DNA of 64,000 bases from Paramacrobiotus metropolitanus (lineage: Eukaryota > Tardigrada > Eutardigrada > Parachela > Macrobiotidae), in NCBI RefSeq assembly GCF_019649055.1, contig NW_026570500.1, positions 31,619 through 95,618 on the forward strand, given 5' to 3'. Made by a program: the position numbers and the translations under genes. The notes below the pieces were generated by a model. It ran no database searches. It saw only the letters and a program-made list of their open reading frames with translations, and was not told the origin of the DNA. Of this stretch, positions 1 through 64,000 are shown one piece after another. How positions within the stretch are numbered: position 1 is the first letter of the stretch; each line of letters begins with the position of its first letter.

Positions 1-93
1 AGCTACTTTTTCTAACAATAGACTTTCTTCCGATATCTGTGGTAGATCCTGTTCTTCCATATCATCCCCGTCAGAAGCGTTATCCTCAGCCAT
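1..93 (-). CDS. N-terminal 31 codons of an acidic protein, cut by the window edge
   Basis: An ATG on the minus strand (91-93) opens a frame that stays open to base 1. The start has an A at -3 and reads MAEDNASDGDDMEEQDLPQ, followed by ISEESLLLEKVA. The segment is strongly acidic, with no signal peptide or membrane segment, which fits the disordered N-terminus of a cytosolic or nuclear protein. The rest of the gene lies left of the window, so the family cannot be identified. It is divergent from nothing visible: the next gene to the right is on the same strand and about 290 bp away. I infer a real start from the ATG context, acidic composition and lack of stops. A chance 31-codon frame cannot be excluded. 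Confidence 0.45.
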   Translation of the reverse strand, partial: MAEDNASDGDDMEEQDLPQISEESLLLEKVA

Positions 94-377
94 TTTATCG
101 TTCAAAACGCCTCAACAAAAAAAACCAGTTTACTAATTGTAGGCACCAACTTTACGCCAGCCACGACGAAATTATATACCACACAATTTTATTGGACCTC
201 ACTTTTTATAAGCAAGTTTGGGCACGCTTAAGTTAAAGCAACCAATAACCAAAAAAATGTACGTACAACTAGAACACAATTAAGCGACTTTGACCTTTCA
301 CCCGTATATCAATGACACATAATAATGAAAAGAAATAAAGAGAACTCAATGCAATGGTTATAGCTACTCGATCGCTG

Positions 378-770
378 TTACAGATTGTAATGCTTACGAA
401 TGTAAACGCAATACGTCTGTTTCTCTGAAATGTACCAACATTTATAGCAGTCGCAAACCGCCGCCCTGTCCATCGACAAGCTTTTCGCGACCATAATTAA
501 TCGATACAACTGATACCGGTGTTCGTTGAGGTAGCCAATGTCATGATTCTGAAACTCCGGCGCATTATGGATATCATCGTACAGGCTGAATCCTTGGTTG
601 GAGGTCACCTTCCGCATAATTCGTTCGATGGCTTTGTAGTTCATGCAATCCAAACGGCTAAGCCACCACTGACCAATGATATGCCAGACCATCCGGATCC
701 GGGGCATGAACGGGGTCTTTTTCATTGCAAAGTGTAGAATAGATATCAGCTCTTCTGCGACTTGTGCCAC
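378..770 (-). CDS. possible 3' exon of the F-box-like gene, or a separate small ORF
   Basis: An open frame of about 130 codons ends at a stop at 378. It has a Trp/Met/Arg-rich stretch (PRIRMVWHIIGQWWLSRLDC), then charged helical sequence and a Cys-containing tail (CDCYKCWYISEKQTYC). There is no in-frame ATG at the upstream edge, and the frame opens after TAG at about 780, where the AACTAG could act as a splice acceptor. This makes it plausible as a last exon of the gene at 859-2088, which lies on the same strand just upstream. I could not find a donor whose phase fits, so the link is unproven. No family recognised. Confidence 0.35.
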   Translation of the reverse strand: MAQVAEELISILHFAMKKTPFMPRIRMVWHIIGQWWLSRLDCMNYKAIERIMRKVTSNQGFSLYDDIHNAPEFQNHDIGYLNEHRYQLYRLIMVAKSLSMDRAAVCDCYKCWYISEKQTYCVYIRKHYNL

Positions 771-858
771 GTGATGCGGCTAGTTGGCTCCCCGGACAAA
801 ATGACCACTCATCAGCACATAACTAAGGACATACGGCTTCTATGTATACTCCCATAGC

Positions 859-2088
859 TCAATAAAAAACATAAAAAATAAATGCCGCTGACCTTTTCAA
901 CTCTTCTTTCTTTTCATCCTTCTTCCTATACCTTTTACGTCTTTGTTTTTTTTCCTCCTGGTCATCCTCCTCCTCCTCCTCCTCCGACGACGACGACGAC
1001 GACGACGAGGGTGGCGACGTTGAGGACCCCGACAACGACGACGACGTCCACCCCGGCTTCCGCAGCCATCCCAGGTTTTCCATCAGTGGCATATCAGGTG
1101 GTACCAGTCCTTCTCCTAGATGGTTGAATCCATACATAAATACCACCTCCAGCTCCAGGCTGTGAAGCCATTGGACAGTTTCCAGTACGGCTCGGACACT
1201 AATATATCCTCCAATTATGCGAATGCTGGTCAGCTGAGGCGCCAGCTTGTACAGTTCTTGCATCAGCGGGCAAAAATAGTCATGCATAAGACTCCCGAAA
1301 GTTTCTTCGGTTCCCGTTACCTTGAACACAATGGACTGTGTGGAGCTGTCCACTACACAGAAAAGCTTCCGAGCAAAATGCTTATTTTCACAGTAAAGGT
1401 AGTTACAGTTCTTGCGGATTCCGACACCGCCATACGGATCAACATCGCGTGGAGTAAAGGTCACAACTGCAGACTTTCTTCTCTTTGCGATCTCTTTTGT
1501 AGTAAACTCATTGAAGTACCGATTAACACTGCAAGCAAAAGCAGACGCGTTTAAAAACCACAGCTAATACGTAATCAAATTTTACATTTTCAGGTTATCG
1601 AAACATTTTGTTCACCTTTGCATATTGTGCAATTCAATCGGAGTCACGTATTCCAGGATTTCTTCGAAAAGGCCTGGCTGACAAAAAACTTGCAGCTCCA
1701 GGCCGGCATCATTCCGACGGAAGCTACGGGTCAGCGGAAACTCCAGAGGCGGCTTCTTATACACACTGTTAACCATAGCAACTGTCTGTTTGGCGGTAAA
1801 CAGTTTCTTGACAGCGGTCCAAACCATCGCCCCAATGTCTCCATCCTCCCCGGCAGAGTTACCACGTTTCACTGGCGGTAACGCAAACCATTCTAGTAGG
1901 CTATCCAGCTGGTGTTCGAAACAGTGCGGGAGGTCGTCGGGGATCTTTGGCACATCCGTATCTCTCCAAACCTCCTTTCGAACAGGCCGGCATGCAGGGC
2001 ATGGTGGTGGATCCGGAGATGGCGAAGCGTGGACACGTAGCCACTTGCCTGAAGCGGCCGAAGCTTCCGTTTGGGCTTGTCGTTTCAT
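859..2088 (-). CDS. F-box-like protein, two exons visible
   Basis: Exon 1 runs 2088-1616 from a true ATG. A GT donor lies at 1615 and a TTGCAG acceptor ends at 1529, so exon 2 starts at 1528 (87-nt intron, phase 2). Across the junction, LFEEILEYVTPIELHNMQ is followed by SVNRYFNEF, which fits the F-box pattern of an LP/EIL helix, a P-x-E-L turn and a V-N/S-R end. F-box proteins link substrates to SCF ubiquitin ligases through Skp1. The N-terminal 130 residues are unfamiliar and carry a CPAC motif. After the F-box come about 120 residues of alternating helices and strands. Exon 2 then runs into Ser- and Glu-codon microsatellites (about 960-1020) and a Lys/Arg-rich tail that may be intron or UTR read-through. 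The assignment rests on motif fit only. Confidence 0.6.
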
Positions 2089-2575
2089 GTTAAAAATGCA
2101 AATACGAATTTAATGCAAATAAAAATTTTCGTGTCTGTTGACTGCTATTTATTCGTACACCATGTCAGTAGCTCAGTCTTTTACTTTTACCGATTGGCAC
2201 GATAGCTCGTGTTTTTTTTTCTGCTTTTTTAGTTGGTTCCTGTGCCACTTATTCAGCTTAGACTGTACATCTACGGATCTATTAACCTATGACTTTGCTT
2301 CTTATATAATTGATCGTACATACAAGTAGCTCAAAGATCATGCATACCTAAATATTCAGTACACTTGGAAATTTGTACATGTAGCTTACTTTTCACCTTA
2401 TACTGATTGGCTTGATATGGTATTGATTGTTAATTTTTTTCATTATAATTATGCAGATATCTTGATTAAACGAACTAGAATTACTTGGCATAAACGTTGG
2501 TACATTAGTTTAAAGTTTGTTATTTTTTTCAAACATTTTATACGAAAACATTACTTATCATTAAACTAATCGCTA
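2089..2575. other. intergenic spacer without recognised features
   Basis: AT-rich sequence between two minus-strand genes. It should contain the promoter and 5' UTR of the F-box-like gene and the 3' flank of the coiled-coil gene. I see no clear TATA box, polyadenylation cluster or repeat that could be assigned with confidence. Confidence 0.5.
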
Positions 2576-3577
2576 TTACTCAGAATCCAAGTCCTCTAGT
2601 GCTGACACATATTCAGCGTTCAAGTCATCTATGAACACCACCGCCTCGTACTTTGCCTCCTGGAACTTCTTCACGTCCTTGGCATCAAACCCGTTTACGT
2701 AGCAAATCCACCATCGCTTGGATGCAGGTACGTTTTGGAACTTCGTCATCAGCTAGCAGGTTTTCGCGTACACAAGTGTCGAATGCTGATTTCAGGTCCG
2801 CCGCCATGGAAGCCAGCTCCTTGAACCCATTCTGAACTGGAGCCTGGCACAGGCTCTTAATCAAAATATCCCGAAATCCTTTTTCATGGTTCATCACCAA
2901 CTAAAGAAGAAACAAAACAGAAACAATACATCATAACCGTACATCCATTCACAAACCATAAAGAGCTTACGTCTTCGAATTCGTTATCTGTATAGTCAAA
3001 AGGTTCAGGATACGCTGTTGAGCCATCCTTCCTTTTCTTGGCTTTTGCTTTACCTTCGTTGACCTTTCGTTTTTTGGTCAACGGGTCTGGCTTGCGATAT
3101 TCTTCCCGGCAAAACAATTTCGGATGGGCAGTACGCTTACGGAGAACGGCCACAACTTCGTCTCTGTTGTACTGAGCCCCCTCGGTTTCAGCCAATGCTT
3201 TTGCTAACTCCTTACGCATACTGCTGAGCTCGTGCTGGATTTTTCTCACTGAAGCGCTCAACGCATCCACACAAAGAATCGCATTTCGCTGTATGCTGGC
3301 CGCAGAATCCTCAACATCTCGGGTGCTGTTCAATACTGCACGCTGCAAATAAAAAAAACACACCTGATTAGCAGTAATAATAATGGTCAACTCTTATTCT
3401 TCTTTCCTTCTTCTTTTTTAAAAAAAATTCCTTGCAAATCCTTACCGCATTTCCATAGAACTGATTACGTTCATCAGCACTCCCGGATGCGGCAGTCGCC
3501 AGAAGCTTATGCGCCGCCTCAGGGGCGCTCGTACACGGGGCTGCCGTCATTAGCTTGCGCCATTCCTTTTTCAAACC
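2576..3577 (-). CDS. nuclear coiled-coil protein, three exons, 5' end missing, one frameshift
   Basis: Exons read on the minus strand are 3577-3446, 3342-2971 and 2900-2576, separated by GT-AG introns of 103 and 70 nt, all phase 0. Exon 1 begins at a TTTGTAG acceptor, so at least one upstream exon is missing. It encodes an Ala-rich helix with CTSAPEAAHK. Exon 2 is a coiled coil (residues such as VRKIQHELSSMRKELAKALA) followed by a basic cluster containing PLTKKRKVNE and KAKAKKRKDG, a strong nuclear-localisation pattern. Exon 3 is helical. Near 2700 the frame runs into TGA, while the next frame continues with AKDVKKFQEAKYEAVVFIDD and an acidic end at TAA 2576-2578, so one indel is needed. The upstream repeat array (3706-4345) probably lies in an intron or the 5' flank. 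The family is not recognised. Confidence 0.65.
2901..2970 (-). other. 70-nt spliceosomal intron of the coiled-coil gene
   Basis: Starts GTAAGC after a GAC codon and ends in a pyrimidine run with TTCTTTAG. The reading frame is preserved across the junction. The length is typical of compact invertebrate genes and is one of the best indicators that this is animal nuclear DNA. Confidence 0.75.
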
Positions 3578-3705
3578 CTACAAACGTGAAAAACACAAAT
3601 AATTAACCGGACCTTCAAGGATAAAAAACTGTTATCGGTTCCAGAATAATAATATTGTTTTCACCCATATAAGAATACTCAAATTTTAGGTTAAAATACA
3701 ATTAA

Positions 3706-4345
3706 TAAGTTTTTTTTCGTTTTAAAATAAGTGTATAAAAACTTTTTCGCATTAAATAAAGTTTAAAAAGTTTTTCAGCCTTAAACTTGACGATAAAAGT
3801 TTTTCAGTTGATATAAGGCGCAAAAAGTTTTTTCGGGTAAATAACGCTGATAAGTTTTCACACTAAAATAAGAATACAAAAATTTTTGAGCTTACATTAC
3901 GGTTGAAAAGTTTTTCGTTTTAAAATAATGCTAAAAAGTTTTTCGCATTAAAATACGGCTAAAAAGTTTTCGAATTAAAATAAGCGTGCAAAGTTTTTCG
4001 CATTAAGTTAGGATCAAAAAGTTTTTAAGCTTAAAACTTGACGTGAAAAGTTTTTCAGTTTATATAAGGCGGAAAAAGTTTTTCGGTTAAAAATAAAGAT
4101 CATAAAATTTTTCGCATAAAAATAAGCGTACAAAGTTTTTTCGCATCAAATTTAGTGTAAAAAGTTTTTCGACTTTAAATTAGGCAAAAAAATTTTTCGG
4201 TGTACAATATGGAGGAAAAAGTTTTTTGGTTTAAAATAACGCTAAAAAAATTTTTCGCGTTAAAATAAGCATAAAAGGTTTTTTGCATTAAATTATGTGT
4301 AAAAAGTTTTTAGGCTTAAAATTGGATGAAAATAGTTTTTTCAGA
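3706..4345. repeat. degenerate tandem array, about 23 copies of a 28-nt unit
   Basis: A core close to AAAAAGTTTTTCGC recurs every 27 to 30 nt, followed by an ATTAAAATAAG-like spacer. Clear cores lie near 3933, 3961, 3989, 4015, 4043, 4072, 4102, 4132, 4159, 4186, 4214, 4243, 4273, 4301 and 4329. Each core is itself a short palindrome (AAAAAG/CTTTTT type), and copies differ by several substitutions, so the array is old. It sits just upstream of the first visible exon of the coiled-coil gene. Confidence 0.85.
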
Positions 4346-6814
4346 ATAAAATAAGTCAGCAAAACTGTTGTCGTATTTAAAATACGATAACAAAATTCTT
4401 CAGGACAAAAAGTAGGTAAATCACTACAAAATCATTTCGGGTTGCTTTATCTTGTTCAGAGACATGGTCAGCTTGCGAGTAGTACGCCTTGCTCACCTAC
4501 AGAACGATCACACAAATATCTCGTTAGTCGTTACAGCAGCCAAACATGCGTACCAACTACCTACAACACGTACAACAGGTGGGATAGGTGACTGGGAATA
4601 CACAGTTCGGCCACTGGAAGTAGTTTGGGATGATTCCTGTTACCGGAAATGACGCGGTCAGCTGTAGCCTACATTGCATGTACATAGCGATAATACACAG
4701 GCAACGACACTTTACAAAGACATACACAATATTACAGCCAAGTATACGTGGTTACTACTTACGTGTACCAAAGGATGAGGTTCGCACACCAGGTTCAGCT
4801 CCTCTTGTAAAGCCAGTAAAGAACAGGAATTAGTTCAGGTCGCTATGTACCGATGCTCGTGATATTATAATGCGAGAACATGCGTGGGTCGCCACGCGTG
4901 TTGTGCTGCTGTATGCAGTGGCACCGCATGGCCAGACATACATGTTCATGCATGCCACGCGGTGAGGGATCAAAGTCCCTTTTCCGCGTGCTGGCTGGTG
5001 GCTGGGTAAATGAGCGTGGCAGTGCACGCTGCAGCTAGTCGTTTTTCATTACCACAAAGAGTCGTACAAGAACACAATATTATTTATCAAGGCAACACCG
5101 TTGTCATGAAAGGATTATCCTTGTAGGAGAGTGGAGGAGCAATTTACTGTATGCTTACTTTATATAGAACTTATGCGCAAATGTGTCCATAATGTGCTGT
5201 TACATCCGCGGATATCATGCACCACATACCAGGTACTGTACAAAATTGTTCAAATTTTCTTCTTTATTGTTTTAACATATGGTAGACGACTCTTATATTT
5301 TTTCTTAATTTTTGCGGAATTTTCGGATAGCATTCCCAATTTTTCAGGAATTTTTTGGATTTTTTTTGTATCGGGACGTCATCCCGGGACGCTCTTATCA
5401 GCGTCCCACATCTAAATGCCGGTCGAGCCTAGTGTATTACTACTGTATTAGATAATGTGTAATGCGTTTGCATATCTTCTAAGTTTTATAATTACTTCTA
5501 TTATCCCTCGAGTTTTTATTTATCTTACTTGCGTTGTAACATCCACCAATATTTTATGCTGACACCATTTTAAAAACATTCTTCAGAGCATTCCGAATAT
5601 GAAATACCGATTAGCGAATACGCACCGAATCCAACTGTGGAAAAAAATTCTAGCTGGGTAGTTGGCAGATTCCAAGGGTACCGCCCGTACCTGATAGTAT
5701 GCCTAAGTACCGCAAGTCCGTCATTCCGGACAAATATTTAGATCGTGTGGAAGCTCTCGTCAAGGTTACAGGAATGATAACTATGGCGGCATGACACTAT
5801 GACACTCAGAGGCAGCCGCCCTTTTATAGCGGCAGGCCGGCATGCACATACAGATAGGAATGGTCCCGCTGACGTCGATGAACGTCATATTAAAACAATT
5901 TTTGGTACGTGATTTTTTTTGATACACGATCAATATCGATCTACGTTTCCTTTGAAAGGGTACCGGGGAACTATATAATATATGAACAAGCGGAACGACG
6001 AAAAATGGAGTTGTATGGAAAAATTTTTTATGATTGTGTTTCTCGGGCGAACTGCGGCTATTCTGTTGTTGGATATCCGATATAGGCAAATTGGAGGATA
6101 TTCTGAGTTCATTGAATCATAATGGGGAACTCTTTTCCGTCGTATCTGTTCTTTCTGGAGTTTTACACTGAACACAGCCAACGAGCGCCCCGAAAACGAT
6201 CCCGCGAATCCGTCGGAGATGATAAAATCTCCTCCTCTACTGCGGTTAAATATGCCTGGAAAGGCACGCGGTACAGCCTGGTGTAACGTATGTTTCTTTG
6301 CTCACAGTCGAATATGTGTCGCACACGGAATAACACTTCTCCACGGAAAAAAGTATCCCATCGGCGGGCGGCCGAACTCGATGCGAAACAGATGCAGGAG
6401 AGCTTCACACAATCTCACTAACAAAACCTCTACTGACATAATAATGGTGAAACATACAGGTTTCGGCATGTTATCTGATTCCTTTTCCGGATAGTTTCTT
6501 TATAATTATTCGATAATTTAATTTTATGTACGGTCTGATTGCTGATTTAGGTTTCGCGACATTACACATTTTATGAATTGCAATGAGAAATATTGATCAT
6601 GAATGTTCTGAACCTTTCATACAGGTGAATTCTTTTTATTAAATTCAATCAGACCATAGCAATAAGGTGCAGATAGCCGTTGCCCGGTGTAGTCTAGTAT
6701 CTGCAGCCATTGACTGTAATGTTATCAATTCGTTGACCTTTGTTCTTTATGACTTTAAAAATAGACTGGTAATCCCGAGCTGTTTCTGGCGTAATATCGC
6801 TCGAAATCGCCTTA
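4346..6814. other. gene-poor stretch
   Basis: Short frames occur on both strands but none has family signatures or convincing splice sites. The only structured element noted is the double hairpin at 5373-5407. A minus-strand frame at about 6163-6408 (containing YTRLYRVPFQAYLTAVEEE) looks protein-like but could not be tied to any family. Confidence 0.5.
5373..5407. other. double hairpin
   Basis: Two adjacent inverted repeats: GGGA/TCCC with a 5-nt loop (5373-5385), then GGGACGC/GCGTCCC with an 8-nt loop (5386-5407). GC-rich stems in AT-rich surroundings. Function unknown. Confidence 0.55.
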
Positions 6815-7037
6815 TACTGTAGAGTAACCCTGCACTTGAAAGCTTTTTTTACAGCTTAGAGAGACGTACGCTGTACGAGCACATTCACCATTCACATATG
6901 CTGCCTGTGACTAGGCAGGCAGCACCTGTGAGTGCAGTGCAGTCGGCTCTGAGCCAGCTGAACGTTTGCCAGTACTACAGTGCAGTATTGCTTCTGTCGC
7001 ACGAAAAGGCTGTCAAGTGCAGGGTTACTCTACTGTA
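6815..7037. mobile_element. MITE-like element with 29-nt terminal inverted repeats
   Basis: The left arm (6815-6843) and right arm (7009-7037) are inverted copies of about 29 nt with two mismatches; the shared core begins GTAGAGTAACCCTGCAC. The 223-bp interior has no coding capacity but holds a smaller inverted repeat (CTGCCTG/CAGGCAG near 6900-6920). Size and long near-identical arms fit a non-autonomous DNA transposon. A target duplication beyond TA-rich flanks could not be decided, so the superfamily is open. Confidence 0.7.
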
Positions 7038-8451
7038 CTTGTTTTTTGACAAACGTTTGCTCAGACCTAAGTGAAGTGATACTACGGAGAAAACGTTTTC
7101 GACGATCAGTTGGGCCAGAAATTTCTAAGCGCACCAAGTTCAGTTCGTCAGTTTTAAACAGGTATTAGGTGTTCGCACAGATGGGAGTTTTGGTAATCAC
7201 TGGGCAACCTCTTGCCTTAGCCTAGGGTCCGCTTTCGGGATCAACGATGAACATAGCATGGTCTACAACAATGTGGGACACGAGCACGGATACCGCAACG
7301 ACACGATGATTTAAACCCGCCATCTTTTCCACCAATATCAGGCAAAAATCTGGAGGTGAACTAGTGGTAAATCAATAGTCCATGTTAACAATAAGCGGGG
7401 ATTGAGGTGTGTGTGTGGAGGTAGCTTAATGCTGACACAACTTGAGACAACAAACTCTTACCCTCATATATGACGCGATGCCTCGTTGCATGAATCGTTT
7501 CGGTTGGTGAATCCCCTCGCAGTCCTGTCGCTGACGGAGAATTAGCAGGTATACCCAGCGTTTGTGAACAGTTTTACAACAAATAATCAATCTGACGTCC
7601 ATGAAGTACAGATTTAGAATAAAACCTTTATTGATATTCGATATTAAAGCTAATAGCAAATTTGAATCGATGTACAGTATTACTAACTCGTCATATTCCT
7701 GGCTCCTCTCGAATCGTCGGCGATCGCTCAGCCATCGATTTACACTCGGGTTTTTGCCAAATTAATAAACACGATTGTAGTGTGGGAAAAAGAACGGCCA
7801 TCCCATCTGACAATCCATAACCTAACAAGCGTCGCAGGCTTTTAAGTAGCGGCATAAGTATTATCCTTTAAAAGCGTCAGTAAACAATATCGAAGAATGT
7901 GCATTCAAGTAAAATACCATAAAGGCTAATTACTTTAAATGCATGATTTAAATAACAGCTAAAAGCAGTATCGCATGACCGTATAAATAGAATTCCGAGT
8001 ACTTAGCAGATAATAATCGAGACGGTTTAAGGAGTAGTGGGTCCAAATCAAGGTAGCCCAAGTGTGGTGTTGAGAAAAATATAAAACAATACAACACGAT
8101 CCCCGTTCTCTGCTCCATTTGCTCCATTAGGGCCATTACTGCCGTGGTTATCAGCTCCACGGCGCGCTCCGCGCATTCATCGACCGCGTCGCTCGCCACG
8201 TCCATACAAAGCAAGCTCCAACATACCATACAACGAACGGCCACCCATTGTAATGACTACAGTTACCATGGATGAGCACTATACTGATCCAGATTACAGG
8301 TCACAAAATTCGAGTTATGCAGCAAACTTGAAAAAAGTTTCAATAGTGCAGATACAGCACTAATTCAAATGCGCTCTTTCGCATTTACTTTTTATATTGT
8401 CTCAACTCGTACAGTGCTACTCGTACACTTTTCTCCTGGACTAACGGCGGT
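7038..8451. other. gene-poor stretch
   Basis: No gene supported. A GC-richer island at about 8100-8260 on the minus strand encodes a helical Met/Glu-rich stretch (VMALMEQMEQRTG) but lacks supporting features. Confidence 0.45.
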
Positions 8452-8552
8452 TGGCTACTGCCCCGAAACGCTACATATATCAGCGGGAAAGCCAGCCGCT
8501 ACTGCAGTTGCAGCGGGTGGCTACTGCCGGGAAACACTTCATGTATCGCCGG
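8452..8552. repeat. direct repeat, two 35-36-nt copies
   Basis: 8452-8487 and 8518-8552 both begin TGGCTACTGCC and end in CGGG/CCGG. They differ at about a quarter of positions and are 66 nt apart, so this is an old local duplication. Confidence 0.6.
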
Positions 8553-9607
8553 AATGAATGAGAGAAAGAGCTATTCCTTGTACCTTTTTTTTCTCACAAA
8601 TCTGTGTTATTTCATGTGCTGGATTCAATTTTTTGAGATAATTTTTTAGAATATCTGATTATCTCCTGACCATAACTGGGAGGCCTAGGTCCGTGATTTT
8701 CAGGATTGTGTTGCATCTTTTAACGCCGAGTTTGACATCCTTGATCAAATTAAGCGTGATGCTGGCGTCGTGCCTGAAGTACGGGAAAGATTCGTGGATC
8801 TTGATACGCGGAAAGAGCAGAACCTGCCGCTTTAAGAGGCCATCTCCCCGGGGCCGTCCGACACGGACCCTGAGCCCGGCATGTGTCGAAAGGAAGAAAG
8901 AAATTATATGGGGATCCGCTGTCTAGTCGTTTACAACAAATGTGGTAACTTTTAAGTCTATACGTTTTGGCTTTCGACGGAACAACGTGTTGTTTTCGTC
9001 ATGTTCGGAATGCATGGAACAAATATGCAGTCATCGTATGAGACATTGGATCGTAATCGTTGGGGCGGCGACCGGCCTCGCTGTTGGACAAGGACTGGTC
9101 GTGGTTGGAATAGCCTGTTTTAAAAAAGGTTTTTGTTGAAACCTTTGGCTTTTAGTATCTCAGCAAGTTGCACGTACCAATACATTTTTGTTTTTAAATT
9201 TGGTTTTTTTATGGTTTTTTACGATGTTGAAGTACTAACACCTGAACCTGCAGCAAATATGCAGCCTATTTTCAATGCGTTTCCTTGCAGTGTCTCGCAG
9301 AAATGTGCGCTGCAACGTCAGCCCATTCTTTGATCCATGATAGGTAAATACCTGGATGACTCATATGCTTTTCGAATTTTGGCTACAAAATGAATAACTG
9401 TTTTTTTCGGGTGGGCAATATATGCTATGAAATTAGTGCTATAAAATACCTGACCCGATTTTCTTTTTCGAAGCAAAACGACTAAATGCTTGCATTTTTG
9501 CATTTATCCGTTACTGCGTCAACGCCTGCTTACCTGCTCGCAAAAACCGAAATCAATAAAATCAGTTCGGTCTTCTCTTTTAGCTCTGTATAATTCCGTA
9601 TAATTTG
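8553..9607. other. no feature seen
   Basis: Unremarkable sequence with only short frames on either strand. Confidence 0.45.
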
Positions 9608-10110
9608 GCGGTATGACTAGTATCCGACCATGCCAAAAAAACGCGAAAAGTCCTTTTCGTCATTTACAGGATCAAATTCCTTGATATCTTTGATTTTATC
9701 CGGATCTATGAATACACCGTGCTGATCCACACTGTGCAAAAAAGGCAACGGAATACACAAAAAATTCTGTGTTCTCTGGAAAAAGTTTTGCACCCACGTT
9801 CTTGCAAACGTAAGAGCAATTCTTCCAAATCTGGTATACTCGTATGATCTTTTAGAGTTTTACTAAAGACGGTGATTTCGTCAATAAGGTCCAAGCGATT
9901 TCGCCATTTCATGCCTGCCAACGTCCGATCCATCGCCATTTGGAAGGCGGAGGGAGCATCTTTCAAGCCGAACGGAAGGACACGATACTGGAAAGTGACC
10001 TCTTCACCCGCTATCGCATTAAGTACTTGTTTGTGACACCTTTTTTCCGGAATCATCTGCACCGTTTCGATGGTTTTGAAAATTTGGATGTATTCGTGTC
10101 GTGCGTGAAA
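9608..10110 (-). pseudogene. decayed Ty3/gypsy reverse transcriptase fragment
   Basis: The minus strand encodes FQYRVLPFGLKDAPSAFQ, the conserved RT fingers/palm block, followed by a worn catalytic block (LIDEITVFSKT where the family has a YxDD). Towards 9610 it reads VFIDPDKIKDIKEF and FFGMVGYY, matching the segment after the catalytic motif that leads to the RNase H tether. Frames are broken between these blocks, the catalytic aspartates are altered, and no LTR, protease or integrase is adjacent. This is a relic with no expected activity. Confidence 0.8.
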
Positions 10111-10589
10111 GCAAAACAACTCTCCATGTGGCGGGGAAAAAATTGGAACCCAGGTGACGGGAGTCCAGTGTCGTGTAGGGAAAGTTAGCGTAATGGTGGC
10201 GTGCTCATTATGCGACATTCTGTATCATTGGTATAGCGGCAACGGCTCATGAATATGCCAAAGCATATAAAGCATCAGCCGCTCTGAAGTACTGTGCCAA
10301 ACTTTGCGGGAATGAAAAGGAAATGTTGTTTAAAAATATAAAACGCTGATATGAATGAATGGCTGATGCTAAGGCAGATTTTAAACAGATTTCGAAAACA
10401 ATGAAGCTCACTTCTTGGTACAGTATTTTCGTTATTTATTATTTTTCTACATCTGCTTACCCAAGGGTGCGGACTTGGGTAAGAACAGGACTGTGAAAAA
10501 GCTGCGTGCATAATATAGTGGATGAAGCTGATCGCAAAACTACAGATCGCATGAAGAAATTTCACGGTGGGAATCGTCATGCGTACTTC

Positions 10590-10863
10590 GGTCGGGCAGT
10601 CTTACACCGGATACGCGAGAAAGTACATCTGCATTCTGCGGATGGTTATTAGACTATGAGAACGAGAAGCAGTTCCTGGAACAGGGCATTCGCCCTAACG
10701 ATGAAGGCGATTTTGACGAGTCTAGTATCGTCGTGGTACCGGATCCCAAAGTTTTGATTGATTACGTGAAAGAGATTACACTTGATTTGGTTGTGAGCGA
10801 TGTCGTGCGCGACTACTTAACTAAGTTGATGAAAAAACCAAGGTATTTTTGCGCGTCCAATTA
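10590..10863 (+). pseudogene. possible coding remnant, unidentified
   Basis: An open frame of about 85 codons ends at TAA 10861-10863. It reads through acidic, codon-like sequence such as FLEQGIRPNDEGDFDESS and VLIDYVKEITLDLVVSD. There is no ATG upstream in frame; a CAG at about 10595 could be a splice acceptor. No family recognised. It lies just left of the perfect palindrome at 10885-10929. Confidence 0.22.
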
Positions 10864-10884
10864 AAGAATTTCACAAAGGAATCT

Positions 10885-10929
10885 ACCCATTGCGAGAAAA
10901 TTGTTAGTAACAATTTTCTCGCAATGGGT
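10885..10929. repeat. perfect 45-nt palindrome
   Basis: Two 22-nt arms are exact reverse complements around a single central G. The left arm starts ACCCATTGCGAG and the right arm ends CTCGCAATGGGT. A transcript could form a 22-bp stem with essentially no loop. There is no T-run or similar neighbour that would suggest a terminator. Confidence 0.9.
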
Positions 10930-12732
10930 CAATTGTCTTCACCTTTGTCTTATTGTTGACTACGGGAAGTTGAAATGTCCACAAGGCTTATTTGATTTTA
11001 ATTTCGTATCAAGGCATGGAAATCCACGCGCACATTATTTGCACTGGTGCCTTTGAAGCCTGCAGTCTTAGGATGAGAACTGAGAACAACCTAAAGTAGA
11101 ATGCGCAGTTAACTAGCTAATAGATTAACTGCTGGCTAGTGGTTACTGCTGATCACTAATGAACTGCAACTGCGCACCTAAATAGTAATATCTTCCTAAC
11201 GAGATGTGATCTTGAGCAAACTAAGGTATAGCACCTGGTGGAACCCAGCTTTCTGATCTTGGATCATACCGATAAAAAATAGAGGTTCAGCTGCACAGCC
11301 GTAAATGCCTCAAAGTACAAACCGGGTCCTGAGCTTTTAAGACTGTCAACCAAGCGACTTATTCCGGCGATTTCCAGTGTCAGATGAACCAGCAGGATAA
11401 TCTCTGCGATATTATTCTTGTTGAGACGGACGCTATAACCTGCTCCCTGCGCGAAAGGATCGCCTTGCGCGAATTTAAATCTGTGATTGTTAGCCGGTTT
11501 GGCGGAGGCTGTAGGAGACTACATTTATTACATTGACTGTCAACTTAAAGCAGCATCGGTACGACTGCAAATTTAACCTAATCTTTGCACTTATCTGGAG
11601 AAAGCATGTTATAGGCAGGGTTCGCCGGAAGGTAATTGCTACCGTATCCGGCAATGCGGCAACCAGTACGCTGGTCAGCTGCCTCTTTCAACCGCTGGAA
11701 TACGTCTTCCGGAGCCGATCACCAATCATGTGTCTTTTTTTTGTTAACTGAGTCAATAGTCCGGCTAACTTTGAGAAACTGTTAACAAAGCTTCGGTAAT
11801 AGCGACACAAACCGAGAAAGGAGCCGCTTACTTTTATTTACGTCACCATTCTTCATGGTGTCTACACATCATCAGCTCCGTACGGACGTAATAAATCCCA
11901 GAGCGTCATTCTGGCACTGGGCGCATCATGGTGACACCGCATGTATAGCTTCGAAAACAAAACAACGGCCTGAAACATACAAACATTTGCAAAATTTTTT
12001 TTCAGGTAATAAATATATGCGAAGCAAGTTCTGACACCCCGTCATGCTGGTTCTGCTAAAAATGGTAAAAAGCGTTTTTCGACATTCGAGTTGCTTCAAA
12101 TTGGTTTTATAGTATATTACCTAATTCCTTCAAAATGGGATGCGAAATCAATGCGTACATATTCGACCTTAGTGGACCTACCGTTACGTTAAAAGCGCCA
12201 TTTCTGAGTTTCGTGGCAGCCGTCCTTCACCGGTCTACATCGTTCCCGGACTGTTGTCGGCCATCGCCGTATCTTAACTTGCTAGAAATTTATTTACGTA
12301 CTATTTCAGTAATTTTCCTGGGTACTTGTTGAGGATTTACGATCCATCTCTAAACCAACCCGTAGTGCACTAGCCATAGATGGATCAAGCTTCCGAATAA
12401 ACAATGGCGTTCATACTGCTTCTGTTATCGGCACTAGTCAACTGAGGCCTGGATGCGTGCGCCTGCCGGGGGCTGGTGCCTGAGGACAAACGCCCGGGGT
12501 TGGCTATCGGCGGGGGAGCTTTGAAAGGCTAGTGAGGCTGGGTCTCACTGATATAAGGCTGTATTATGAGACGATGAAGTTAAAATGGGCAGGTTTATTT
12601 TCTTATTTTCATTTCTTCTGAACAATGCCGCAAAACTCCCACACGTTTATTTAACCCATCCAACAGATACTAACAATATAAGTAGCTAGAGAAAAAATTA
12701 AATCTTTATGTAACATACAAACACAGTTACAT
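10930..12732. other. no gene supported
   Basis: Only short frames with no motifs. No tRNA boxes, inverted repeats of note or splice-flanked exons were found. Confidence 0.4.
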
Positions 12733-13146
12733 TCAAAAAAACAGGTTTTTAGATAGTAATAAGTAAAAAAAAAACAAATGTTTTACCGACCGTTTATGGA
12801 AAACATCAATATAATTTAATTTTTTTAAAGCCGGCATTTCGGTATCCGAATTTGATTCAGAGTCAGAACTGAACTCTGGATCAAAATTCGAATCGTTAAG
12901 CTCTGGAGTTATAATTAAATCGAAATGTTTAATATCCAATAGTAAGTAAACGCACTTCAAACCAGTCGTCTTACGTTGGGGTACGCGTGCAATGACCATA
13001 TTCCCGTAGTCTGCAAAGATGGCTTTAATCTGAAATTCTGGAGAAGCTAACTCCTGGAGAATTAAAAGATCATCCAGATCGTACTGATGGTCAATGGGCA
13101 GATCACACTCAAGTAATATTCCATAAGCTTTTTGCTCCAGTTTCGG
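12733..13146 (-). CDS. unidentified ORF or exon with acidic segment
   Basis: The frame is open from just after TAA at 13147-13149 to a stop at 12733, about 137 codons. It contains SPEFQIKAIFADYGNMVIA and VYLLLDIKHFDLIITPELND, followed by a Ser/Asp/Glu-rich run (FSSDSESNSDTEMP). The first in-frame ATG is at 12999. The upper part looks like a folded domain and the acidic run is similar to disordered tails of transposase or host proteins. No splice sites were placed and no family recognised. It may be one exon of a larger gene or a transposon remnant. Confidence 0.35.
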   Translation of the reverse strand, partial: PKLEQKAYGILLECDLPIDHQYDLDDLLILQELASPEFQIKAIFADYGNMVIARVPQRKTTGLKCVYLLLDIKHFDLIITPELNDSNFDPEFSSDSESNSDTEMPALKKLNYIDVFHKRSVKHLFFFYLLLSKNLFF

Positions 13147-13149
13147 TTA

Positions 13150-13868
13150 CGGTCTGCCCGGATAAGGTTTTTCTACTGATTAATACAACCACCTGATGTG
13201 TCATGCATCAGCCTGAACATACCAAGGTAAAGAGCAGCCACCAAGCAGAGGCCATGATTAACCTGTACTGTAACTATTGATTTTGAAAAACGCTTTCTGT
13301 TACAGATAACGTGCTGATGCTTGCGCCTCCACTTTCCACTGCTTGGCATCGGCGCTCAAAAAATGCTTATGCTAAATGATTCATCCACGACCAATTTTTT
13401 TGTGAATTTAGTGGCTCGATGCCATGCAAAAAACCTTGAAGCTGAATTCTGACATTTTGCGCATAGTAAGGTAAACGGCCTGCTCGAGTTCTGAAGGTTC
13501 TAAAAAACAACAAAACGATCTGTATCACTGAAATCCTGATATTAGAGATCCATGATACAGCGCAAAATCTCTGGCCTAACTGTCATCGTCTCATCACGTG
13601 AAACATTCTTGGAAGAGGAGGTTCTCAACTCGGTATCGCTGTTCTGTACCATTAAACTTCTTTTTACTATGCTCGCTATCCTTTACAAGCTTGAACAGAC
13701 CCGTAAGATCTAGTAGTAGATCGTTTACGATAGGCATTTTAATCAACTGAGAAAAATATTATGAGGCGTCTCACTTATTAACGCTTACTTTTATCTACGA
13801 TTATTCACTTCAAACAGACATGATCTTATTGGCTGGAAAATACATCACTCCACGCCTTCAGGGTACAC
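13150..13868. other. no gene supported
   Basis: Short broken frames only. Possible 5' continuation of the unidentified minus-strand ORF, but frames are interrupted. Confidence 0.4.
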
Positions 13869-14301
13869 TAAGGGTACTCAAACATCCTTTACGAGTGGCT
13901 CTAAAACTTAAAGGGGCCAGATCCTTTAACTTTTAGCTCCGCCTCTGCACTACCATTGGCCGAAAGGCTCTATAATATTCCTCTCTTTAACTTAAAGTCC
14001 TTTAACTTAAAGTACCCAAATCGTTACTTTTCGGTATAGGGCCCGCTGAGTTGGAAATCGCTAATGTGCAGACTGAAACGGATCCTGCATCTAATGTGCA
14101 GATATCTTTTGTGGACTACTGAAATTTGTTTTCAATGGTTTTAGACTTTCTGTCCTTCTGTGAAGTGGGTTGCGTAAACACCCATTCAAACCTGTTTTAT
14201 CATTAACTGATTTAGAGAAATATGATTGGCTAGTGAGAGTTAAAGAGAAATCGCATCTATAACTTATAGAGCCGTTCGTAAAGGATGTTTGAGTACCCTT
14301 A
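13869..14301. mobile_element. MITE-like element with 24-33-nt terminal inverted repeats and TA flanks
   Basis: Left arm 13871-13894 (starting AGGGTACTCAAACATCC) is exactly complementary to right arm 14276-14299. After a 2-nt mismatch the match resumes (GGCTCTA), giving about 33 nt. Both ends are flanked by TA (13869-13870 and 14300-14301), the duplication typical of Tc1/mariner-type and some other DNA transposons. The 429-bp interior has no transposase and holds short repeats of CTTTAACTTAAAG. A non-autonomous element. Confidence 0.8.
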
Positions 14302-14700
14302 CTGCAATGGTGGAAAAGGTGTTCACCCCGCCTCTTTCTTGTTCTTATCGTATTGGTAAAAAAATAATTACAGACTCCGCCTTTTTGCACGCCCAAGCGA
14401 TCTGATTGACTTAACGGGGAAACGGCAACTGAGGGCATTGCTAATAATTGAATTTCGTGATGAAGTCATTCTCTTCGATTTTATTAGTTTGATAAATAGC
14501 CGGCCTTGTAAGTCTCGCTGATTGTTCAGCAAAAACAGCAGTTGGAACGGCTAAGCATTTACTAAAGTATTCGCCAATGAATATAAAATATGTGGAAAAC
14601 ATGGGTCAATGAGTAACAAGTCATTATTCTAAAATTACTACTCGCAACATTCTACTTTCAATGCTACTGAAAAACTGTTAAAAAAATGCTGCAAATACTG
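14302..14700. other. no feature seen
   Basis: Flank of the MITE-like element. Nothing recognisable. Confidence 0.4.
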
Positions 14701-14990
14701 CTAACAAAATACTAGCAGCAACATCCAGTCAACGTAAGAACAATTTGGTGAGCTATTCGCAACGTTGGCGCCTGAACGCAGCGTGGGCAGCGTGGGCGCA
14801 GGGCCATAGGCATCCGAATCATCATCCGAATCGTCGTACGGAAGCCTTTCCTTGGAACGAACTTCCACAGCTTCGTAGTTGTTATGTGGATTTTTGTATT
14901 CCTCATCTTCTTCATCCCCGCTCTCATATTCTTCATCATCCACCGACCCATCAGTTTCTTCTTCGGAACTAGTGTTACTTCACTTTCCTC
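14701..14990 (-). CDS. acidic ORF, possible exon
   Basis: A minus-strand frame encodes a run of Asp/Glu (DDEEYESGDEEDEEYKNP) and then SKERLPYDDSDDDSDAYGP before ending at 14701. The frame opens after a TGA near 14990 and has no convincing ATG, so it is either an exon or low-complexity coincidence. The acidic composition resembles the disordered segments seen in chromatin proteins and in the large retroelement of this window. No domain is identifiable. Confidence 0.25.
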
Positions 14991-15109
14991 CAACGTCTCA
15001 CCATCTGAACCCAGTCCGGAATTCTCTCCATTGTCTTATTTTTCAGCCTCCTCCTCTTGGGATTCATACCTCAGCGCAAGTTCTGGCAGAGGTATGACCC
15101 GCAAGCTTT

Positions 15110-15286
15110 GAGCCGGGTTGTTATTGATGCCAGTACCGTGGTCGTCGGTGCGCTCCTGATGCGTTGTCCGAAAGGAAAGCCAGTCAAAGTTTCAGCCAAT
15201 TGGAGACCGATTGCCTATCTCAGTAAAAAATTAATATCGACACAGAAACGGCCTTTTTTCTTTACAATGCTTGAGGCTTCTGCTTA
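15110..15286 (+). pseudogene. decayed Ty3/gypsy RNase H fragment
   Basis: The plus strand reads VVIDASTVVVGALLM and, after a short spacer, RPIAYLSKKLIS, matching the start of the retroelement RNase H domain (first catalytic Asp in DAS, then the PIAYxSxKL block). It ends at TAA 15285-15287. No intact neighbouring RT or integrase in this orientation. Relic. Confidence 0.6.
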
Positions 15287-15619
15287 AAATGGTCTGCTAC
15301 CTTGAGAGTACTGTTTCTTAGCATGCGTCAAAATCCTTGCACATTTCTTCACAAAGTGAAAGTGTTCATAACAGGATCATACGCGCAAAACACCCACCTC
15401 CTGCTCAGCTAATCCAATCATTAATAACTGCAACACTTTCCTGGTGAGTTCACCTGCAACCCTGTATTCGGTTTGTCTGATTCAGTTTAGTTTGTATGGT
15501 CTTACTTCTCTCCCTTAGTTTCTCTCTCCTTAGTTCACATATTATGGGCCTTGTAAGGAGCATCATATAAAGCGCTCTGCGCTGAGGGTATGATAATAAA
15601 ATAGCCATACATTCTGAAT

Positions 15620-15760
15620 AAACTCCATACTCATAAGCGTATTGATCCGGATACATCCAGAAATTCAACACACAATCTAGTTGTACAAGTCTTGTTATGA
15701 CAAGGGCGTAACATTCTTGAACTGGCATCACACCAGTGGATAACGTATGAGCACCAGCAA
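15620..15760 (-). pseudogene. faint reverse transcriptase remnant
   Basis: Two minus-strand frames give overlapping pieces, TTRLCVEFLD and YPDQYAYEY, resembling the RT block in which an RLCVDYR-like strand is followed by a PDxYP motif. The pieces are in different frames and much altered. It could be the RT of an element whose Gag lay at about 16.6-17.9 kb on the same strand, but that is conjecture. Confidence 0.3.
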
Positions 15761-16583
15761 TGTGGGCGACGAAAGGCCGTGCGCGCTCTATCGTCCAGGG
15801 TTACACTATTTCCGAAACAACGCTTTGATTTAGACTTCATCGAATTTACCCCTGGCATATTCTGCTTGGGTGAAGGTCATGTTCTTGAGCGGAATGATGT
15901 GGGTGACGGTAAAGCAGCATTCAAACTTGCTTAAGGTGTCGCCACGTCCAGTTTTTGAGGTTTTTCATCAACAAAAAACCTCCCACAATAATCATGCCCA
16001 AACACTCTGATGCATTCTGTAGAATGTAAGAACGAATGCATTGTAATATATAGCCATGTTGAAGAAGTGGAATAAGTTTGTGGTACTAGATCGGGTGGTT
16101 ACTGGGACCAATTTTATCTTGGCCTTTTTATGGGTTGTAATGTATGCTGTCCAGCTTCCTTGACTTGCTGCGCCTTATGGATAGAGAAAACAGCCAAACA
16201 TCGGGTTCTATACCATGACAACCGTCGTCTGAGTGATGTCAGAAAATTGCAGAAAAACTGTTTGTCGTTCTTGTTTCTGATAATTTCTTACCCTAATAAA
16301 TGTCCTGAATATGCTCTTTCACATAACTGATGAAGGTATCATGGGAGGTTTGAAAACTCGGAATCAAAGAAGAGACTCTTTACACCACTTGGAAAGGGGC
16401 TAGTACTGTTTTGTTGTATTGTTACATATTGCTGACAATAACAAGTAACTGTAAAGTAGCAGCCTCTGCCGATTTCACAGATATGTGATGCTTTATTTAG
16501 CAGTAAGATATGAATGTAACTTATTTTCGATACAAACTGCTTGATATATCAAAGAAGTTTGGCCCCGGTCTCTGTTAATGCTT
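15761..16583. other. no gene supported
   Basis: Broken short frames on both strands. Nothing identifiable. Confidence 0.4.
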
Positions 16584-17152
16584 CTATTTACATATTATTA
16601 AATTTAACAGTATGACATAACATTTTGTCAGGCGTCGGGTCAGAAAATGCTGTACCATCGTCGACCTGATGGGCGGCAAGAGATTCTTCGGTTTCCTGAT
16701 CAGTGGTACATCCATTTGCTCCGCATCTTCATCACTACTACCACCGCCACCATATTGCGAAAGAGAAGACAATTCTGCCTTCTTGCTAGCACGGACCACA
16801 ACGGCTTGTTGCTCATCCGTTAGAAGTTAATGAGTGGTGTGAGACGATGTATACGGCGGTGTCCGTACTATTAACCAGTTGAAGTCTGAATCTGGTTACA
16901 CCCTCTGTCGCTACGGGGAGAATAGGGATTGATGAAACGTTCAAAATTATGTCCGTCGTCGTTAAACAAATCGGTGCCATTGTAATCCATATCATCAGGA
17001 TTACATCCCTTTTTTTGTGCCTCAGCAAATCGTGGTTGGTCTTGGTAGCATGCGGAGAACAATCTGTCGAAACTAATCACTCCGACCGTTTTTGCGGCGT
17101 AAGTCACAGGCCGTGAGGCAAATTTCATTCGTGGTCGGCATACAAGCAACAA
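16584..17152 (-). pseudogene. unidentified coding-like remnant, two frames
   Basis: The upstream part (17152-16871) encodes KTVGVISFDRLFSACYQDQP and DMDYNGTDLFNDDGHNFERF. The downstream part (about 16825-16584), in another frame, encodes SQYGGGGSSDEDAEQMDVP and LIRKPKNLLPPIRS. Both look like true protein sequence by composition but are separated by stops, so an intron or frameshift is needed. No family recognised. Confidence 0.25.
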
Positions 17153-18229
17153 GAAGCATGAATAACAGTCACTATTTTTAGCTATAAAAGCCTTGATTTA
17201 CGATCGCCAGACTAGCGCCGCAGTGGATCAATGCTGTGACTGGGCGTCCACATCCACATATCTTGGTCTGCATTAGGGGGCTGTTCCTCCGATGTCCAAT
17301 AGTGACATGTACGTTTTTGGCATATCCCTGACCGAGGCGGACAGCTTCTAAAGCAGTGGTTTACCGCTCGCATAAACCGGTAATTGTGCAGAGGTATATG
17401 CACCACGCTCTATTCTTTCTGATATGCACGTTGTATCCCGCCATTCAGAACTTTTTTCATCCAGCACTGGATACGCCAGCTCTCGATTCGTTTTAACTGA
17501 CCCCACATCCGTTTGGCCTGGGTCTGGATATTGCGAACTATAAGTCGGCGTCTAATACGGAAGCAGCGACTTGGGATGCTGAATAAATCTCCTTCGATGC
17601 CATCGCACCACGGAATGGCTGCGTCCGCCTCTCTGATGCTCGCTGCATCCTAACTTTTGGAATCTATGCAACATGGTGCGGGTCAGGCCGGTACCCTCCA
17701 TGAATTCTGGTCGGCTCCCTTCGCGTTGCGCACTCTTGATTTTTCAGCTTCCAAAATGTGCATCATTGTGCATTATGGGTTGCGGCCTGCCCCGCTGCTC
17801 GTGCAAGCTGGTTATGCTTGCCGAGCGTCGCTCCCTCAAATAGGTGATCTCATTCGCTCCTGTCTTTCTTCCGTTGACTTGATCCTGTTGAGACATTTGA
17901 GCGCGTAGGGTTGCTGCTGCACCGCGTCCAGGCGCTTAGCCTCGTGGATAACGTCGACAACAAAATAATTCTTCTTCATCTTTAAGTGCATATGTCAATT
18001 TTGACCGGGAGGATGATGTCATACTGCCGGTTATCTAAAGGATGTAACGTCCACTTCAAAATCCAATAGTCGAGCTTCGCGCCTAAACATAATCGCCTGC
18101 TAAAGGCCACGTTGGTTGATGGCAAAGCGCTCATGGTAACCCAGCGATTTTTCGCCAAGTGATGTGACTCTTGATGTTATCACCGCAGAAGCCAGATAAA
18201 CTGGTTCATCGTCCATAAAAGGTCAGTCT
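17153..18229. other. decayed coding-like DNA, perhaps Gag
   Basis: The minus strand contains several short frames with polar, Arg/Gln-rich text (for example REGSRPEFMEGTG and RIRRRLIVRNIQTQAKRMW) interrupted by stops. Their composition resembles retroelement Gag, but no knuckle or capsid motif confirms it. Confidence 0.2.
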
Positions 18230-18740
18230 GCAGCAGAGATGCCGAAATTCTATATCCAAAATGTCTGGTGTAAATATTCATATCGTCCAAATATACCATG
18301 ACTTAAATTTGAGTGATGTCGGTAAATCATTTGTCCATTGTCATGAATGATGTCGGGCGTTCGTCAGCCCAAAAGGCGTGGTCTCAAACCTATACTGATT
18401 GTTGGTGGTCACGAAAGCCGTTTCATTTTTTGACGCTTCTTCCGTGAGAACGTGTAGGTTTTCCTGCACGAGATCCAATCCGGTGATATAATTTGCAGCT
18501 CTCAACGCATCTAAAAAATTATCGGTGCGAGGCAAAGAATTAAACATGTCGCTAGGGAATGGGAATTTATTGGACACCGTTGTTGCCGTAAAAAACGGAA
18601 ACACTTCCTTTTCAGCAACCCGCATGAGGTCTAAACACTCAACCATACCGGCTGGGGCACTTGCTCGAGACGGCAGATTCAACATATACTCTTCTTCTAC
18701 TGTTGTCGCCGAACGAGAATCACGTTTTGCATTGTGCATA
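18230..18740 (-). pseudogene. decayed Ty3/gypsy reverse transcriptase
   Basis: The minus strand encodes DNFLDALRAANYITGLDLVQ, then TAFVTTNNQYRFETTPFGL, then after two stops MVYLDDMNIYTRHF (about 18270-18300). These are the RT blocks in correct order: the first catalytic Asp in LDL, the PFGLTNA block and an intact YLDD. The stops between PFGL and YLDD show it is dead. No flanking LTR or integrase seen. Confidence 0.78.
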
Positions 18741-18852
18741 CAAGTCTTCCTGAATTTTGGGAAAGTTTCTCAAACGTTTTGTTTGTATCCAACCGCTTGA
18801 TTTTCAAATTCATCATTACTCGTTGTCCATTTGGTTCTCGTTTCTTTGAAAA

Positions 18853-18906
18853 TGTACGGTACGGTACACGAACCGGTACACGGTACACGAAACACGGTAC
18901 ACGAAC
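18853..18906. repeat. short repeat of CGGTACACGA
   Basis: Four imperfect copies of a 10 to 16-nt unit built on CGGTACACGAA. A local microsatellite-like expansion. Confidence 0.7.
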
Positions 18907-19361
18907 TTGAGACATTACTGCTCTAGCAACGCCGGATTGCTGCAAAGCTTCACATTGGTGCTCGGTCCGTTGTGTACAGTTAGAATAGCATTCGGAAACT
19001 GATTACGGTTAAAAGTGCATCATTTTGTCAAACTGACAAAGTAATGCCAACACTTTTGTAGAAACCGAATCAATGCTAGCGCTCTCATGCAGCTTCCAAC
19101 CGTCATAAAATATCTGCATCAGAGAGTGTCCCGGGTATACCGATTTCGGTTTCAGATGGATAACGCGTCACTCCTGAACAGCCTTACAATAGCAAAAGAC
19201 CGTCCGTCCCCTGAGTATCTATAATTTGCCACAGTCAATTAACGATACTGACACAAAGAGGACCGCGTCAGTCAGGGAAGGGAGCGGGGCGTGTGTAAGA
19301 CGTTCAGCGGGTATGTCTGTCATACCTGGGAGGAAGTGCTTACCATGGACGAAAATGTTAT

Positions 19362-20093
19362 TTGGACCACCTACACGAAGAGGACACGCATCACGACTGT
19401 TGGATTATGATACAGACTCGCATTGGTAAAGTGTCGGTATACCATGCAGAGCCTGTTGGCAAAGGCTCATGGAACTCACAGAAGAATTTTATTACTCGTA
19501 ACTGTGAACTTGAAGAAGTCACTCTTGAAAAAGAGTGTGATGGCTGTCTTGTTACGTCGATAACAGGTGAGATTGCTAACTGCCGGAAGGTCGGATTTTC
19601 TATACACGGAATGCAAGAATGCGAACGTACGTGTGGAGTGATCAAGGCGTTTGTACTAAGCCGTTTGATGTCGGTCGTTCTGCCCGACGGGAAGGAACAT
19701 TATTTCAAGACAAGGACAGTCTACGCGTGCGTGACAAAGTACACCAGCTGGACTTCGTGTTGGGAGAACGTGAGACACTGTGTGATACGGCGCTACCAGA
19801 TATGTATACGGTCACTGAAGAGGCTGGTATGCATATGTATGTACTGGACAGATATTGGAATATTCTCTTTTTTGATTTCCTATGGTTCCATTTTTTTGGA
19901 GTTTATTTATACTTCCTATGAATTTAGCTTTACTTTTTGGTTATGCTCTACAGAGTCTTATTTTTGTACGCCGCTTTTTCGACAGCGTAAGTATTATGCT
20001 GCGTATAATATTCAACATGTTTGTCAGCAGATGACCTTAGGTTATCCTCAGCGGAATCCGTGCTATGTAAGAATTCGTAAATCGTTACCTTGA
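19362..20093 (+). CDS. unidentified Cys-rich ORF
   Basis: A 243-codon frame. Residues 60-150 carry regularly spaced cysteines (NCELEEVTLEKECDGCLV, GMQECERTCGVI, then ACVTKYTSWTSCW), suggesting a disulfide-rich extracellular domain. The last 100 residues are hydrophobic and Phe/Tyr-rich and may be UTR read-through. No signal peptide was seen at the chosen start, so upstream exons would be needed. An overlapping frame at 19226-19429 could hold one. Function unknown; a chance frame is possible. Confidence 0.25.
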   Translation: MDHLHEEDTHHDCWIMIQTRIGKVSVYHAEPVGKGSWNSQKNFITRNCELEEVTLEKECDGCLVTSITGEIANCRKVGFSIHGMQECERTCGVIKAFVLSRLMSVVLPDGKEHYFKTRTVYACVTKYTSWTSCWENVRHCVIRRYQICIRSLKRLVCICMYWTDIGIFSFLISYGSIFLEFIYTSYEFSFTFWLCSTESYFCTPLFRQRKYYAAYNIQHVCQQMTLGYPQRNPCYVRIRKSLP

Positions 20094-20648
20094 GATGAAT
20101 CATCCAGGCATGCTATCTTGGTAAAGATTCATATTAAGATTGTTGGCAGTTGTTGTGCGCAGCCGGATGAAAAAAATTGATAAGTCAGTTGCGCCTTGTT
20201 TTGGTGAATTCTGTTTTTTTTGGCGATATGTCCGATAAATTCTTGCTGGACAATCGCGGCACCAAACCTACTTCCGGTCGTATGCTTTTTTTTATAATGG
20301 TCCGTCCTTACCGCGAGATAACTTTCCAATAATCAGATGCAAACCCAAGTGTTTTATCACAGCCGTCTTCCTGCTGATCCATGGGAACAGTTTCCATTGG
20401 ACGAGCCCGCTCCTTTGAACTAAATATGCCTGTGTATGGTACCGCCGCACGCACAGACCATTTCATCGTAAATTCCAAAAAAATCAACGAAGTTGGTCCT
20501 CTTATATGTCGGGTTCGTGCAAACAACGTGTCGTGCCAGGCAATCATAAACTTCTTAATAACAGAAGGTTTTGCAAAAATAATAAATCTAATACCGTAGA
20601 AACGGAAGGCCCCTACGTCCGAACTATTATGTCAAAACGCAAATTAGA
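20094..20648. other. no gene supported
   Basis: Short frames only. A plus-strand MSKRKLDQKVDGFFDVLG at about 20630-20690 resembles a transposase N-terminus but stands alone. Confidence 0.35.
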
Positions 20649-21176
20649 TCAAAAGGTCGATGGTTTTTTTGACGTGTTGGGACACAGCGAAGCATGTGAA
20701 CTATTTTTGGTAACGCAGGCCCCGTTCGACGTTTTATTATTGAAGTAGTATCGTGCATCAGTCGTAACGGTAGTGACACTACCTGTTTCAGTTGAGCTGT
20801 ACATCAGTTTATAGGCTGTTTGCGTAACATATAGTATATTTAGAGAATCGTTTGAGACGCAGACATGCGGTCCGCCAGAACCATCAGGAGTTGGGGCAGC
20901 GCAAGTGATGTTGCACTGCATAGTGCTGATAAAACCTGTCATCACTGTTGTCGATTCGCTAGCTTTGGTTTCTAGCATCTGAACATGGATATTTTGCAGC
21001 CTCGGGGAAAAACCGCAGAAAATCTTGATCTTTGGTTCAAAATATTCCCAGGGGATATGGTGACCCCATCTCGTTCTGACTGAGCGCAAAACGTTGAAAA
21101 AAGATGGCGCCAAAAAATGATAATGTAGTTAACGATGCCCAAAACCGAACTTGCGCCCATAGTACTGCCATACCTG
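20649..21176 (-). CDS. possible exon of a secreted or membrane glycoprotein
   Basis: A strong acceptor (TTTTTTCCATTGCAG, ending at 21177) precedes a frame that starts GT ATG and encodes a hydrophobic helix containing FWASLTTLSFFGAIFF. Another frame (21113-20649) encodes an ectodomain-like region with STMQCNITCAAPTPDGSG, four N-glycosylation sequons (NIT, NDS, NKT, NSS) and paired cysteines. The two frames do not connect without a shift near 21050, so this is either broken or spliced in a way I did not find. Family unknown. Confidence 0.3.
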
Positions 21177-21959
21177 CAATGGAAAAAAGTTGAATACGTA
21201 CGTATTACGTAGAATTTTAACGGTCTCAAAAGTCAAAACTGACACTATCATCTTTGTACGAATGTCTGACATGACCAGCGGATGAACGCTTTCAAAACTC
21301 TATCCGTGTAATCAAATTATGGATCCCGGTTGGAGAAAGTACAAAGCCTACAACTTATTATATGTACACTTCAGCTGTTCTGTGTTTGTGGAAAGTTTTG
21401 TTTCGGGCGCAAAAATTTTATAAAAAGATCGCACTCGAATAAAAATAACTGAATGGTGTAGTTTACGATGTCCATAATTGGATTTGTGCTTATAATTCTG
21501 CTCTACATACACTAGAAAAAACGTAGCCTAATGGGCTGTTTACAGCCGTTAGATAAATCTCTTAGTCAAAGGTTACAGTAATTACTGTAACCTCAAAAGA
21601 AAAGTAAAAGCCTTGCCGCCCTATTCAGACCAAGCGTTAGAACAGGAACTGCCAGCACGCTGACTGTGAGCTCATGATCACCGGCAGCAGAGGTTCCCGG
21701 GAATCCACCAGGCTCTGGTGAGCAGTATAGCATTTTAATGATTTTCGAATTTCGGTATTTTAATTGATTTGTGGTTCAACTGTTTAAGAGCCATATCAAC
21801 AACATTTCGAAACTGATAACTGCCGTTTCAGTACGGATATTATCTGAACTTTAGCGCAAAGCGGAGCAAGTCATTAGTCATGCGGCACTTTAGACCAAAG
21901 AAGCGCAAACTCCCTGATTATCGGCTCGGGCATTGGCCCGCTTAAGCAGGCTTCTGCCA
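21177..21959. other. no gene supported
   Basis: Possible intron and flank of the candidate glycoprotein exons on the minus strand. Nothing else identifiable. Confidence 0.35.
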
Positions 21960-22345
21960 TTAATATCGTTGGCATAAATAGCGATCAGTAATGTTCACAG
22001 GTGACCGATTGCATTGATAGAAACCCGTACTGATGACCTCCGTTAGGGCATCGGTGTCAAGGTGGAATCCATAGAGCTGGTTATATACGGAGAATTTGCT
22101 ATCATCTAATCGAAACTTGGTGGTACGCAATCCATCAACATGAGTGATGAGGAGATTAACCAGCGCCCAGTTCGCGATCTGTTGATCGCTCCAATGCGGC
22201 GCCATCAATGCTGTGGCGTTTACGAGGAGGGGTTCGATGTCGGGTGATGAGTTGAAAGAAGACCAGTTACTTTCTTCGGCGCACATTTCCGCACAGGCAG
22301 ATGTACAGCAACTAGTTGTGAAGTAACGAAAGTAATGGAACCGTA
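21960..22345 (-). CDS. possible Cys-containing secreted exon
   Basis: The frame is open from an AG at about 22346 (CTCCAGGCAG) to a TAA at 21960. It encodes TTSCCTSACAEMCAEESNW, then helical sequence with sequons NSS, NAT and NIT, and ends CNRSPVNITDRYLCQRY. Cysteine pairs and sequons suggest an extracellular protein. It is on the same strand and upstream of the candidate at 20649-21176, so both could belong to one gene. No family recognised. Confidence 0.3.
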
Positions 22346-23819
22346 GTAACTGCCTGGAGCCAGGTTATTTCATCAGGCGTTGTGTCGTGTATAAGCGTTC
22401 ACGCCGTTTAAGGCTCCATGAACTATCTTTACTCTTCCACGCCTGTAATGCTCAATCGGTAGGCACTCGTACTCTCAAACTGTAACAGAAGAACTAAGGT
22501 GGAGAAGCGACAAACGAGTCAGGAACACGAATCAGTAATCCCTATGCGAGAAATCCAACTACAATCTCCGGTCGTAAGTCCTGTGAGGATCGGCAAGAGC
22601 TAGGACGATTGTGTCACGAGCAAACCTGTATTCTATGCAATAATCCTGGATCGATCATGTACATCAGAAGGAACAAGTATTGCTGAGGAACAAGTATTGC
22701 TGTCTCTTTATCCAATTCACATCACAGTTCACAACGCTAGGAAATTGTAATTAGAAAGCAGTCTCAGAAGTAAATCTCAGACTACTGATTCCCGACATTA
22801 GTGGCGACATCAACTTATATAGACTTCGCGTTATGACATCATATACACCGCTAGTAAAAGAGAACAGCAAATCACAGCATAGATTGACTAGATTATCCGT
22901 TTGTGTTGCAGGTGGAAGGCGGACAGTCAGCATCCGTACGTACACTCCGGCGTGTGATTCTACTCCCACACGTCAGTTGTACGCGTTGTAGGGGTGTCAT
23001 GAATTCTGGATGGCAAGGGCTAAGTATATGGGTGGTTAGGCGCAAACTTGACGTTTGGTCGTGATGCCGGTCGTCGCATGTTACCCGTATACATGCGTGT
23101 GGTGACTTCCGGGTCGTCACCCGGTGTTTGCACGTAGTGTTTGCACGTAGTGTTTGCACGCCGTCTCGCAGTAAGTAGTAATACATGGTAATACACGTAC
23201 GTTGCACGTAGTAATACAACAGTTACTACGGAAGCCAGCACAACGGCATGTAATGAAAAGTATGATTATACTTGCCGCACATCCAATGGCTGTGAAGATT
23301 GTATTTCTCTTCTCATGGGAGAGGGAAAAGGTCGGAAGGTTAACTTCAGGGATAGTCGATTTCGACGCTACTGCCTCAGTTCCGCCTTTTATCGACTAGC
23401 TTTCCCCTTCCGCGGCTACTGCCGCTAGTTGACCAAAGAGATCCATGATGAACCGAATGGATTGGTCCGGTCTTGTGGCCGGACCTTATTCTGTACACGT
23501 GTCGGGTGGTAAGCCAGATTTGGAATTATTCGAGCTGACGGGTCAGGTTGTAATGACCGAGCAGCAGGAACCATTGACACGTCGTGTTACTTGGCTGTGA
23601 CGGATCATGCGACGGATCAGATTGTGGACAGCCGACTCCAAATGGTTATCCCAAGCGAGACGCCGGATTCGATGAAGGATATGAAGTCTTGAGGTAGGAC
23701 GGCTCAGTCTGTACGTTTGAGCGACACATTAACCTTGTCGACTTTCGTTTCCACATGTTTTTTCACAGATCTGTCGAAAGACGGTTGGGTAATTGCGGTA
23801 ACCCATCTTACACCAAAGG
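22346..23819. other. intergenic, short repeats only
   Basis: A tandem pair of GGAACAAGTATTGCTG lies near 22667-22702, and the 13-nt repeat at 23124-23162 is listed separately. No gene supported. Confidence 0.45.
23124..23162. repeat. three tandem copies of a 13-nt unit
   Basis: GTGTTTGCACGTA occurs twice exactly, followed by an 11-nt partial third copy. Confidence 0.85.
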
Positions 23820-25085
23820 TTAGTCACGGAGTTGCATAAATGCATCCACGTTAGTTGTGTGAACGAAATCCACTAATCCCAGCAGATACGTTTTGCTCTT
23901 TATGAGCATCACATTATCGATATTTTGCTTGTGCACCTCGGCATTCCCGTCGAAGTAATTAAGTTTTGAAGCGACAAGATCGTGGAAGACAAGCAAGCGC
24001 GCGCGCGCGAATGGAAGCCTGTTATGCTTCTGCTGAAAACCAAGACGCATGCAAACTTTTCCTCAAGGTTTTTCCCCAGTTTGCAAACGAACACTACACA
24101 CAGCCAAAGGCCGTCATCTAACGTAAGCCGAATGTGGAAATTAATTCATCTCTTTGCTGCAAATGTCGGTTCAACATTTACAAGAAAATCCGAATACAGT
24201 AAGTCTGTATGTTTAGCCATGGTCTTACCATTGGAAGCGATTGGTGTTTTTATAAACCATTTGATATCCACAGCGTTTTCCTGGTACAGCTTCAAATAGT
24301 TCCCGGACCGCTCTACGTTCTGTAAGCATACAGTGTAACGAATGAATTCACTGGAAGCATTTGTTGGCACTGCAAGCATTCTGTAAGGTGCCCGGCTGGG
24401 GAATGCCGGGGTTATCAGAATTTCGGCCAAAGGATAACCGCCACACTCTACTAAAACTTCGGGACGCTTCACTTTGGAAAATACGGTCTCTGGCTACAGT
24501 ATTCTCAAGTCCTCAATGACAATCGCCACGTTGTCTCTAAGGCATAATTCCTTACGTATAACTGCCTGTTCACTATGAATCGGCCATCGAGGATTTTATT
24601 AAAATTTTCCTGGCGGGTAAAGCATTTCCTGGCACCGCCGCATAGACGGACGGGTGCAAAAAATAATTGTGATAGGCCTTCACATCCGCTTCGTTTATTA
24701 TAAACATAACTTTTTCTAGAGCGCCATATGGTGAACAAACTCGTGCTGGCTGAAATTTGGCTATGGGGAAAGCTGAATGCAGAAACTCAAACATTTCCCG
24801 TTATTTTGCAAGATACCCAGCATATGTTACTGCTCCAATTTGAGTTTCCTTTTTCGATAGTCTCTGGCTTTTGAGAATTGGAACATTTACTTTTTTTTGT
24901 GAAAACGACCGCTTTAGTTGACTTTGTACAAAATTGTTTACAAAACTACAAAAATTATTAACCCAAAACCAAAACAAAATTAGGCAATCCAACACATGAC
25001 CTGATGTGGGACAATGGACCTGATATGGGAAACTAGAATGCAGACGATTTGGAGCAAACTCGCTCCCGACGATCAACCACCACAT
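23820..25085 (-). pseudogene. decayed unidentified gene
   Basis: Several minus-strand frames in consistent order read like one broken protein. 25085-24801 ends QIGAVTYAGYLAK at TAA; the same frame continues at once as MFEFLHSAFPIAKFQPARV and VMFIINEADVKAYHNYFLHP to a stop at 24573. A shifted frame (24472-24146) gives VECGGYPLAEILITPAFPSR and VDIKWFIKTPIASNGKT. A last piece (24050-23820) contains LVASKLNYFDGNAEVHKQN. The text is protein-like throughout and needs at least two shifts and one stop to be read. No family recognised. It could be a transposon, viral or host pseudogene. Confidence 0.4.
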
Positions 25086-28079
25086 TGGTGAGTCGAAATT
25101 CCCGAAACCGGTAAAGAATATATATGCGGGACAAAATTTTCACGCCGGGATATTCCAGCTAATCATGAACTAATCCTTTTTTTGTACGCCTGAATTTGCT
25201 TAATCAGTTTGCTTTTTACATTTGCGAAATTTTTTATTAATTGAATGGGTAATTACGAGACGCTATTATTCTACCGGAGGAATTGGACGTATTTTGTACG
25301 TATTTTGGACCCACTTGTACGTATTTTCACCTCCGTCTGGCTCTGCCGTGCTCCTGGCTCGGCAGTTAGGCCCCACATTCCTTGCCGAGACGGAGTGCCT
25401 GGGAGTCTCGTGGCGCACTGCAACTCGCTCTACCTCGCTACACACCCAAGGACGATCAGTCCAACCAGACCATCAGTGAAAACGGTTTTAAGTGGAAAAG
25501 GAAACTAATTCTGATCACTTCCGGTCATCCCCAATTTCGGTTCCTGTCCATCCCTTGTCCACGACTTCCGGACCGTCCTCCCGAAGCGACCCCCATCATC
25601 CCTGCTCTATTTCCGCCGGATTCGCCAACTTCCACAAAAATCCGTGGCTTCCACGAAATCTCATGGAAGCTTCCATGCCATGACTTCCACGAAATCGTTT
25701 CGTAGAAGTTAGCTTAATTTTCATATTTTTGCATTGTAAACCTATGCATTATTATTAATAATGAGCATACATACCGTTTTCACAAGAATCCCAATGAATT
25801 GATCTTCAAAGGTCACCATGCCACAGAATATCTTCACAGAAAGAACGGACTCTACCTCCGGATGTATAACGGAAAAAGGAACCTCAAAGAAACGGAACCC
25901 ACCTTTTGAAACGAGTAAAGTGCAGACGCGCTTATGTTAGCAATGTGCAGCAACACTAAAGACTCGCTCAATGTGCCCGTCTGAAGTTCTAGAATTGCTT
26001 CGCCCCGTCCGTGCAAAAAAGTGTGCATTTTGCCTAAGGCTGCGTCAGCAGCTGCTATTAATCTCTTCACATCCACTAAACAACCCATCTACGATTTGTT
26101 GAATTAAATGTTGTGCAAACCAGTTTTGAGACCGTACACAGACAGTACGCAAGCGTGTGAACGTGAGAGTTCACATAAGGCACTCAGCTGGAACTGTTCT
26201 CCAGGAGTTGAGGAAGGCCGGAAGATTCCGTAAAATGATGAGAATATGGCTGGATAAATAGTAGCTATTTGAGCAGGACAGACAGGGCAGGAATTCGGGA
26301 TGTGGGCGAGAGGAGAATTATGTGGTGGAAAAGCTTAAATACCAAACACAAAAAAAATCCCAGCGAAAAAAAATCCAAACACAAAGAAAATTCCAGCCGA
26401 TATGCTACCAGTTTGACAGATTGAGGCGTTATGTATTATACGTCCTTATACAATTACGTAGGACGGGTGAACACCGCCAATTTTATTCACGATAGCCGGG
26501 AAAATCAATATCCCACCGTGCAGTTCGACGTCTGGGGCCGCCGTCCAGGACTCACGGTATTTCTTTTAACGCAAGCGATAATCAGACCCAAGTTGTTCTT
26601 TAATTTTTGTAGGACAATAGTACATGTTGTGTAATTTCCTTAAAAACAAAAACAACACCATAGAGGTAATAGTTTTTCGTCGATCTTGTTTATCTACATA
26701 TGATCATGTCAGTAGACTTTCCGCGTAGTTTACTGTTGTGCCGCTCGGTTTTCGTCTAAAATCTCACTCGGAGCTGTCGTTCTCGTTTATGTCCTTTTCA
26801 AGTCACAGTCACCTGGAACAAAATGTGCCACAGCCCCATTAATTTTTTTATTTTCTGCCAAACGTGAATGTACAGTCACTGGAAGCATGGCCGGCTAGCT
26901 TGTTCGTTAGCTAAACGGTTGTCAGAAATATGTTCATAACGATCCAGTTAAAGACAGTTGTTGTGTCAGCGTACACGGGCAGAGGAAAGTGGGAGTAGTA
27001 TTTCCAAACGTTAAATGATTATAAAGCACATTGTTGTGGTTCGGACACAAAATTTTTTGGGTCAGATTTATCTCGCACTGCAAAGTGTCTGTATAACCTA
27101 TCGGCATCGAAGCAGAAAAGAGGACTGACTGTTGTTCATTTCATTCTGGTTAGAAGCGCCCGGGCCATACCTAAAGTGGCCCAGTTGCTTGCAAACAGGG
27201 ACAGGGTGCTAGCTGAAACGTACCCCTTGCGCATTCATATTATAATTATTATCCTATTATAGTTATAGTAGGTATTGCCTGCATTACGCATACCGTACGT
27301 GCAATATTAGCAGTGCTTCCGCGTTAAAATCCCGATAGCTGACAGACAGACTTTACGTGGATGTACTATTACCGTATGCACAGACTACTTTCCTTAGAGT
27401 CTATACTATGCTTTTAGGTGCAGACAAACGCTGGGCCACGTACGAGTTTGGTCAGCTAACAAAGATGTTTCAGTATCTAAGTCGCATGCAAACGACAAAA
27501 TTCATTGTAAGCCAAAGGTCAACTTACGCATGTAATGAACGACCTGCAGCTGAAACAGAAATGACCTGCAAAATCGCAGTTGTTGACAGCCGATCCACAG
27601 TCTGTCGTAATTAACTTGTTATGTACTATTTATTAAGTTGCCTTTCGCGAAAAACCCACAATCAACCAAACGGTACTGTGGCACTTTCGCTGTTGCAATA
27701 TCTGTTAGCTGCCATCTCAGAAATATGCCACCTGGTTTCATTATCGTTTTAAACACGTGCACGTCATAAAACCTTCCTGGAGCGATAAAAGAAATTGAAG
27801 TGCGGCCATTAGTAATAATAAAAATAATAATAATTAAAGTAACACCGGGATTTAATGCCTGTTATCATACGGTGTTTGTTTGGATTGTTTACGGATTGAT
27901 CCATCGTATAAATCCCATTAAATCGGCATGTCTACCACCGACAGTAAGGAAATCTTCAGCGCAGCTGTTTCCACTGGGCGCTGCATCGTATTCTGTTCCA
28001 AGGCATTAGCACAGGAATTCTCTACCATGACAGTAGGAACCCACGCGAAGCCACCGGTGTTTTAAGGACAAGCTGGCGA
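25086..28079. other. long stretch without supported genes
   Basis: Holds short repeats (GTACGTATTTT at 25290-25325; an AAACACAAA/ATCCAGC motif pair at 26340-26400) and isolated frames with no motifs. I see no RNA gene or complete element. Confidence 0.4.
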
Positions 28080-28460
28080 AGATGTTGCCCAAAACGTTTC
28101 AAGATAGTTGTGACCGCACTGGAGTGTGACGAAGCCAGAAGATTACGTCAAATCTCAGTGTACCTGGACAGCTTCGCCGCCACCTGTTGGATAAAACTCA
28201 GCGGCGAAAGCCGAAGAAATCAAATGCCACTTTTGACCTGCTCCTGGAATCACTCATTGAACGGTTCCAAACAGAAGTATACCGTAACCAACTGAAGCAG
28301 CAACTGCGAAACCGCAAGCAGAGGCGCAGTGAACCGCTGGAAGAGTACTTCAACGACCTTGTCGGTCTGTGCGATAAGATCAAACGCGACATGGAAGACA
28401 GCGAAGTCATCCACAAACTGCAGCGATCAGTGTAAGCTTGGTACTCAGGACGTCCAGTAC
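28080..28460 (+). pseudogene. decayed retrotransposon Gag domain
   Basis: The plus strand encodes EARRLRQISVYLDSFAATCW and then, in the next frame, LLLESLIERFQTEVYRNQLK followed by RRSEPLEEYFNDLVGLCDKI. This is the Ty3-type Gag (retrotrans_gag) pattern: a W that ends the first block, an LxxRF block, a QxxxE-S/P-L-EEY block and a final helix (SEVIHKLQRSV). A frameshift near 28187 separates the two parts. No pol or LTR recognised beside it. Confidence 0.6.
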
Positions 28461-29289
28461 TAGATCCCATGATCCACCGCACAAATCAATCAATTTTTTC
28501 CCAACAGTCTGAGAGTAGCCGTTAAATTAGACTGGGATAATAAACAACGAGTGTTCATTCTCTCGAGCTACTTAGGAGAGCCATCGCGCAGATTTTTCGA
28601 AGCTGAATGATCAATACCGAGAATGTGGAAGAACAGGGTGAAGCATTCTGGGACCCCCCGCAGGGAAACGCATGATCCTGTACTGGCTTGGTGGACCACA
28701 CGGTGAAAATTCCCATATCTCGCACAAATACCCGAAGCATTTCTAGCACAAATACCCGAAGTAAACGCAGCATTTTCATTTTGCTCAACATTTCAGTGGA
28801 GTCAACACTCACCTTTGCCCCTGAACAGCTTCTTATCAGGACCATGATCCATGTATTTTTCAGTCTCACCACTTTTTAATAGTCGTAGCCATTCGCCTTT
28901 CACGAACAGTCGTGTCCCAGTTTCTACAACCCATTTCTTCTTCTAACAGAGCTTTCTGATGTGGAAGACTACTCACGTTTTAGTTTCAATTGTCATACCT
29001 CGGACACCTAAGAAGACTGCATATTTCCTCATCCAGTTCAAGTGTATTGCGATTCATGTGGGATAACTATTTAGTGGGGAATAAGCGTCAGCAAACAGGC
29101 ATTGAACCACGGAAATCTGATGTCGTTATCTTGTATTCTGGCGAGGAATCCTTCGATACCGAGTTATTGAAGCATACAGAAGATAAGCAAGATGATTACT
29201 AGTTTCGCGGTGCCAGAAAAGGATCCAGCACCGTGAAGACTTTTTTCAGATTAACAAAACATTACTCGTATGCAAATTCTTAAATTTTA
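28461..29289. other. no gene supported
   Basis: Only short frames. A direct repeat of ACAAATACCCGAAG near 28724-28760 is the sole pattern seen. Confidence 0.4.
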
Positions 29290-29960
29290 TTATTACCGGA
29301 GATCTCAAAGAAAGCGACATTAACTATTTTTTCTTTGTCTCCTACAACAGATCGCTAATATGTGACAATTATTTATTATGACCAAAAAGATCGTTATCAC
29401 GCGACAATTATTATTTTAAAATTAATAAAAGATCTTCATCAATTTAAATTTCTTTTGCAAAACAGATCAATAATAAAAAGCGACAATTTACAACATAACA
29501 AATAAAAGATCGCGAACGTGGGACAACTGTATTAAAAGATCGGCGACGATTAAAAAACGTTTTTCATATTAGTTTAACGTTGCTTAGGTGCGAAATTTCA
29601 AATTTTATTACTGCCAAACAGTTTTCGAAAAGATCGCAATCGCGACACTAGGCATCTTCTCAAAAAGATCGCAAAAGCGACAGTTAAATTATTTTTCCTA
29701 AGATCGTTTTTTTTATTGATCTCAGTGTTATTTCAAATCTCGATGGGTCTAGAAATCATGATAAAAAGAATTATGACGGAACCGGCTAACGCCGCCTAAA
29801 CGTTTTTTCTGACAATCGAATTTCCACCTGAGAAAACAAGGTCGTTCCAAGCGACAGATATAATTTTTCACATTAAGAAAGCGACATTTATAAATTCAGT
29901 AATAAAAGATCGATGGAAATGGCTCACGCCATATAACCTAAATTTTTATGTACCAACAAT
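29290..29960. repeat. dispersed AAAAGATCG / GCGACA repeat region
   Basis: AT-rich DNA in which (A)AAAGATCG occurs about ten times (for example near 29388, 29505, 29536, 29630, 29664 and 29908) and is commonly followed within 5 to 25 nt by GCGACA or GGGACAA. Spacing is irregular (25 to 90 nt), so it is not a simple satellite. It ends just before a TATA box and the two-domain gene at 30326, which suggests an upstream control region or an old expanded repeat. Confidence 0.7.
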
Positions 29961-29991
29961 ATGATGTTGCTATAAGTCGCTTCCTTATAAT

Positions 29992-30020
29992 TATAAAAGT
30001 GAAAAAGACCAATGACGTCA
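29992..30020 (+). promoter_or_regulatory. candidate promoter: TATAAAAG and a TGACGTCA site
   Basis: TATAAAAG at 29992-29999 and a perfect cAMP-response/bZIP palindrome TGACGTCA at 30013-30020, about 300 nt before the ATG at 30326. A hairpin CTGGACT/AGTCCAG lies at about 30102-30128 in the putative leader. Position is suggestive only. Confidence 0.3.
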
Positions 30021-30325
30021 TTTGATAGTCCTCATATGCGCTCCTCCAATAATACTGCGCTACAAATGAGTGACTTTACTCACGGATCCTTCATCCGCTG
30101 CACTGGACTAAAAAATCGATTGAGTCCAGTTATATCATCAACGCGATAAAAATTTCAAAACGCCAGTGGAAATGTATCGTTCACTAGTACCATTTTTGAC
30201 ACCCCAGCCTGCTATCGATCTCTCTTCATCCAGTTGCCAACTGAACATGCTTCACAGACAAAACTATTTCCACTATTCTCATTTTATAAGGTTCGCCTAA
30301 ACATGCCCAAAAAGACAGCTTTATA

Positions 30326-31276
30326 ATGCCATTGTCAGAGTCACCATTTACGGCACCACCAACAATCCAATACCCCGATGACGATAACATTATCGAGATT
30401 TGTTTTTCCATTGATAACCAAGAACTATATTTTGGGATCACTATTGACAGTTTGAATATTACCGGAGAGCGCATTGACGACCAATATTTCTGCCTATGCG
30501 GATATCGTGATTGTTGCCGTGAAAGGGTAAGAGCCCATGCATTCATTCGGCATTTTCTACAACATATGCTAAATGAAGAAACGATAGCTTATTTGGAACA
30601 ATCACTAATTTTTTGATGGACGATACTGGTATGGATTTCACGGTATGGATTTAAGCACTCACCGAAGTCTACTCCTCAATTTGAAATAGACACAACCTCT
30701 CAAGTGATTAACTTAAAAATACCGCATGGAAATCGATGGATTAGTATCCTATATTCCATCACTGATCTCTCAATACGGAGGAACGCATATGGATCTCGTT
30801 GCCACTGCGGCATTATGTATGGATCATCCGCCACAGCGTATAAACTTGCCCTCATCGATCATGTTCTCAAAGGAATTAATAATGCAGAATTATATGTTCA
30901 ACTTAAAGAGACAACTCCAACAGCACGGAAACAAATTACTACATTACCACGAAAAGTTTCTGGAAGTCCCTTACAGCGAATACGTACACCTTCTGGATCA
31001 TCTTCTTCCAGTGAAGAAGCAGCTCATAATTTCCATCATGAAACTGCCTCTACCTCGGAACAACAAACTGTACCATTATCAACAGAACTAATATCTGAAC
31101 AGCGTACAGAAGAGCCCTATGTCACAGCACAAGATGACGATATGAATATATCCGATGAGCAGGACACCTCCTCACAAAACCACCAGCATTTGGATGGATT
31201 TCAACCGGAACCATCAACAGGAACCTCTTCCACAGTAGATCTTGATTTCGACCGTATCCAGGAGGGATACGATTAA
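30326..31276 (+). CDS. unidentified protein with two tandem Cys-containing domains and an acidic tail
   Basis: One frame from ATG 30326 to TAA 31276, interrupted only by TGA at 30614-30616. The first half encodes IEICFSIDNQELYFGITIDS, then FCLCGYRDCCRERVRAH and IRHFLQHMLNEETIAYLEQ. The second half encodes VINLKIPHGNRWISILYSI, then SRCHCGIMYGSS and LALIDHVLKGINNAELYVQL. The halves align as paralogous domains: two beta strands, a CxCG motif, then a helix with H and L. A Ser/Thr/Gln/Glu-rich tail of about 100 residues ends DLDFDRIQEGYD. The CxC and His residues suggest metal binding. The single stop may be an error, decay or a missed intron. No known family recognised. Confidence 0.5.
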
Positions 31277-31492
31277 ACTAATTTAAAATTCAACAAATGC
31301 TCTTGTACTTTTTATTTACGTGAAATTGTCTATTGTCTTCACCAAGACGGTTTTGGAAGTTTTTACGGCTTGGACTGTATCTGTGTCTTCTCTCCTATTC
31401 TGTCTTTTACTTTCTTTTCTTTTTCTCCTTATACAAACAAGTTTGTCTTTTTCCTTTTTTATGTGTACTTTATGTCTCGAAAGCGGGCAGTC

Positions 31493-31757
31493 TGTAGGGT
31501 TTTTTCCCTACAGACGTGTATGTGCACCCGATCGATAGCACGCCGGGGATGCATGATCCCGGCGTGCACATTGTACGATCATCGATTTCCCCACTGACGT
31601 CAGCGGGATCTTTCCCAGCCGTATGTGTATTTGCCGGCTCGCCGCTATATAAGGGCGGCCGGCTGTGTTGTTCAGAGAGCAGTAGTGCGTGTATAAAGTT
31701 TCCCCCCACTGGTTGTGTGAGAGTACATGTATATAGGCGGGCGGGTGCTGCCCTACA
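31493..31757 (+). mobile_element. possible solo LTR with internal promoter
   Basis: The 265-bp block starts TGTAGGG and ends CCCTACA, the TG...CA inverted ends of an LTR. It contains a TATA box followed by a TCAGAG initiator-like site and two strong hairpins (CTGTAGGG/CCCTACAG at the left end; GCACGCCGGG/CCCGGCGTGC near 31540-31568), plus TGACGTCA near 31595. The flanking 5-mers (CAGTC and CTAGT) do not match, so the LTR call is tentative. A plain promoter of an unseen gene is the alternative. Confidence 0.35.
31646..31680 (+). promoter_or_regulatory. TATA box and initiator
   Basis: TATATAAG at 31646-31653, followed about 28 nt downstream by TTCAGAG around 31674, the spacing and sequence of a TATA plus arthropod-type initiator. 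GC-rich flanks. It would start a transcript to the right, into the LTR-like block's end. Confidence 0.45.
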
Positions 31758-32104
31758 CTAGTGTTCTGCATAAACTTTATCTAAGTCGCCATGTCTCCGT
31801 ATCCTTTGTGTCACAAGGCAACATTTAAAGGAATGGTGATGTATTCAAGAAATCGGTTTTCCAAAAAAAGAGGCGAGAGCAAGCCTGACTACTGTGCGTT
31901 GGTTACTCGCAGTCACTAGTTGAAAACAAAAATATGTTTGCATTTTGCTTTTGGAATGGACCACTACTGAAGCAGATGACGACATATTAATTCCCACCTT
32001 AAATTGGGATACTGACTTGAACACATATTGAGTATGTTATATTGAGTTTATTTCGTGTTGTACAGGATATTGACTTGAACAAACGCGAGTATTATACTTG
32101 ATTT

Positions 32105-32516
32105 TTGTTAGAATTGCCACTAAATAAAGGGAAAGCGCTTGTTTATATGATTTTGTTATTCCTGATTTTGGGATATTTAAGTTGCACCGATCGGCGATAC
32201 GGCCATGATCCCTGTGGCACTGAGCCATTGATAAATGAAAATTCTGCTATATCGATGGATGGATACCAAATGTATCCTTTCATTCCTTGTTTACATCGCA
32301 ATATCTATGCGCAGGTTGGTAAGGATACGTAAATTTTTAGTTCATCAGTACAAGAACGGACGCTCGCCGAGGCAACTGTGAAGATTGCACATGCTCATTT
32401 GAATGATATTTTTAACTCCTCACCAGAGAAGGCGATTTTAGCGGGTCTGATATCTCATGATCCGCCAAGCCATCAGACGTTACATTTTGTTGACCGAGTT
32501 GTCAGCAATGGCTAGA
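32105..32516 (+). pseudogene. coding-like ORF with one internal TAA
   Basis: The frame reads NENSAISMDGYQMYPFIPCL and HRNIYAQVGKDT to TAA 32330-32332, then continues in the same frame with SSVQERTLAEATVKIAHAHL and AILAGLISHDPPSHQTLHFV to TAG. The second part could be its own exon behind AATTTTTAG. Composition is protein-like, but no family or ATG context supports it further. Confidence 0.22.
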
Positions 32517-33507
32517 AAGCTCGAAAGCTGGATCGCCCTCCGTTGTTATGCAACGGTATGCAACAAGAATTTCAAGGTTCTAATCTGCTAGATGTCGGCA
32601 GGTGGCCTATTTTTACAACTCCAAGAACTTCAGTCCCCTCCTTTATTGTAATTCTATTCCTATGTTTGTCTTTTGCGATACTGTATCGGATCGGGAGTTT
32701 GCATGCATTATGGTCCTTTTTTCTTACATGGAGATCAACAGATTGCTCGGGAAAGGCCATGCCGGAGATAGATCGGGATTCGGAACTTACGTGCTGTTAG
32801 CGGGAACTCAGTATTGCTGTCTTTCACAAGCAAAGCAGACGCCGCTGCCAGTATTCTCAGTATGAGAATCAAGAGAATCCGGGAGCAAATGCGGTGACCC
32901 ATTAATATCTTCAGCTAAAAAATCCGGTGAAATCTTTCCGTACTAGACTGCATAAAATCGTTTTTGTACATTATACTACAGCTATAGAGAGTACTTGCAG
33001 CTGTCACGAGTGGATCACGATTCAATTTGATAAAAATTCTCAGCCTGGGGGAGCTACAGTTGTGCGGCGGTTGAAGAGGTTAACCGGTTGTCATATATTC
33101 AGTAAGTACGTTTTAGTGGAACGATCGGTTGACTGAGGACCGGGGGGTAGGCAGCACTCACGCGATATTTGAGTCAACGTATGGCTCTTAAGGTGAGGGG
33201 GAGAGCGATGCCGTTGTGTACAACCGATGCGACTATGGAACGTCACTGGTATATTGCCATACTTGCGCTTGAATTTGTCCGAGATGGACACACATCTATT
33301 CAGGAAGCAGCCGAAGAAACAATTGTGGTATGTATTGTGACAGGCAAGCACAGAGAGCTCACAGGTGACTTTATTGTACAAATAAAGTGGAGCAAATGCC
33401 GCGTGAATGCGGGGAAAAACACAACAAAGGCCAGTGTCTGGCAGAAATCAGCAAGTCAAGTTGCTGCGAGCTAGTTCTAGAGCGTAATGAAATGTAGAGA
33501 AAAGAAA
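32517..33507. other. no gene supported
   Basis: Short frames on both strands without motifs. Ends where GC content rises at the presumed left end of the giant element. Confidence 0.4.
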
Positions 33508-33862
33508 TGTGCTGGCGGCAACGGCGTCACGCTGTCCAGACACAAGGAATGTGAGTGCGCAGACTGGACTCGTATCCAACGCGAGCGAATATACGCTGAG
33601 TCATACAGCGAGAGAGAGGAGCGAGAGAGCAAGTATGCTCAGTGAGTGCGCCCGCGGTGTATCCGCATAGGCGGAGAGTGCAGTGCAGCCACTCACGTAC
33701 GTACAAGAGAGGGCGAATCAGCATGTGTGCAGTGATACGCATACGCAAAGTGGCGTATCTATCACGCAGGCTGTCGTGCCTCTAACATGCCTCTGGGCGG
33801 GAATCCGAGCTCCTGCGAGGATGCTCAGACTCAGTACCGCACCAGCGTCGCACCTCTCCGGT

Positions 33863-33879
33863 CGACCCATGTGGGGTCG
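33863..33879. other. hairpin, loop ATGTG
   Basis: Stem CGACCC/GGGTCG, 5-nt loop. Same loop as 34834-34848 with a different stem. Confidence 0.75.
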
Positions 33880-34591
33880 CCGGTACGCGTCCTCTTCCGG
33901 CGGGAGTCCGGTGTCTGTTGACCGTCCCATCCTTCACTTCCAGAAACATGAGAGGCAAGCAACTCACGGCCGCAAATCTGGAAGCCGCTCGGGGTTCGTT
34001 GTTGGACCGGTATTGCTTCTGTTGGCCTGGCATCTTGCTTCTGTTGGCTCGCGGAGAAAGTAAAAGAAAAGTAATGACGGTTAAACAGCGCGAAGTAAAA
34101 AGTAATAAAATTTAATCACAATTCCAGTGAGCAAAAAGTAAATACAAAACAGATCTGGTTAGAGATTCTAAGTAAAATACAATTCCGTTTGTTAGAAAAT
34201 GTATAAAAATACTAAAAAGAGATCTGTCCGGGGGGCTTATTCCGACTAGGATGACGTCCACGGGTCTTGAGTTTCCACGGGGTCTCCTGTCTAGATGCAG
34301 TCCGGTGTGTTGGGTCCGGGGCGTCGGTTCCCGGGTTACCTAACGTAACCGGTAAATCCGTCCGAGATCGGGTAAGTACGGCTGACACTTACGTCCGACT
34401 CGTTTTCATCCGTTCCGGAGAGAGAGGCACTGTCGCTGTTGCGAATGCCGAAGCATCCTCTCTAATTAAGGGGGATAGACCAAGGTCATCGGACCAAGGT
34501 CGGCCTACCGGTAAGTTAGCCGGCGGCAAGGGAGTTCGGCTAAGTCCCGAATTCCAGAAAGTCAGGTCGGACAAAACCGTACTTGTGTCAT

Positions 34592-34608
34592 GCGACTTCT
34601 GTGGTCGC
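34592..34608. other. hairpin, loop TTCTGTG
   Basis: Stem GCGAC/GTCGC. Compared with the common CCGAC/GTCGG stem, both outer bases are exchanged together. Confidence 0.8.
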
Positions 34609-34773
34609 CAAGTGGTAATGCCGATGGAATGTGGTCGGTTAAAACCGTTAAATCTGCTACCACGAGCCTGGGTGTGACTTCCGATACGAACTGGCTCGAA
34701 GGTCCGGTCGGAATTTCTTGTTCCTCCATCCAACGGTGGTTTATCCGACCTTCTGTCGGTTGAGGATGGATAT

Positions 34774-34788
34774 CCGACCTGAGGTCGG
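34774..34788. other. hairpin CCGACCT-G-AGGTCGG
   Basis: Seven-base arms around one G. The same unit or close variants recur at about 34953, 35006, 35138, 35291, 35319 and 35458. Confidence 0.8.
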
Positions 34789-34833
34789 TGATAACGCACC
34801 TCCATGGTCGACCTCGGTAACTCGTGTTATTTA

Positions 34834-34848
34834 GGCCCATGTGGGGCC
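34834..34848. other. hairpin, loop ATGTG
   Basis: Stem GGCCC/GGGCC, 5-nt loop. Confidence 0.75.
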
Positions 34849-35104
34849 AAACAAGTCCCGTTAGGTCGAATTCGTCCATTCCGAGGTCGTTTCCAGTTCC
34901 ATTCTTCAGTTTAGTCGTCCTTCACCGACCTGTTATCGGTGACTCCTGATGTCCGACCTGAGGTCAGGTATGATGTTATCCAACCCGTGGTCGGTGGTAA
35001 TGTTATACGACCCGAGGTCGGTTACCACGTGACTGGTCCGTTCAAAGGTCGTATCTCGGCTGATCCGCTGGTGTTCCAAGCGAATCAAGCGATCCGGCGT
35101 TCCT

Positions 35105-35125
35105 AACCGACTTCTGTGGTCGGTT
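35105..35125. other. hairpin, loop TTCTGTG
   Basis: Seven-pair stem AACCGAC/GTCGGTT. Confidence 0.85.
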
Positions 35126-35379
35126 GGACCGGTTCTCCGACCTGAGGTCGGTAATAATGTTATCCGACTGGAGGTCGGTTACTCCAAGTCCCAGGTCGAT
35201 TGAGGTCGAATTCTTACATCCGGAAGTCATTTTCCGTGAATCCTTACGATGGCGTTTCCATCCACCGACCTGTTGTCGGTTACTTCTCATGTCCGACCCG
35301 AGGTCGGTTACAACGTTATCCGACCTGAGGTCGGTGATTCCATAATTCCGTGTTCAACCGAAGTGAGTTACGGTATGCA

Positions 35380-35395
35380 GGCTCAAAGTGGAGCC
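35380..35395. other. hairpin, loop AAAGTG
   Basis: Stem GGCTC/GAGCC. The loop ends GTG like the main family. Confidence 0.65.
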
Positions 35396-35751
35396 ATACA
35401 AATCCGTTTCGGTGGAATCATCCTCATAACCGACCTGTTGTCGGTTATTCCACTTCATCCGACCTGAGGTTGGACATAGTGTTATCCAACCCGAGGTCGG
35501 TGATTCTTCGTCCAGGTCGGTTCCGTATGTCAGGAGGTCGGTTTAAGCCTCTGGGCACTCATCCGATCTCTGCGAGGTTTGTTTGGAGCGATGGTCACCG
35601 GTGAATCGGTTGGTTTATCCGATGTCCTCCGGGGGAGACTGCGGTTGGACTCCAGGTACAGGTTCCTGGTTGAGAGCCTGTAGGTCCGGGTTCAAACGGA
35701 GAATCCGTCCAGACTAAAATCGTAGTCGGGTGTCGCGGTTTGCGGTCACCA

Positions 35752-35774
35752 TTACCGACTTCTGTGGTCAGTAA
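35752..35774. other. hairpin, loop TTCTGTG, one mismatch
   Basis: Arms TTACCGAC and GTCAGTAA pair at seven of eight positions. Confidence 0.7.
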
Positions 35775-35869
35775 AGGCTACGATAAAGCCATCCCGTTTG
35801 TAATTTCCGTGTGCTTCCGTCAGGCCGACGTCGGTTGGTCGACATCTCAAAGGTCGGCTACCGTTGAAA

Positions 35870-35890
35870 AATCGACTTCTGTGGTCGATT
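35870..35890. other. hairpin, loop TTCTGTG
   Basis: Seven-pair stem AATCGAC/GTCGATT; differs from 35105-35125 by a compensated C-G to T-A change. Confidence 0.85.
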
Positions 35891-36012
35891 CTAGGTAGCA
35901 GGTCGTAGTTGACACTGTCCGGTCCGTTGCGGTCCGAGTGACTCCGTGTTGTTTGCGGACTTGTTATCCTTTCGGCCATCCGATTTCGGAGTTAACCGTG
36001 GGTGCCTTGGCA

Positions 36013-36057
36013 AGCATGGTCCTGAACACACCGCAGTGCTGTGTTCCGGGCCATGCT
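36013..36057. other. long hairpin, copy A
   Basis: Eighteen-nt arms starting AGCATGG and ending CCATGCT, with two non-Watson-Crick positions and a 9-nt loop. Lies in a block duplicated around 36607. Confidence 0.8.
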
Positions 36058-36127
36058 AGCGGAATCCTCGCTGGTTTGTACTCCGGAGTCCGGTTGCCGG
36101 AGTGTTGATGTCGTAGATCGTAATTAA

Positions 36128-36146
36128 CCAACACGGTCTGCGTTGG
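36128..36146. other. hairpin, loop ACGGTCTGC
   Basis: Stem CCAAC/GTTGG. Confidence 0.75.
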
Positions 36147-36196
36147 GTGCGCTCCTTCTATACCAGGTGTTCTTCGGATGTAAGGTTGAAACTTCA

Positions 36197-36213
36197 CCGA
36201 CTTCTGTGGTCGG
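36197..36213. other. hairpin, loop TTCTGTG
   Basis: Stem CCGAC/GTCGG, the most common form. Confidence 0.8.
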
Positions 36214-36306
36214 CTAAGTTATCCGAGTCGTGATGAGGAAAGGTCCAAATTCTACCTTAAAATTGGCTGACTCCCGTGGTCAACGAAGGTAGTAGGTCAT
36301 GGTTCT

Positions 36307-36325
36307 GTGACACGGTCTGCGTCAC
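36307..36325. other. hairpin, loop ACGGTCTGC
   Basis: Stem GTGAC/GTCAC, the same loop as 36128-36146 with a different but complementary stem. Confidence 0.75.
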
Positions 36326-36335
36326 TGCCTTTAGT

Positions 36336-36374
36336 TACCTCGGGAATGGTCAACTTCCGTGGTTGACTGAGGTA
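36336..36374. other. two-tier hairpin, loop TTCCGTG
   Basis: Inner stem GTCAAC/GTTGAC and outer stem TACCTC/GAGGTA separated by a small internal bulge. Confidence 0.8.
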
Positions 36375-36606
36375 GCGAGACATGGTTGAGGTCGCGGTCT
36401 GCGAAGTTAGGTCTCTGGGCGGGAATCCGGTTCTTCGTTCCTGCCTTCGGTTAATTCAGTGCGTCATGTCGTAACAGGTCGGTTTTAACTTCTGTGGTCA
36501 ATTCCGAACCATGTGACATTGCGGGGCGATGAGGATACCACTGTCTGCGGTGATGAAAGTTACTGGTCGGTTACCCGGTCCCAAAGTCGGCCACGGGTGC
36601 CAGGCG

Positions 36607-36648
36607 AACATGGTGTCGAGAACGTGACAACGTTTTCGACACCATGTT
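36607..36648. other. long hairpin, copy B
   Basis: Nineteen-pair stem with one G-T pair and a GACA loop; arms start AACATGG and end CCATGTT. Confidence 0.85.
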
Positions 36649-36935
36649 AGCGTAATCCTCTCGGTCTGTTCTCCAGAGTCGGTTAGCCGGAGTAATCTTC
36701 TTCGGTAGCAGAACGTGGTTCACGATATGCTATGTTAGCAAGCCGGGGCGTCTGTTGGCTCCGGTGTAGCAGATATGGTTCTGATCTCGTTCGCGATCTG
36801 CTAATGCCATGCTGGGGAACTGAGGTCAGTTGCCCAGTTCTTTCCAGGGGATTCCTTGGAGGACGTAACGGTACGGTGAAAGAACCGAACTACCCAGGTC
36901 TGACCACACGTTTCCGGGTCCGACCAAAGAATCCG

Positions 36936-36954
36936 GCCAACTTATGTGGTTGGC
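36936..36954. other. hairpin, loop TTATGTG
   Basis: Stem GCCAAC/GTTGGC. Confidence 0.85.
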
Positions 36955-37160
36955 GCTTCTGGCTTATTCGTGGTTCACGTCTGCTTTAGGTCCATAAAAG
37001 AAAAGTATCCGTTCCATGTTTTCCATGTCGTTTCTCGACGTGGCTGTTTCTCAGCCGGGCAGGTTCTCCGCCAGGTCGGTTCTCGACTTCGCTGTTTCTC
37101 AGCTCGATGTCCCTTCCTTACTGTTGAAGTGGGACCACAGGTTCCTTATGTGGGAACCTG

Positions 37161-39304
37161 TTATCCCAGGGGGACTGAGATCGGCGGGTCTCCGCCGAAG
37201 TAATCTTCCTCGTCATCGTCAGATTTAGGTGGTGGTCGACCAAGGCGCCGGAAGACGTCAGGCTTACATGTTGCTGGTGGTTGCCCATCTGGTTGTGGGG
37301 TGTCTTCCTGGCCAGGTTGTTCCGCCCGCGCCTTCTTGGCTTTCTGGACCTTCCTACGGAGCTTATGCGCGTTAGGTACTGCGCCGGGTGCCAAGTCGTC
37401 CGACATCCCTTCTCCATATGGTCTAGAGGTGAATCCGCTAGGTAACGCTTTTCTTCGCGGTACCACTTCACGAATTCGGCCGCATCGTCGTCTGGATCTT
37501 TGAAGTCCTTGCGGAAGGCGTATCTGGCCGCGTGCCGTTCCTGTATGTAGAGGAGGTCGCGTAACCAAACTGCCAAGATGATACTTCGCATGGGTGAACC
37601 AAGTTGTACGACGATCGTATCCAGTTCTGGTGGGATATGTGCCGTGCGACGTGCTCCCCACAGCGTGTAGTGGCAAAAGTAATTGCCTAGCCTTGCTGCG
37701 AAGACGTACCGCAAAATGGTTGCATTTCGATCTTCTGGTCCCGGTTCTTCTTCCGGCAAGTACTGCAATAAGTCCAGGGCCGCTCGAGCCGCTGCGATAA
37801 TGAAGGCCGGGTGGGCGTCGGTGATGACGAACTGAGCCACACTCTCCAGTTGATCGCGTGAGTACTCTTGAGGTCCGAGCTGACTTAAGCTCGTCCTCTC
37901 CGGTGTGGACAGAGGTACGTCCAACAGCGCCGGGTCATGCACCGAAGGCAAAGCGTTTGCTCGATTAATCGGGTGTTCCACATTAGGGTGGTCGTTCATG
38001 TTGAACTCGCCCATCCAGTTGTTAAGTTGGAATCTGGTTTGGAATCCGGATCGGATGAGGAACTGACGCAGGTTTTCTACCATCCGCCAAATGTGTGGTC
38101 GGTGTCGTTCCTCGTATCCCAGGGTGTTCATGATATAATTCGTCCTTTCGGTCGGATGTGGCATGACGACCTCAACTCCCTGTCGTCGGGCGTTGTCATA
38201 GCGAGGGTCGTCCTGGCTCGGAACTTGCACTGTTGGCATCGAGGCCATCTGATTTGCCACATCCACATCCATTTCTTCGGGTTTGTCTGCCGGTTCCGCC
38301 ATGTGGGCTTCCGGTTCTGGTTGGTGTTCAGGTGGGACGAAATTCCGTTTCGACTTACTAGTTGAGTCGACGACCAGTCCCATGCTCGTCTTCTCCGGAC
38401 TTGACCGCTTACCAGGTGAAGGTCGGGTTGCTTCACTATTGCCGTGTCCGGCAGAGGCTCGTCGTTCCTCGATTCGGTGTCGAGCGTCGTGTCCGAGCCT
38501 ATGTCGAAGGTCGTGTCCGGCCAATGGTTTGGCAGGTCGGCGCTGCTGTTGAGTCGACGACGCGGCAACTGGTTGTGCCGAGGATCCAGGTTGAGGAATC
38601 TCTAAGGGAACAGCTGGCTGGGTTTGTGTAACCACTGGAACGACCTTCTGTGGGATCGTTGCCATCTGCTCCGCCGTTGCAGGGTAGAGAGTGACCATTT
38701 TCATGGTTCCGTCGTCCTGTCGCATCATCATTTGGATTGATGCGGATTGAAGAGGTCGGTGAATGTCTCCGACTATCACTTCTCTCACGTCATGAAGCAC
38801 CTGTTCCGACTCTGAGCGGCCTTGTGTGGGCTGCTGTAGGTGAACAGTAATTTGTGGCTCATGCTTCGTTGGTGGTGGATGGACCTTCATGGTGGCAATT
38901 CTTTCGTTGACTGCCTTAAGTTTCGCACGGTCCTCCTCCTGGCGCCGCAGGTCCTGTTGCTGACGGTATTCCAGAAGCCGATGAGTCAAGGTCGGTGGCA
39001 CTGTGTTAGTCCATCCGGGGTCGGAAGCGCGGTTGCGTTGGATTTCCGACAAGTGATCCTGTTCGTAGGCCCGTAACTGGTTAATTAGACGTTCGCTGCG
39101 GGCTAAACGTCGGTATGCGCTAATGTTCCCAGCGACGACGTTTATGTACAACGCCGCTGCTTGCATCGCGTCACGACGTCCGGTTTGTGGGGTATGTTCA
39201 TCCGAGAAGGAAATGATGCAGTCCGCGCATGGGAGTCTGTTGCCCTGCGGAGTTGAATTCTCTCTGCAATGTCGGCAGTCCGCCGTGTACGCCTCCGTTC
39301 GCGG
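37161..39304 (-). CDS. ORF3 of the giant element: zinc-motif protein with helical C-terminal domain
   Basis: About 715 codons. The frame opens exactly at a splice acceptor (exon from 39304) and begins PRTEAYTADCRHCRENS; the first ATG is at 39166. Residues 8-30 hold two CxxC pairs (CRHC, then CADC about 12 residues later), a likely zinc site. Next come a coiled coil, a Pro/Gln-rich disordered stretch with DLRHRLGHDARHRIEERR, an acidic PADKPEEMDVDV, and a helical domain of about 230 residues (HIWRMVENLRQFLIRSGF, FIIAAARAALDLLQYLPEEE, SIILAVWLRDLLYIQERHAA). Near 37410 a frameshift is needed; the shifted frame continues with KKARAEQPGQEDTPQPDG and an acidic end at 37161. No membrane anchor or signal peptide, so not an envelope. 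Function unknown. Confidence 0.7.
39266..39277 (-). other. first CxxC of the ORF3 zinc motif
   Basis: Encodes CRHC. The partner CADC is at 39218-39229. A similar CRDC occurs near the N-terminus of the pol ORF. Confidence 0.65.
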
Positions 39305-39325
39305 CTGTTAAAAGAAAAATTAGAC
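39305..39325 (-). promoter_or_regulatory. splice acceptor before ORF3
   Basis: On the minus strand, CTAAT is followed by TTTTTCTTTTAACAG, a textbook branch point, pyrimidine tract and AG. The ORF3 frame is open from the first base after AG. This implies ORF3 is expressed from a spliced subgenomic RNA. Confidence 0.65.
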
Positions 39326-39410
39326 GATCCGTTTCTCGGATTCGTTAGCCTATATATGTTACATCCTATGATTACAACGGTCGGGCCGGGTCGGTTCTCG
39401 AGCTGGTCCA

Positions 39411-39429
39411 AGGCACTTATGTGGTGCCT
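39411..39429. other. hairpin, loop TTATGTG
   Basis: Stem AGGCAC/GTGCCT, in the ORF2-ORF3 spacer. Confidence 0.85.
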
Positions 39430-39482
39430 AATGAGGTAGGTCGGGACATTCTGTTGTGTCCGAGGGGAGGTCGGTGATCACA

Positions 39483-39499
39483 AGTACTTATGTGGTACT
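39483..39499. other. hairpin, loop TTATGTG
   Basis: Stem AGTAC/GTACT, 54 nt from the previous hairpin. Confidence 0.85.
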
Positions 39500-39547
39500 C
39501 ATGAAGGAGGTCGATTCTACGACTCCTCCGACGTATTCCATGTCTCC

Positions 39548-42500
39548 TCATCCGTTAGTCGATTCCACCCGGTTCACCTGGAGAGAGTCAGTTGACTCAT
39601 TCTGTTGCTCCGAGGTCGGTGGATGCTTCGGTAAGTGTCCGTGTCGGTGTGTTGATGGGTTAAGGGCTTCGTATCGTTCTCCTTCCCGAGTCTGGTTGAT
39701 GCCAAATCTCTTTTGGAAGAATCCCTTGTTGAGAACGAAGTCCAAGTCGTCGCCCAGCATGTACTTTTCGCCTCCTTTCACTCTGTTCGTGGGCTTGTAC
39801 TTCGGGTCGACTAGCTGGGGTTTTCTGGCTTCCCATTCGAATTCGAACCTAGCTACCAGCTGATGTAGAACTTCGCCGCGGGTCAGTCCTTCCGGGTGCC
39901 ACGACATCTCCATACACGCTTCTATGGCATGTACCCAACCTTCGTAGGTGGTCGGCGCCGGATCTCGTTTCTCCGGTGGGAACTCGTAATACATCCGCTT
40001 GCTGCTGGTGTATGTCCGTATAATTTTACTTTCATTGTACCCAAGGTTACAGTACCGGTATACGTTGCTCTGGCTTAGTTGCCTCCAACCTCCACCGATG
40101 TCACCGATCTTATGGTGCCTGAGGAGCTGGAATGCGATCTTCGGTGTCGCAAACTTCGGTCCGCAGGTCGCCAGGGCCTTCAAGGCCGCGAAGGTGTACA
40201 TCCATCCCGGGTCGTATTCCGAGACGCGTGGGGGTAGAGTATGAGCACGTTTAATGGCCACCGTCGGGTGTTTGACGTTTACCTTCGGTAGGCTAGGAAT
40301 CTGTAACGGTAGGACTTCCTGGGTATCCTCGTTCCATTCCTGGAGGAGTTGATTCGGGTCGGAATCTGGTGTTAACCGTACTTGTTGACGGTAATTCTGA
40401 GGAACGTAGACGTCACCGCTATCTTCTTCCATCGGCTCGTCAGCTTCGTTGCTGTCGTTGGCCGGTGGGTCATTCTGATTATCAGAAATTTCCGGTTCAC
40501 CCTGCTGTTGTGGTGCCGAAGCCGGTGGAGGTTGATCGTCATCGTCATTATCGTCATCCTCCGACCCTTCCGGTGTTTGATAGGTGTCATCATCGTCCTC
40601 ATCTTCTTCTTCTTCGTCTTCGTCCTCTTCGTCTGAGGGCGTTTTCTCTTTGGTCTTCGCCGACTTCTTCGTTGATTTCGCCGGTTTAGGTTGACTCTTC
40701 CGTGGAGTCTTACCTTCCGGGGCCGGTGAAGTTTCCATGGGTGAGGTCGGTGGAAGAGATTGCGTGTCTTTCGCCGCAAAACGTCCGGTTGTGGTCCGAC
40801 CTGGCTTAGTTGCGCTTGCTCTTGCTGGTGCTGAGGCGGTGTTAACATATGTTACCGGTTCGAACGGTGCCCGAGGTCGGTTGGTTGGTAGTCGTTTCTG
40901 TGACGACATACCTGACGCTCGTGCAATGTTCAACATATCCGCCGCCTCGCCGGATGGTTGTTCATCCGATTCGCTGTACTCCTCGACAATCATTTCGGTA
41001 CCTTCGGGCGAGGACTGTACGTTGATGAAGGACATCCGGAGTTTGAAATCGCGTCGTTGCTGCTCCGGTATGAACCGAGGTACTGTGTACCGAAGTGGTA
41101 AATCGCGTTCCGCGTTGGTCGTTTGGAGGGAAAACTCTGCCACCATCGTTGCAATGACAGGTCTTAGAAGATCCATTATGACGTCGATATTGCCCTGGCT
41201 GTTCTCGTACATAACGTTGTATATACGGGCAATATGTAGTAAGGAGGATCCGCGAGGGTTTCTTGCGTATCCGATGCACCTGACGATTCTCGTTGGCGGG
41301 TCGTCCAATGCTCTGGCAGCGGCACTTTTGAGCTTTTGAATGATATCCGGTGCGATTAACTCGGCGGTCCGTCCCCATTGTCGGTGGACCGCTACGGCTA
41401 ATCCGAAGTCCAAGGCCCATGCCACTATAGCCATCATAAGTTTCTGTGTGAGCCAAGGTGAGGTCCGACCTACGATCCTTAAGTTGGTCGAGAGGTCGCG
41501 CACCAATGACTGGTACACATCTCTGCCTTCGTTTCGGGCGTTCCTAACGCTTCGGACTATTTCGACGTGAAGTCGAACCGTATGAAATCCGACTGGTCGG
41601 TCGCCAGGTTGAGCGTCGGGTAGCCGCTGACGTACGTCATCAGGGGCTGGCCATTCAGAAGCGTCAGTGTCTTCTTCGTGACTCCATTCTTCGTTCCGAT
41701 CGCCTTTAAATCCTTCGTATGGATCGGCTTCTCCATGGTCGGAGATCTCATCGTCGGGTTCTGAGGGTTTCTCTGATTCATCGTCCGAGTCTTTCTTGGA
41801 CGTAGAAGGTTTCGGTTGCTTGGGTGGTGGCTTAGGCGTCGGCTTAGACCTTTCGTGTGGTCTTTCGGCCTCCGTTTTGGTCACCGCAGTACCTGCTCTG
41901 GCGATCAGTTCTCGCATCCGCTGTTTGGCTGCGTCGTAGTCAAATTCCTCCTTGGCGTTCCCCTTTTTGTCCGGCTTCTGTGGGCCAGCGTCTGAGGTAT
42001 CAAGGTCGTCGGAGGGCTTATGCCGTTTGGCCGGGTTAGGTTTCGGCGTCTTAATTGAAAGGTCCGACTTTGGTTTAGTCGGTTCCTTTGGAGGTTGTTT
42101 GGTCGCCTCCTTTTCAGCTTCCTTTCTGGCTTCTTTCTTAGCCTTTTTCTTCTCTCTCCGTGACAACTTAGCCGAGTTAGCCGAGTTGATCACCTTTGAA
42201 TCCAGTAATTCGTCCTGGATCTGCACGGAAGGTTCCCTTACTGGTTGAGGGTTCTTCATCTTGACCACCAATTGACGTGTTGTCGTGGAGGTCGACTTCG
42301 GGTCCGGTGCAAAGAGTTTCGGTCGAGTCGTAGCGGCCTGTTGTTGTGCCGCAGGTCGGACCTTCTCCGCCCGGAATCGTTCTCCCATTCTTTTCATGAC
42401 CTCAGCCATCCTTTGCGTAAGTCGTTCATGTTCCTTACGAACCGCGTCGGTGTTCCCAACGAGGCTAGCACGGCGTGACTTGAGTGAGTTCCAGAGTTCT

Positions 42501-43267
42501 TTGTCCTCTGGAAACGCAGTGTCCACACTCGCATCCTGTTCCGACCTAGTCAGGTCCTGAACGTGCTTTAAGGCTGGGTCGTCGTGGTATTCTCGCGAGA
42601 AGTCATCAGCCGGTTGCTGCTTCTTCTTACTTCTCTTACCCGGAGCTGTTGCCGGTTCATCTGTCCGAGATTCGTCAATGACCAACTTGGCTGGTTCCGA
42701 AGTCGATTCATTCTGTGATTCAGGTCCGACCTCCTTTGGAGACGTCGTGTCCATCTCCTCCGGGGTCTGCTTTGGTTTGGTTGGAGTATTCCGGGGCGTA
42801 AACCTACGTGGTTGTTCCTTCGGAGGTTGACTCGGCATCGTCGCCGGTTGAGACGCTGCCCGGTTCGGTGAAATTTGTTTCACCGGAGATCTACTCCTTC
42901 TCGGCGTTGATTCTGCCGGTCGAGATCCGTGTGACGACCTGGAGCTTGTCTGTGCATCCATCAGCAGGGTCTCTTGCCAGGTTAAGTCGTCGTCATAGGT
43001 CGGGTCATCTTCGATCTGAGCACCCTTTCTGTAGTTGTGGTCAGATTCGTCGCTACTGTCGGACATGATGCATCGAATCTTCTCGGTAACCTGTTGACCG
43101 GGTTGAGGAGGCATCTCCAACGTGTAGGCTGCAGGGTTGATGCGAGGGTGTCGGAGTAGTTGGGCTGGCTTAATAATGGCCGCGTCCAACGGAAACTGTC
43201 GTAGTGCCTGTCTTCCGCACCTCACAAACATCAGTCGGCGTAGAGCTTTATCCCTGTCCTGGATCAA
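39548..43267 (-). CDS. ORF2 of the giant element, C-terminal part
   Basis: About 1,240 codons in the same frame as the segment at 43271-46405, separated only by TAA (43271-43273). Mostly charged, disordered sequence (KKAKKEARKEAEKEATKQP; EDEDEEEEDEDDDDTYQTP) with two folded islands. One is a helical domain around residues 560-760 (LMMAIVAWALDFGLAVAVH, IIQKLKSAAARALDDPP). The other is the C-terminal 200 residues (MYTFAALKALATCGPKFAT, GWVHAIEACMEMSWHPEGL, KGGEKYMLGDDLDFVLNKGF). It ends at TGA 39548. No enzymatic motif, membrane segment or known domain recognised. The acid/base-rich linkers and Lys-rich runs suggest nucleic-acid or chromatin association, as inference only. Confidence 0.7.
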   Translation of the reverse strand: MIQDRDKALRRLMFVRCGRQALRQFPLDAAIIKPAQLLRHPRINPAAYTLEMPPQPGQQVTEKIRCIMSDSSDESDHNYRKGAQIEDDPTYDDDLTWQETLLMDAQTSSRSSHGSRPAESTPRRSRSPVKQISPNRAASQPATMPSQPPKEQPRRFTPRNTPTKPKQTPEEMDTTSPKEVGPESQNESTSEPAKLVIDESRTDEPATAPGKRSKKKQQPADDFSREYHDDPALKHVQDLTRSEQDASVDTAFPEDKELWNSLKSRRASLVGNTDAVRKEHERLTQRMAEVMKRMGERFRAEKVRPAAQQQAATTRPKLFAPDPKSTSTTTRQLVVKMKNPQPVREPSVQIQDELLDSKVINSANSAKLSRREKKKAKKEARKEAEKEATKQPPKEPTKPKSDLSIKTPKPNPAKRHKPSDDLDTSDAGPQKPDKKGNAKEEFDYDAAKQRMRELIARAGTAVTKTEAERPHERSKPTPKPPPKQPKPSTSKKDSDDESEKPSEPDDEISDHGEADPYEGFKGDRNEEWSHEEDTDASEWPAPDDVRQRLPDAQPGDRPVGFHTVRLHVEIVRSVRNARNEGRDVYQSLVRDLSTNLRIVGRTSPWLTQKLMMAIVAWALDFGLAVAVHRQWGRTAELIAPDIIQKLKSAAARALDDPPTRIVRCIGYARNPRGSSLLHIARIYNVMYENSQGNIDVIMDLLRPVIATMVAEFSLQTTNAERDLPLRYTVPRFIPEQQRRDFKLRMSFINVQSSPEGTEMIVEEYSESDEQPSGEAADMLNIARASGMSSQKRLPTNRPRAPFEPVTYVNTASAPARASATKPGRTTTGRFAAKDTQSLPPTSPMETSPAPEGKTPRKSQPKPAKSTKKSAKTKEKTPSDEEDEDEEEEDEDDDDTYQTPEGSEDDDNDDDDQPPPASAPQQQGEPEISDNQNDPPANDSNEADEPMEEDSGDVYVPQNYRQQVRLTPDSDPNQLLQEWNEDTQEVLPLQIPSLPKVNVKHPTVAIKRAHTLPPRVSEYDPGWMYTFAALKALATCGPKFATPKIAFQLLRHHKIGDIGGGWRQLSQSNVYRYCNLGYNESKIIRTYTSSKRMYYEFPPEKRDPAPTTYEGWVHAIEACMEMSWHPEGLTRGEVLHQLVARFEFEWEARKPQLVDPKYKPTNRVKGGEKYMLGDDLDFVLNKGFFQKRFGINQTREGERYEALNPSTHRHGHLPKHPPTSEQQNESTDSLQVNRVESTNG

Positions 43268-43270
43268 CGC

Positions 43271-46200
43271 TTATATCCGCTGGCCGAGTGCTTGTTGCTC
43301 GTCAGTGGATAGCTTTCCTAGCCTCAGTCCCTCTGTTAGGTGGGCTTCGTTGAGGATCCGTTCCAGGTCATAGTTCTTAGCCTGTCGGACTAACTTCTTA
43401 TGGACTCCGGGGGTGAACACTGACTTCGTTACCGAGGTCGGTTTCTGTGACTGACCCGGTTGTGTTTCGTCCATTGGAGTCTTTTTCAGGATTTCCAACA
43501 GTTGTTCCTTTGTTCGGACTGGTGGAGGTGAGAATAGACGTCTCCTCGGACCTTTATCATCTGCTATGGGCTCTTTATGTGAGAGTCCCGGCAGAGTTGT
43601 TGGTCGAGTGAGTCGAGCGGTTAGCTTCGGTTGGCCACCCTGCGGTGTTGTTGGTGTTTCGGAAGTATCCATGTCCACCTGTTCAAATGCTCCGACCTCG
43701 AGTTCGTTCCCGAGTGGCGGTACTTCATCCATTGGTTCATCTTGTTGAGCCTCTAATGGTTTGACAGGTTGGAGCGGTGGCTTAAGTGTCGCCTTAATCT
43801 TCTTCGCGGGAGTTTTCAGCTTGCGTTCTGCTTCCTGTTGTTTGCGTTTGTAGAAGTCTTCCGCGAAGCTGTCAATTTTGACTTTAAGAATCCGTAACCG
43901 ATCCTGATTCTTGACGGTCCGTTGCGTCTCAGGTCGGAGAATAAATCGGACCTCCTTTGTATTGTTCTCCAAGTGGCCTAGGTTGATGTCGATTTGGCAG
44001 TACTGCGGAGTCTGCGGGTCGGTTGAGTCCCGTAATTGGTAAAGTTCACCAATCAATCTGTCCGCGGTCTGCAGAGTCAACTGGATTTCGTCATCCGGTA
44101 TGGATTGTGGAACCGCGAAAGGGTCCGTCGGGTTACGTGTCGACTGGATTTGTGTGATCCGAGCTCGACGGTCCGTTGCTGCAGTCCGCAGCGATGCTTC
44201 AGAGGTTTCCTTTCGTTGTTGGTCACGGTCCCGTTCTTCAATGTAATCTCGGACTCGCGTTTCCAACCAGGAAGAGGTCCTTATTATATGGCCTCTTATG
44301 CCGGGAGTCTTCGGCGCGTCTGGATGGTGGAGTTGGCGGAGGAACTTTACGTTAGTTCCCCAAGCCAAAATATCACGGTCCAAGTCTTGTGCTAACCGGC
44401 TGTTGGAATCACAAAAGATTCGACGGGCTCTCATTTCTGTAATGAGTTCCATCGTCTGATTCACCAGGTTAACCAAGTGAGGTGGTGCACTTGTTGGCAT
44501 CGTTCCTGGGTCCGGTATTGCTGACATTATTCTGGCTTCAGTAACCGGGGACATAGGTCGGTCGCTAATGTCCACTGGCTTAGGTTGAGCCGTTCCTACT
44601 TTTGAGGTCGGTGGGGCCGGTCCTGTTGTAGAGGTCGGCTGAGTCGAGCTAGTCGAGGTCGGTGCTGACTGCTGAATTTGAAGTGCGGCGATTTCTGCCG
44701 TTAGTTCGCGGACTCGTTGTTGCGAAGACTCCAGTCGGTCTTCAGCAGCTTTCTTGTCGGCTGCTTGGGCTGGATCATTGTCGTCCATGCCGGCGAGTCG
44801 CACTGTCATGTTGACAACGATTTCTTCCGCGTAACTTAGGGCGCTTCTTAACGTAGCCAAGTCCTGTACTGGTGGCTTCGGCTGAGCCGGTCCTCCTGTT
44901 GAGGTCGGTTGCTGCTTTGCTGCTATCCGAGTCATCATTCTTCGGTGACCGTCGATTTTGTTTTGGAGGTCAGCGACGCGTATCTGCGAGAATCTAAGTT
45001 GATCCTGCAGTGCTCTCTTCACGTTAGCCATTGTTGGGTCGTGGCCTTCCATCTTGTTGATCTGGGCCTGGAGGTTGGCAGCTATTTGTTCTGCCCGGGC
45101 GAAGTCCGTCTTCAACCTCTTCATTTCCTCCCGGTCAAGTTCGCCTTGTGTTTTAAAGCGTGGATTCGCCTCCAACATTTTCCACAAGTCATCAACCTGC
45201 CTGGAGCAGATGGTGTGCTGTTGTTCCAGCGCTACCTTCAGGCGTTCTTCCGACTTATCTGCTGAGTTAAGGTCGCGAAGCTGTTTGGCTAGATTCTCCA
45301 GCGTATCTACAGCCTCTCGGTACTGGTTTTCGACCTCATCCAGGTCGACCTCTTGTTGGTCTCTGGCATTTTCGGCAAATTCGAGTCCGTCGGCTGGTGC
45401 CGGTGATATGGCTGGAGAGGGTTCCGCTTCAGGTGGCGTTACCTCTCTGGCTGGTGCTTGTGTTGGCACCGGCTGATACCGTTTAACATGGTCAATTATT
45501 GACCGAAGGGCTTCCTCCAACCGTTCTCTGGGTTGGCCACATGTTGGGACGCCCCATTCGCTAAGTGTTTCAGCGAAGTCCAGCTCGATCCGCAGGTGTC
45601 GATCCGTTCGTTCGAGGTCGGTCACTTTCGTTGGTGACATCGGTCGATTCAGCTGGTAGTTGTAAATTTCAGCCAAGTCCCGACCTGCGTGGGCAATTGT
45701 CTCCACGTGCTTCAAGACGTCCGGTATCGGCGTTGTTCGTACCAACGTCATTACTGCTGTTGCGGTCGGTGCTGGCCGTTGAGGAGGTAATGGTGTGGCA
45801 ATCCGAGTGCACGACGATTCCGAGTCGAGGATTTCCACGATCCTTTCAACTACCGACCTGAGTTGTCGGCTCTCGGTGTCGTTCGGATCGACCTTATCGA
45901 AGAGATCCTGGGCTTGCTTTAAGTAAGCAGCCAAGGTGTCGATCTTCTGACGTGCCGTTCTAATGGCATCTGGGTCCGTAGGTGTCAGGTGTACATATGC
46001 CCGTTGGAGGTCGTCGAGCCGGTCCCATCCATCCGAAATGTGGGTGGATATCCGGGTTTGGCGGTCTTCCTGTACTTTGTTGTGCAGGGCCGTCCTCGGC
46101 GACGTCGCTGGACTTGCTGACTGTGTGGAGAAGTCCGGGGATACCACATAATTCCGGTTCGGTAGGGGTATCTGGGATGGAGGGTTCTTTTCAAAGAGAT

Positions 46201-46663
46201 TTTGTCTCCCAATCCACTCGACCGCCATCCGAAGCTGGTGTTTCTCCTGCATCGTTGCGGTTGACGGGTCTTTCTTAACCAGGCCCTCTGCGAGCTTTAT
46301 GTAAGCTCGGAGGTCGGCAATTTTGGTTAAGGCCCTTGGTTCGGTGCCCAGCAAGACGCGTTCGTAGATTGTCCGAAGCGTTTCTTTACCTTCGAGACTC
46401 TCCAAGCTGCTTCTGTCTGCTTGGACTGCTCCGTTTGGAGTGCCATTGCTTGATACTTCCCGTCCCGTTTTTGGGGAACTTGTTGTTCCGCCATTAAAGG
46501 TTCGCTCTGGATCAGGACTTTTAGTCGCTCCAGGATGTTAATGAGCCGTTGAGCTTCGTCGTCCGTTGTTGGTCGACCTCGGCTGCTAAGGCGTTCTGCC
46601 GAGTAGATGGCTCTATCCAGGTCGGCAAGTCGTTGTGCGTTGCCGATTACCTCGCCTAAGTCC
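43271..46663 (-). CDS. ORF2 of the giant element, middle part: repeated helical-hairpin modules
   Basis: About 1,130 codons; the first 86 (46663-46400) lie in a frame shifted by one indel from the rest. The sequence repeats a 40 to 50-residue module: helix, a turn with D/N-x-x-x-P, helix. Examples are AYIKLAEGLVKKDPSTATMQ, AAYLKQAQDLFDKVDPNDTE, IAANLQAQINKMEGHDPTMA, YAEEIVVNMTVRLAGMDDND and ADRLIGELYQLRDSTDPQTP, each followed by a K/R-rich amphipathic helix. Between modules are Pro/Thr-rich linkers. This resembles tandem antiparallel helical repeats but matches no named family that I recognise. The nested element is inserted at 46663/51159. The in-frame TAA at the end separates it from the C-terminal part. 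Confidence 0.7.
46659..46663 (+). other. target-site duplication AGTCC, left copy
   Basis: AGTCC directly precedes the left LTR; the second copy is at 51159-51163. Five bases is the usual Ty3/gypsy duplication. Confidence 0.95.
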
Positions 46664-46773
46664 TGTAGCACGTAGCAACGACTGTTATGTTTATGTATTG
46701 TCAGCTGATGCAGTTCGATATGCTGAGTCAGTATGCGATAGCGAGCTCGCCAATAAACTAGTAATTCACGACA
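46664..46773 (+). repeat. left LTR, 110 bp
   Basis: Starts TGTAGCACGTAGC and ends ATTCACGACA. Identical to the right LTR. No obvious TATA; AATAAA occurs inside (CCAATAAACTAG). Confidence 0.95.
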
Positions 46774-46791
46774 AACTGGCGTGAAGGTAGT
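46774..46791 (+). other. candidate primer binding site
   Basis: AACTGGCGTGAAGG follows the LTR directly, with the TGG expected opposite a tRNA CCA end. The tRNA was not identified. Confidence 0.5.
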
Positions 46792-46833
46792 ACTAAAAAC
46801 TCTTACGAATTTATCACGCGCTGATTCACGACG

Positions 46834-48140
46834 ATGACGGACGAAACGACGCTTCCTATCCTGTTAAAGTTCGAGCCCAACAAGATGGCGTGGATGTCTT
46901 GGAGGTCACGGTACCAGAACTTCATTAAACTCCAGAAGGTCACCGAAGAGGAGCAGAAGCGGGTTCTACTGGATTCATTAGGTGTGGAAGCCTATGAAAT
47001 GGTACACGCTATGTGCCTGCCGAACGATCCAGCCGACAAGACACTCGCAGAAGTTCTCGCTAAACTCGAAAGGGCATACGTGAAGAAGACACTGAAATCC
47101 ACCGAATGGGCCAAGTACTTTGTACTGAAGCAGGATACGGGCGAAACTCTTTTGGATTTCGCAAATAAACTCCGCAAAAAGGCCATCCTGTGTAGCTTTC
47201 CGGCAGACGTTCTGGAGGACAACATGAAAGCGACCTTTTTGAACGGGCTGCAGGGAGAGGCTACCAGGCGACATCTGATGTCGAAGGACTACGACACACT
47301 GGATAAAGCTCTGGAGCTGGCGGAACAGTTCGAGCTATCCCAGGCTAGCGCGAAGAAGGCGCCGGGCGGTGTGGATGTAGCAGGCATCAGTGGTGGGCTG
47401 AGGCGGAGCGGCGGCCAAAATCGTCAACGCGGAAATCGTCGTGGTATGGGACAGAGAGCGCGTGGCGGCGGAGCAGGCCAGGCCGCGGCGAGCAGTGGTG
47501 CGAAGTGCTACGGCTGCGGCAATTCGGGCCACGTCCGGGCAGACTGTTGGGCGAAAGATGTCACCTGCCGCAATTGTAACAAGAAAGGTCACATTGCGAA
47601 GATTTGCACTGCGCCCAGACAGAACCAGCAGCGTGGAGACGGACGACGCACAATGCTAGTCGAAGAAGAGTTCGACGTGTTGGCAGTGGAAGCTGCTGGC
47701 AGCCAGTCCATACGCATACCGCTGAAGTTGAACGGCACGCTAGTGTCAGCAGTGCTGGATACGGGATCGGGCGTTACCATCGTCACGGCGGAGACGTGGA
47801 GGAGGATTGGTTCGCCGCGACTGTCACCGTATACGCAGCCGCTGAGGAGTTTCACTGGCCATGCGCTGACAGTGATCGGAACCGCCACAGTGGACGTACA
47901 ACGCGCTAGTGTACGGAAGCAGTTGCCGGTGGTGGTAGTGGGCCGTGGTGGCGATGTGATCGGCCGCGACTGGATACGCGCCTTGGATTTGTGCCACATG
48001 AGCCTGCGTGACCTGCAGTCCGGTGCATTGTACAGCGTAGCCAGCAGTCTGGAGGAAGTCTTCGACCGGCGCAAGGAAGTGTTTTGCGATGAGTTGGATC
48101 ACTGCAAGCGGTATAAAGCGCGTCTCCATTCGAAACCGGG
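46834..48140 (+). CDS. Gag and protease of the nested element
   Basis: ATG 46834 opens about 435 codons before the first shift. The capsid-like part (FEPNKMAWMSWRSRYQNFIK to LDKALELAEQFELSQ) is followed by a Gly/Arg-rich linker and two CCHC knuckles, CYGCGNSGHVRADC (47506-47547) and CRNCNKKGHIAKIC (47566-47607), which bind the RNA genome. The aspartic protease follows in the same frame, with DTG at 47758-47766 (AVLDTGSGVTIV) and VVGRGGDVIGRDW near its end. Gag and protease being one frame with no stop fits a single polyprotein. Frame is lost at about 48130-48160. Confidence 0.9.
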
Positions 48141-50993
48141 GCACGGCCAGTGTTCTGCAAACCCGTACAGTGCCTTTCGCGTTCAGAGAGGCGGTCGAGA
48201 AGGACCTGGAGCGTTTGGTGGAGCGCGGCATACTCACTCCAGTCGAACACGCCGATTGGGCGGCGCCCATTGTGGGGACGCTGAAGAGGGCTGGAGATGT
48301 GCGAACGTGTGCCGATCTAAGCACTGGTCTGAACGACTCGTTAGACGTTCAGAAGTATCCGCTCCCAACGCCTGACGAATTATTCGCCAAGTTAAACGGC
48401 GGAGAGAAATTCAGTACCCTGGATCTCGCCGAGGCGTATGCCCAAGTGGAACTGGACGACGACAGTAAACAGCTTGTGGTGATTAATACACACAAGGGAC
48501 TGTTTCGGTATAACCGACTGCCGTTCGGCGTCGCCAGTGGGCCCAGCATATTCCAGCAAATCATGGAGCAGATTCTCCATGGTTGCGAAGGCGTGGCCAT
48601 ATACCTGGACGATATCATCGTCACCGGCGCCACGGATGAAGAGCACCTGCGAAACCTCGAAAAGGTCATGGCGCGGTTGACAGAACACGGACTGACGCTG
48701 AAGCGCAGCAAGTGTCATTTCATGCAGCTGTCTGTGGAGTATTTGGGCTTCATCGTGGACAGTCGTGGCCGCCACATTTCGAGAAATCGTGTGAAGGCGT
48801 TGCTGGATATGGGTCCGCCGAAGAACGTAAGTGAACTGCGCGCATTTCTCGGCATGGTCAACCATTATGCCAAATTCGTAAAGAATCTGTCAGCGAAGTG
48901 CCATGTATTCCACAACCTCCTGAAAGCTGACGTGACCTGGGCGTGGTCAAAACAATGCGAAGAGCAGTTTGCGGAGCTGAAGCAGGAGATTGCCCGAGCC
49001 ACGTTCTTGGTGCATTACGACCCGGCGATGCCGCTGATTGTAGCAGCCGACGCATCGCAGTACGGCATTGGAGCGGTGCTGTGTCATCGGTTCCCGGACG
49101 GTACGGAAAGACCGATTGCGCACGCATCCGGAGCCTTAACGCCGCCGAGACCAGATATGGGCAGATTGAGAAGGAAGCTCGCCCTGGTCTTCGGGTGCAA
49201 GAAATTCCACCAGTATATTGCTGGGAGAATTCACCCTGCTGACGGACCACAAGCCGCTGCTGAGCGTGTTTGGAGGCCGAAAAGGGATACCGGTGGTGAC
49301 CGCGAACCGCCTTCAGCGCTGGGCGTTGATGCTGATGGCGTACAGTTTTGCCATCGAGTAGGCGAACAGAAGAGTTTGGCCAGGCGGACGGGTTAAGCAG
49401 ATTACCACTGCATTCCACGGAGCTGACCGAGTTGGGTAACCTGGGAATGGACAGCATAGTCAATGCTGTGCACACGGAGAACGCGGGACGGTTACCAGTG
49501 TCGGTAGAAACTGTGGCAAAGGAGACTTGCGCCGATGCGGAGCTCAGCATCGTTCTGGATTACGTCCAGACTGGATGGCCGAGCGTCGTGAGAGAAGGGC
49601 TGCGACCGTATAAGCGGCTAGAAAGTGAACTGGTGACAGTGAACGGGTGTCTGTGCTGGGGCACCCGGACGGTGATTCCGAAGAAGCGCAAAGCGCAGAT
49701 ACTGTCGTACCTGCATGAAAGCCACCTTGGAGCGGCAAAGATGAAGGGTGAAGCCCGCGGGTACTGTTGGTGGCCGTCCATGGACCGGGACGTGGAGCGG
49801 GTGTCCAAAGCGTGCCGTATATGCACTGAACGTGCTGGAGAAACGGCGAAGGTCCCGCTGTCACAGTGGCCAGTGCCCGTCGGACCATGGAGACGACTCC
49901 ATGTTGACTTCGCCGGACCGTTCCATGGCACGATGTTGTTCGTCGTGGTCGACGGCATGTCCAAGTGGCCGGAAGTGGTCTCGATGCGACATGCAACCAC
50001 GGACGCAGTGATTGAGGCTTTGCTGGACATGTTCAGCCACTACGGGCCATGTACTGAGATAGTGTCAGACAACGGCACACAGTTCACGTCCGAGCAGTTC
50101 AGCGAATTCTGCCAGCAATACGGCATTAGGCATTTTCGGACGCCACCGGGACATCCCCAATCGAATGGCCAAGCGGAACGCTACGTCCAGACGGTGAAGG
50201 ACGGCGTCTCCAAGCTCATGGCCGACCAAAAGCGCCTGCCGGTTGCGCTGAGGGAGTTCCTCTGGCGCTACCGTAACGCGCCTCACGCAACGACTGGGAA
50301 AACGCCAGCCGAGCTGTTTCTGGGTCGGAAGATGCGCTCGACGCTGGATCTGCTAGTCCCTGTGCTGCTGACCACGGCAGAAAAGAACAGGGAGCGCCAC
50401 CGCCGAAACTTCGACCAGCACACAAGGAAGAAAGACTTCCGGTTGGGTGATTTGGTCCTGGTGCGAGACTATCGCCCAAGCCGTGCAGTGGACTGGATCA
50501 GTGGCAAGCTGATTAAGCGCGAAAGCCGGCTGATTTGGGAGGTGCAAGTGAGCGATCTGCTGTGGAGGCGACATGCAAACCAAATACGCCCTCGATTTTG
50601 GTTGGAGACGCCGGAACACACGGAAGCAGATACCGGGAATGGTCAAACGGCCGTGGAGACATCGGTAACATTTCCTCCGACGAAAGTAATGGAGAAGACG
50701 GTCTCGCCTGCCAGAGCGCGCACGCCGACGTCACCAACGCAGCCGCAATCGGAGGTTAAACCACAGCCCGAGGTGATGGTACAGCCGGAAGTGAAGCCAA
50801 CTTTCCGCCCATCACACAGGAACTGACGCTGACGGCACCAGTCGCGCCGCCAAAGGTACAGCCGACAGTTCTACCATCCGGTAAGGTGAAACCACCGAAA
50901 GCTGCGAAGCCTGCACAGCCACCGGAGGAATTACGCAGAACTGGAAGAACGAACGCCGGAAAAGCCCCAAAACTGTTGATAAATGAAATGTAA
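48140..50993 (+). pseudogene. Pol of the nested element: RT, RNase H, integrase, broken by frameshifts
   Basis: RT shows FSTLDLAEAYAQVELDDDS, RLPFGVASGPSIFQQ and an intact YLDD (48602-48613). RNase H has IVAADASQYGIGAVL and, across an out-of-frame stretch at about 49135-49180, KKFHQYI, then LLTDHKPLLSVFGGRKG in a third frame. Integrase has an HHCC zinc site (HESHLGAA...CRICTERAG), catalytic residues in VDFAGPF, SDNGTQF and GQAERYVQ, and a GLDLVLV-type C-terminal barrel (FRLGDLVLVRDYR). A last shift at about 50825 extends the Pro/Lys-rich tail to TAA near 50993. At least five indels are needed to read it through. Confidence 0.88.
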
Positions 50994-51038
50994 TATTTCT
51001 TTTTTATTTTGTTGATGGTTTTATGAGTGGGCAACCCA

Positions 51039-51048
51039 CTGGGGGAGA
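51039..51048 (+). other. polypurine tract of the nested element
   Basis: CTGGGGGAGA directly precedes the right LTR, the position and composition of the plus-strand primer. Confidence 0.8.
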
Positions 51049-51158
51049 TGTAGCACGTAGCAACGACTGTTATGTTTATGTATTGTCAGCTGATGCAGTT
51101 CGATATGCTGAGTCAGTATGCGATAGCGAGCTCGCCAATAAACTAGTAATTCACGACA
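51049..51158 (+). repeat. right LTR, 110 bp
   Basis: Identical to 46664-46773 as read; followed by AGTCC. Confidence 0.95.
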
Positions 51159-51163
51159 AGTCC
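51159..51163 (+). other. target-site duplication AGTCC, right copy
   Basis: Matches 46659-46663. Confidence 0.95.
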
Positions 51164-53177
51164 ATTATGTGTTCATCCATGGTCCATACCTGGCGAAGTC
51201 GTCTGGCCTCGTTCAGCGTGGAAGCGATGGCCACAGGGTCGGGTATCCGTAGTTGTTCGGATCGCCCTTCTGACGCTTCTAAGTTTTGGGAATACTGGGG
51301 TACTGGTCCATTAACTGCCGAAGGTGAGCTATCTTCTGGTGGAAGGTCGCTAAGGGCAGTTGTTCCTTGGGGATGCCGTTCTTGATCACGTGTTGGATCT
51401 GGGCATTGGTTTTCTTAATATCTTGGGAGTCCCTTCCCAGTCGGGTTGACTCGTGCAGTTCGAGCCTCCGATCTTGTCCGACCGCCTCCATTCGGGTCAT
51501 CATTATGTCTGATACCCGCTGGAGGTACTGTAGTTCCTGTATAACCGGATCTACTACCGCCTCCTGTTGGGCCGGTGGGTTCGGTGCTGGTTGAGGTTGC
51601 ACGTTCGGCATATTGGGCACCGTAGCTGGTGAGGTCGGACTCGGCTGAACCGGTTGTATCTGCTGAGTCGGGGGGACGATTGAGAGTTCCGGAGGTGGTG
51701 TTCCCTCTTTCTCGATTTGTTCGTCCATATCCCTCATGTAGTGGTCCCAACCAATTAGTTGGTCCATGACCTCTTTCCATGCGGCATGGTTGTCGGGTTG
51801 TTCAGTAGACAGCTTATGTAGCGTCTGTCTGAGTTCAACCGTTTCGTTCCACGCATCTTCTCGTTGTTGTCGGAGTTCCTCCAACTTTGATCGCTTCAGC
51901 TCAGCGTCTCTCCGCTTTCGGCGTTCCATGGCCTCCGCGAAGGATGTCCGACTACCAGGCTGTGTGGTAGACGAGGTCGGTTCCTGTGGTGGAGGCATCG
52001 ACGTAACGACTTGCGTGGTCGTTGTCGATGACGGTTGAGCTGTGGAGGCGGACGTCGGTTGGGCCGCTCGTTGGTTCCGAATCGCGAATATATTCGTGTT
52101 GTCGTTAATGAAGGTCTGGAGTCCGGAAATTCGATCCAGGATTTCCACCCTTCTGTCCAGGTAACCAGGAGTTGTCGGTGTAATTGTCGACAACTGGTGC
52201 GTTAAGTCGCGCGCCTGGTCACGAGCGATTTGGTCGAGTTTCCGTAACTCTCCCGTTGGTATCGACCTACTTTGCGTAGAGGTCGGTGTGGGAAGTTCAG
52301 TCGGTGGTGGCGGAGGAGGTCGCGGCGGTACGACTTGTGTGGTCGTCGCCAGTACAGTCCCATGTGGGGCCTGTCCTCCGTACTGACTCAAGTGCTGGTT
52401 AAGCGACTGAATCAAGTACTGTGCCACTTGTGGATTCCCCCATGGAATCGGTTGTCCCGGGAGTCCGATGTGAGTCGGTGAGACTGGTCCCGTAAGCGGT
52501 AAAGGTGGTACCACTCCCGCGATACTGAATGTTCCAAGTCGGGGAGGTGATAGGGTATTGTTTGGCCCTATCGCGCTGAACGTTCCGAATCGCGTTGGTG
52601 ACGTCGGAGTTATCGTTCCCATTCCTCCCGACACTGGCACGTATCGAGTTACCGGTCCAGCCCATGTCGGCTGGCTCGACGCCAAAGTGGGCGTTGTGAA
52701 AATCGGCGGTGGTACGTTCACCATTCCAGGCACTAACGTGGGCACTGGATAGGTCGGACCAACCATTGTTGTTGGTGCCGACCATCGGTAAGGTTGCGCT
52801 TGACCGAGTGGGTCGCCCGCAGTTACCGTGGCGGATTGGTTCCCATTCGCGCCATAGTTGACGAGAAGTCCGCCAGTCGTAAATCCAGTGTTCGGTGGCA
52901 GATGCTGCGGTGGTACTGGTCGATATTGTGGGCTTCGTTCTGGCCCGACCGTTAAACCTGCTAAGACATTAGCTGTATCGTTAGCATGCGGGTTATGTAC
53001 CTGCGGCAGCGGTGTGTTCGTTGCCGACCGCGAATTATCCGATCGCGAAGTTGAGCGATGGTGAGACGAGTATGGTTGCGAATAAGGGTGCGACCGGTTC
53101 GAGCCGCTACCACTGCGTCCGCTGTTGGATCCGCTAGAAGGTGGGTCGTTGCGTTGTCGGCCCGACATTGTTGTCTG
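51159..53177 (-). CDS. ORF2 of the giant element, N-terminal part
   Basis: The exon opens at a splice acceptor (53177) and the first ATG is at 53166-53168 (MSGRQRNDPPSSGS). Residues 1-290 are Ser/Pro/Thr/Gly-rich and disordered (NRSHPYSQPYSSHHRSTSR; PPRPPPPPPTELPTPTS). From about residue 300 helical modules begin: ARDLTHQLSTITPTTPGYLD, TVELRQTLHKLSTEQPDNHA and LQRVSDIMMTRMEAVGQDRR, the same style as in the middle part. The frame stops at 51279, but the next frame continues without a stop to the insertion point at 51159 (containing LNEARRLRQVWTMDEHIMDL), so one indel is needed. Two family hairpins lie inside the coding sequence. Confidence 0.72.
52005..52023. other. hairpin inside ORF2, loop TTGCGTG
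   Basis: Stem AACGAC/GTCGTT; encodes TTTQVV on the sense strand. Confidence 0.8.
52330..52346. other. hairpin inside ORF2, loop TTGTGTG
   Basis: Stem ACGAC/GTCGT; also encodes TTTQVV. Confidence 0.75.
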
Positions 53178-53202
53178 CTGTTAAGGAGAGGAATACGGCG
53201 CG
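53178..53202 (-). promoter_or_regulatory. splice acceptor before ORF2
   Basis: On the minus strand CCGTATTCCTCTCCTTAACAG ends here, a pyrimidine-rich tract plus AG, nine nt before the ORF2 ATG. Parallel to the acceptor before ORF3. Confidence 0.6.
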
Positions 53203-53347
53203 TTAGAATTCTACCAACTCCCGTAAATTCAACTGAAGATGTTCCGGTCAACTGAAGAGGTTCCATTTCGACACCAAAGGTCGGCCTATACCTAGCTACT
53301 GTTAAGCTACCTATGACTATAACTTATTCTAAGTTACGCCTATGGCC

Positions 53348-56300
53348 CTATGACTGAGTCTGTTCTGTTGTGACTGCTTGTTTAGGTGTCTTTGATTTTG
53401 TTGTTTTGACTGGTTTCTCCGAGTCCGCTCGTACTTCCGAAATTCTATCGAGGATCTCCTTGTGAGCTTCGTCTTCAGCGACTTCAGTTTCCACCAGCAC
53501 TTGTTGTGCTGTCAGCTTGGGTTTCTTAACCGTTCCAATTTTCCGTTTCGGCTTGTGTGGTCCGACCTCCTGGTCGGTCACTTCGACTTCCGTGGTCGGT
53601 GCCGCCGGGTCGGTTGATTTAACCGTCCTTTTCTTGTAAGTCCGTTTTGGCTTCGTCGGTGCGACTGCCGGGTCGGCTACTTCGACTTCTGTGGTCGGTG
53701 CCGCCTGGTCGGTCGTCTTATTCGACTTCTTCTTCCTTGCCGGTTTAGTCACCGACCTCTTGGATTCTTCCGTAGGTTGGTTGGATGGCTGAACTGGTTC
53801 TTCGGACTTGTTGTCCGACTCCTTAGGCTTCTCCGAGGTCGGTTCAGCTGGTTCATCCGGTATCACATTTTGCTTCTGCAGTTCCTGCAGGGCTGGTGTC
53901 TCGAAGTCCATCGGCGGTTTCTTCCGAGGTCGACCTCGACCTCTTTTCTTAACCGTTACTTCGGGTTGGTCTGTTAAGTCCGATTTCTCCGACTGCTCGA
54001 TGGTTACTTCAGGCTTTTTAGTTGACTTACTGGTCGCCTTCCCTTCTGTGGGGTCGGTTCCCAGGTCATTATCCGGCTTCTTCTGACCCGATGACCGAGT
54101 TACTGGTCGACGTGCGTCGGCTGGGAAGTGTTTCACTCGGTCGACGGCTACGGTGTCTTCACGTCCGTCCTCACTTCGGAGTAGCAGGTTGTTTGGGCCA
54201 ACGTAACTGATGACCGTCCACTCTCCGTCGTATCGTTCCATCCTGGCGGGGTCCTTAGTTGGGAATTCCACCGTTACCTTATCCCGTGGTTTGAAGGTCG
54301 GTGACGACTTCTTCTTATTGTAAATTTCAGCGCTCCGTTCGAAGGCTTCATCAATGTTGATGCGCGCAATTTCGTGAGCCATCTGAAGTCGTTCTTTAAT
54401 CCGCCTAATGTAGTGCTCCTTATCCGTATACTGTTCCGGTGCATTCGTCCCGGCCACTAAGTCCTGTGGCATGGTCATTTCCCGACCATACAGCATATGT
54501 TAAGGTGAAAATTTGGTCGAGGCATGGACTGCTCTGTTCATCCCGCAGACGACATATGGTAAGGCTCTGTGCCAACGGTGTCCGTCCTTTATGTTGCAGA
54601 ACTTTCGTATTCCGTCCCATATCGTCTGCATTTGCCGTTCGACTTGTCCTTGACCTTCCGGATGATAGGCTGTTCCAAGCGTATGTTGGATGCCGAAAAT
54701 CCTCGCAACTTTAGCGAATGTTTTCGCCGTAAAGTGCGTCCCTCGGTCCGAGTGGATGAAGGTCGGCATTCCGTACTTCAGCAGGACATCTTCCACAAAG
54801 AACTTTTAAAATTCCTTCGCGGTGTTTGTTTTGGTTGCCCGGGCGATGGTGAACTTCTTCAGCTGGTCGGTTACCACTGCGATGTATTGGTATCCTTTCG
54901 TCCGCGTTCGAGGTAAAGGTCCCTTGAAGTCCGCGTAGATGCGATACCAAGCTTCACCAACTTCCATCTTTTGGAGTTTACCCGGTGGGGGACGTCGGAC
55001 CTTGTTGGCCAAAATGCACTGTCGGCATTTCCGAATGTATTCAAACACATCGGTTGACATCCGTTCCCAGTAGTAGCGCAACTTCAATGCTTCTACGGTT
55101 TTATCGCGTCCGAAGTGGTTTCCGGTTTTCCCATCGTGTAGCGAACGTATGATGTTGGTTCGCATGAAGAGAGGTACGACGAAGCATCGTTCCAGCTTGT
55201 CGTTTATTACCTTCAATCGATACAGGAGTCCTTGAGCCATCTGGTAGTGCTCGGTGTACTTCGACTTGTAGTCGAGTTTATCCAGGTTCTCCAGTTCATC
55301 GATAATTTTCCGTAAGTGCGGGTCTCGCAGCTGTGCTTTGCGCAATTCCGCGTTTGTTGACGCGGGCGGTACGAGTGTCTCGCCATGTGGGCTCAACTCG
55401 TCCGGCTCTTCCGCTGTGTTTGCGGTCCGGATGGTCGGTTCCTGTGTGTTGAGGTCCGGCGTCTTCGGAGCTGGTACGTTGACGACCCGTACTTCTGTGG
55501 TACTTAGGTCATCCCAGTCCGAAATGACGTTACATCCGGGAAGAGGTGGTGGAAGTGGAATCTCCGGTGGTTCCTTCTCATCCCTCTTCTTTTTCCTGTA
55601 AGCGTTGTCCTTTAGACGTCGTAAGGTCCGTATGGTACAGACTTTAATTTCGTCCTTAAAGTCTTCAAAGTTAGGCACCTGATCCAACTCTTCGTGTGGA
55701 TCTTTGTCATCACTCCGCTCGAGTGGCCACCTCGACAAGGCGTCCGCATTGTCACAGAAAACTCCTGGCTTATACTTGATGGTTATGTCCCGTCCTTGCA
55801 AAGCCAGTGCCCATCGTGTTAGTCGAGGGTTGATGCCAGGTCGGTTTGACTCGCATCTGAGCAGGTTCTGCAGTGCTCGATGGTCCGTTTGTACGGTGAA
55901 AGGTCCATGGTCGATGTAGTGCTTAAATTTTTGCACTGCCCATACCACGGCCAAACATTCCCATTCTGTAACTCCATAGTTGAGTTCAGGTCCGTGTAAG
56001 ACTCTGCTGGCATAGGCGATCGGATGTCCGTCCTGGGATAACACCGCGCCAAGTCCGGCTCCGCTTGCGTCACATTCGATGACGGTCTCTTTCGTCGGGT
56101 CGAACTTCGCCAGTACCGGCGCTTCTGTTAACGCCTTCTTGATTTCGTTGAACTCAGCCGTGTGGGCCTCCGTCCAATCCTTTTTGATGTTCTGGTCCTT
56201 CCGTAGGAGCTCGTACATCTTCGATGTCTTCTGGGCGTATCCTCGGATGAACTTACGGTAGTAGTTAGCCAGACCCAGGAACGACCTCAGTTGGCGTTCC

Positions 56301-59300
56301 GTCTTCGGGTAGTCATGTTGAGCTATGGCTGCGACTTTTTCATCGTCGGTTTGAACTCCGTCTTTGCTGAGGACGTGTCCGAGGAACAGCATTTTATCCG
56401 TTCCGACCTCGCATTTGGAGGGCTTAATGGTGAATCCGGCATCTCTGAGGCATTCGAGGGTCGCTCGGAAAGCCTCGACGAAATCTTCGAATGTTTTACC
56501 GAAGAAGATGATGTCGTCGATGTATGCGAACACGCCTTTCTTCCGGGCTGATGCCGTGATCTTATCCATATGCATCTGGAAGGTCGCTGGTCCGTTGCAG
56601 ACTCCAAATGGCATACGGTTAAATCTCCACATTCCCTCCGGTGTTACGAAGGTTGTGTAGTCCTTTGAGTTTTCATCCATGGGAATTTGCCAGAATCCGG
56701 ACTGACAGTCTACTTTACCGTAGTACTCCATTCCGGCGCACTGGTCCAGTAACTCGTCCGGGTTCGGTAACGGGTAATTATTCTTCTTTGTTACTGCATT
56801 CAACTTTATGTAGTTGATGCAGAAACGAGTTCCAACCGTGCCGTCTCCGTTCCGTTTCGCGGCTAAGACGACGGGGAAGCTCCATGCAGCCGATGAAGGT
56901 TCGATGACTCCTTGGTCGAGCATCTCCTGTACATGTTTTTGGATGAATTCCCGTCCTTTCCAGCTTGTTCTGGTAGGGTTCATCTTAATCGGCTGTGCAC
57001 CTTGGACGTCGATGGTGTGTGTTACACCTTTGACATCTCCGTATGGTTTCTTCGAGGTCGGGAAGACGGTTCGGTATTCCCAGGCAACTGCCTTGAGTTG
57101 GGCAAGTTGCTCATCGGTTAAGTTCTTACCGAAGTTCATGGAGTCGATGATTCTTCGTCGCTCCTCCTGGGATTCCGCGTCTTCTTCCTCTACTTGAGCC
57201 GAGCGTATTCTTGCTTCTTCGATTCTCTGGTCGTCCGTCATCATTTGGAACGGTTCGACTCGACCCATGGGTGCACCTTTTCGTAAGGTGACCTCGCGGT
57301 GGGTGTGGTTGGCTACCATGATGGTAAATCGTCTCCCATCATGTTTGGTTACGCCATCCATCATTTCGACTCCGTCTTTTTGGGGGTCGGATCCACCAAG
57401 GTACATGAGTTTCTGTCCGGTGGCTACTGCGACATCCATTACGACGTGTACTTGGGTTATCGCCCGAGGTAGGAGTTTCACTTTCCGTTGAGCTCTGACT
57501 CCTGTAGCCTCGAAAATTTCGAATTTCGGCGATGGCTTTGGTTCGGGCTTGGGTGGCCAAGTCTTGGCAATCCCAAGTGGAAGTTCCCATTCGACGTACT
57601 GGTTGTCGATGTCCGGTTCGAACATGTCGCTGTATTGCATATGGCCGAGTTTTATGCCTTTCTTCAAGATCCTTGGTTGGTGTGTCATGTTCTGGATGTT
57701 TATCCAGGCCGCGCCTATCTGAGGTCGGATCTCAATCTTAGCTTCTATCGGTCGGATAGGTCGGTGCTTCCGCCGTAAAGTGTAGAAGTAGATGGGTCTC
57801 ATCGGGTCCATTGGTTTGGCCGTCCGTACCTTGATAGAGCACGTTGAATATGGTGGAAGAGAGACTCGCTCGCTATTGAAGACCACCTGTCGGTCTAGCG
57901 GCTTCGAGTCGATGAACGGGTCCAATGCCAAATGGTGAACTTGTGGGTGCTTGTTGCCCAAGTTCAGCTCCGTAATCGAGTTAACTTTTGCAATCCGGAC
58001 CTTCTGTGGGCGCGGTTGCTCCGACTTCTGTTGGTCAGTTAAGTTAACCGAAGTCGGTTGTTCGGTTGACAACTGCTGGGTTACTATGGTTGGAGGTCGG
58101 AGGTCGTATTCCTCTGGTTGGCCTCCTCCAAATTCCCGTAAAATTTGAAGTTGTTCAAGTTCCGCTTGTTGTTCGACATCGACTGGCTTTTCCTGTCCGG
58201 TTTGTTCCGGGGGAGGGTCGACTATGAATTCAGTGAGGATGATGGACCGCAAGGCTTTTGTCAGCCGGACGTCATAGGTCGGTTCTTCGTCCTCCTCGGA
58301 TGAGTCATCCGAGTCATCCTTCCGGGGTTTATCCGACCTGCAGTTTCGTACTGACAGGTCGAATTCTTCGTCATCATCCTCTTCCTCGGATTCTTCCGAA
58401 GGTTGGTTATCGGAATCTGTGTCCGGTGAATCGCTCGAACTTTGTACGTCCGAGGCGTCCGAGTTATATTCCTCGGATTCTTGTTCATCCTCAGGGTTGA
58501 CGTCAGGTGTGTTACCATGTCCGACTTCTGTGGTCGGTGCACCCTGGTCGGCCGTTTCCTTCGGTTGGGTCGGTCGACTCTCTTCGTCCTGTTTCTCCAG
58601 GTCGGATGGCTGTGAGCTTATGTTGCTCAGCCATTGGTTAACTACCGACTTGGTCTTCCGGCTTGAGTTTACCTTCCGTTCTGGTTGCGGAGGGGCTGGT
58701 GACGACGGTCTGCCGTCAATCCAAGTCAAGTCATGGTGCGTCTTCAGCGTCCGGACGACTCCATCAATATTATCGTTGCAAATTATGCAGCGATCAGGTC
58801 GGTCAATTTCGCCAATTTGCGTGTGCTCAGTTGGCTTCTTCAGGTCGTTGACGAATTTGACTTCCTTCGGAAAGTGTTCCATGATTGGCGGTAACGGGTC
58901 GGGGATCTTCCTTGTTATTGAGGTGTCCTCGCCGTACCGTTTCCAAAACGCAGTTGTAGTCGATTCTCCGTACAACTGTACTTGTCGCATATAACTGAAG
59001 AGTGCTCCGCCTAGTTCTTGGCAGGGTATCTCCAGAGGGCGTGGTACTGGAAGTCCGTATTCCATGTACTGCCGGTGAATTGGGACTCGTTCGTCTTCCC
59101 ATTCCCAAGCTTCATCGTCGATGTCTTCGGCGAGAGCTAATACAGGTTCGCATGTCCGTTGTGCTTCCTGTATCTGGTCCGTAGTCACCGCTCCGTTCTG
59201 TTGGAGAGTGGCCATCATCTCCAACGTCCGTCGGTCGAGAAAGTGTTGTGTTCCCGTAAACCAAGTCCGGTACTTTTGTTGGACTTCTAAGATGGCATCC

Positions 59301-59575
59301 GCTTCCGTTGCGGATGCCTCTGGTATCGGGATAGACTTTACTACCGTCTTCAGTATGCGTTTCTTCGGACGTAGTTTTCCAGTCCGTATCCTTTCTTCGT
59401 ACGCTTCAATGGCGTTGTGCAGTTGCATTTCCTCGATCAGAGTCCGGTTAGTATCCCGGCAGTCACGGCAAATGTTAGGCGGGGGGTTTGACGGGTGATC
59501 AAGCCGACTTATCCTCGCTTCAGTTATTACCGTGCCCGATGCCTCTGGTATCGGGATAGACTGTACTACCGTCAT
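53348..59575 (-). CDS. Pol of the giant element: RT, RNase H, integrase, with two in-frame TAA
   Basis: About 2,075 codons in one frame, broken by TAA at 54806-54808 and 54500-54502. Residues 1-880 are an unusually long N-terminal region: CRDC motif, a CIIC...HH site (DRCIICNDNIDGVVRTLKTH), a long acidic run and a protease-tail-like beta domain. RT follows: KVDCQSGFWQIP, RMPFGVCNGPATFQ, YIDD at 56513-56524. RNase H has VIECDASGAGLGAVL and QTDHRALQNLL. Integrase has a zinc site (HDGKTGNHFGRDK...CRQCILANK), then catalytic Asp in ADFKGP, Asp in HSDRGTHF and Glu in GQVERQ; the first stop falls between the two Asp and the second after the Glu. The C-terminus has a KPRDKVTVEFP barrel and a long Lys/Pro tail. 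Residue content is complete; the copy is broken only by the stops. Confidence 0.9.
53584..53598. other. hairpin inside pol, loop TTCCGTG
   Basis: Stem CGAC/GTCG; encodes APTTEVEV. A sister copy with loop TTCTGTG is at 53683-53697. Confidence 0.65.
55489..55503. other. hairpin inside pol, loop TTCTGTG
   Basis: Stem GTAC/GTAC; encodes STTEVRV. Confidence 0.65.
58521..58537. other. hairpin inside pol, loop TTCTGTG
   Basis: Stem CCGAC/GTCGG; encodes APTTEVGH. Confidence 0.75.
59313..59573 (-). repeat. direct repeat at the start of pol
   Basis: A 36-nt sequence at 59313-59348 recurs at 59538-59573 with one mismatch, 225 nt (75 codons) apart and in the same frame. It encodes TVVKSIPIPEAS and TVVQSIPIPEAS. 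Confidence 0.85.
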
Positions 59576-59579
59576 CCTC

Positions 59580-60172
59580 CAGGTCGTTCCGGATTAGAAT
59601 GGGCGTTAACACGAAGGTGAACTTGGAATGAAGGTAATCACATCCAAGTAACACTGGGATATCCGCGTTGTTCGGTTGAACGTGGAATGTATGATGGCTC
59701 GTAAATCCCTGCAGCGTTACCGGTACGGTGCAGCAGTGGTTACGGTGAAGGCAACTTGTCCGCCTACGCCAAGTATCCGAGTGTAATGGCCAAGAGGTTG
59801 CATTGGCAGGTCGTTTTGTTCGCAAAATCGTTGTTCGATCAGCGAAGTCTCTGCTCCTGTGTCGAGCATCGCTACGGTGGGCGTCGGTCCGATCTGGATT
59901 GCGTGTCCAGGCTCTGACCGTCTTCGGTTTCTTGTGGTCCCTTTTTCGAAGGTCACTTCCCGTACTGTCGGTGTAACGGGAATTGAGGCTGATCCGCCTT
60001 CTGTTGGCGTCAGCGTACCTTGGATTGGTTCCACTTCGGTTGCGACCACTTCATGTACCTGAGGTCGGTTAGCTACTCCGTCCTCAGCACGTCGGTGGGA
60101 GTTTCGAACCGTCGTGTTTGTTCTCGTATCCGTTCTCCTATCGAGGTTTCCGTTGGCCTCACTTGCGACCAT
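59580..60172 (-). CDS. aspartic protease of the giant element, two frames
   Basis: The minus strand reads TVAMLDTGAETSLIEQRF, with the catalytic DTG at 59855-59863, then GVGGQVAFTV as the flap. A shift at about 59735 leads to TVPVTLQGFTSHHTFHV and IPVLLGCDYLHSKFTFV, the hydrophobic-Gly-Asp block that closes retropepsins. A further shift near 59580 joins the start of the long pol frame. The protease matures the polyprotein. All key motifs are present; only the frames are broken. Confidence 0.85.
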
Positions 60173-63100
60173 ATGTAGTCAAGGTTGACGAACGTCCGAG
60201 ATCCGGCTACTGTTCTAGCCGGTTGAGGTTGTTGCTGAGAGGTCCGACTCCTGCTGCAGCCAGTGAGCGGGTGCCTGTGCTTCCAGAGGAATGTTTCCCA
60301 TATTTCGACTTCTCCTTCCGATTCTTCGGTGAGGTCGATAGCTGCCATTGTTGCAGCGTATCTATCCGTTGCGCGTCCGGATGATACATTGGGAAGTTTC
60401 TGTTGCCCTTTGCGTGAATCGGCGTCCCGGTCCTCCGCGTCTTGGCCTTGTCTGGGCTGCTCGGTTGAGTTTCTTCTCACCGGCAGTCCGGTCCAGTTCC
60501 GTGGCCGGTCCGTCCTGCGTCACTTTCTGCGGCGGGCGGCAGTCACGTTGTTTGTGCTACGTAGGTCGGGCATTTCTTGCGTTCCGACCTCCGACGTACC
60601 AATGCCAAGTTGAGGTATTGGGTCGGCCGTTCGGGCAATCCCTGCGTTCCGGCCTCCGACGTTCCAACGCCGAGTTGATGCGCTGGGTCGGGTAAGTCGG
60701 GCATTCGTTGCGTTCGTCCGGATCTCAATTTTGCCATTGTTGACAAAAATTCCGAGTCGTTCTGCCATTGTTCTGGCCGTTGTGGCTTCTTCTGTTGAAG
60801 CCATCAATGCGTTGACGAATCTTCTTCGTGCTGTTATGGTCCAGACCTAGTTGTCTGACCAAGGCATCATCCGTTGGATGACTTCCCTTCTGTTGTGGGT
60901 ATGGGCGATTCTCCGGTTAAAGTGAAGTTGGTTAGTAGTGTTATCCTTGTCCGGTGGTTCAGGATGTCGCAGGTCGAATGAGTCACCGGGGCTCATCGAC
61001 CTTAGGCGTTTCGAGGAGTTCCCCCGAGCCGGCCCATTGTTGGGTGACGGCGAGCCAAAGGGCTGATGTGGCGGTAGCATTTGTCGCTGTTCCGGAGATC
61101 CCTGTTGACCTATTCCCGCTATTCCCGTGGTTTCCGCCCGACCCATTTCCTGAGCCGGCCTGCTGGTTTCCGTTACCAGCACCGCCCGAGCCTCCTCCTT
61201 GTTGGCGTTGGCGCGGGGGTGGCACGATCTGTGCCGAATTCGCTACTGAACCCAACGGTCCTCCCGTCAGGTATCGCGTATGCCAATCCTCGTACCAACG
61301 GCGATTCGGGTTGTCTTGTACCGAGTGCCGATGAACGCGCAGCGTGCCTGGGGATGGTTCCCGAACTTGCAGAAGTGGCAAGTAAAGCTGTCCGCCAGCG
61401 TCCACTGGAGGAACAGTTGTTCCATCTTATCCGCATAAGTCGTAAACTGCCGAGCACCTTGTTGTGCTTGGGAAGGTCGGTTACCCTGTTGGTTTCGCCT
61501 CCGCCGCGGTTAAAGTTACCGCGGCCGCGATTTCGCCACGTCCTTCCGCGACCGTAGCCTGCCGCCGAATCCTTGTGTTGGATTCTGACCGTATGCGGAG
61601 TATCCCTGGTTTTGGTTGTACCCAGAACTCCCGTTGTTCTGGTTGCCCAGAGCCAGGACTTTGGCCTCCGTAGTTGTTTACTGGGGCTCCGGCTGCTGGT
61701 TGGGGTGCTGTTGACAGCTGCCACTCCTGCCCAGGTCGGTTGCTGGACCGGCATCATTTGCGCTGGTGGCGTTATCGGTGTGGTCGGTTGCACGTATGTT
61801 GCCGATGGGCTTTGATATCCCGGCATCATGTACGGCTGGTACACTGTTTGTACTGGTGCCTGCGTGAGCTGTGTCGGCGTTGTTGCTCGGACCCGGGCAT
61901 ATCGTATCCCGTGATCCCTTCACCACATCGTACATCTCCTTTCCGTTCACGAACTGACGTATGTAGTCACGCAGTTCTACCGGTCGCATACGAATCTCCA
62001 AGGCTTCGTAGCTTGGGTTCGTATTGTCCTTCAGATGGAAAGTGCCATCTGGTCCGTGATGTCCGAAACGGTACTAGCCATGGCGGTTACGGCGTTAATT
62101 TCCTTGTTATCTCCGAACCGCCAATTTAGTCAACCACGTTGACTGGCCATCTCCGTCAGTTCGGCTCCGGCTGTGTCCTGGTGCCATTGGGCGGCTGGCC
62201 TTCGAGTCGTGAGATGAGGTCGGTCATGAATGTGGTCCGATTCATGCCATTCCTGTGCTTCCGCGTAGAATCGACGGGTGTGCGTCCGCGGGCACATACG
62301 CGTATCATTGTTCTGGAATGTAGCCGCTTGTTGGGCGTCCGCGGCATAGGTGGTGGGGAGGTTTGCTTCCCAACCTTGATCCGCATGGTATCCCCGACCT
62401 TGTTGGTCTGGGTAATACTGATTCTGTTGGTCCGATATCCGTAGTTCTGTTGTTGTGGATATCCCTGACCCTGTTGATCTTGATATCCCTGACCTGTTGG
62501 TCTGGGCATCCAGCCGGGCAATTCCGGCTGAGGAGCTGACAGTGCTCAAATGTTGTGGCTGCTGGTAGAATCCGGTGGAAGGTCGTTCACCCTTCCATGC
62601 TGACTTCTGAACGGCCTTCTCGGTGGTGCTGACCTTCTGTTGGTCGGAACCGAGGCACGTTCTGCGAGTCTTGTGGTAATCGGTGGAGGGCGTTCCATCT
62701 GGTTGTCCGTCGTCCTCCTGGAGGTAGGTCGTTATTGTATGACCTAGCCTGTTCGCGCCGGTAATCGGAGTCGCTTATCGTCAAGCGGCCGAAGTCATCC
62801 ATGTTGGGATGTGAGCTTGTTCGCTCAGTGCGTCCTGCGCCCCATTGATTAGGCGCTGGTCCATTCGGGTGGGACGTGTGGCGCTGGCGCATGCATCGAT
62901 GTGTGTTGCATACGGTACTAGTGGTACCTGTGGCTGTCGTCGTTGTCGGCTTTGACGTTGGCACATGTGGTGCCGCAGTCGACGTATTCCGTTCCGGTTC
63001 TGGACGGGGCAGAGGCTGCTGCTGCGGAGGAGTTCCGATGAGCGGGTTGGTCACCACGCCCACGAAGAAGTTCTGTTCCTTCTTCTCCTTTGGGTTTGTC

Positions 63101-63990
63101 CCACAGGATATCTCGGACTGTTTGCGACGGTTCAAAGGAAACTGCTGCCATCGAAGTCCTGTAGGATGGAGGCTCCGTCCTGGATTGTTCCAGGTGTTTC
63201 TGCTCGTCAATATATCGATTTAAGTCATCGATATATTTATCCGCGTCCAGACCGTAGTTGTACAGGTGTTTCGCGACTTCAGTGTGCGATGCGGTTCTGT
63301 TGCGCTTCGTACACCTTCTGGGCTTCTGCCAGGCTGTGTTCCAGCTGTGCTCGAGCTGCTGTTCCTCCTTCAGCGCATCATTAAGTCCGTAGACCTGGTC
63401 GGCCAGTTGGGCGTTTGCTTGTTCCAGGTCGTTGGTGGCTCTACTTCGGTCAGGTGAGGCAGGTTGCTGCCGTGAGCCATTAGCTGTCGTCCTGCCCTGA
63501 CCAGGAGAGTTTCCATTTCGAGGGACAATGCATCTGTCGACCTCGTTCCGTACACTTCGGCCTCTTCATTGGCCTGTTTGCTGTTGGTGGAACGTCCCTG
63601 CCAGTTCGATTCGACCAAGGCTGTTTGTGTGTCAGCCAGGTCTTTTTCCACGGCAGGCGTCTCTTCAGTTCGAAGACCGATTCCACGGACGTTGCCAGTG
63701 TACTTCGGAGTCGTTCGATCTTCAAGTCGTACCGACATGGCTGTCGGACCTCTGAGATGACTCTCCAAGTGTTCAATGCGGCGCTGTTGCGCAGCAAGCA
63801 GTGGCCTCAGCCTTCTCCATCGCTTCCGTTCGAGCTTATGGTGCGATCGCGACATCTGATTTTCGGAGTTAACGTGGTCGCGGCAGGACGATTTGTGTTA
63901 TCAAATCCTGCATCGTTTCCGAGTCGATCGATGTCTGATCTTTTCTGGAGGTGTGGATGCGATCCACTTCCGTGCCGTGTACTCAAGCGT
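60173..63990 (-). CDS. Gag of the giant element, many frameshifts
   Basis: No single frame covers it, but meaningful pieces follow each other. At the 5' end (63855-63370) is a coiled coil (QRRIEHLESHLRG, EKDLADTQTALVESNW). Around 63150 comes MAAVSFEPSQTVRDILWDKP, then Pro/Thr-rich linkers. Around 62520-62390 are Gln/Tyr/Gly repeats (GYQDQQGQGYPQQQNYGY), and at about 61560-61500 an RG-rich patch (GRGRTWRNRGRGNFNRGGG). At 61339-61380 is a zinc knuckle, CHFCKFGNHPQARC (CX2CX4HX4C), followed by Gly/Asn-rich and basic sequence up to the protease. Roughly one shift per few hundred bases is required. The 5' end and the leader lie outside the window. Confidence 0.65.
61339..61380 (-). other. Gag zinc knuckle
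   Basis: Encodes CHFCKFGNHPQARC, the CX2CX4HX4C nucleocapsid motif. It is visible in only one of three frames and is flanked by shifts. Confidence 0.8.
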
Positions 63991-64000
63991 GCTTGCTTGG

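Follow-up and report, generated by a model that had tools for sequence, protein, structure and literature searches.

How Gag selects and compacts the RNA of a very long retroelement is an open question. It is raised by the locus described here, a 64 kb stretch of the Paramacrobiotus metropolitanus genome (the window), in which a giant retrotransposon carries many short hairpins that keep one loop on differing stems. What is conserved in these hairpins, at which level, and which molecule could read them?

The carrier element

The carrier is a Gypsy-type LTR retrotransposon of about 31.5 kb, with its sense strand on the minus strand. It spans 33788..64000 and is cut off on its 5′ side by the end of the contig, which is also the window end. 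Its 3′ LTR (33336..33787, minus strand, edges approximate) matches both ends of a second copy at C3:2994126-3025646 (the C3 copy), whose 5′ end is 98.7% identical to this LTR. The two copies are collinear at 88-98%. The assignment to the Ty3/Gypsy type is based on the two LTRs and on matches to RVT_1, RNase H, H2C2, rve and protease. The pol ORF (RT, RNase H, integrase H2C2) lies at 54806..59593, and another ORF at 53348..54499 holds the C-terminal part of pol, its resemblance to P0001 being judged by eye. Extra ORFs at 51279..53180, 43271..46537, 39548..43270 and 37118..39307 have no Pfam match, and no homologue of the 43271..46537 product was found at E ≤ 0.001 among 7996 scored candidates. 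All these ORFs are on the minus strand. The gag of both copies encodes one CCHC motif each, which disproved the idea, drawn from the Pfam scan, of a Gag devoid of zinc knuckle. A small Gypsy element is nested on the plus strand (46664..51159, terminal repeats 46664-46774 and 51049-51159) and was used as an internal control.

At least 29 pol-bearing copies were counted among the scored candidates (at least 30 matches, two of which are parts of one copy). A third family, of the P0004 type, was also observed (C58:772359-780416 and relatives), as well as a rearranged relative in two copies, at 536 kb of C5 and 586 kb of C76 (99.8% over 9.1 kb). This relative was considered as a putative case in which hairpin-rich ends would be enough for mobility, a reading that is not claimed here; in a DNA comparison covering part of it, away from its 5′ end, the pol match amounted to only 30 bases at the pol start.

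One loop on many stems

Since the coding strand is the minus strand, the hairpins read stem-NACRNAA-stem in the sense RNA, with loops such as CACAGAA, CACAUAA and AACGGAA. The nine sites named in the original prediction are all present, the coordinates given there being exact stem starts, and the fixed-loop family that it described is confirmed and extended to the second copy and to a diverged subfamily. In the window, the strict pattern ACTTNNGTGGT has 16 occurrences on the plus strand and none on the minus strand; 14 of these sites extend to stems of at least 4 Watson–Crick pairs, the exceptions being 35758 (stem 3) and 36488 (stem 2). If AC/GT closure is not required, the loop TTNYGTK with a stem of at least 4 is found 28 times on the plus strand of the element and 0 times on the minus strand, as compared to a mean of 0.23 (maximum 2) in 300 exact dinucleotide shuffles, none on either strand of the nested element, and 2 on the plus and 0 on the minus strand of the host flank. 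With stems of at least 5, the window copy has 24 sense NACRNAA hairpins and the C3 copy 29, with 0 antisense; the means over 100 shuffles are 0.11 and 0.16 (maxima 1 and 2), and none is seen in the nested Gypsy or in 33 kb of host flank. Shuffled sequence, a control suggested with the original prediction and applied here in a near form, does not yield the hairpins, and chance is rejected as their origin.

The same loop emerges from a motif-free enumeration of 7-nt loops, in which.AC..AA is the top four-letter pattern (30 vs 0.21 in 60 shuffles). The purine at position 4 is specific, with 1 NACYNAA vs 29 NACRNAA hairpins in the C3 copy and 2 vs 24 in the window (stem ≥5). The best 39 matches of an unfiltered covariance model, a search that had also been proposed, all fall within the element, on the minus strand, and no match elsewhere scores better than E 1.4; part of these matches arise by construction, the model being built from 34 hairpins (28 from C3, 6 from the window). 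The hairpins were chosen by their complementary stems, and their 100% pairing is likewise by construction. Their predicted mean stem pair probability is 0.86–0.94, vs 0.54–0.60 for other 7-nt-loop hairpins. Stems range from 4 to 11 pairs and are free in sequence, 3 or 4 Watson–Crick types being found at each of the five stem pairs of the 34 hairpins. No Rfam family matches the 64 kb window at gathering score. Stretches retrieved by loose matches outside these copies (L019-L021) have no NACRNAA hairpin with a stem of at least 5.

The hairpins of the window copy, all on the minus strand, are given here in sense orientation. At the low-coordinate end, which includes the 3′ UTR (34.2-37.2 kb), the loop CACAGAA is carried by the stems GCGAC/GTCGC (34592..34608), AACCGAC/GTCGGTT (35105..35125), AATCGAC/GTCGATT (35870..35890) and CCGAC/GTCGG (36197..36213), CACGGAA by GTCAAC/GTTGAC (36349..36367), and CACATAA by GCCAAC/GTTGGC (36936..36954), ACAGGTTCC/GGAACCTGT (37137..37161), AGGCAC/GTGCCT (39411..39429) and AGTAC/GTACT (39483..39499). 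Within ORFs other than pol proper are found GACTC CACGGAA GAGTC (40693..40709), GTCGT CACAGAA ACGAC (40891..40907), CTCT CACATAA AGAG (43571..43585), GGAT CACACAA ATCC (44146..44160), GGAACT AACGTAA AGTTCC (44341..44359), CTCAT TACAGAA ATGAG (44430..44446), CGAGCT TACATAA AGCTCG (46291..46309), AACGAC CACGCAA GTCGTT (52005..52023), GAGT TACGGAA ACTC (52236..52250), ACGAC CACACAA GTCGT (52330..52346), CGAC CACGGAA GTCG (53584..53598) and CGAC CACAGAA GTCG (53683..53697). The pol ORF contains GTAC CACAGAA GTAC (55489..55503), CACCT TACGAAA AGGTG (57274..57290), CCGAC CACAGAA GTCGG (58521..58537), TGAGC AACATAA GCTCA (58613..58629) and GGCATCCGC AACGGAA GCGGATGCC (59294..59318). Further hairpins are CTGGA CACGCAA TCCAG (59894..59910), CGCC AACAGAA GGCG (59995..60009), TGGCTTC AACAGAA GAAGCCA (60783..60803), TGCTGGT AACGGAA ACCAGCA (61161..61181), GAATCC AACACAA GGATTC (61567..61585) and GACC AACAGAA GGTC (62631..62645). 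The membership of AATATATCGAT GACTTAA ATCGATATATT (63209..63237) is doubtful, its loop deviating at position 4. The array continues beyond the predicted interval 33863..58537 to at least 62645, and the stem does not always close with AC/GT, as seen at 37137-37161 and 59294-59318.

Divergence between copies and a loop switch between subfamilies

A diverged subfamily B, whose pol is about 80% identical to that of subfamily A, carries hairpins only in sense orientation, some at sites shared with A and others at new ones. With stems of at least 5, its C1 copy has 10 NACRNAA and 12 NACRNAG hairpins and 0 antisense (shuffles 0.08 and 0.12), and its C58 copy 8 and 12 (shuffles 0.11 and 0.05), with a single antisense NACRNAG in C58 at stem 4. 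The C-type loops are CACRNAA in subfamily A and CACRNAG in subfamily B: the N1/N7 combination is C.A in 108 and C-G in 2 cases in A, vs 1 and 55 in B. The core is a pentaloop ACRNA plus this subfamily-specific N1/N7 pair, mostly C.A in A and C-G in B. The switch is seen at the same sites: of the 10 C.A sites that could be aligned between the C3 and C58 copies, 7 show it. In subfamily B, for instance, the site at 36936 reads GCTGAC CACAAAG GTCAGC, that at 37137 AGGTTTC CACAAAG GAAACCT, that at 44146 GGAT CACAAAG ATCC, that at 52330 ACGAC CACACAG GTCGT and that at 55489 GTAC CACAGAG GTAC; the loop at 58521 is CACAAAG, and that at 44430 is CACAGAA in C3 and CACAGAG in subfamily B. The hairpins at 57274 (one G.U in C58) and 59294 are kept in subfamily B. 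L027 has GTCGAC CACAGAG GTCGAC at the site 36349. In a diverged piece assigned to neither subfamily (L015), the motif occurs in 3 hairpins, each of which has A7. Such a family-wide N1/N7 switch at scattered sites, as read from these sequences, would fit a single trans-acting reader.

Over 53 site groups (156 rows, many of them copies of the same sites), divergence is 11.6% in the flanks and 6.9% in the stems. Loop positions 1–7 diverge by 8.3, 1.3, 0.6, 15.4, 18.7, 4.5 and 7.7%: A2 and C3 hardly vary, position 6 is kept and N5 is free. When both bases of a stem pair have changed in these site groups, 15 pairs are Watson–Crick, 1 is GU and 1 is unpaired, i.e., 15/17, as compared to 5/7 for outer control pairs that are Watson–Crick by chance, some of which may be outer parts of the stems. 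Between subfamilies A and B, double-changed pairs are Watson–Crick in 27 and unpaired in 10 rows, which are not independent. The C3 and C58 copies give 6/6 in one direction and 4/5 in the other, at sites partly shared with the previous count, and 2/7 for the outer control pairs. Double changes are absent between the closely similar window and C3 copies, for which the forward count gives 3 G.U pairs and 3 broken ones. Single mismatches are G.U in 13 and A.C in 12 cases (between C3 and C58, 4 vs 2 in one direction and 0 vs 2 in the other). The compensatory changes anticipated by the original prediction, looked for in a near form, are therefore present, but the outer-pair control is too small and too stem-like to settle the matter alone; compensation appears suggestive, not decisive, because chance Watson–Crick outer pairs also mostly stay Watson–Crick (5/7; 2/7 elsewhere). 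Selection on a fold with a constant loop is supported. An RNA level of this selected fold is favoured, not proven. Of the 41 C3 hairpins, 22 can be aligned in the C58 copy; 6 of these alignments are interrupted by a gap within the hairpin, and every pair is retained at 10 of the remaining 16, which means that hairpin positions turn over.

Putative reader and known systems

The hairpins could be dispersed, multi-site cis-acting recognition sites on the genomic RNA, and would most likely serve as packaging signals bound by Gag, a role to which we give roughly even chances. One trans-acting protein would read A2, C3, R4 and A6 on many hairpins of a single RNA molecule. The most likely reader would be the element's own Gag, with its one CCHC zinc knuckle, and the most likely purpose the multivalent selection, compaction and packaging of the ~31 kb RNA, like dispersed viral packaging signals. 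An RNA signal or a protein-binding loop, as initially suggested, is still the leading class of role. A more elaborate and more tentative proposal is that of an RNA assembly code, in which some 30–40 interchangeable hairpins over the ~31 kb RNA are read by its own Gag and the loop dialects of the sister subfamilies have co-evolved with it. If true, the CACRNAA and CACRNAG dialects would let each Gag choose its own RNA, and the turnover of sites at a kept number would point to selection on valency, not position.

The same RNA hairpins might instead be read by a host or element protein for another role, for instance in exporting the long multi-ORF RNA from the nucleus or in controlling its localisation, stability or translation. 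This possibility, which we regard as rather unlikely, would agree with hairpins distributed along the whole RNA, including the ORFs located 3′ of pol, which may depend on RNA splicing or export, and element-coded export of genomic RNA has been reported for the Cer1 LTR retrotransposon, in the part of the source consulted (PMC10309623). An element-coded reader would also agree with the loop switch, whereas a host reader would be expected to serve both subfamilies, which share a genome but differ in their C-type loops. Signals acting on DNA, with hairpins in single-stranded cDNA or duplex-bound palindromes guiding reverse transcription, recombination or integration, seem improbable. The equal frequency of G.U and A.C mismatches is what would be expected if RNA pairing were not selected, or if dead copies decay; duplex binding, however, does not demand sense-facing hairpins over ~31 kb, and the constrained loop bases A2, C3 and A6 do not form a dyad.

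Template switching by reverse transcriptase could perfect quasi-palindromes as a mutational by-product, stems then looking compensated without selection. The general excess of 7-nt-loop hairpins in the C3 copy (105 vs 27 in shuffles, of which 29 carry the motif) and a palindrome with ~23-base arms seen by eye in its 5′ part go in this direction, but such a process predicts no conserved loop, strand bias or loop switch, and the loop conservation across subfamilies already contradicts it, so that we hold it very improbable. Even less credit is given to coding repeats (PTTEVG-like peptides) or to a palindromic micro-element spreading within the retroelement, both rejected as the origin of the hairpins. 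PTTEV/TTTQV peptides do recur and contribute to an excess of codon phase 2: of the 39 hairpins with the motif in long ORFs, counted over the window copy and the C58 copy, 7, 10 and 22 are in phases 0, 1 and 2, respectively. Hairpins nevertheless occur in UTRs and in ORFs, including those 3′ of pol, and in all three phases; moreover, in phase-2 hairpins loop position 5 is a first codon base yet the freest one, and a purine almost always occupies the silent position 4. The micro-element, one of the roles initially envisaged, conflicts with the lack of a sequence common to the stems and with the persistence of hairpins at sites shared between subfamilies.

With dozens of internal replicates in each element and two loop dialects within a single genome, the locus is a natural experiment that brings the multi-site packaging idea within reach of tests using short RNAs and one protein domain. 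It also provides a signature to look for in other giant elements: fixed loop, free stem, sense only. As a carrier, it resembles Burro of planarians and Ogre of plants, Gypsy-type elements far longer than 10 kb with extra ORFs, for which RNP packaging capacity is described as one length limit (PMC6431247, as are the following points from the consulted part of this review). Its internal region of ~30.6 kb, calculated from coordinates, exceeds the “up to 25 kb” stated for Burro, and the hairpin passages there concern Helitrons. Titles and abstract openings retrieved by a literature search named no repeated fixed-loop hairpin family for any LTR retrotransposon, and the search returned no paper combining P. 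metropolitanus and retrotransposons; neither this search nor the Rfam result pointed to a precedent for the family in a retrotransposon. Among RNAs of similar length (~30 kb), the coronavirus SL5 repeats a UUYCGU loop on different stems and is discussed in connection with packaging. It shares with the present family one loop on differing stems, but has few loops, grouped in one 5′ domain and of another sequence and length. The phage boxB is a GNRA-like pentaloop read by a protein, and in P22 boxB one looped-out base contacts the N peptide, according to the part consulted (PMC12550061). One free base (N5) in a pentaloop is found here too, but this pentaloop departs from G-N-R(-N)-A, its first base being A and its second a fixed C (C3 of the loop), and no N-like protein is known, the comparison being one of sequence alone. 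The hairpins also resemble the many stem-loops sharing a short recognition motif along the genomic RNA of ssRNA viruses and HBV, as described in the parts consulted (PMC6281560, PMC3593212, PMC7793301, PMC7612645). The case for dispersed packaging signals has so far been made chiefly for small ssRNA viruses. Shared-loop stem-loops, many per RNA, are found here as well; the differences are that these are carried by a ~31 kb LTR retrotransposon, that the binding of a coat protein is putative, and that the loop has switched in concert between subfamilies.

The carrier element and its sense-strand hairpins

The genome assembly comprises 169.8 Mb in 533 contigs, and the window is the end of one of them (C280). 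The host is the tardigrade Paramacrobiotus metropolitanus, which also supplies the best protein matches. A giant LTR retrotransposon extends on the minus strand from 33336 to the window end, with pol, extra ORFs, 3' UTR and 3' LTR. RT, RNase H and integrase were matched in its pol, and a protein search gave 30 pol matches in two bands, at 93-100% and 75-81%. A collinear copy on contig C3 (C3:2994126-3025646) measures about 31.5 kb and has LTRs of roughly 450 bp. The gag matched no Pfam family at its cut-off; one CCHC motif is found in the gag of the window, C3 and C58 copies. Four large extra ORFs (37118-46537 and 51279-53180, minus strand) are without Pfam match, and a search with the one at 43271-46402 yielded no homologue among 7996 candidates scored.

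The nine hairpin sites named in the original prediction are all present, and the real set is larger. With stems of at least 5 pairs, hairpins with the sense-strand loop NACRNAA (positions 1-7) number 29 in the C3 copy (mean of 100 shuffles 0.16, maximum 2) and 24 in the window copy (0.11, maximum 1), with none antisense in either and none on either strand in the host flank. A pyrimidine at loop position 4 (NACYNAA) occurs in just 1 and 2 hairpins, respectively. A motif-free ranking of four-letter patterns over 7-nt loops placed.AC..AA at the top (30 versus 0.21 in 60 shuffles). When a covariance model was built from 34 hairpins, 39 matches to the element's minus strand in the window preceded the first outside match; this is more a description than a test, since the window supplied 6 of the 34 and most of the rest are the C3 counterparts of window hairpins. 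Complementary stems were the criterion for choosing these 34, so that their 100% pairing follows from the selection; the weight lies on their number and on the variety of the five stem pairs, each of which takes 3 or 4 Watson-Crick types. Genome-wide, the exact 15-mer CGACCACAGAAGTCG was counted 210 times and its reversed control, expected near 0, not at all, a count that shows copy number and does not address structure. Local pairing predictions are in line with the hairpins: mean stem pair probability is 0.92, 0.86 and 0.94 for motif hairpins (stem at least 4) of the window, C3 and C58 copies, versus 0.60, 0.54 and 0.56 for other 7-nt-loop hairpins (stem at least 5).

Could the motif be a feature of the encoded proteins? 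Long ORFs of the window and C58 copies contain 39 motif hairpins, some of them at shared sites; 7 are in phase 0, 10 in phase 1 and 22 in phase 2, across peptides including AYIKL, SSQKR, PTTEV, ELRKL and SATEA. The phase 2 excess indicates that Thr-rich coding repeats contribute. In that phase, however, loop position 4 falls on the silent third base of Thr codons, yet is nearly always a purine, and the freest loop base is position 5, the first of the next codon. Given this constraint pattern, the use of three phases and the further motif hairpins in UTRs, the protein explanation is rejected.

Other hairpin classes and relatives

A weaker class of 5-nt NACRN loops was found in the C3 copy (13 versus 1.34 expected from shuffles, 1 antisense). 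The 3' UTR at 34770-35510 contains direct repeats of about 66 nt in which CCGACCTCAGGTCGG and CCGACAACAGGTCGG palindromes with 5-nt NACRN loops abound, perhaps the same signal in a short-loop form. By eye, larger modules seem repeated at 36110-36780 (minus strand, 3' UTR), such as CCAAC GCAGACCGT GTTGG and GTGAC GCAGACCGT GTCAC, together with long hairpins with CATGG...CCATG ends, and the 5' part of the C3 copy (L009:5510-5562) shows a palindrome whose arms, each of about 23 bases, are separated by two bases. In a copy of the diverged subfamily B (L038-L040), 5-nt AGAA. loops are enriched (8 versus 0.12), possibly a second hairpin class.

The small Gypsy nested at 46664-51159 has a PNMA match and two CCHC motifs, and its two terminal repeats of 111 bases are identical; it carries no motif hairpin in sense or antisense (stem at least 5). 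A rearranged relative, in two stretches 99.8% identical (G000:C5:531601-540704 and G000:C76:581910-591000), places gag 5' hairpin-rich sequence next to the 3' UTR; in DNA comparison of the part read, its pol match covers 30 bases only. A further Gypsy family (P0004; G000:C58:772359-780416), the third and more diverged, has 18 scored candidates in the genome, its pol being 68% identical to that of the window element over the aligned part.

Subfamily B and the loop switch

Subfamily B is represented by an element on contig C1 (L037, L036, L035, L013). Compared with subfamily A, the window/C3-type copies, it shows 43-62% protein identity in extra-ORF stretches (L005 and L013), and its DNA is 64-88% alike where aligned. 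It contains 10 NACRNAA and 12 NACRNAG hairpins (stem at least 5), none antisense, versus means of 0.08 and 0.12 in 60 shuffles. The B copy at C58:548-578 kb, with long open frames, contains 8 and 12 (0.11 and 0.05 in 100 shuffles), and one antisense NACRNAG match, at stem 4.

Loop positions 1 and 7 were tallied over NACRNAN loops with stems of at least 4, in rows that partly share sites. In subfamily A, loops with C at position 1 have A at position 7 in 25 (C3), 20 (window) and 63 cases (L022-L028, L033 and L034, L033 being the most distant piece placed in A), and G in 0, 0 and 2. In subfamily B, G is found in 21 (C1), 16 (L029-L032) and 18 (C58), and A in 0, 0 and 1; L029-L032 were assigned there on their DNA distance (71-81% over most aligned stretches), with a 78% pol directly downstream as a further ground for L030. 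Of the 13 C58 loops starting with A, 8 end in A7 and 5 in C7.

Between A and B, 26 site queries (with separate counts for the window and C3) gave 52 rows, with 13, 1, 1, 3, 35, 4 and 33 changes at loop positions 1-7, 27 of the last 33 being A to G. Stem pairs were unchanged in 216 cases; double changes gave 27 Watson-Crick and 10 unpaired, single ones 13 G.U and 19 unpaired. Examples are GCCAAC CACATAA GTTGGC versus GCTGAC CACAAAG GTCAGC, and AGGTTCC CACATAA GGAACCT versus AGGTTTC CACAAAG GAAACCT. From C3 to C58, 22 of 41 hairpins aligned, 16 gapless; 7 of 10 C.A sites are now C-G, and loop positions 2 and 3 are altered at none of the 16. Flanks diverge by 21.8% and stems by 11.4%, 10 of the 16 sites being fully paired (70 pairs unchanged, 6/6 doubles Watson-Crick, singles 4 G.U and 3 unpaired; outer controls, 1/3 doubles Watson-Crick). 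The reverse comparison (15 of 28 gapless) gave 4 Watson-Crick doubles and 1 not, positions 2 and 3 altered at 2/15 and 1/15, and outer controls of 1/4.

The comparison also took in regions from seven more copies (L022-L028), together with six 5' regions (L029-L034). Over 53 site groups (156 aligned rows), flanks diverge by 11.6%, stems by 6.9% and loop positions 1-7 by 8.3, 1.3, 0.6, 15.4, 18.7, 4.5 and 7.7%. Eleven pair columns show two Watson-Crick types, and one passes through T-A (L033), T.G (C3) and C-G (L034). Compensatory stem change between copies is suggestive but not decisive. Double changes affect 17 stem pairs, of which 15 are Watson-Crick, 1 G.U and 1 unpaired (single changes, 93: 40 G.U, 53 unpaired; unchanged, 824). 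However, outer control pairs that happen to be Watson-Crick (306 of them unchanged, with 74 single and 7 double changes) are Watson-Crick in 5/7 doubles, so that this comparison by itself is no proof of compensation, which the unpaired A versus B doubles weaken as well. Between the near window and C3 copies (4.1% divergent), double stem changes are absent.

A putative reader of the hairpins

The hairpin family is real, selected and sense-strand, and at least two subfamilies of the giant retrotransposon, diverged from each other, carry it; its sites, strand, loop constraint, stem constraint and loop switch are shown. Most of the weight falls on the number of hairpins, their strand, the loop constraint and the loop switch, and the odds are thus unchanged by the weakened compensation. 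Since duplex DNA would not impose one orientation, the reader would act on single-stranded nucleic acid, RNA being likelier than cDNA. The comparison of G.U with A.C mismatches is even, which could be explained by decay of dead copies. A concerted one-base loop change at dispersed, differently surrounded sites is difficult to obtain through gene conversion, whereas a changed reader protein would yield it, and a reader coded by the element would account for two subfamilies differing within one genome. Gag, with its zinc knuckle, would be the natural candidate, which points to packaging. The most likely, though putative, role is that a protein of the element recognizes the RNA at multiple sites for packaging.

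RNP packaging capacity is named as one limit on retrotransposon length (PMC6431247), and assembly via multiple dispersed stem-loops with a common recognition motif has been described (PMC6281560). As a structural guess, the A-C-R-(N)-A loop may resemble the GNRA-like pentaloops with a looped-out base described in PMC12550061.
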